Source: an uncultured beta proteobacterium
Lineage (GTDB): Bacteria; Pseudomonadota; Gammaproteobacteria; Burkholderiales; SG8-39
DNA length: 27,695 nucleotides
Reading direction: 5' to 3'
Assembly (NCBI GenBank): GCA_902826155.1
Contig: CADEDU010000077.1
Location: forward strand, 1 to 27,695
In this document: piece after piece, positions 1 through 27,695 of the stretch
Numbering within the stretch: the stretch's first letter is position 1
Layout: each line of letters opens with the position of its first letter
Notes under the pieces: model-generated
Told to the model about the DNA's origin: nothing
Seen by the model: the letters and a program-made list of their open reading frames with translations, nothing else
Databases searched by the model: none
Program-made: the position numbers and the translations under genes

Positions 1-383
1 GCCGCGCGCTCCCACACCGACAGTCCGCCGTGCACGCGATACCACTCGATGAGATCCTCGATACCGGCCTGCGGCTCCTCGTAGAACCGCCGCTCGGTGG
101 CCGACAGATGCGCCGCGTACTCGCGCCGCCGGACCGGATCGGTGCCGCACAGCGCGAGACTGTTGAGCTCGAGCAGGTGGCGATGGTGTCCCATCGCGAA
201 CACGTCGATGCGTTCGCCCACGAGCCATTCGACGTAGCGGTAGCCGGCCAGCATGTTGGCGACGATCCGATCGTCGAGCGGGTCGCGATGGTCATCATGA
301 GGCGATGGCGAGCCGGGCCGCGCGTGCTGCGCGTGCCGCAATGCCGAGGCGATCCGATCGGGGTCGAGGCGCAGGTGCTCCAA
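1..383 (-). CDS. Partial ORF of unknown function downstream of the second pstS (runs off the left edge)
   Basis: Reading the minus strand from a TTG codon at 383 gives about 127 uninterrupted codons with strong G/C preference at third positions, continuing past the window edge. The frame begins just after the stop of the second pstS, and a GGTGAG Shine-Dalgarno-like stretch lies 6 bases before the TTG. The visible part contains RHLLELNSLALCGTDP, GIEDLIEWY and SVWERAA and has no signal peptide or membrane segment. It is not PhoU, which often follows pstB. The pattern faintly resembles the N-terminal half of Fic-like proteins, but the diagnostic motif would lie outside the window, so I assign no function. 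An in-frame ATG exists further in (NML), so the true start is uncertain. Confidence 0.6.
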   Translation of the reverse strand, partial: MEHLRLDPDRIASALRHAQHARPGSPSPHDDHRDPLDDRIVANMLAGYRYVEWLVGERIDVFAMGHHRHLLELNSLALCGTDPVRRREYAAHLSATERRFYEEPQAGIEDLIEWYRVHGGLSVWERA

Positions 384-401
384 GAAGATCTCACCGCTCG
401 A

Positions 402-1544
402 TCAACGGATCGCTTCCGCGGCCGCCTTGGAGCGTTCGATGAGATCGGCGGGAAGCGGGATGTATCCCAGATCACCACCGAGGGACTGGCCATCGGCCAG
501 CGCCCAATTGACGAATCGTTTGAGCGCGGCGCCCTTGTTCGCGTCGCCATAGCGCTCGTACAGCAGCAGCCAGGTCAGACTGACGATCGGATAGGCGTTG
601 TCGCCTTCGGGGTCGGGCAGGTACGCGCGCAGATTGGCGGGGATGCGCTTGAGATTCGCCGCAATCGCCGCCTGCCCGCTTGCGGCGTTCGGCGCCACGT
701 AGTGCCCGTTCTTGTTTTCCAGCTGCGCCATCGGCAGGTTGAGGCGCTTGGCGAAGCCGTACTCGACGTAACCGATCGCGCCTTCGCTCACCTTGATGCG
801 CGCTGCCACACCTTCGTTGCCGCGCGCCAGCATGGCGCCGCCGCCCCAGGCGACGATGTTGCCCACGCCGCGGCCCATTTCGTTCCACTTGCCGCTGATC
901 GCCGCGAGATGATTGGTCAGCGCGAAGGTGGTGCCGCTGCTGTCTTGCCGGCCCACCACCACGATATTCTTGTTGGGCAGCTTGAGCTCGGGATTGATCG
1001 CCTGGATGCGCGCGTCGTTCCATTTCGGAATGCGTCCGGCGAGCAGATCGACGTACGTGGTCCGGCTCAGTTTGAGCGGACCGTTGAGACCGGGCAGGTT
1101 GTAGGCGAGCACCACCATGCCCGCGGTGGCCGGAATCAGCGCGGCGCCGGGTTTGACCTTGGCGATCTGCTCATCGGACAGCGCGGCATCGCTGGCACCG
1201 AAGTCGACCGCCTCGTCGACGAAGCGCTTCTGACCCTCGCCGCTGCCCACGTCGCGATAGTCGATCGCGACTTCCGGGTGCGCCTTGGTGTATTCGCTGA
1301 TCCATTTCTTGTACAGCGGGGCGGGGAAGGTCGCGCCGGCTCCGCGGAGCACCAGCTTTGAACCCGTATCGGCGGCTTTACCGGTTTGTTGGGCGAGCGC
1401 AAGCGGAGTGGCCAGCCACAAGGTCAAGCCCGCCAGGGCGGCCGCAGCGTAGGCCAGCCGATGCGTTCCCTGTCGGCCCACGCCGGAACTGCCGCCTTCG
1501 CGCTGAATCAGGCACCTCGAGAGCGATCGCATGACGTCTGCCAT
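402..1544 (-). CDS. pstS: Second phosphate-binding protein PstS at the end of the pst operon
   Basis: This is a periplasmic phosphate receptor of about 380 residues for the Pst importer. After a long n-region it has a hydrophobic signal core (LAYAAAALAGLTLWL) and a likely cleavage after ALA. The mature part starts with the PstS hallmark GAGATFPAPLYKKW, followed by DVGSGEGQKRF, DFGASDAALSDEQI and GRQDSSGTTF, the loops that bind phosphate in this family. It lies directly after pstB. I chose the ATG at 1544 because it falls just after the pstB stop; an upstream ATG at 1580 would overlap pstB, and a later ATG at 1532 is also possible. It is clearly related to, but divergent from, the first pstS at 4323-5378, so the operon carries two different receptors around one permease. 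It may differ in affinity or expression, but nothing in the sequence says which. Confidence 0.93.
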   Translation of the reverse strand: MADVMRSLSRCLIQREGGSSGVGRQGTHRLAYAAAALAGLTLWLATPLALAQQTGKAADTGSKLVLRGAGATFPAPLYKKWISEYTKAHPEVAIDYRDVGSGEGQKRFVDEAVDFGASDAALSDEQIAKVKPGAALIPATAGMVVLAYNLPGLNGPLKLSRTTYVDLLAGRIPKWNDARIQAINPELKLPNKNIVVVGRQDSSGTTFALTNHLAAISGKWNEMGRGVGNIVAWGGGAMLARGNEGVAARIKVSEGAIGYVEYGFAKRLNLPMAQLENKNGHYVAPNAASGQAAIAANLKRIPANLRAYLPDPEGDNAYPIVSLTWLLLYERYGDANKGAALKRFVNWALADGQSLGGDLGYIPLPADLIERSKAAAEAIR

Positions 1545-1551
1545 CGCTCGG

Positions 1552-2385
1552 CTACGAGAATTCGCCGCGGATGTATTCACGGGTCAGTTTCTCGCGCGGG
1601 TCCTCGAAGATCTGCCTGGTCGGCCCCATTTCCACCAGATAGCCGGTCCGACTGCCCTTGGAGATGTCGACCGAGAAGAACGCCGTGGTATCGGCCACTC
1701 GCGTCGCCTGTTGCATGTTGTGGGTCACCATGGCGATGGTGTAGTTGGCCTTCAGCTCCAGCATCAGTTCCTCGATGCGGCGCGTGGCGATCGGGTCGAG
1801 CGCCGAACAGGGTTCGTCCATCAGCAACACGGCGGGCTCGGTGGCCACCGCGCGCGCGATGCACAGGCGCTGCTGCTGGCCGCCGGAGAGTGACAAGCCG
1901 CTCTTCTTGAGCTTGTCCTTCACTTCGTCCCACAGCGCGGCGCGGCGCAGCGCCTTCTCGACGCGCTCGTTCAGGTCGCCCTTGTAGCGGTTGAGCCGCA
2001 GTCCGAACGCCACGTTGTCGAAGATGCTCATCGAGAACGGGTTGGGCTGCTGGAACACCATGCCGATGTAGCGGCGCACCACCACCGGGTCGACACCACT
2101 CGCGTATACGTCCTGGCCATGGAAGCGCACATGGCCCTCGAAGCGAAAGCCGCGAATCAGGTCGTTCATCCGGTTCAGGCTGCGCAGCACCGTGCTTTTG
2201 CCGCAACCCGACGGGCCGATGAAGCCGGTGATCTTGCCCTTCTCGATCGGCACGTGGCTGTCGCGCACCGCCATGAAATCACCGTAGAACAGCTTCTCCA
2301 GCTTGCAGTCGATCACCGTGTTCGATTGCACCGCCGTGCGCGTCTGCGCGATCGCAGCACCCGCGTCCAAAACTGCCGTGCTCAT
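1552..2385 (-). CDS. pstB: Phosphate ABC transporter ATP-binding protein PstB
   Basis: This cytoplasmic ATPase of 277 residues powers PstCA-mediated phosphate uptake. Walker A (GPSGCGKST, residues 57-65), the signature LSGGQQQR, Walker B ([13 protein letters not shown]) and the H-loop histidine (VTHN) are all intact. The length is normal for PstB. The ATG at 2385 is preceded by AAAGAGGAA, a good ribosome-binding site. An open frame extends far upstream in the same phase but only as an out-of-frame overlap of pstA, so it is not part of this gene. The 53-base gap to pstA holds a triple 13-bp repeat. The second pstS follows within a few bases. Confidence 0.97.
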
Positions 2386-2400
2386 AGCCCGTTCCTCTTT

Positions 2401-2439
2401 GTGCGTTCGAGTTGTGCGTTCGAGTTGTGCGTTCGAGTT
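2401..2439. repeat. Three perfect tandem copies of a 13-bp unit between pstA and pstB
   Basis: The unit GTGCGTTCGAGTT occurs three times without a mismatch at 2401-2413, 2414-2426 and 2427-2439. The array nearly fills the pstA-pstB gap: it touches the last base of the pstA stop codon and stops just before the pstB ribosome-binding site. Copy number could vary by slippage. Any effect on pstB translation or on mRNA processing is inference. Confidence 0.95.
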
Positions 2440-3341
2440 CACATCCGGCGTTGCGCGATCATGCGACTGAGCAGATTGACCACCAGCACGATCAGCACCA
2501 GTACCAGTGACGCCGCCCACGCCAGCTCGATCTGGTTCTCGAACGGCATGCCGGAGAAGTTGTAGATCAGCACCGCGAGCGAGGCGGTGGGCTGCATGAT
2601 CGCCAGCTGCCCGTCGTGGAACAGCCAGTAACTGGAGAACAGCGCGGTGAACAACAGCGGGGCGGTTTCGCCGGCGGCGCGTGCCACCGCGAGCATCACG
2701 CCGGTCAGCACGCCCGGCATCGCGGTCGGCAGCACGACTTTCATGATCACCTGCGCGCGGGTGCAGCCCATGCCGTACGCGGCGTCTTTCATGATCTTGG
2801 GCACCATCTTCATCGCCTCTTCGGCGGTGAGGATCACGGTGGGCACCATCAGCACGGCGAGCGCGATGCCGCCGGCCGGGGCCGAGTAGCCGCCGGTGAG
2901 CAGCACCACCGACGCGTAGGCGAACACGCCGGCGAGGATCGATGGAAACCCGGTAAGCGTCTTGGCCGCGAAGCGCACCGCGTTGGCCAGTCTGCTCTCG
3001 GGGCCGAGTTCGGCGAGGAAGATCGCGCACAGGATCCCGACCGGGACTGCGATCGCTGCGGCGATGCCGACCATGGCGAGAGTGCCGACGATGGCGTTGC
3101 CGAATCCGCCGCCGGCCTCGAAGCCCGCAGGCGGCAACTCGGTCAGTGCCTCCCAGGTCAGGCGCGAGCCGCCGCGCACGATCAGCATGTAGAGCACCGA
3201 GAACAGCGGGATGCTCGCCGCGATCGCCATGATCCAGGCGAGACCGCTCAAGAGCGCACTGCGCAACGCGCGGCCTTCGAACAGGTGCTGCTCGAGGGAG
3301 GGAATCTCGGTCGTGCGGACCGTGACGCCGGCGGTGCTCAC
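2439..3341 (-). CDS. pstA: Phosphate ABC transporter permease PstA
   Basis: This is an inner-membrane permease subunit of 300 residues that pairs with PstC to form the phosphate channel. It has several hydrophobic segments (for example [22 protein letters not shown], cut here into its core, and [13 protein letters not shown] near the C-terminus). The cytoplasmic EAA-type loop that docks PstB reads [20 protein letters not shown]. The start is a GTG at 3341 that overlaps the pstC stop as GTGA, indicating translational coupling. The open frame continues further upstream, but only antiphase to pstC. It reads toward pstB. Confidence 0.96.
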
Positions 3342-4309
3342 TTGTGACCCTCGCTGCGATTGGAGTAGGTCATGATCGCCGAGCCCACCACGTTTACGAT
3401 CAGCGTGATCGCCAGCAGCACCAGCGCGGCGTACATCAGCACCGGAATCTCTTTCGGGCCCGCCTCGGGGAAGTTGAGTGCGAGCAGCGCGGCGAGCGTG
3501 TTGGCTGGCGAGAACAGCGACAGGCTGATCTGATTGGCGTTGCCCACCAGCATCGCGAGCGCCATCGTCTCGCCCAGGGCGCGTCCGAAGCCGAGCACCA
3601 GCGCACCGAAGATGCCGTTGCGCGCTGCGGGCAGCAGCACTTTCAGGATCGCCTCCCAGCGCGTCGCGCCCATGCCGTAGGCCGCTTCCTTCACTTTGTA
3701 CGGCACCAGGCGCAATGCATCCTGCGACACCGCGGCGACCGTGGGCAGGATCATGATCGCGAGCACCAGCGCAGCGGGCAGCAGCCCGGGGCCGCTCAGC
3801 GAGGTGCCGAAGAATGGAATGGCACCGAACGTCTCGTGCAGCCAGTCGGCCAGCGGTCGAATCGCGGGAACGACGACGAAGATGCCCCACAGACCGTAGA
3901 CCACGCTGGGGATCGCCGCGAGCAGCTCGACGATCGTGCGGAACACCTGCGCCAGTTGCGCCGGCAGGAAGTCCTGCGTGAGGAAGATCGCCATCACCAC
4001 GCCGAACACGCCGGCGATCAGCAGTGCCAGCAGCGAGCTGTACAGCGTGCCCCAGATCGCGGGCAGGATGCCGAACTTGCCTTCCTTGACGTCCCAGGTG
4101 CTGGAGGTGAGGAACTCCAGGCCGTGCTCACCGATGCCCGGGACGGCCTTGCCGCCGATCTCCCACAGGATCAGCGCAAGCAGGATGAGGATCAACCAGG
4201 CGCCGCCAACCGCCAACCCGCGGAAGGCGCGATCGAAGGTGTAGTCGAACGGCGACGGTGGCGCCGAGGCCGACGTAGCCGACGGGGCGTGCTCGAACAG
4301 CGGCTTCAC
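3338..4309 (-). CDS. pstC: Phosphate ABC transporter permease PstC
   Basis: This inner-membrane permease subunit has 323 residues. A short polar N-terminus is followed by a first membrane helix ([18 protein letters not shown]) and about five more. The EAA loop is [20 protein letters not shown], followed by the conserved [11 protein letters not shown]. It starts at a GTG at 4309, 13 bases after the pstS stop, with only a weak ribosome-binding site, so coupling to pstS translation is likely. Its stop overlaps the pstA start. Confidence 0.96.
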
Positions 4310-4322
4310 GAGGTGCGCCGTG

Positions 4323-5378
4323 TCAGTTGATGTTGGCCGCGGCCTTGCGCACTTCCGCGATCACGTTCGCGGGGAGCGGCAGGTAGCCCATCTTCTCGCT
4401 CATCTTCTGCCCTTCGTTCAGGCAGTAGTCGATCATCTTGCGAACTGCGGCGGCCTTCTTCGGATCGTCGTACTTCTTGTAGAACATCATCCAGGTATAG
4501 CTGGCGATCGGATAGGCTCCCTCGCCTTCCGGATCGGGCAGCCAGGCGCGCATGTCGGCGGGTAGTTTGGCGTTGGACAGCGTCGCCATCCCGCCTTCGC
4601 CGCCGGCACCCGTATATTTGCCGGCCTTGTTCTGCAGCAGTGCGTGATCGACCTTGGCCAGTTTGGCGAAGCCGTACTCGATGTAACCGATCGCGCCCTT
4701 GGTCTGCTTGACGGTCGCGGTGACGCCGTCGTTCTTCGGCGAGGCGACGATCTTGTCGCTGCTGGGCCAGTTCACGGTGTTGCCCGCGCCCGGTCCTTTC
4801 TTCCATTCATCGCTGATCGCGCTCAAATGCTGCGTGAAGACGAACGTGGTGCCGCTCGAATCGGCGCGCCGCACGACCGTGATCGGCAGATCAGGCAGCT
4901 TCGCATTCGGATTCGCAGCGGCGATCTTCGGGTCGTTCCACTTGGCGATCTTGCCGAGGAAAATCTGTGGATAAACATCGCGTGGCAGGCGCAGGTCCTT
5001 CACGCCCGGCAGGTTGTAGGACAGCACGATCTCGCCCGCGGTCATCGGCAGCAGTTGCACGCCTTGCGGGATCTTGGCGATCTGCTCGTCGGTCATCGCC
5101 GAATCGCTGCCGGCGAAGTCGACGGTCTTGTTGATAAAGTCCTGAATGCCCGCGCCGCTGCCCTTGCCCTGGTAGTCGACCGTGATGCCGCCCGAGGACT
5201 TGCTGAAGTCCTTGAACCACGCCGAGTAGATCGGGAACGGAAAGGTCGCGCCCGAGCCGATCAGGCGCAGCTTGTCTTGCGCTGCAACCGGGAGCGACAG
5301 CGCGGCACCCAGCAGCAGAAAACCGGAAACGCGGGCGCGCGGGCGCAGCCAGGCGCTGAACAATGCGGGGCGATTCAC
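4323..5378 (-). CDS. pstS: First phosphate-binding protein PstS, head of the pst operon
   Basis: This is a periplasmic phosphate receptor of 351 residues delivering phosphate to PstCA. It has a signal peptide (VSGFLLLGAALSLPVAAQ, cleavage near AAQ/DK). Phosphate-loop motifs are IGSGATFPFPIYSAWF, GKGSGAGIQDF, DFAGSDSAMTDEQI and RRADSSGTTF, and the C-terminal GYLPLP segment typical of the family is present. The start is a GTG at 5378 with AGAGAGGAG 7 bases upstream. The open frame extends to 5870, but that part covers the promoter region and lacks homology. The gene is first in the operon and is preceded by Pho-box-like repeats at 5457-5485, as expected for a PhoB-controlled pst operon. Confidence 0.96.
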   Translation of the reverse strand: MNRPALFSAWLRPRARVSGFLLLGAALSLPVAAQDKLRLIGSGATFPFPIYSAWFKDFSKSSGGITVDYQGKGSGAGIQDFINKTVDFAGSDSAMTDEQIAKIPQGVQLLPMTAGEIVLSYNLPGVKDLRLPRDVYPQIFLGKIAKWNDPKIAAANPNAKLPDLPITVVRRADSSGTTFVFTQHLSAISDEWKKGPGAGNTVNWPSSDKIVASPKNDGVTATVKQTKGAIGYIEYGFAKLAKVDHALLQNKAGKYTGAGGEGGMATLSNAKLPADMRAWLPDPEGEGAYPIASYTWMMFYKKYDDPKKAAAVRKMIDYCLNEGQKMSEKMGYLPLPANVIAEVRKAAANIN

Positions 5379-5443
5379 CTTCGGACTCCTCTCTTTGTGC
5401 GCGGCCGCGTTCGGTCGGATCGCGGGGCTTGGGACGGCGAAGG

Positions 5444-5632
5444 CTAGGAGGGCCACATTACGGTTTGATGACCGCTCTGTGTACGTGGCGTGGCCGATTC
5501 GAGGCACGCGATCGCACGATGCTCGGCCAGGAGCTCCCGTGCCTGCCACGCGTTGAAAACGCCAGCGAGGTCGAGGTAGTGCGCGCTGTCGGCGAGAAAA
5601 GCGATGCGTATCGCGTCCGGTTCGTGGTGCAT
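5444..5632 (-). CDS. Possible 62-residue small protein or gene remnant upstream of pstS
   Basis: An ATG at 5632 on the minus strand has CGAGGAA 6 bases upstream and opens 62 codons. The protein begins MHHEPDAIRIAFLADSAHYL and ends in a low-information tail. The opening resembles the start of GNAT acetyltransferases (IRIAFLAD type), but only that start is present, so this may be a decayed acetyltransferase fragment. Its last codons overlap the putative pstS Pho box, so either the ORF or the box placement may be wrong. Transcribed from upstream it would be a leader ORF for pstS. Confidence 0.3.
   Translation of the reverse strand: MHHEPDAIRIAFLADSAHYLDLAGVFNAWQARELLAEHRAIACLESATPRTQSGHQTVMWPS
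5457..5485 (-). promoter_or_regulatory. Putative Pho box for pstS
   Basis: On the minus strand, CGGTCAT (5474-5468) and CCGTAAT (5463-5457) are exactly 11 bp apart, the period of PhoB direct repeats (consensus CTGTCAT). They match 6/7 and 5/7. A weaker unit CGTACAC (5485-5479) lies another 11 bp upstream. The site is about 80-105 bp before the pstS start. A weak -10-like TAGCCT follows after 10 bp. Confidence 0.55.
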
Positions 5633-5740
5633 GCAGAGTTCCTCGCGTGGGTGGGCGGGGTGCAGCGGCGGGGTGCAGCGGCGGGCGCACCCGATGGCAG
5701 CAATGCTGATCGCCGCAGATTGCGCCGCGATGAACTGCAC

Positions 5741-5758
5741 GAGTCACGGGCCTGTCAT
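5741..5758 (+). promoter_or_regulatory. Putative Pho box for phoX
   Basis: GAGTCAC (5741-5747) and CTGTCAT (5752-5758) form an 11-bp-period direct repeat; the second is a perfect match to the PhoB half-site. A -10-like GAGAAT starts 10 bp downstream (5769-5774). The phoX ATG is at 5813. This is the arrangement in which PhoB replaces a -35 element. Confidence 0.6.
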
Positions 5759-5812
5759 CGGGTCTTCGGAGAATCTGCCTTTTCAACCGGGTCGATTTAC
5801 GGAGCTCTCGCC

Positions 5813-7735
5813 ATGCATGACGCATCAGAACGCGGGCTCGGCCCGCACGAGGTCGCAATCGGCAACGCACTCGAGTCGCTGCTCAACGAACCGGTGTCTC
5901 GCCGACATGTCCTGCGCGCCGGCCTGGCTGGCATGGTGGGATTAATTCCGCTGGGATGCGCGTTGCCGTCTGCAACGGCCGGTCGTCAGCTCGGGTTCAC
6001 CTCGGTTCCGGTTTCGTGGGACGACAGGCTCACCGTGCCGCCGGGTTATCGCGCCGATGTGATTTATGCATGGGGCGATGCAACCGGTGTCGCCGGCCAG
6101 CCGATGCCGGCGTTCCAGTGGAACGCGGGCAATAGCGCCGCCGATCAGGCGCTGCAGGCCGGCATGCATCACGACGCGATCGAGTACTTCGCGCTCCCAC
6201 ACGGGTCGAATTCGAGCAGCAGCGCGCTGCTGGCGATCAATCACGAGTACGTCGACGACGGGCTATTGCATCGTGACGGCATGGCAAGCTGGACCGCCGA
6301 GAAGGTCGCCAAGGCGCAGCACGCGCACGGCGTGTCGATCATCGAGATCACGCGCCGTGGTGATCGATGGGAGGTGGTGCGTCCGTCCCGCTACGCCAGG
6401 CGGATCACCGCGCGCACGCCGATGACGATCTCCGGTCCGGCTGCCGGCCACGTGCTGTTGCGCACCGCCGCCGATCCAGCCGGTCGCGAGGTGCTCGGCA
6501 CCATCAACAACTGTGCCGGCGGGCGCACGCCTTGGGGCACGTACCTCACCTGCGAAGAGAACTTCAACATGTACTTCGCCAACAGCGGTTCGATTCCGGC
6601 CGATCAGCGCCGCTATGGAATCGGTGCGCGCACCGGGTACCGCTGGAACGAATTCGATGCGCGCTTCGACGCCGCGGCACAGCCGAACGAACCCAATCGC
6701 TTCGGCTGGGTGGTCGAAATCGATCCGTACGATCCGCAATCGGTGCCGATCAAACGCACCGCGCTGGGCCGCATCAAACACGAAGGTGCGATGGTGACCG
6801 TTGCCGGGGATGGTCGCATCGTGGTCTACACCGGCGATGACGAGCGCTTCGAGTATCTCTACAAGTTCGTCTCGGCCAAACCGTGGAATCCGCAGGACCG
6901 CGCCGCCAATCGCAACCTGCTCGACGAGGGCACGCTCTACGCGGCGCGCTTCAACGAACACGGCCAGGGTGCCTGGATCGAACTTGCGTTCGGCAAGAAC
7001 GGCCTCACCAGCGCGAACGGCTTCAACAACCAGGCCGAAGTGCTGGTACGTACGCGTCAGGCCGCCGATGCCGTGGGGGCGACCAAGATGGACCGCCCGG
7101 AGTGGGTCGCGGTGCATCCGGTGACGCAGGACGTCTATCTGACGCTCACCAACAACAGCGCGCGCGGCACTGACAAGCGGCCCGGTACTGATCCGGCCAA
7201 TCCGCGCGCCCGCAACTACTACGGTCACATCGTGCGCTGGCGTGAGCAGGGCGGCGATGCTGCCGCGGTCAAGTTCCGCTGGGAGCATTTCGTGCTCGCC
7301 GGGGACACGCAGGGCGCCGATGCCGACGCGCGCGGCACGGTGAAAGGAGACTCGTTCGGAAGCCCCGACGGTTTGTGGTTCGACGCACGCGGCACGCTGT
7401 GGATTCAGACCGACGTTGCAGCAGCCGATCTGCGCCGACCGGAGTACGCGCGCATCGGCAACAACCAGATGCTGGCCGCCGACGTCATCACCGGCGAGAT
7501 CCGGCGCTTCCTGGTCGGCCCGAAGGATTGCGAGATCACCGGTGCAACGATGAGTCCGGACGGTCGTACCTTGTTCATCAACGTGCAGCATCCGGGCGAG
7601 GTGCCGGGTTCGCCGCGCAACGATCCGGCCAATCCTCGCGCCGGCAGCAACTGGCCCGACTTCCGTCCGGACGGGCGGCCGCGCTCGGCGACGGTGATGA
7701 TCCAGCGCATTGACGGCGCTCCGGTCGGCACCTGA
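5813..7735 (+). CDS. phoX: PhoX-family alkaline phosphatase, Tat-exported
   Basis: This periplasmic or extracytoplasmic phosphatase of 640 residues releases phosphate from organic phosphomonoesters. PhoX enzymes are monomeric and use iron and calcium. A twin-arginine signal is visible: SRRHVL at residues 29-34, then a hydrophobic core. The family signature NNCAGGRTPWGTYLTCEEN (about 232-250) contains the cysteine that ligates iron in characterised PhoX, and INHEYV, RIKHEGAMV and SPDGLWFD blocks follow. The ATG at 5813 has GGAG 8 bases upstream; a longer open frame to 5363 crosses the promoter region and is not used. It is divergent from pstS and has its own Pho-box-like repeat. A cysteine in the signal region (LIPLGC) is a poor lipobox, so lipoprotein status is doubtful. 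Confidence 0.94.
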   Translation: MHDASERGLGPHEVAIGNALESLLNEPVSRRHVLRAGLAGMVGLIPLGCALPSATAGRQLGFTSVPVSWDDRLTVPPGYRADVIYAWGDATGVAGQPMPAFQWNAGNSAADQALQAGMHHDAIEYFALPHGSNSSSSALLAINHEYVDDGLLHRDGMASWTAEKVAKAQHAHGVSIIEITRRGDRWEVVRPSRYARRITARTPMTISGPAAGHVLLRTAADPAGREVLGTINNCAGGRTPWGTYLTCEENFNMYFANSGSIPADQRRYGIGARTGYRWNEFDARFDAAAQPNEPNRFGWVVEIDPYDPQSVPIKRTALGRIKHEGAMVTVAGDGRIVVYTGDDERFEYLYKFVSAKPWNPQDRAANRNLLDEGTLYAARFNEHGQGAWIELAFGKNGLTSANGFNNQAEVLVRTRQAADAVGATKMDRPEWVAVHPVTQDVYLTLTNNSARGTDKRPGTDPANPRARNYYGHIVRWREQGGDAAAVKFRWEHFVLAGDTQGADADARGTVKGDSFGSPDGLWFDARGTLWIQTDVAAADLRRPEYARIGNNQMLAADVITGEIRRFLVGPKDCEITGATMSPDGRTLFINVQHPGEVPGSPRNDPANPRAGSNWPDFRPDGRPRSATVMIQRIDGAPVGT

Positions 7736-7783
7736 TAGAGCGTCGTGCCCGCACGCTGCTCGAACAGAGCTCGTGCAGGTGCG

Positions 7784-7812
7784 ATGTCACGCAGTTAGCG
7801 CGCCAGTGTCAC
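7784..7812 (+). promoter_or_regulatory. Weak candidate Pho box upstream of plcP
   Basis: ATGTCAC (7784-7790) and GTGTCAC (7806-7812) each match 6/7 of the PhoB half-site CTGTCAC and are 22 bp apart, exactly two 11-bp periods. The middle unit is not conserved. The site lies 60-90 bp before the plcP start. The gene could equally be read through from phoX. Confidence 0.35.
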
Positions 7813-7872
7813 GGCGCGGCAACGTTGGTCGCGTTGAATCGCATCCCAGCGAAACGGGAAACGACGACCTAC

Positions 7873-8724
7873 GTGAACGCGCCGATCTCTCATTCGATTC
7901 TCGCTGCGAGCTACGACGACGAACCGACACCGGTCCAGCGCTATCGCACGATCTGGATTTCCGACGTGCACCTGGGCACGGTCGATTGCAAGTCGGAGTA
8001 CCTGCTCGATTTCCTGCGTCACCACGAGTGCGAGACGCTCTATCTGGTGGGCGACATCGTCGACGGCTGGCAGCTGAAGAAGACCTGGTACTGGCCGCAA
8101 TCGCACAACGACGTGGTGCAGAAGATCCTGCGCAAGGCGCGCAAGGGCACGCGCGTCATCTACATCCCGGGCAATCACGACGAGGTGCTGCGTCCGTTCC
8201 TGGGCATTGCGCTCGGCGGCATCTCGGTGCAGCACGAGGCGATCCATCAACTCGTCGACGGGCGCCGGTTGCTGGTGACCCATGGCGATCTGTTCGACGG
8301 CGTCGTGCAGCACGCGAAATGGATCGCGCGCCTGGGCGACGAGCTGTACATCCAGTGCCTCAAGCTCAATCGCTGGGTCAATCACGCACGCGTGCGCCTG
8401 GGCGCGCCGTACTGGTCGGTGTCGCAGTATCTGAAGCACCGGGTCAAGAACGCGGTCGGTTACATCACCGACTTTCGCAAGGTGCTCGCGCAGGAAGCAC
8501 AGCGCCGCGGTGTCGACGGCGTGGTGTGCGGGCACATCCACAAAGCGGAGGTGGAGGACGTGGACGGAATCCTGTATTGCAACTGCGGCGACTGGGTCGA
8601 GAGCCTGACCGCGCTCACCGAGGATCACAGCGGCGCGCTCAACGTCGTGCACTGGCATCAGCGCACGCCGATCAAGAGCGCCAAGCGTGCTCGCCGCAAA
8701 CTCGCACTGCCGGTGGCGCCATGA
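7873..8724 (+). CDS. plcP: PlcP-like calcineurin-type phospholipid phosphodiesterase (LpxH-related fold)
   Basis: This is a metallophosphoesterase of about 283 residues. Metal-binding motifs are all present: SDVHLG (D31, H33), VGDIVDGW (D61), PGNHDE (100-104), THGD (H137, D139) and CGHIHKAE near the C-terminus. The phrases YWPQSHNDVVQKILRK and INxGDWVES-like CNCGDWVES match the family of Sinorhizobium PlcP, which cleaves phosphatidylglycerol/choline-type lipids to diacylglycerol in phosphate starvation. Automated annotation often calls this family UDP-2,3-diacylglucosamine diphosphatase. There is no signal peptide, so it acts in the cytoplasm or on the inner leaflet. Position between phoX and a glycosyltransferase supports the PlcP role. 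The GTG at 7873 is preferred; a TTG at 7825 adds 16 residues and cannot be excluded. The stop overlaps the next start as ATGA. Confidence 0.85.
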   Translation: MNAPISHSILAASYDDEPTPVQRYRTIWISDVHLGTVDCKSEYLLDFLRHHECETLYLVGDIVDGWQLKKTWYWPQSHNDVVQKILRKARKGTRVIYIPGNHDEVLRPFLGIALGGISVQHEAIHQLVDGRRLLVTHGDLFDGVVQHAKWIARLGDELYIQCLKLNRWVNHARVRLGAPYWSVSQYLKHRVKNAVGYITDFRKVLAQEAQRRGVDGVVCGHIHKAEVEDVDGILYCNCGDWVESLTALTEDHSGALNVVHWHQRTPIKSAKRARRKLALPVAP

Positions 8725-9770
8725 GAATCCTGATCGTCTCGGACGCCTGGTCGCCCCAGGTGAATGGCGTGGTGCGTACGCTCACGACGACCAAGCGCGA
8801 ACTCGAGCGCATGGGCCACACGGTCGGGGTGATCTCGCCGCTGGAGTTCCGCACCATCGCCTGTCCTACCTACCCCGAGATTCGACTGGCAGTCAACGCG
8901 GGCTCGAAAGTCGGTTATCGGATCGAGGCGTTCGCGCCCGATGCGCTGCATATCGCCACGGAGGGGCCGCTCGGCTTCGCCGCCCGCCGCTACGCGCTGC
9001 GCGCCGGTCTGGCGTTCACGACGTCGTTCCACACCAAGTTTCCCGAATACGTGGAGGCGCGCTGCGGCTTGCCGGCGCGCTTCACCTACAAAGCGATGCG
9101 TTGGTTCCACAGACCGGCGCGTTCGATCATGGCGGCAACGCCCGCGATCAAGCGCGAGCTTGAAAGCCACGGCTTCGAGCGCGTGAAGTTGTGGGGGCGC
9201 GGCGTCGACATGGACGTGTTCAAGCCCGGCGAACGCTCGTTCCTGCGTGCGGCGCGCCCCTTGTTCATGTACGTCGGACGCGTCGCCGTGGAGAAAAACA
9301 TCGAGGCGTTCCTCGATCTGGACCTGCCGGGTTCGAAATGGGTGGTCGGCGACGGTCCGCAGCGCGAGGCACTGCAGCGGCGGTACACCAACGTGCACTT
9401 CGCCGGCTTTCAGCAAGGCGAGGCGCTGGCACGGCACTACGCCGCGGCCGACGCTTGCGTGTTTCCGAGCCGCACCGACACCTTCGGGCTGGTCATGCTC
9501 GAGGCAATGGCGTGCGGTACGCCGGTTGCCGCGTACCCGGTGCCCGGGCCGATCGACGTGATCGGCACGAGCGGGGCAGGGGTGCTCGACGAAGATCTGC
9601 GCCGCGCATGCCTGGCGGCGCTCGAGATCGATCGCGGCGTCGCCTTGGGACGGGCGCGTGAATTCTCCTGGCGGTCGGCGGCGATGCAGTTCCTCGGCAA
9701 CCTCACGCCGAGCCGACCGAGTGCGCAGTTCGCAGGCGTGCCGGTGCGTGCTTCTGCGACCCATCAGTAA
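8721..9770 (+). CDS. agt: GT4-family glycosyltransferase, likely diacylglycerol glycosyltransferase (Agt-like)
   Basis: This GT-B fold, retaining glycosyltransferase has 349 residues. The N-terminal half opens with MRILIVSDAWSPQVNGVVRT, the acceptor-side start typical of MgtA/SqdX-like enzymes. The C-terminal donor half has FMYVGRVAVEKNIEAFL and SRTDTFGLVMLEAMACGTPVAAYPV. In the usual E-x7-E motif the first Glu is Asp here, as in that subfamily. It overlaps plcP by four bases (ATGA), so the two proteins are probably made together. In alpha-proteobacteria and Pseudomonas, the PlcP/Agt pair makes diacylglycerol and then glycosylates it to phosphorus-free glycolipids. The sugar donor cannot be told from sequence. 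The alternative is a mannosyltransferase of lipid or polysaccharide metabolism. Confidence 0.85.
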   Translation: MRILIVSDAWSPQVNGVVRTLTTTKRELERMGHTVGVISPLEFRTIACPTYPEIRLAVNAGSKVGYRIEAFAPDALHIATEGPLGFAARRYALRAGLAFTTSFHTKFPEYVEARCGLPARFTYKAMRWFHRPARSIMAATPAIKRELESHGFERVKLWGRGVDMDVFKPGERSFLRAARPLFMYVGRVAVEKNIEAFLDLDLPGSKWVVGDGPQREALQRRYTNVHFAGFQQGEALARHYAAADACVFPSRTDTFGLVMLEAMACGTPVAAYPVPGPIDVIGTSGAGVLDEDLRRACLAALEIDRGVALGRAREFSWRSAAMQFLGNLTPSRPSAQFAGVPVRASATHQ

Positions 9771-9786
9771 TGCGAGCCTTGTAGTT

Positions 9787-9802
9787 TGCGATGCGCATCG
9801 CA
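9787..9802. repeat. Perfect 16-bp palindrome between convergent genes
   Basis: TGCGATGCGCATCGCA is its own reverse complement. It sits in the 43-bp gap between the end of agt and the end of the minus-strand TPR gene. It has no loop and no T-tract, so it is a poor intrinsic terminator; it could be a protein-binding site or a weak bidirectional stop. Confidence 0.6.
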
Positions 9803-9813
9803 CCCCGGCCGCT

Positions 9814-11037
9814 CTATCGCGCGAGCAGCACCTGCACCGTCTGCGTCAGCGCCTGCTCGTAGATCGCGTCGGCGGTGATGCGCGGCGAGCTTGGCGTTCC
9901 CGGGCGCTCATCCACGGATATCTGCCTGGCGAACTGGCTGCGCACGACTGACGCGGCGATCAATTGATCGCCGTCCGCTCCGGCGGTCGCGATGCCGATC
10001 AGTGTTCCGGCGCCATCGAACACTGGTCCGCCACGTGGGCCTGCCGGCATGTTCACGCCCAGGCGAACGCTTCCGTCGGCGGTTGGCGAGCCGAGGAATC
10101 CCAGGTAAAGCATCGGCCAGGCCGGGCCACCGCGTTCGTCGGGTGCGAATTCCACGCTGACAGCCGGGCTGCCGGGAAACGCATCGCGAGCCACCGCACG
10201 CAACGCAGCGGTCTGCATTGGTGTGGCCAGCTTCAACAACGCAAGCGCGCTCGATGCTTCGCCTGGCTCGAGGGTCGCCTGCTGCACCCGGCCCAGTCCG
10301 TCGCGCACCCAGATCATCGTTGCGCCATCGAGCGCGCTGCGCACGGTGAGCACACGGCGGCCGGCCTCGACGAGAACGCCGGAGGCCACCGCGTGGACTT
10401 GATGCGGAAGCGTTTCGGACGCCGCGCTATACGGGGCAAAACGGGCGGGGGCGTGAAGCATCGAGGTCGGTGCGACCGGTAAGGCGGCTTTGAGCAAACC
10501 TTGCGTTTCGCCGAGCAGTGGATCGTCCGGCAACCGCGTACGCGCGCGATCGAGCAGTCGTTGTGCCGCTTGAACTTGCCCGCCGAGGTGAAGCAGCCAT
10601 GCGTAGAGTCCGCTACCGGCAGCGACGTCGGGATGCGCGCCCGCGGTGTGTGCGGCGAACGTCAACGCGCGGCGGTATTGGCCCGACTGCATGTACGCAC
10701 GAATCAGGCCGAGCTCAGCATCCGCGGCGTGCTTGACGAACCCGGCTTGCTCGAACAACGCAGCGGCTTGTTCGATTTCGCCGCGGCTCAGCGCAGCCTC
10801 GCCGTCGCGCAACATCCGGGCTCGATCCTCTGCGACGTGGGCCGCACCCGATACCGACGGCTCGGCCGGTGCTCGCTGCATGAGCCGGCGCAACCGTTCT
10901 TCCGATGAGCTCGATGGTGCAACCTGCGCCGCGCGATCCTGCGCGAGCACGGGAAGCACGAGCGCAGGCAGCGCGAGCGCGTACGCGCAGGCGAGGAGGA
11001 TCGCGCGTGTCGCTCGCGCGCGACCTGCACGTATCAC
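9814..11037 (-). CDS. TPR protein with a degenerate trypsin-like (pseudoprotease) domain
   Basis: This exported protein has 407 residues. A signal peptide (residues about 1-33, ending VLAQ) is followed by a TPR-like helical part (70-185; GEAALSRGEIEQAAALFEQAG, then LIRAYMQSGQYRRALTFA). From about 210 on it has the layout of a DegP/HtrA-type trypsin fold. All three catalytic positions appear lost: the VLTAAH-like segment reads VLTVRS (229-234), the DLALLK-like segment reads ALALLK (Ala264), and GNSGGP reads GPRGGP (Arg335). It is therefore probably a binding or scaffold protein. The GTG start at 11037 overlaps the 5'-nucleotidase stop as GTGA, implying coupled translation and perhaps joint function. 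No PDZ domain is visible. Confidence 0.8.
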   Translation of the reverse strand: MIRAGRARATRAILLACAYALALPALVLPVLAQDRAAQVAPSSSSEERLRRLMQRAPAEPSVSGAAHVAEDRARMLRDGEAALSRGEIEQAAALFEQAGFVKHAADAELGLIRAYMQSGQYRRALTFAAHTAGAHPDVAAGSGLYAWLLHLGGQVQAAQRLLDRARTRLPDDPLLGETQGLLKAALPVAPTSMLHAPARFAPYSAASETLPHQVHAVASGVLVEAGRRVLTVRSALDGATMIWVRDGLGRVQQATLEPGEASSALALLKLATPMQTAALRAVARDAFPGSPAVSVEFAPDERGGPAWPMLYLGFLGSPTADGSVRLGVNMPAGPRGGPVFDGAGTLIGIATAGADGDQLIAASVVRSQFARQISVDERPGTPSSPRITADAIYEQALTQTVQVLLAR

Positions 11038-13130
11038 GGATTCACGACCGCACTGCCGGGGCAGCTGGTCGAACCCGCGGGCGCGTTGATCCGAGCAATG
11101 CGCGGCTTGGCGAGTGCCGGATTGCCCGGATCGTACGGAGTGTTCGGTGCCTTGAAACCGGCCAGATACGCGACCAGCGCATCGATGTCCTGCGCACCAC
11201 CGAGCAGATTGGTGCCGTTCAGGAACGTGGTGTAGCCGTCACCGCCGGTCGCCATGAAGTTGTTCACCGTCACACGATAGGTCTTGGTGGGATTCAGTAC
11301 CACCCCGGCCGTGTCGACCAGCGTCTCGGTCGTGCCACCAGAGGTCAGCGTCACGTTGGAAATGCGCGCGTCACAGGCAGCGCTGCCGTCCCAGGTGTAG
11401 CGAAAGCCTGCGGAGGGCAACATGATGCGTGTGCTGGTAGCCGCTTGGCCGCGGCAGCCGGCGAACTGCTGCTCCAGGACATTCTTGAGATCCTGTGCGG
11501 AGAGTGTCATCGTCACCAGGCTGTTGCCGAAAGGCTGCGCCGTGAACGCTTCGCCGTAGGTGATATTGCCGTCGCCTTCGCCCGCGGGGCTCGACGTGAA
11601 GGTGAATCCGGGATTGCGCACCCCGCCTCGATTCATGAAGGCGATGACCGCGCTGCCGAAGTTGCCGGGAGCAGTGGCGGCAAGCTGCGCATCGGCGATG
11701 AGATCGCCCGCGGGCATATTGCAGGCATTGTCGATCGCGGTGTTGGGTAGCGCCGCGGTGATCGATCCGATCACCTGATTGGCGATCGGCGAGACCAGCG
11801 CGCTATAGCCGGCGACGATGTTCTGCACTTCGAGGTTCGGCGCGACACTGGTGTCGGTGCGGTCCACCAGGCTGTTGACCGCAACCGTGGATACGACATC
11901 GCGGGTGCGGGTGTTGATGGTGAGATCGAGCGAGGTGAGTACGCGGCCGAACGCGCTCGAGCTTGTCACCGGAATCGGGCGACCACTCGCGTTGGGCAGC
12001 CGGCAGTTGTAGGCGGCGTGAGTGTGGCCGCTGATCACCGCGTCGACCGCATCGTGCAGGCGCGCGACGATCGAGGCGATCGCCGAGCCGGCCAGATCAC
12101 CATCGCAGCCATTGATGTCCTGCAGACTGCCGCTCTGGAAGCCGCCCTGATGCACCAGCACGACGATCGACTCGATGCCTTGCTGGCGCAGCCGCGGGAC
12201 GAGCGCGTTCACCGTGTCGGCCTCGTCGCGAAACTCCAGGCCGGCAACGCCCGATGGGGTGACGATCGTCGGCGTGTCCTTGAGCGTCATGCCGATCACC
12301 GCCACGCGAACACGTTGATTGAACTTCTTCACGCCGTACGCCGGGAGCAGCGGCTCGCCCGTGGCGGTGGAGATCACGTTGGCCGACAGCCACTGGAACT
12401 TGGCGCCTTCGTACGGCACCGGCGTACCCACGTCCGCACCCTTGCAGCTGTTGGGATCGTTCGGCCTGCAGCCGCCCTGCTGCAGCCGGAGCAGTTCCGC
12501 CGATCCACGATCGAATTCGTGGTTGCCCACGGCGTTGAACTCGAGGCCGATGCGGTTCAGCACTTCGATCGACGGCTCGTCATTGAACAGGGCCGATATC
12601 AGGGGCGTCGCGCCGATGAAATCACCGGCACCTACCACCATGCTCAATGGATTCTGCGTCTTGAGTTTGTCGACGTAGGCGGCCAAGTACTCCGCGCCGC
12701 CCACCGCGGGGCGCTGTGCCGCCGGAACGGCGAGACTGGTGCCGAACGTGCCGGGCGATTGCAGATTGCCGTGGAAATCGTTGAAGCCGATCAGCCGCAC
12801 CGTGATCGTCTTGCCGACGTCGGAGCGCGCCGCGCCGCGGATGAGCTCCGCCGCCTGCTGCCAGGTGATCTGATGATCGTGCGCCCAACGCAGGGCGAGG
12901 CGTGTCAGATGTGCCACGAAGTGAGCGTGGCTTTCGTAATCGGCACCCTCGCGGATCGTATCGATGATCAGATCGTTGAGACACCTGGCGTTGATCGACT
13001 TGTTAGCCACCGAGGTGGCGACCTGCGACGGTCCTTCACCAATAGTGACGTTTCCGGTACAGCCGTATGCGGCGCCAGCGGAGCACATCAGTCCTGCCGA
13101 GAAGAACGCGGCGGCGATGGTCGTCTTCAT
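11034..13130 (-). CDS. Secreted bifunctional 5'-nucleotidase/2',3'-cyclic phosphodiesterase family protein
   Basis: This protein of 698 residues would release phosphate and nucleosides from extracellular nucleotides. It has a signal peptide (1-22) and a short extra N-terminal domain (about 25-105). The calcineurin-like domain follows, with metal motifs GFNDFHGN (D118, H120), GAGDFIGATPL, VGNHEFDRG, LVHQGG and SGHTHAAYN. The C-terminal 5'-nucleotidase domain (from about 440) contains the substrate-binding pattern NRGGVRNPG, ITYGEAFTAQPFGN and NNFMATGGDGY. The ATG at 13130 follows GGAGG at ideal distance. It is UshA-like but of the subfamily with NDFHG, so I give no symbol. Location among Pho genes fits a phosphorus-scavenging role, although its own upstream region shows only a poor Pho-box match. 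Confidence 0.92.
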   Translation of the reverse strand: MKTTIAAAFFSAGLMCSAGAAYGCTGNVTIGEGPSQVATSVANKSINARCLNDLIIDTIREGADYESHAHFVAHLTRLALRWAHDHQITWQQAAELIRGAARSDVGKTITVRLIGFNDFHGNLQSPGTFGTSLAVPAAQRPAVGGAEYLAAYVDKLKTQNPLSMVVGAGDFIGATPLISALFNDEPSIEVLNRIGLEFNAVGNHEFDRGSAELLRLQQGGCRPNDPNSCKGADVGTPVPYEGAKFQWLSANVISTATGEPLLPAYGVKKFNQRVRVAVIGMTLKDTPTIVTPSGVAGLEFRDEADTVNALVPRLRQQGIESIVVLVHQGGFQSGSLQDINGCDGDLAGSAIASIVARLHDAVDAVISGHTHAAYNCRLPNASGRPIPVTSSSAFGRVLTSLDLTINTRTRDVVSTVAVNSLVDRTDTSVAPNLEVQNIVAGYSALVSPIANQVIGSITAALPNTAIDNACNMPAGDLIADAQLAATAPGNFGSAVIAFMNRGGVRNPGFTFTSSPAGEGDGNITYGEAFTAQPFGNSLVTMTLSAQDLKNVLEQQFAGCRGQAATSTRIMLPSAGFRYTWDGSAACDARISNVTLTSGGTTETLVDTAGVVLNPTKTYRVTVNNFMATGGDGYTTFLNGTNLLGGAQDIDALVAYLAGFKAPNTPYDPGNPALAKPRIARINAPAGSTSCPGSAVVNP

Positions 13131-13205
13131 CGAATCCTCCCGAGTTGTCGATGCGATCGGAGACTAACGAGCGACCATTACGATGAAATGAACCCGGGGT
13201 CCGAT

Positions 13206-13239
13206 TGATCCGGCGATCGAATGAATCCGGCGATCGGTT
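13206..13239. repeat. Tandem 17-bp direct repeat
   Basis: ATCCGGCGATCG occurs at 13208-13219 and again at 13225-13236, 17 bp apart, with near-identical flanks. It lies in the 131-bp gap between the 5'-nucleotidase start and the end of the small exported protein gene. Its function is unknown. Confidence 0.8.
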
Positions 13240-13261
13240 CGCCCGGGATTCACGACTTGCG

Positions 13262-13687
13262 CTAATTGAATAGTTCGAGCCGGTCGCCGCGCAGGTGGCG
13301 CGAGACGCCGTCGCGCTTGGGTTTGCCGTCGGGGCCGAAGTGATGGAGGTGCTCGCCGCGGCGGCGGAAGCGCGAGCAGGTGTTGTACTCGGGGCGCGTG
13401 TATTCGAAGCAGACGCGATCGTGGTGCGCGATCCAGCGTCCGCCATAGTCGCGTGTCATCCCGAGATAGCGCACCCGGCCGACGATCTTGCCGCCGGGCG
13501 CGTAGAACTCGGCCCACTGCGTGCCGATCAGCGTGGCACCGGCGAACGTCGCGCTCAGCTCTTCGCCCGACAGATACGGACCGGCATCATCGGCCAGCGT
13601 CGGCAGCGCTATTGCAGCGGCGACCAGTGCCGAACCGATCACGCGCAATCGGACCGCAGAAAAACGAGGCAGATGACATGACGGCAC
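13262..13687 (-). CDS. Small exported protein of unknown function
   Basis: From a GTG at 13687 this encodes 141 residues. Residues about 10-30 (LRVIGSALVAAAIALPTLA) form a signal peptide with cleavage before DDAGPYLSG. The mature part is about 110 residues and is rich in aromatic and charged residues. It alternates GxxxxG turns and beta-like strands (GTQWAEFYAPGGKIVGRVRY, then GGRWIAHHDRVCFEY), with two cysteines (VCF and NTCSRF) that could form a disulfide. The layout reminds me of DUF995-type small beta-barrel proteins, but I cannot confirm this. No clear ribosome-binding site marks the start, and the open frame extends to 13783 via TTG, overlapping the ugp promoter. Confidence 0.65.
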   Translation of the reverse strand: MPSCHLPRFSAVRLRVIGSALVAAAIALPTLADDAGPYLSGEELSATFAGATLIGTQWAEFYAPGGKIVGRVRYLGMTRDYGGRWIAHHDRVCFEYTRPEYNTCSRFRRRGEHLHHFGPDGKPKRDGVSRHLRGDRLELFN

Positions 13688-13783
13688 GCTGTCGCGATTG
13701 CAAGTAGCAGATGGCACCGGCGCGATGTTCGAACGCTTCGATGACTTGCTGATTACACGTAGCGTGATCGCAGCGAACAACAA

Positions 13784-13812
13784 CCGTCATCTTCGCGTCA
13801 AGCAGTCGTCAT
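13784..13812 (+). promoter_or_regulatory. Three-unit Pho box upstream of the ugp-type operon
   Basis: CCGTCAT (13784-13790), GCGTCAA (13795-13801) and TCGTCAT (13806-13812) are three PhoB-like half-sites at exact 11-bp spacing; each keeps the GTCA core. A -10-like ACTTAA begins 7 bp further on (13820-13825). The ugpC start is at 13899. This is the clearest Pho-box candidate in the window. Confidence 0.7.
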
Positions 13813-13898
13813 GGTGCGCACTTAAGGTCGCGGTCCATTCGGATTGCGAATCGTGGCGTGGATCGCGGATCGCGGATTTTGGATTGCGAGAGGCGGCG

Positions 13899-15062
13899 AT
13901 GGCAGGCATCACTTTGCGCGGCATCACCAAGGCGTTCGGCAGCACGCAGGTTCTGAAAGGGGTCGACCTGGCGATTGCCGACGGCGAGTTCATCTCGCTG
14001 GTGGGTCCGTCGGGCTGCGGCAAATCGACCCTGCTGCGGATCATCGCGGGGCTGGAGCAGCAGACATCCGGGTCGGTGCAGATCGCCGGCGCGAGCGTCG
14101 ACCGCGTTGCACCGAGCGAGCGCAATCTCGCGATGGTATTCCAGTCGTATGCGCTCTACCCGCATCTGAGCGTTTTCGACAACATCGCCGTGCCGCTGCG
14201 CATGCGTCGGCTCAACGTCTGGCAGCGGCTCGCGTTGGTCCGTCGCGCGTGGCCCGAGGCGCAACGCGTCGAGCAGCGTATTCGCGGCGAGGTCGAGCGT
14301 GTTGCGCAAATGCTGGACATCGTGCCGTTGCTCGGGCGCAAGCCGGCGCAGCTTTCCGGTGGACAGCGCCAACGCGTGGCGGTAGGGCGGGCGATCGTGC
14401 GCGAACCGAGCGCGTTCCTGCTCGATGAGCCGCTTTCCAATCTCGACGCGAAGCTGCGTGTGCATATGCGGGCGGAACTGGCGCAGCTACATCGACGACT
14501 GGGCACGACGTTCGTCTACGTGACGCACGATCAGGCCGAGGCGATGACGATGTCCGACCGGATCGTCGTGATGATGGACGGCGAGCTCGTGCAGGTGGGC
14601 TCTCCCGACGAGGTCTACGACAACCCGAACGATCTTCGCGTGGCCGAGTTCATCGGCAGCCCCAAGCTGAATACGCTGCCGGGTCAGGTGGTGTCCGGTG
14701 GCTTCGGGTGCGGTGGCGTGTACGTGCCGTTGGTGATCGAAGCCGCCGCTGGCGTCCGCGGCACCCTTGGCATACGACCCGAGGCACTTCGCATCGGCGC
14801 GGACGGGGATGTCGTGTTGAGAGGTTGCACCGTGACCCACATCGAGAATCTCGGTGCCGAACTGTACGTGCACTGCGAAGTGCCGGACGCCGCCGCTGTA
14901 ATCGCGCGCGTTGCGCATGTTGGCGGGGCCGGTGTGCGGCTGGGCATGACGCTCGATCTCGCGTTCGACACGCGGGATGTGCGCCTGTTCGATTCGCGTG
15001 GCCGACGCCTGGCCGCAACCGTGATCGGCACGGTGCGGTCTCCCGAGGCGATCGCGGCGTAA
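13899..15062 (+). CDS. ugpC: UgpC/MalK-type ABC importer ATPase
   Basis: This cytoplasmic ATPase of 387 residues belongs to a carbohydrate/glycerol-3-phosphate-class importer. Walker A is GPSGCGKST (36-44), the Q-loop is MVFQSYALYPHLSVFDN, the signature is LSGGQRQRVAVGRA, Walker B is FLLDEPLSNLDAKLR and the H-loop is VTHDQAEAMTMSDR. A C-terminal OB-type regulatory domain (about 245-387, with LGIRPEALRI) identifies the MalK/UgpC class. Between the Q-loop and the signature there is a longer helical stretch than in E. coli MalK (RRLNVWQRLALVRRAWPEAQ). The ATG at 13899 has GAGAGG just upstream. The gene heads an operon with permeases, binding protein and phosphodiesterase, under a Pho-box-like site, which favours a phosphorylated substrate over a plain sugar. 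Confidence 0.88.
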   Translation: MAGITLRGITKAFGSTQVLKGVDLAIADGEFISLVGPSGCGKSTLLRIIAGLEQQTSGSVQIAGASVDRVAPSERNLAMVFQSYALYPHLSVFDNIAVPLRMRRLNVWQRLALVRRAWPEAQRVEQRIRGEVERVAQMLDIVPLLGRKPAQLSGGQRQRVAVGRAIVREPSAFLLDEPLSNLDAKLRVHMRAELAQLHRRLGTTFVYVTHDQAEAMTMSDRIVVMMDGELVQVGSPDEVYDNPNDLRVAEFIGSPKLNTLPGQVVSGGFGCGGVYVPLVIEAAAGVRGTLGIRPEALRIGADGDVVLRGCTVTHIENLGAELYVHCEVPDAAAVIARVAHVGGAGVRLGMTLDLAFDTRDVRLFDSRGRRLAATVIGTVRSPEAIAA

Positions 15063-15066
15063 CCCG

Positions 15067-16023
15067 ATGAGTGCGACCGTGGATGCGACAGTTGCCCGCC
15101 CGCTTCCGGCGCTGGAGCGGCATCGCGCCTCGGGCGCGGCACATCCGCGGGCAGCGTCGAGCGGTCTGACCGGCGTTCTGCTCACCACGCCGGCGCTGCT
15201 GTTGATGCTGGCGTTGATCGTGGGTCCGGTGATTGCCGTGTTGCTGATGGCATTCACCGACTACCAACTCGGGGCGGCGAGCTGGACGTTCGTAGGCGTG
15301 GACAACTTCGTGCATCTGGCGCGCGAACCGGTGTTCTGGCGCTCGCTCGGCAACACGCTGCTCTACGCCTGCATCGTCGTGCCCGGTGCGGTCGCGCTCG
15401 GGTTGGGGGTCGCGCTACTGATCGAGTCGGGGAGCGGCCTGAAGGGCTTCTACCGCGCCGTGTACTTCGTGCCGGTGATGGCAACGCTGATCGCGATGGC
15501 GATTGCCTGGGAGTTCATGCTTCACCCGCAGTTCGGTCTGATCAATCAACTGCTCAAACTCATCGGTATGCCGCCGCACAACTGGCTGGCCGAGTCGTCC
15601 ACCGCCTTGCCGGTGCTCGCGGTGATCGGTATCTGGCAGCAGTTCGGATTCAACATGGTGCTGTTCCTCGCTGGCCTGGTCTCGATACCAAAGCATCTGT
15701 ACGAAGCGGCGCAGCTCGATGGTGCCGGCTCGGCCTGGGAGCGGTTCCGGCTGGTGACCTGGCCGATGCTCGGGCCGGTGACGCTGTTCGTGGTGGTCAT
15801 CTCCGGCATCCGGTCGTTCCAGGTGTTCGACACGGTGCACGTCCTTACCAAGGGTGGGCCGAGCAAGTCCTCAGAAGTGTTGCTCTACTCGATGTATGCC
15901 GAGGGCTTCGAATTCTTTCGCTCGGGGCTGGCCGCGGCAATCGCAGTGGTGTTCCTGGCGCTCGTGCTCGTACTCACGCTGATCAAGCGGCGTGTGATGG
16001 AGAAGCGGGTGCACTACGCATGA
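15067..16023 (+). CDS. UgpA-like ABC importer permease
   Basis: This inner-membrane permease of 318 residues belongs to the MalF/UgpA class. A polar N-terminus is followed by membrane helices from about residue 35 (GVLLTTPALLLMLALIVGP). The EAA loop that contacts the ATPase reads EAAQLDGAGSAWERFRLVTWP. It starts 4 bases after the ATPase stop and its own stop overlaps the next permease start as ATGA, so the operon is tightly coupled. Substrate specificity cannot be read from the permease; the glycerol-3-phosphate or glycerophosphodiester assignment comes from context. Confidence 0.87.
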   Translation: MSATVDATVARPLPALERHRASGAAHPRAASSGLTGVLLTTPALLLMLALIVGPVIAVLLMAFTDYQLGAASWTFVGVDNFVHLAREPVFWRSLGNTLLYACIVVPGAVALGLGVALLIESGSGLKGFYRAVYFVPVMATLIAMAIAWEFMLHPQFGLINQLLKLIGMPPHNWLAESSTALPVLAVIGIWQQFGFNMVLFLAGLVSIPKHLYEAAQLDGAGSAWERFRLVTWPMLGPVTLFVVVISGIRSFQVFDTVHVLTKGGPSKSSEVLLYSMYAEGFEFFRSGLAAAIAVVFLALVLVLTLIKRRVMEKRVHYA

Positions 16024-16856
16024 GCGTCGCCGCGCGATCGCCGCTGTGGAATGCGGTCCGGCACGCGCTCCTTCTGACCGGGGCGCTGCTGGTGCTGTTG
16101 CCGTTCCTGTGGATGGTGGTGACTTCGTTCAAGCCGCCGAGCGAGATATTCATCGACGAGATTCGCCTGTGGCCCGAGCGGCTGCATGCGATCGAGAACT
16201 ACACCCGCGCCTTCCAGCGTGAGCCGCTGTGGTTGTACCTGCTCAATGGCGTGATCGTCACCGCGAGCATCTTCGTGCTGCAGGTGCTCATCGCACTGCC
16301 TGCGGCCTACGCGCTGGCGAAGCTGCGCTACCGTGGGCGTGATGCGGTATTCGCGATGGTGCTGTTGTGCATCCTGATTCCTCCGCAGGCGACCGCGATC
16401 CCGCTGTTCCTGCTGCTGCATCAACTCGGTATGCTCGATACCTACGCGGCACTGATCGTGCCGTTCACGATCTCGGCGTTCGGCATCTTCCTGATGCGGC
16501 AGTTCTTCATGACTGTCCCCGATGATCTGATCGACGCGGCCCGCATGGACGGCATCGGTGAGTTCGGCATCGTGTGGCGCGTGATGCTGCCCACCGCGGT
16601 GCCTGCACTCACGGCCTTCGGGATCTTCTCCGTCGTCGCGCATTGGAACGACTACTTCTGGCCGCTCATCGTTCTCTCTTCGGAGCACCTGTATACGCCG
16701 CCGCTGGGCGTCGCCGCATTCCGCAACGAGGAGGCCGGGACCGACTACGGTCCACTCATGGCAGCCGGGGTGATCATCATCGCGCCGCTGATCCTGGCGT
16801 TCCTCCTCGCGCAGCGCCGCTTCATCGAAGGCATCGCGTTCACCGGCATGAAGTGA
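16020..16856 (+). CDS. UgpE-like ABC importer permease
   Basis: This second permease subunit has 278 residues and is of the MalG/UgpE class. It has about six membrane segments, beginning with LLLTGALLVLLPFLWMVVTSF, which ends in the usual SFKPPSEIF. The EAA loop reads DAARMDGIGEFGIVWRVMLP. The C-terminus ends at RRFIEGIAFTGMK, a typical ending for this family (GLTAGAVKG-like). It overlaps the preceding permease by 4 bases and is followed by a 70-base gap before the binding protein. Confidence 0.87.
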   Translation: MSVAARSPLWNAVRHALLLTGALLVLLPFLWMVVTSFKPPSEIFIDEIRLWPERLHAIENYTRAFQREPLWLYLLNGVIVTASIFVLQVLIALPAAYALAKLRYRGRDAVFAMVLLCILIPPQATAIPLFLLLHQLGMLDTYAALIVPFTISAFGIFLMRQFFMTVPDDLIDAARMDGIGEFGIVWRVMLPTAVPALTAFGIFSVVAHWNDYFWPLIVLSSEHLYTPPLGVAAFRNEEAGTDYGPLMAAGVIIIAPLILAFLLAQRRFIEGIAFTGMK

Positions 16857-16926
16857 GCACATCGATTCGCCCGCATCCGCTCTGCAATACGCGTTGTTCC
16901 AACACACTGCAAAAGGAGTCCGTCAG

Positions 16927-18198
16927 ATGAAGGTGCCCGCCGTCAAATCAGTGCTCGTGGCCGTATCGCTCGCGTTCGTAGCTGGCCAGGCCGGTGCGCA
17001 GACCGAGATCGTGGTGCAGTATCCCTACGGCGAGTTGTTCAACACGACGCACAAGCGCATCGCCGAGGCCTACGCCAAGACCAATCCGGGTATCAAGGTG
17101 TCGTTCCGTGCGCCGTACGATTCCTACGAGGAGGGCACGCAGAAGGTGCTGCGTGAGGCGATCACCAAGCAGGTGCCCGACATCACCTTCCAGGGGCTGA
17201 ACCGGATCCGCATCCTGGTCGATCGGGGTATCGCGCAGCCGATCGACAGCTACATCAAATCCGACAAGGGTCTGGAGGCCGATGGTTTCCATCAGGCGAT
17301 GTTCGACATCGGCACGCAAGACGGCAAGGTGTATGCGCTGCCGTTCGCGATCTCGCTGCCGGTGGTGTACTTCAATCTCGATCTGATCAAGCGAGCCGGC
17401 GGCGACACGGCGAACCTGCCCGCCACCTGGGACGGCATCATCGCGCTGGCCAGAAAGGTCGCAGCGCTCGGTGCCGACGTAAATGGCGTGACCTACGCGT
17501 GGGATATCACCGGCAATTGGTTGTTCCAGGCGCCGGTGTTCAGCCGCGGCGGCAGCATGCTGAGTGCCGACGAAAGAAGGGTGGCCTTCGACGGGCCGGA
17601 AGGCCAGACGGCGTTCCGCGATTTCGCCCGCCTGGTGACCGAAGCGAAGATGCCCAACGTGAGCCAGGCCGATGCGCGCGCCGCGTTCGCCGCCGGCAAG
17701 ACGGGCATCCATTTCACCTCCACCTCGGATCTTGCCAAGATCACCGAAATGATCGGCGGCAAATTCGCGCTCAAGACCGGCAGCTTCCCCGACGTCGACG
17801 CCGGCAAGGGCCGGCTTCCCGCGGGTGGCAACGTCGGCATGATCCTCACGGCCGATGCGAAGCGCCGTGACGCAGCTTGGCAGGTGCTCAAGTTCTGGCA
17901 TGGCCCGCAGGCGGCCGCGATCATGGCCGAGACCACCGGATACATGCCGCCCAACAAGAAGGCGAACGACGTCTACTTGAAGGATTTCTACGTGCGCAAT
18001 CCGAACCACTACACCGCAGTCAAGCAGTTGCCGCTGCTCACGAAGTGGTACGCCTTTCCGGGGGAGAACGGTCTGAAGATCACCGATGTCATCAAGGACC
18101 ACATGAACTCGATCGTCACCGGCAAGCGCGCCGCCGAGCCTGATCGCGTGCTGGCCGAGATGGCCGCCGACGTGCAGAAGCTGCTGCCGAAGAAGTAG
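16927..18198 (+). CDS. Periplasmic binding protein of the Ugp-type importer
   Basis: This is a family-1 solute-binding protein of 423 residues. A signal peptide (1-23, ending AGAQ) leads into TEIVVQYPYGELFNTTHKRI. The middle segment GKVYALPFAISLPVVYFNLD is typical of the UgpB/MalE fold, and the C-terminal part has KFWHGPQAAAIMAETTGYMP. The ATG at 16927 follows AAAGGAG at good distance. The distant start of the open frame at 16894 has no ribosome-binding site. The gene lies between the permeases and a cytoplasmic phosphodiesterase, so the ligand is probably glycerol-3-phosphate or a glycerophosphodiester, though sequence alone would also allow a sugar or oligosaccharide. Confidence 0.85.
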   Translation: MKVPAVKSVLVAVSLAFVAGQAGAQTEIVVQYPYGELFNTTHKRIAEAYAKTNPGIKVSFRAPYDSYEEGTQKVLREAITKQVPDITFQGLNRIRILVDRGIAQPIDSYIKSDKGLEADGFHQAMFDIGTQDGKVYALPFAISLPVVYFNLDLIKRAGGDTANLPATWDGIIALARKVAALGADVNGVTYAWDITGNWLFQAPVFSRGGSMLSADERRVAFDGPEGQTAFRDFARLVTEAKMPNVSQADARAAFAAGKTGIHFTSTSDLAKITEMIGGKFALKTGSFPDVDAGKGRLPAGGNVGMILTADAKRRDAAWQVLKFWHGPQAAAIMAETTGYMPPNKKANDVYLKDFYVRNPNHYTAVKQLPLLTKWYAFPGENGLKITDVIKDHMNSIVTGKRAAEPDRVLAEMAADVQKLLPKK

Positions 18199-18221
18199 TC
18201 GGGCGCATTTCGGGATCCGCC

Positions 18222-19082
18222 ATGAAATTCCTCCACATCACCGACACCCACCTCACCGTCGACGACGAGGTGCTGTTCGGCACCCGGCCGGGCGAACGCC
18301 TGGCGCAGTGCCTGGCGCATGCCGCCAGGCACCACCATGACGCCGAGCGTTGCGTAATCACCGGCGACCTGACGCACTGGGGCGAGGAAGGCGCGTACCG
18401 CGAGCTGCGCCGCCGCCTCGAGGGCTTTCCGGTTGCAGTGCGACTGTTGCTGGGCAATCACGACAAGCGCGAGCCGTTCCGCGCAGTGTTTCCGCAAGTC
18501 GCGATGGACGCGCACGGCTTCGTCCAGTCGGCCGAGGCGACCAGCGCCGGCAGATTCATTTACCTCGACAGTACGCAGCCGCTCACCCATGCCGGGCACT
18601 ACTGCGAGCTTCGCCAGCAGTGGCTGCGCGCGCAACTCGAGGCAACGAGCGAACCGTGCTACCTGTTCATGCATCATCACCCGGCCTCGATCGGGGTGTA
18701 TGCATTCGATCTGATCGGCCAGACCGACAGCGCGGCGCTGCTGGCGATTCTGCGGCAGTACCGCGACCGGATCCGTCACATCTTCTTCGGCCACTGTCAT
18801 CTGCCGCTGTCGGGCACGATCGCGGGCGTTCCATTCGCATCGCTTCGTGGCACCAACCATCAGAGCTGGCAGGACTTCACCGGTCATCCCAAGCTCAAGG
18901 CGGCCAAGCTGGCACCCGCCTACAACGTGGTGCTGATCGAGCACGGCAACTGCATCGTGCACACGATCGAATACGACTACGACGGTCCGATCGCCGAGTT
19001 CGGAACGGCGTTCGAGGACTGGTCGCGTGCAGCGATGGAACCGCTCAACACTTTGGAGACGCGACCCTCAATTCTCGCTTGA
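18222..19082 (+). CDS. GpdQ/CpdA-like class III phosphodiesterase
   Basis: This cytoplasmic calcineurin-type metallophosphoesterase has 286 residues. Binuclear-metal motifs are complete: HITDTHL (D8, H10), ITGDLTHWG (D49), LLGNHDKR (N79, H80), FMHHHPASIG and FFGHCHLPLSG. This ladder is that of GpdQ (glycerophosphodiesterase) and CpdA (cAMP phosphodiesterase). It is the last gene of the ugp-type operon, 23 bases after the binding protein. The simplest reading is that imported glycerophosphodiesters are cleaved here to glycerol-3-phosphate and an alcohol. A cyclic-nucleotide substrate is the main alternative. No signal peptide is present. Confidence 0.85.
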   Translation: MKFLHITDTHLTVDDEVLFGTRPGERLAQCLAHAARHHHDAERCVITGDLTHWGEEGAYRELRRRLEGFPVAVRLLLGNHDKREPFRAVFPQVAMDAHGFVQSAEATSAGRFIYLDSTQPLTHAGHYCELRQQWLRAQLEATSEPCYLFMHHHPASIGVYAFDLIGQTDSAALLAILRQYRDRIRHIFFGHCHLPLSGTIAGVPFASLRGTNHQSWQDFTGHPKLKAAKLAPAYNVVLIEHGNCIVHTIEYDYDGPIAEFGTAFEDWSRAAMEPLNTLETRPSILA

Positions 19083-19198
19083 CATGTGTCAATACCGGTC
19101 GAGTGCAGCGGGAAGAGCATGATTGCGTCTGCCGCAACGGCGCCTTCCGGACGTTCGCACCCTTGCTCCCACCCATCACGCGAAGTGGCGGCGGTCAG

Positions 19199-19227
19199 CC
19201 TGGTCTGGCGGGGCTTCTCAGACCAGG
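19199..19227. repeat. Hairpin (9-bp perfect inverted repeat) upstream of the TIR gene
   Basis: CCTGGTCTG (19199-19207) and CAGACCAGG (19219-19227) are perfect inverted repeats around an 11-base loop. No T-tract follows, so it is not a classic terminator. It lies directly before the ribosome-binding site of the small ORF at 19241 and after the ugp-type operon. It could be an operator or an mRNA hairpin limiting translation. Apart from this and the small ORF I see nothing in 19083-19240. Confidence 0.6.
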
Positions 19228-19240
19228 AGTGGAGCGCGTC

Positions 19241-19318
19241 ATGTCCGACCAGGTTGCCGAAGAGCTCTCGACGATTCACATCGAACGGGGTCCTGCGCGC
19301 TGCAAGCACGGCACCTGA
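19241..19318 (+). CDS. Possible 25-residue leader ORF coupled to the TIR gene
   Basis: An ATG at 19241 has GGAG 6 bases upstream and opens 25 codons (MSDQVAEELSTIHIERGPAR then CKHGT). Its TGA overlaps the ATG of the TIR gene as TGATG. The TIR gene itself has no recognisable ribosome-binding site, so termination-reinitiation from this ORF would explain its translation. The peptide is not recognised. It is too short for codon statistics, so it is a candidate only. Confidence 0.45.
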   Translation: MSDQVAEELSTIHIERGPARCKHGT

Positions 19319-20445
19319 TGAAGGCGTCGCCGGTGGGAAACCGCATCTTCATCAGCTACCGGCGCTCGGACACGGAAGGCTACGCCGGGCGATTGGAAGA
19401 CACCCTGAGGGAATACTTCGGGAAGGACCGGGTGCTCCGGGACATCGGCGGAATCGTCCCCGGCGAGGGCTTCAAACAAAAGAGCGAGGAAATTGCGGCG
19501 AGTGCTGCCACGGTCATCGTTCTCATCGGACCAGGCTGGCTGTCAAGCCAAAGCGGCGGCAAGCCGCGCCTGCATGAACCTGGCGATCTGGTTGCCAAGG
19601 AGGTCAAGGCTGCCCTCGACAGCGGTCACGTCATCGTTCCGGTTCTCGTGCAGGGCGCGATCATGCCGCGCGAAGAGGATCTTCCCGACGCCCTGAAGCC
19701 GTTGGCTCGACGCAATGCCGTATCGGTCAGCGACGCCAGTTGGGGCGCGGACACGACGCGCCTGGCGAAAGTGCTCGCCATCGACGTGCGGTCCGCGCTC
19801 GAGCGAAAGCTCGATTGGCTGAAACTCGCCGTGATATCGCTGCTGGTTGTTCCGTTTGTGCTCTCGTTGGTATTGATCGCCGATCCGGAGTTTCGCAACA
19901 AGGCGATTCGTGGCGAGGCCGATGGCAGAACCTACGTGTTCAAGCTGACCAGTCAGAGCCTGGGAAGGTTGAATGCCGGAGTCAGGGAAACCCTGCAAAA
20001 GCACAGACCTGCTCTGGAGGAATTGCAGGACATCAACAGCAAAGACAAGCTCAGAAGGGCGCTGCAAGAGATCAGCGAAATCAGCGACGCAGACGTTGAA
20101 ACGATTCTTTCGTGTTGCACGTGGTCGGTGGGAGAGCAAAAGAAGGCACAGACGCAGGCGATTTCCGCCGTGAACGCCATAGGCATCGTGCTGGTCTGTT
20201 TGCTTTTGGGGTTGACCAGAACATGGATCATTCCGTCCAGCCGAAAGTACGTCTGGGCCGCCATGGTGGTCGGCTGCGTCGGCGTCGTGAGCGCGTTCTT
20301 CTACTATCTGCGCAACATCGAAGACAGCTTCTACATCTGGCGCAGCGATGAATACTTCGGGATCGTCGCCACGAGCATCATCGTCGGAATCATGCTTGGA
20401 CTGCTCGGGCTATCGGGTTTCAAGCCCAACGACAGCATCCGCTGA
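19318..20445 (+). CDS. TIR-domain protein with four predicted membrane helices
   Basis: This protein has 375 residues. A TIR domain occupies about 8-150: RIFISYRRSDTEGYAGRL (box 1 type), RDIGGIVPGEGF (the BB-loop region), IVLIGPGWLS, then DLVAKEVKAAL, where Glu95 is at the place of the catalytic Glu of NAD-cleaving TIR domains. Membrane helices follow at about 169-187, 284-300, 312-330 and 346-367, with a helical charged segment (about 190-280) between the first and second. Bacterial TIR domains often act as NADases in defence or signalling, but membrane-fused ones of this kind are poorly described and no sensor or partner gene is adjacent. Codons look less GC-biased than in neighbours, which suggests acquisition. 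The ATG at 19318 places the TIR motif at the usual distance from the N-terminus. Confidence 0.85.
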   Translation: MKASPVGNRIFISYRRSDTEGYAGRLEDTLREYFGKDRVLRDIGGIVPGEGFKQKSEEIAASAATVIVLIGPGWLSSQSGGKPRLHEPGDLVAKEVKAALDSGHVIVPVLVQGAIMPREEDLPDALKPLARRNAVSVSDASWGADTTRLAKVLAIDVRSALERKLDWLKLAVISLLVVPFVLSLVLIADPEFRNKAIRGEADGRTYVFKLTSQSLGRLNAGVRETLQKHRPALEELQDINSKDKLRRALQEISEISDADVETILSCCTWSVGEQKKAQTQAISAVNAIGIVLVCLLLGLTRTWIIPSSRKYVWAAMVVGCVGVVSAFFYYLRNIEDSFYIWRSDEYFGIVATSIIVGIMLGLLGLSGFKPNDSIR

Positions 20446-20472
20446 TGTTCCGTGTGGTGCCTTGGATCTTGC

Positions 20473-22056
20473 TCAGAACGGGTGGTACTGGTAGAGCCAG
20501 GTCTCCGAGAGCACCGTGCTGCCGTGCTTGAGGTAGAGCCGCATCTCGACCGGTTCGAGTCCGTCGATGGTGAGATCGAATTGCGCGCGCCAGTGCCCCG
20601 GTACGTCGTTGAAGACCGCCTCGGTGAACACGTATGAGAACGTGCCGCGCGAGGCCCACAGCACCGCCTCGGGCTTGGCGCCGAACGGCAGCTTCGCGAG
20701 CGGCTCACCGAGAAACTCGACCATGAACTTGCGTACGCCCTTGGGCCGCTGCCTGCCGGGCTGTCCACCGTTGCCCAGGCGCGTGGCGACGCAGCGCGCC
20801 AGCGGCGCCGGATGCGGTTCGTCGGCCAGCCAGTGCAACCGATAGGCGAATTCGAACCGCGCGCCGGCTTCGGCCTTCTTCTGCGGCACCCACATCGCGA
20901 CGATGTTGTCGTGGATCTCGTCGTCGGTCGGAATCTCGATGAGCTGGACGGTGCCTTTGCCCCAGTCACCCTTGGGTTCGACCCACACGCTGGGGCGTCG
21001 GTCGTAGAACACGCCGTCGAGGTAGTGATCGAAATTGCGGTCGCGTTGCATCAGACCGAAGCCTTTCGGCGTGCTGTCGGCGAATGAGGAGACCGTGACG
21101 CGGCCCGGATTGTTGAGCGGCCGCCAGATGCGCTCGCCCGCGCCGGTCCAGATGCTCAGACCATCGGAGTCGTGGATTTCGGGGCGCCAGTCGAGCGCGG
21201 TGGGTTTGACGGTTTCAGAGAACCAGAACATCGACGTGAGCGGGGCGACGCCGAAGCGGGTGAACGCGTTGCGCAGGTAGAGCGCACAGTCGACATCCAT
21301 GATCACGCCCTTGGCGCGCGTGGCGTTGAACCGATACGCGCCGACGATGCCGGGCCCTTCGAGCAGCGCATGGATGAGCACGCCGTCGGCGGTCTCGGGG
21401 CCGACGTACAGGTGAGTGAAATCCGGAAACTCCTCGCTGGCCCCGGCCTGCCAGGTGTCGAGCGCAATGCCGCGCGCAGACAATCCGTACTGGCGCAACT
21501 CGCCGATCGCGCGAAAATACGACGCGCCCAGGAATGCGATCCAGTCGTTCGTCTTCCAGTCGAGGGTTCCGTCTCTGGGTTCCTGGATGCGCAGACCAGC
21601 GAAGCCTGCACCCGCGGGCAGCTTGCGTGCGATCGAGTCCGCAGGCATGTCGAAGTAGCGCGTGTCGTACACGACTTCCCGTGCGGTGGCGCCTTCCACG
21701 GCGAACACGCGCACGGGCTTGGTGAAGAACTCGCCGAGGTGAAAGAACACGATCGGAAAGCGTTGTTTGGCATCAACGTACAGTGCTGCATCGGTGTTGA
21801 AGCGGATCTGTCCCCACGCGTCGTAGTTGATGCCCGCAGTGATCTCGGGTGCAGGCGTGGCGGGCTTGCGATAGGGCAGCTTCACCAGCCTATTCGCTTC
21901 CTGCTTCAATGCCTCAAACGAAAAAGGCTGTGCGTTGCCCAGCTTGAGCTTGCCTGTATGCGATGCGGATTGCGCAGCAGCTGTGCGCACCGCGCCAAGC
22001 GCGCCGGTAGCGGCGGCAATCTTGATGAATGAGCGGCGATCGAGTTTTTCGAACAT
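20473..22056 (-). CDS. opgD: Periplasmic glucan biosynthesis protein OpgD (MdoG/MdoD family)
   Basis: This periplasmic protein of 527 residues acts in osmoregulated periplasmic glucan synthesis. A Tat signal is present (DRRSFIKIAAATGALG, RR at 7-8), which distinguishes OpgD from the Sec-exported OpgG. Family features follow: FSFEALKQEANRLVKLPYR, ITAGINYDAWGQIRF, FPIVFFHLGEFFTKPV, the LTSMFWFSET block, RRPSVWVEPKGDWGKG and FAYRLHWLADEPHP. The length matches the family. There is no opgG or opgH beside it. The ribosome-binding site is weak. It lies 57 bases downstream of the amidohydrolase gene in the same direction, but functional linkage is doubtful. It converges on the TIR gene with a 27-base gap. 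Confidence 0.93.
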   Translation of the reverse strand: MFEKLDRRSFIKIAAATGALGAVRTAAAQSASHTGKLKLGNAQPFSFEALKQEANRLVKLPYRKPATPAPEITAGINYDAWGQIRFNTDAALYVDAKQRFPIVFFHLGEFFTKPVRVFAVEGATAREVVYDTRYFDMPADSIARKLPAGAGFAGLRIQEPRDGTLDWKTNDWIAFLGASYFRAIGELRQYGLSARGIALDTWQAGASEEFPDFTHLYVGPETADGVLIHALLEGPGIVGAYRFNATRAKGVIMDVDCALYLRNAFTRFGVAPLTSMFWFSETVKPTALDWRPEIHDSDGLSIWTGAGERIWRPLNNPGRVTVSSFADSTPKGFGLMQRDRNFDHYLDGVFYDRRPSVWVEPKGDWGKGTVQLIEIPTDDEIHDNIVAMWVPQKKAEAGARFEFAYRLHWLADEPHPAPLARCVATRLGNGGQPGRQRPKGVRKFMVEFLGEPLAKLPFGAKPEAVLWASRGTFSYVFTEAVFNDVPGHWRAQFDLTIDGLEPVEMRLYLKHGSTVLSETWLYQYHPF

Positions 22057-22113
22057 TGGTAATCAGGTTCGATCGGTAGAAGCGACTCTGACCGCGGCAA
22101 GCGTCCGGAGTTT

Positions 22114-23010
22114 CTACGCCCAGCCGAAAAGCGTCTGTGGATTGTCAACGAGGATGCGGCGACGCGTCCGTTCGTCGGGTGCGTAGTCACCGAGCAGATT
22201 CCAGAGCGCGACACCGCTCACTTTGTCGGCAAAGGAAAGGTGCGGCCAGTCGCTGCCCCAGATGATGCGATCGGCGGCGGCTTCGATGAGCGCATGGGCC
22301 ATCGGGATGGTGTCGGTGAAGCCGGGCGCGGTACCCATGCGATAGATGCCGGTGAACTTGACCCAGCAGCGTCGCTCGCCTTCATTGAGCAGCGCGATCA
22401 GCTCGCGAAAGCCAGGCTGCTGCGGCCCGTCCTTGGCCAGGAACATGCCCATGTGGGCGAGCGAATAGGGCACGCGCAGTGCGCGCATCGTCGGAAGCAG
22501 CTCGCGCGTCAGCCAGCCCGGTCCGAGAAAATCGAGCATCCAGCCGGCTTTCGCCAGTCGCTCGTCGAACCGCTTGATGCGCGGGACCATGGTCTGCGCG
22601 AAGCCCGCTACGTGCGGCTTGACCGGACTGTGATTGATGCGCACGCCGCGCACGCCCAGCGTGTGGAGGTCGGCGAGCTGCTCGTCGGTGCAGTTTTCAT
22701 CGAGGTCGACGATGCCGCGCACGCTTTGGTCGTACAGCGTCGTACCCATGCGAGCGCGTAGTTCCCTCATTGCATCGAGCATGCAGCGATTGTCGCGGGC
22801 GTAAGCGCTCGGTTGCACGAACACGAACTTCTCGATGCCGAAGAGCACCGCGTGCGCGAGAAAATCGTCGAGCGGAGCGAGCGGGGGCTGATAGCGCAGA
22901 TTCGGATCGCCGTATGGATAGCGATCGGCCGGTCCGAATACGTGAAAGTGCGCGTCGCACGCACCGGGCGGTGCGCGAAACGACGGGGTTTCATTGGCGG
23001 GATGAGCCAT
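22114..23010 (-). CDS. LigI-like TIM-barrel amidohydrolase
   Basis: This metal-dependent hydrolase of 298 residues belongs to the amidohydrolase-2 group. It has CDAHFHVFGP (H21, H23 of the HxH metal site), RDNRCMLDA, LGVRGVRIN, LAHMG and IIWGSDWPH (the late catalytic Asp). This pattern matches 2-pyrone-4,6-dicarboxylate lactonase (LigI) and relatives that open lactones in aromatic-acid degradation. It lies 6 bases after the aldolase gene, with TGGAG as ribosome-binding site, so it belongs to the receptor-aldolase operon. The precise substrate is unknown. Confidence 0.85.
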   Translation of the reverse strand: MAHPANETPSFRAPPGACDAHFHVFGPADRYPYGDPNLRYQPPLAPLDDFLAHAVLFGIEKFVFVQPSAYARDNRCMLDAMRELRARMGTTLYDQSVRGIVDLDENCTDEQLADLHTLGVRGVRINHSPVKPHVAGFAQTMVPRIKRFDERLAKAGWMLDFLGPGWLTRELLPTMRALRVPYSLAHMGMFLAKDGPQQPGFRELIALLNEGERRCWVKFTGIYRMGTAPGFTDTIPMAHALIEAAADRIIWGSDWPHLSFADKVSGVALWNLLGDYAPDERTRRRILVDNPQTLFGWA

Positions 23011-23016
23011 CGACGC

Positions 23017-23817
23017 TCAGCTCCACTTCAGTGCGCGCAGGCCGTCGACGTCCTTCTTGGCTGCGGCAGCGAGGTAGCCGACGTCGTTGCCGGCGATGAT
23101 GAAACGCGCGCCCATCTGCAGCAGATCGCGCTGCAATTCGACGTCGCCACGAATGCCGCCGACACCAAGCACCTTGCCGTGCGCCCGGCACGCGCGCGCG
23201 GTGGCTTCGTACGCTTCGCGCAGTTTCGGATGGCGAAGCTCGCCCGGAATGCCCATCTCCGTGCACAGGTCGTTCGAGCCGATCAGCAACATGTCGATGC
23301 CGGGCACGGCGGCGATCGCGTCGGCATTGGCGATGCCTTCAGGTGTTTCCAGCATCGCGATCAGCAACGTCTGCTCGTTCTGCAGGCGATTGAGTTCGCC
23401 CAGGGGCAAGGCGCGATAGAGCGATGCGGGACCGGTGCCCATCACCGAGCGATGCCCCAGCGGCGCAAAGCGCGTGGCGTCGACGAGTACGCGGGCTTCT
23501 GCGGCCGTGTTCACGTGCGGCACCAGCAATCCGAGCGCGCCGCTGTCGAGCAGGCGCGAGCAGCTGTGTGGATCGTGCCCCGGCGGGCGCACGATCGGGG
23601 TGATGCCCAGGCCGAGCGCGCCGGTGCAGATTGCCGAAGTCGCTTCGAACGAAACCGGGCTGTGCTCCATGTCGACGTAGATCGCATCGAAGCCGCTTGC
23701 CGCGGCGATCATGCAGATATCGACGCTGCGCGCCTGGCGCAGCCCCATGCAAAGGACCAGATCGCCCCTGGAGAGCTTCGACTTGGCGACGTTCTGCGGG
23801 AGTGCTGTTGTCATCAT
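23017..23817 (-). CDS. HpcH/HpaI-family class II aldolase
   Basis: This is a 266-residue enzyme that cleaves or forms C-C bonds of 2-oxo/hydroxy acids. Family residues are visible: VDMEHSP (D49, H52), PIVRPPG (R77), AMLETPEGI (Glu157, metal ligand) and IGSNDLCTEMG (Asp183, metal ligand). The start overlaps the stop of the Bug receptor gene as ATGATGA, giving two adjacent ATGs (23817 and 23814); either could be used. Together with the LigI-like hydrolase it would complete a route from a cyclic or hydroxylated dicarboxylate to pyruvate or oxaloacetate, though a hydratase is missing here. Confidence 0.88.
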   Translation of the reverse strand: MMTTALPQNVAKSKLSRGDLVLCMGLRQARSVDICMIAAASGFDAIYVDMEHSPVSFEATSAICTGALGLGITPIVRPPGHDPHSCSRLLDSGALGLLVPHVNTAAEARVLVDATRFAPLGHRSVMGTGPASLYRALPLGELNRLQNEQTLLIAMLETPEGIANADAIAAVPGIDMLLIGSNDLCTEMGIPGELRHPKLREAYEATARACRAHGKVLGVGGIRGDVELQRDLLQMGARFIIAGNDVGYLAAAAKKDVDGLRALKWS

Positions 23818-24782
23818 TCCACCTTCACGCCGGCGTTGTGGATCACGTCCTGCCACATCTTCAATTCGCTTTGCACGCGGCGCGTGAATGCCACCGGCGT
23901 GCTCGCGACGGCGCGAACGCCCTGAGCCGCGAAAGCGTCCTTGATCTTGTGCTTGGCTACGGCCTTCGCGATTTCCTGCGCGAGGCGCTCGACGATCGCG
24001 GGCGGGGTGCCTCCGGTCGTCATGAAGCCGAACCAGTAGATCATGTTGAAGTCCTTCAGCCCCGACTCGGCAAAGGTGGGCACTTCGGGAAGCAGCGGAT
24101 GGCGCTCGTTGCCTGCGATCGCGAGTCCGCGCGCGCGGCCGGCTTTGATGATCGGGCTGGCGGAGCCGACGCTCGACAGCGTGATATCGATCCAGCCCGC
24201 CGCGGTGTCCTGCAAAGCGGGCAGCACGCCCTTGAACGGAACATGCATCAGCTTGATGCCCGCCACCGTCTGGAAGTGTTCCATGCCCAGATGCGCCGAT
24301 GAACCTTGCCCCCCGGAGCCGAACGTCATGGTTGCCGGCTTGGCCTTGGCGGCATCGATGAACTCGCGCAGCGTTTTCGCGGCGAGGTCGAGGCGCGCGG
24401 TGATCATCGCCGGCGCTTCGGCTGCCACGCTCACTTGCGTGATGTCCTTGAGCGCGTCGAACGGAATCTTCGGATAGAGGCCCGGCGCGATCACGAACGA
24501 GTTGTCGATGAACAGCAGCTGGTAGCCGTCGGGCGCGGACTTGGCGACGGCATCGGTGCCGATGGTGCCGCCCGCGCCGCCGCGCGTCTCGACGATGAAC
24601 GGCTGGCCGAGCTGATCGGCCAACTCCGTGCCGATCGCACGGGCTGCGACTTCGGTGAACGAACCGGCGGCGAACGGCACCATGATCTTGACCGGTTTCG
24701 CGGGCCAGGCCTGCGCGTACGCGGCCAGCGGAGCGGCGAGCGCAAGCAGTATCGCGGCGCGCAGGATGGAATGGATGTGCAT
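23814..24782 (-). CDS. Bug/TctC-family periplasmic solute receptor (first)
   Basis: This receptor has 322 residues. A signal peptide (ending AAYAQ) is followed by the family start WPAKPVKIMVPFAAG, GGAGGTIGTDAVAKSAPDGY and the late PEVPTFAESGLKDF block. Bug receptors bind carboxylates such as citrate or aromatic acids and serve tripartite tricarboxylate transporters. No tctA/tctB membrane genes are in the window, so the partner is elsewhere. The ATG at 24782 has GGAGA upstream. The gene overlaps the aldolase start and follows the second receptor by 66 bases. Confidence 0.93.
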   Translation of the reverse strand: MHIHSILRAAILLALAAPLAAYAQAWPAKPVKIMVPFAAGSFTEVAARAIGTELADQLGQPFIVETRGGAGGTIGTDAVAKSAPDGYQLLFIDNSFVIAPGLYPKIPFDALKDITQVSVAAEAPAMITARLDLAAKTLREFIDAAKAKPATMTFGSGGQGSSAHLGMEHFQTVAGIKLMHVPFKGVLPALQDTAAGWIDITLSSVGSASPIIKAGRARGLAIAGNERHPLLPEVPTFAESGLKDFNMIYWFGFMTTGGTPPAIVERLAQEIAKAVAKHKIKDAFAAQGVRAVASTPVAFTRRVQSELKMWQDVIHNAGVKVE

Positions 24783-24848
24783 CGAATGGTCTCCGTAAAC
24801 GGCAGTGCGTTGTCAGTTGCTAGCGATCGCCTCGACGTGCGCGCCGAG

Positions 24849-25838
24849 TCAATCCACTTTCACGTTGGCGTCCTTCACGACACGCGACCACTTCGCCGCC
24901 TCGGTCTTCATGAACGTGCCGAATTCGGCGGGCGTGGTGGCCATCGGCTCGATGCCCTGCGCGACGAGCTTCTCGCGGACGTCGGGCCGCGCCAATTCCT
25001 TGGCAAGCGCGCCATGCAGTTGCTGCACGACGGCTGGTGGTGTGGCCGTCGGCACGACCATACCGTACCAGTTCACCGCTTCGAATCCGGGGATGGTTTC
25101 AGCCACCGTGGGTACGTCGGGCAGATTCGCGAGCCTCCTGGGGCCGGTGGTGGCCAGCGCCCGCAGCTTGCCGGCCTTGACGTGAGGCAGGCCGATCGCC
25201 ACCGCGTCGATGATGTACTGCACCTGCCCGGCGAGCAGATCGTTCAGTGCAGGGGCGCTGCCTTTGTACGGAACGTGCGCGGCCTTGAGTCCGGCTGCTT
25301 TGCTCAGCAGCTCGCACGCCAGATGCGGCAACCCGCCGCTTCCGCTGGTGCCGAAATTGATCTTGCCGGGATTGGCTTTGGCGTAGCTCGACAGCTCGGC
25401 GATGTTTTTTACCGGCAGCGCGCTATTGACGTAGACGAGGAACGATACCGAGGCGATCTGCGACAGCGGTACGAAATCGCGCTCGACATCGAACGGCAGC
25501 TTCGGATAGACGAACTGATTGATCGTGATGTTGCCGGTGGTGCCCAGGAACAGCGTGTGGCCGTCGGCCGATGCCTTCGCGACCGAATCCATCCCGACCG
25601 TGCCGCCTGCACCGGGCCGATTCTCGACGATTACCGGCTGGCCGAGGGTCTCGCCCAGGCCGGGGGCGATCAGGCGCGCGACGATGTCGATGCCGCCGCC
25701 GGGCGGGAAGCCGATCACGATGCGCACCGGGCGATTGGGAAACGTCTGTGCGACGGCACTGCCGGCCGCGCCCGCCAGCATGGTCGCGGTGATTGCCGCG
25801 TTGAGCATCGCGCCGACTACGCGTTTCGACAACATCAT
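24849..25838 (-). CDS. Bug/TctC-family periplasmic solute receptor (second, operon head)
   Basis: This receptor has 329 residues and is clearly a paralogue of the neighbouring one. A signal peptide (MMLSKRVVGAMLNAAITATM, then a cleavage near AVAQ) leads into TFPNRPVRIVIGFPPGGGID. RPGAGGTVGMDSVAKASADG and NLPDVPTVAETIPGFEAVNW follow. The ATG at 25838 is chosen because AAGGAGG, a very strong ribosome-binding site, lies 5 bases before it; the longer frame to 25913 covers the promoter. Two receptors in tandem suggest related substrates, or a duplication. It is divergent from the racemase-family gene at 25974. Confidence 0.94.
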   Translation of the reverse strand: MMLSKRVVGAMLNAAITATMLAGAAGSAVAQTFPNRPVRIVIGFPPGGGIDIVARLIAPGLGETLGQPVIVENRPGAGGTVGMDSVAKASADGHTLFLGTTGNITINQFVYPKLPFDVERDFVPLSQIASVSFLVYVNSALPVKNIAELSSYAKANPGKINFGTSGSGGLPHLACELLSKAAGLKAAHVPYKGSAPALNDLLAGQVQYIIDAVAIGLPHVKAGKLRALATTGPRRLANLPDVPTVAETIPGFEAVNWYGMVVPTATPPAVVQQLHGALAKELARPDVREKLVAQGIEPMATTPAEFGTFMKTEAAKWSRVVKDANVKVD

Positions 25839-25973
25839 GCCTGCCTCCTTGTATGCGTGTAGATCGGTCGCGCGCCGAAGAGATGCCGCGACCGGCCGGT
25901 GCAAGCGTAGCAAGTCCTGGCGGGGTTGCTAGACTCGGCGGCGCATACGAACAGTATCGAGGAGACACGTCCA

Positions 25974-26666
25974 ATGGCTACCCCGCTTCGCGTCGGCTTG
26001 ATGGTCCCGCAGAACAACACGACCATGGAGCACGAGATGCTTGCATGGTTGCCGCCGGGTTCGACGATCGATCTGGCACGTATCCCGCGTGGCAAAGGGC
26101 TGATGTCGAAGGAGACGATGCCTGCGTACCGCGCCGAGGCCTTGCGCCTTGCGCAGAAGTACGCGCGCGACGACATCGACGTGGTTGCCTACGGATGCAC
26201 CGCGGCGGGCTTCATCTCGGGGCCGGCGGGCGACGCATCGCTTGCCCGGGAACTTGCCGACGTGACCGGCAAGCCTGTCGTCACCACCGCACGTTCGATG
26301 GCGATCGCGCTGACCGAGCGGGCGCACGCGAAGAGCATCGTGCTCGTTACGCCGTATTCCGATGCGGTCAACCAGCAGCTCATGGTGTTCCTGACCGATG
26401 CGGACATCGCGGTCAAGCGCATGGCCACGTTCAACGCCAAGGACACCGACGCGCTCGGTCGGATCGAAGCGCACGAGGTCGAAACGCTTGCCCGCAAGAC
26501 GATGGCGCCAGGCAATGATGTCGATGCGCTGTTCATCGCCTGCTCGCAGTTGCCCACGGCGACGGTCCTCTCCGGACTGCAACGCGAGTTCGATCGGCCG
26601 GCGTGGTCTTCGATTCGCGCCACGGCCTGGCAGGCGCAGGAGGCGGTGAAGCGGGTGCCGGCTTAG
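25974..26666 (+). CDS. Maleate isomerase / Asp-Glu racemase superfamily enzyme
   Basis: This cytoplasmic enzyme has 230 residues. The two cysteines that act in this superfamily are present as YGCTAAGF (Cys75) and FIACSQLPTAT (Cys190). VGLMVPQNNTTMEHEM at the start, where N-N-T-T contacts carboxylates, fits maleate cis-trans isomerase and arylmalonate decarboxylase relatives. It would isomerise, racemise or decarboxylate a dicarboxylate. GGAGA precedes the ATG. It is divergent from the receptor-aldolase operon by 135 bp and probably shares its control region and pathway. Its stop overlaps the stop of the convergent transglutaminase gene. Confidence 0.87.
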   Translation: MATPLRVGLMVPQNNTTMEHEMLAWLPPGSTIDLARIPRGKGLMSKETMPAYRAEALRLAQKYARDDIDVVAYGCTAAGFISGPAGDASLARELADVTGKPVVTTARSMAIALTERAHAKSIVLVTPYSDAVNQQLMVFLTDADIAVKRMATFNAKDTDALGRIEAHEVETLARKTMAPGNDVDALFIACSQLPTATVLSGLQREFDRPAWSSIRATAWQAQEAVKRVPA

Positions 26667-27619
26667 GACTGGATCACCAGCTGTGCGATCAGCGCACCCA
26701 GCAGAGCGACAAGCAGGGCTGACAGCCCGACCACGGATCGGCGCAATTTTCCCAGCGCGTCGACAGCGGGCTGGTTCTCAGCCGTGACGATCAACAGCAG
26801 CCTGGGGTGCATTCCCAGCACCGTGGCGATGGCCTGCCCGATTCCGCCTGCGATCCGATTGCCGAGCTTGACCAGCGGGTGGGCGTCGTAGGTGAGCACA
26901 TCGTTGCCAAGCCAGAGGTACCACTCGTTAGCCCCGCGCCGGTAGTAGTCGATCGCCTTCGATCGGATCTCGTAGCCTGGACGGCCAGGGCCGTTCAGCG
27001 CGATCTCGAGCATCGGGCGCGTGCCCAGTAACGCCTGACGCGCCTCCAGAGCGGAAAGCGGCTGCTGCGTTTGCGGATCGATGGCGTGAAAGTTGTTGTA
27101 GACGTCGATCCAGCGCCATTGATTGTGCTGTCGATCGAATACCTCGACCGTGACGTGTCCGTGGCCGCCGAATCCGTCGAACGAGAATGCCCATTGGCGG
27201 GCGAACAGTCCGGCTACGTGTGCCAGGGCCAGATACACCTTGGCATGGTCGGCGCAATAGCCATGACCTTCCCGAATGCGCTGGTAGGTTGTCTCGAGGG
27301 ACGCTTGAATCGGCCCTTCGAACTTGGCGTTTTCGACCAGGTGCGTGGCGATCCGCAAGGCGTTGACCCAGTCGGATCCCCCGGCGTTCAGGCCGTGCTT
27401 GCGGACGGCTTCGGTGAAGAGATCCGGGGACCGATGGTGCTCGACGCGGAAGCCGGGCGGTGTTGCCGCAGGTGTCCAGGCGCACTGCGATTCGCTGCCC
27501 GATTTGCCGAGCAGGGCGTTGCGCACGCGCACCGGACCCGACGGTGGCCAAGCGCATCGCAGCAGCAGTCCCAGGACCACAGCGATGGCAATCGCGGTTA
27601 CCGCGATCCAGAGATTCAT
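26663..27619 (-). CDS. Membrane-anchored transglutaminase-like protein
   Basis: This protein has 318 residues. An N-terminal hydrophobic segment (WIAVTAIAIAVVLGLLL, 4-20) and a C-terminal one (GLSALLVALLGALIAQLVI) suggest anchoring at both ends. The central domain has the cysteine-protease-like transglutaminase triad: GYCADHAKVYL (Cys122), HGHVTVEVFD (His155) and WRWIDVYNN (Asp172). Such domains act as peptidases, transglutaminases or deamidases; the substrate is unknown. Its stop overlaps the convergent racemase-family stop by 3 bases (TTAG). No strong ribosome-binding site precedes the ATG at 27619. The region 27620-27695 shows no feature. Confidence 0.82.
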   Translation of the reverse strand: MNLWIAVTAIAIAVVLGLLLRCAWPPSGPVRVRNALLGKSGSESQCAWTPAATPPGFRVEHHRSPDLFTEAVRKHGLNAGGSDWVNALRIATHLVENAKFEGPIQASLETTYQRIREGHGYCADHAKVYLALAHVAGLFARQWAFSFDGFGGHGHVTVEVFDRQHNQWRWIDVYNNFHAIDPQTQQPLSALEARQALLGTRPMLEIALNGPGRPGYEIRSKAIDYYRRGANEWYLWLGNDVLTYDAHPLVKLGNRIAGGIGQAIATVLGMHPRLLLIVTAENQPAVDALGKLRRSVVGLSALLVALLGALIAQLVIQS

Positions 27620-27695
27620 CTACGCAGACGCCGACGCACTCACGTCTGCTAGTTTGCCACACCCCCCGGTGCTTCTATTGTCAGCATTGGTATGA

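What the first reader, a model, noticed from the sequence alone, without database searches (positions are those of the whole stretch)
4323..19082. A compact phosphorus-starvation island combining uptake, scavenging and membrane lipid remodelling
One stretch links pst, phoX, a PlcP-like lipase, an Agt-like glycosyltransferase, a 5'-nucleotidase, a Ugp-type importer and a GpdQ-like phosphodiesterase. Known for families: Pst takes up phosphate, PhoX and 5'-nucleotidase release it, and PlcP/Agt replace phospholipids with glycolipids. Inferred: PhoB co-controls the set. Having the remodelling pair inside the scavenging cluster in a probable beta-proteobacterium is the most notable feature.
Basis: partly seen in the sequence, partly recalled or inferred. 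Interest (0 to 1): 0.8.

Follow-up and report, generated by a model that had tools for sequence, protein, structure and literature searches.

The report
Mosaic phosphate-starvation gene cluster
A stretch of bacterial DNA groups genes for catching phosphate, freeing it from organic molecules and swapping phosphorus-rich membrane lipids for sugar lipids; it is a well-assembled variant of something already known, with one transporter unit that seems to have come from another class of bacteria.

Summary
Window 402-19082 carries pstSCAB plus a second pstS, phoX, an overlapping plcP-agt pair, a 5'-nucleotidase coupled to a TPR/trypsin-like gene, and a five-gene ABC importer-phosphodiesterase operon. 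PhoB co-control is supported in silico: a Pho-box matrix from other genomes puts its four best hits of the 27.7 kb window in the four expected promoters, and plcP upstream regions of 80 relatives are rich in Pho boxes. The claimed main novelty, plcP-agt inside a phosphate cluster of a betaproteobacterium, is not special: agt adjoins plcP in 76 of 80 loci, and 18 of 80 have ppk, ppx, pst or phoX within about 10 kb. Unusual is the importer operon: it misses the Ugp cut-offs, its binding protein nests among Alphaproteobacteria, it occurs on plasmids, and by names and tag order it resembles a phosphate-lack-induced Phaeobacter operon (PMC10132767). It was not found near any of 40 phoX loci read. 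Host class is not settled: phoX and plcP are beta-like, importer and OpgD alpha-like. A new variant of a known kind, modest interest. No expression or lipid data exist for this organism.

The parts
402..1532 (-). second PstS phosphate-binding protein, downstream of pstB
   Evidence: TIGR00975 341.7 bits, cut-off 205; start chosen by eye
1552..2385 (-). pstB ATPase
   Evidence: TIGR00972 376 bits, cut-off 343.2
2439..3341 (-). pstA permease
   Evidence: TIGR00974 269.1 bits, cut-off 193.45
3338..4309 (-). pstC permease
   Evidence: TIGR02138 312 bits, cut-off 196.45
4323..5378 (-). pstS, first gene of the pst operon
   Evidence: TIGR00975 396.6 bits, cut-off 205
5457..5474 (-). Pho-box-like site upstream of pstS
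   Evidence: third best of the window with the relatives' matrix, 11.48; 11 of 14 consensus positions
5741..5758 (+). Pho-box-like site upstream of phoX
   Evidence: best of the window, 15.94; 11 of 14 consensus positions
5813..7735 (+). phoX alkaline phosphatase
   Evidence: PF05787 592.6 bits; frame checked
7806..7823 (+). Pho-box-like site upstream of plcP
   Evidence: second best of the window, 11.68
7879..8724 (+). plcP-like metallophosphoesterase (predicted intracellular phospholipase C)
   Evidence: PF12850, PF00149; not LpxH; relatives in 80 loci
8721..9770 (+). agt-like GT4 glycosyltransferase overlapping the plcP stop
   Evidence: PF13692, PF13439; downstream of plcP in 75 and fused to it in 1 of 80 loci
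9814..11037 (-). TPR plus trypsin-like protein, start overlaps the 5'-nucleotidase stop
   Evidence: PF14559, PF13365
11034..13130 (-). 5'-nucleotidase family protein
   Evidence: PF02872 100.7 bits, PF00149; specific NCBIfam cut-offs not reached
13262..13693 (-). small ORF, signal-peptide-like start by eye, no family; start guessed
   Evidence: translation; no Pfam match
13784..13812 (+). three Pho-box-like half sites at 11-base spacing upstream of the importer operon
   Evidence: fourth and eighth best hits, 11.07 and 9.10; sequence
13899..15062 (+). importer ATPase (UgpC/MalK-like)
   Evidence: NF008653 404.9 bits, cut-off 432
15067..16023 (+). importer permease 1 (UgpA-like)
   Evidence: NF007852 138.2 bits, cut-off 335
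16020..16856 (+). importer permease 2 (UgpE-like)
   Evidence: NF008210 135.8 bits, cut-off 297
16930..18198 (+). importer substrate-binding protein, grouping with alphaproteobacterial ones
   Evidence: UgpB 60.7 bits, cut-off 411
18222..19082 (+). phosphodiesterase of the metallophosphatase superfamily, no leader seen by eye
   Evidence: PF00149; PDB matches 2dxl and 2hy1; SpdA model 194.1 bits, cut-off 400

Best explanation
This is a PhoB-controlled phosphorus-starvation cluster built from at least four transcription units. When phosphate falls, PhoB would bind Pho boxes upstream of pstS, phoX, plcP and the importer operon. Pst takes up phosphate; PhoX and the 5'-nucleotidase free it outside the cytoplasm; PlcP cuts membrane phospholipids to diacylglycerol, which Agt glycosylates to glycolipids; the five-gene ABC unit imports an intact phosphodiester, most likely a glycerophosphodiester, and its phosphodiesterase splits it inside the cell. 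Gene families and Pho-box placement are shown by sequence; PhoB binding, protein location, the import substrate and glycolipid formation are inferred.
For: Families. The four best Pho-box matrix hits lie in the four expected promoters, on the strand of the gene; 0 of 3000 column-permuted matrices did this and 4 placed three of four. Upstream of plcP in 80 relatives a site of at least 10/14 is present in 64 (expected 10.05) and of at least 11/14 in 38 (expected 1.45); upstream of phoX in 40 loci at least 11/14 in 14 (expected 0.7). PlcP is fused to Agt in one relative and to an MGDG-synthase-type enzyme in another, which points to consecutive steps. An operon with matching names and tag order is raised by phosphate lack in Phaeobacter sp. 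MED193 (PMC10132767, section 7 with Table 1 read).
Against: The number of Pho-box-like sites in the window is not above a Markov expectation (4 against 2.6 at score 11 or more; 1 against 1.85 at 12 or more; 2 against 1.8 at 11/14); only their position is unusual. The matrix comes from consensus-selected sites, and I drew the promoter regions. Of 14 alphaproteobacterial copies of the importer operon, 2 have a site of at least 11 upstream; some have a LuxR-type response regulator or a LysR gene as neighbour, so the operon need not be a Pho member. In the MED193 phoB mutant the binding protein still has a value of 3.27. The substrate is unknown.
Confidence: 0.78

Rival explanations
1. Only pst, phoX and plcP-agt form a Pho cluster; the importer-phosphodiesterase operon is a neighbour acquired for carbon or nucleotide use and is not part of the phosphate response.
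For: Alphaproteobacterial grouping of the binding protein; LuxR-type, LysR, DeoR or PhnF regulators beside it elsewhere; in 14 alphaproteobacterial regions of 14-19 kb no phoX or plcP match, and only weak pstB matches of 33% or less.
Against: Three half-site Pho array directly upstream here; the Phaeobacter operon of matching order is raised by phosphate lack; the unit carries a phosphodiesterase.
Confidence: 0.2
2. The importer is a true glycerol-3-phosphate Ugp transporter.
For: The best and third-best solved binding proteins are named as glycerol-3-phosphate binders; the best NCBIfam models for all four subunits are UgpB, UgpC, UgpA and UgpE.
Against: All four subunits miss the cut-offs, the ATPase narrowly; the GLRxGN stretch of the UgpBs is replaced by AFPGENGLKITD, present in 8 of 9 relatives read, with D for E in the ninth. 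That the arginine holds the phosphate of glycerol 3-phosphate is recalled, not from a call.
Confidence: 0.12
3. The metallophosphoesterase beside agt is a lipid A enzyme (LpxH type), as many source records name it, and there is no lipid remodelling.
For: Source names of relatives; distant match to a solved LpxH-type enzyme.
Against: 43.5 bits against 134 for the LpxH model; pairing with a GT4 enzyme in 76 of 80 loci; Pho boxes upstream in relatives; fusions.
Confidence: 0.05
4. The co-location is chance, or joins two organisms in one assembled contig.
For: Beta-like phoX and plcP but alpha-like importer and OpgD (against 86, 87).
Against: GC is 0.59-0.68 and third-position GC 0.74-0.91 over the 22 genes, without a step between the halves; the TPR, TIR and transglutaminase-like genes deviate most in codon use. 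A 99% SBP and a 98% OpgD are listed in clusters whose longest contig has the same length, 25087, but that contig was not read and may not span the left half.
Confidence: 0.08

Closest known systems
PlcP-Agt lipid remodelling (Pelagibacter HTCC7211 plcP-agt, P. aeruginosa PA3219-PA3218; PlcP of Phaeobacter MED193)
   Same: metallophosphoesterase next to a glycosyltransferase, Pho box reported (PMC4796936 section 13 and passages read; PMC8528852 passages read)
   Different: here next to phoX and pst; relation to a characterised PlcP was not measured; lipids unknown
plcP-agt loci of other Burkholderiales (L001, L062, L070, L177, L199)
   Same: plcP-agt within about 10 kb of pst genes; L001, L070 and L199 also have ppk and ppx; L177 and L199 have phoX
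   Different: all five have a match to an OlsB-like acyltransferase, which the window stretch was not tested for; no match to the importer's binding protein, phosphodiesterase or the 5'-nucleotidase there
Phaeobacter sp. MED193_11288-11308
   Same: phosphodiesterase, sugar-type binding protein and ATPase in matching tag order, raised by phosphate lack (PMC10132767 Table 1)
   Different: sequences not compared; only three of the five expected proteins are in the table; class Alphaproteobacteria
UgpBAEC glycerol-3-phosphate importer
   Same: subunit make-up; among the nearest solved binding proteins
   Different: all four subunits under the curated cut-offs; own phosphodiesterase as last gene

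Membership tests
PstSCAB phosphate transporter | all four subunits over curated cut-offs in one gene run | tested here: met
PhoX | PF05787 domain over cut-off | tested here: met
   592.6 bits, cut-off 24
PlcP-Agt lipid remodelling | metallophosphoesterase that is not LpxH | tested here: met
PlcP-Agt lipid remodelling | adjacent GT4 glycosyltransferase | tested here: met
PlcP-Agt lipid remodelling | Pho box upstream | tested here: met
   in silico only: for the window (11.68, below the plcP median of 18.3 in relatives), for relatives
PlcP-Agt lipid remodelling | close sequence kinship to a characterised PlcP or Agt | not tested
   no characterised sequence was at hand
PlcP-Agt lipid remodelling | phospholipase C activity and glycolipid formation | not testable with these tools
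   needs biochemistry and lipid analysis
Ugp glycerol-3-phosphate importer | subunits over the Ugp model cut-offs | tested here: not met
   UgpB 60.7/411, UgpC 404.9/432; UgpA 138.2/335, UgpE 135.8/297
SpdA cyclic nucleotide phosphodiesterase | NF050112 cut-off | tested here: not met
   194.1 bits, cut-off 400
GpdQ/Rv0805 phosphodiesterase superfamily | metallophosphatase domain with the metal-binding motifs | tested here: met
   PF00149; alignment over HITDTH, GNHD, MHHHP and GHCH; that these bind metal and that 2dxl is GpdQ is recalled
5'-nucleotidase | metallophosphatase plus C-terminal 5'-nucleotidase domain | tested here: met
   specific models not reached
Pho regulon | PhoB-dependent induction by phosphate lack | not testable with these tools
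   Pho-box placement only

The most novel reading that the evidence does not exclude
The five-gene importer-phosphodiesterase operon is an unnamed, mobile phosphodiester import-and-cleave unit that moves between Alpha- and Betaproteobacteria and on conjugative plasmids, and that can fall under PhoB control where it lands. Here it has joined a lipid-remodelling cluster, so that the cell can both give up its own phospholipids and collect phosphodiesters of other cells.
Probability: 0.3. Interest if true: 0.6.

Novelty: new variant of a known kind. Interest (0 to 1): 0.4.

Why it matters
Two points go beyond annotation. First, Pho boxes upstream of plcP in most of 80 mainly betaproteobacterial loci suggest that phosphate-controlled glycolipid remodelling, shown in Alphaproteobacteria and Pseudomonas in the papers seen here, is widespread in Betaproteobacteria such as Burkholderia and Cupriavidus. 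Second, a conserved importer-phosphodiesterase operon of unknown substrate is marked as a phosphorus-scavenging candidate that can be assayed directly.

Tried and rejected
Rejected: a PlcP-Agt fusion in the window (686-aa ORF 7710-9770); its first half is the wrong frame of plcP. Rejected: tRNA-Ala at 14913-14985; it lies inside the ATPase gene and no Rfam family reaches its threshold in the window. Rejected: LpxH. Uninformative: PstS for host class and the plain count of Pho-box matches in the window. Not resolved: host class; no whole genome is held. Structure prediction and fold search were not used. The literature searches were in one open library; four papers were opened (PMC4796936: passages and section 13; PMC8528852: passages; PMC10132767: passages and section 7; PMC13086504: passages), the rest were seen as listings. 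I make no claim that these points are absent from print.
Full report
What is there. Gene calls rest on ORF lists, translations and profile matches. On the minus strand run pstS (4323-5378), pstC, pstA, pstB and a second pstS (402-1532). On the plus strand, divergent from pstS, run phoX (5813-7735), plcP (7879-8724) and agt (8721-9770), the last two overlapping by four bases. On the minus strand follow a TPR/trypsin-like gene (9814-11037) and a 5'-nucleotidase gene (11034-13130), also overlapping, and a small ORF with a signal-like start (about 13262-13693). On the plus strand come an ABC ATPase, two permeases, a binding protein and a phosphodiesterase (13899-19082), and then a TIR-domain gene (19321-20445). 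Start codons were chosen by eye.

Regulation. A plain consensus scan gave two sites of 11/14, both in the pstS-phoX gap, but the number in the window was as expected (2 against 1.8). In relatives the test is stronger. Upstream of plcP in 80 loci the best site reached at least 11/14 in 38 (expected 1.45) and at least 10/14 in 64 (expected 10.05); upstream of 40 phoX genes at least 11/14 in 14 (expected 0.7). Many of the 80 loci are close relatives (Burkholderia, Paraburkholderia, Cupriavidus), so they are not independent. A matrix of 62 distinct relative sites, none from the window, gave as the four best window hits the sites upstream of phoX (15.94), plcP (11.68), pstS (11.48) and the importer (11.07), each on the strand of its gene; the next two (10.66, 10.65) lie in coding sequence. 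The medians of the best sites in relatives are 18.3 for plcP and 13.2 for phoX, so the window's plcP site is a weak one. Promoter gaps hold 4.4% of positions; 0 of 3000 column-permuted matrices put all four best hits there and 4 put three there. The importer site extends to three half sites at 11-base spacing. Limits: the relatives' sites were selected by consensus, the gaps for one search were drawn, and the total number of hits is not raised.

How special is plcP-agt here. An agt match lies next to plcP in 76 of 80: 75 as a separate gene, 1 fused (L001). Of the other four, L077 has a separate and L079 a fused MGDG-synthase-type match, and L042 (contig ends near) and L065 have neither. Within about 10 kb, 18 of 80 have ppk, ppx, pst or phoX: L001, L003, L013, L014, L022, L026, L038, L040, L042, L046, L055, L058, L062, L064, L067, L070, L078 and L079. 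Some contigs are short, so this is a lower bound. From the other side, phoX is found at E of 1e-100 or better in 123 of 399 Burkholderiales genomes (only the first few candidates of each genome were scored). I fetched 40 places, the 39 best and that of G001, some on contigs of 5.5-10 kb. There plcP is near in 4 of 40: in L177 and L199 with 60-62% identity and with agt, in L162 with 45% and a weak agt match, in L169 with 46%. Pst genes are near in L162, L177 and L199 (in L199 pstS only). The importer and the 5'-nucleotidase are near in 0 of 40. So the cluster type recurs, and this window is the fullest version among those read.

The importer operon. The binding protein's named relatives among the 120 listed are Alphaproteobacteria at 71-79%, apart from one named only Proteobacteria. 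It was found in 16 of 385 alphaproteobacterial genomes at E of 1e-100 or better, 7 of them at 69-74%; in 6 of 399 Burkholderiales genomes at 1e-60, at most 47%; and in 0 of 369 genomes of the wider class at 1e-60 (where the tool warns that an empty answer alone shows nothing; searches show that the query can be found). In these searches only a few candidates per genome were scored, so misses are possible. A tree of 26 proteins puts the window's protein in a group of six with three named Alphaproteobacteria and two unnamed sequences (100/99), inside a group of eleven whose named members are all Alphaproteobacteria (95/99), away from the betaproteobacterial copies; several other branches are long or open. 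The gene order ATPase, permease, permease, binding protein, phosphodiesterase is kept in 6 of 7 plasmid regions read; the seventh has a methyltransferase gene before the metallophosphoesterase. In 13 of 14 alphaproteobacterial regions the phosphodiesterase was detected; in L127 it was not. On plasmids there are 103 records at 1e-60, 30 of them typed conjugative. In Phaeobacter sp. MED193 three proteins with matching names and tag order (11288 phosphodiesterase, 11293 binding protein, 11308 ATPase) have fold-change values of 3.55, 4.03 and 5.47 on phosphate lack. In the phoB mutant the first and third are not detected, while the second still has 3.27 at 0.01% abundance against 0.47% in the wild type (PMC10132767 Table 1). 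I did not compare sequences, so the match is an inference. Against general Pho membership: only 2 of 14 alphaproteobacterial copies have a site of 11 or more in the 300 bases upstream, and neighbours include LuxR-type, LysR, DeoR and PhnF regulators.

Substrate. The phosphodiesterase begins directly with its catalytic-type motif and shows no leader by eye, so it should be cytoplasmic; the substrate must then enter intact. Among the closest solved binding proteins are UgpBs, and the enzyme is nearest to 2dxl, named phosphohydrolase, and Rv0805 (that 2dxl is GpdQ is recalled). A glycerophosphodiester is therefore my choice; cyclic nucleotides or other diesters are not excluded.

Host. PhoX is 57-65% identical to the best 30 of 399 Burkholderiales genomes and at most 53% to those of 115 alphaproteobacterial genomes. 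OpgD is 75% to Methylocystis parvus in the large protein collection against 63% for the best full-length match in 120 Burkholderiales genomes (one partial match of 68%); the two samples differ in size. PstS is at most 44% in 100 Burkholderiales and 41% in 94 alphaproteobacterial genomes. A betaproteobacterium with an alpha-derived right part is the simplest reading, but it is not proven.

Verdict. Observation confirmed; interpretation partly supported; a new variant of a known kind.

Noticed in passing
L079:5313-7340: One open frame in an Oxalobacteraceae MAG carries a PlcP-like metallophosphoesterase and an MGDG-synthase plus GT28 part, beside phoX, a Ppx/GppA gene and an Acetyltransf_5 gene (OlsB-like is my recalled name).
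   Followed up: partly
L001:9968-11878: PlcP and Agt matches lie in one 636-codon open frame in a Burkholderiales MAG, near pst, ppx and ppk. An assembly error is not excluded.
   Followed up: partly
19321-20445: TIR-domain protein whose second half looks hydrophobic by eye, lowest GC of the genes (0.594) and deviant codon use; only weak matches to Thoeris and SAVED-TIR models.
   Followed up: partly
9814-13130: TPR/trypsin-like gene overlapping a 5'-nucleotidase gene; role unknown, and neither was found near the 40 phoX loci read.
   Followed up: partly
402-5378: Two pstS genes flank pstCAB; the best matches of the first are only 44% in 100 Burkholderiales and 41% in 94 alphaproteobacterial genomes.
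   Followed up: no
L095:4492-6695, L118:4916-5551: A LuxR-type response regulator lies beside the importer operon in Tistrella and in L118 (Pfam); in Tistrella a histidine kinase is annotated next to it.
   Followed up: no
L098, L099: The importer operon sits on IncP conjugative plasmids (Delftia, pAKD18) close to IS1071.
   Followed up: no
14913-14985: ARAGORN tRNA-Ala inside the ATPase gene, not supported by Rfam.
   Followed up: yes
L054, L073: Record titles Klebsiella pneumoniae and Asaia bogorensis for MAG contigs whose PlcP is 62% identical to the window's, as in Betaproteobacteria; the titles look doubtful.
   Followed up: no
PMC10132767 Table 1: A UshA 5'-nucleotidase is listed with UniProt number A3XC77, close to those of the importer proteins (A3XC79, A3XC83, A3XC84), although its locus tag is far away; it may be a neighbour there as in the window.
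   Followed up: no
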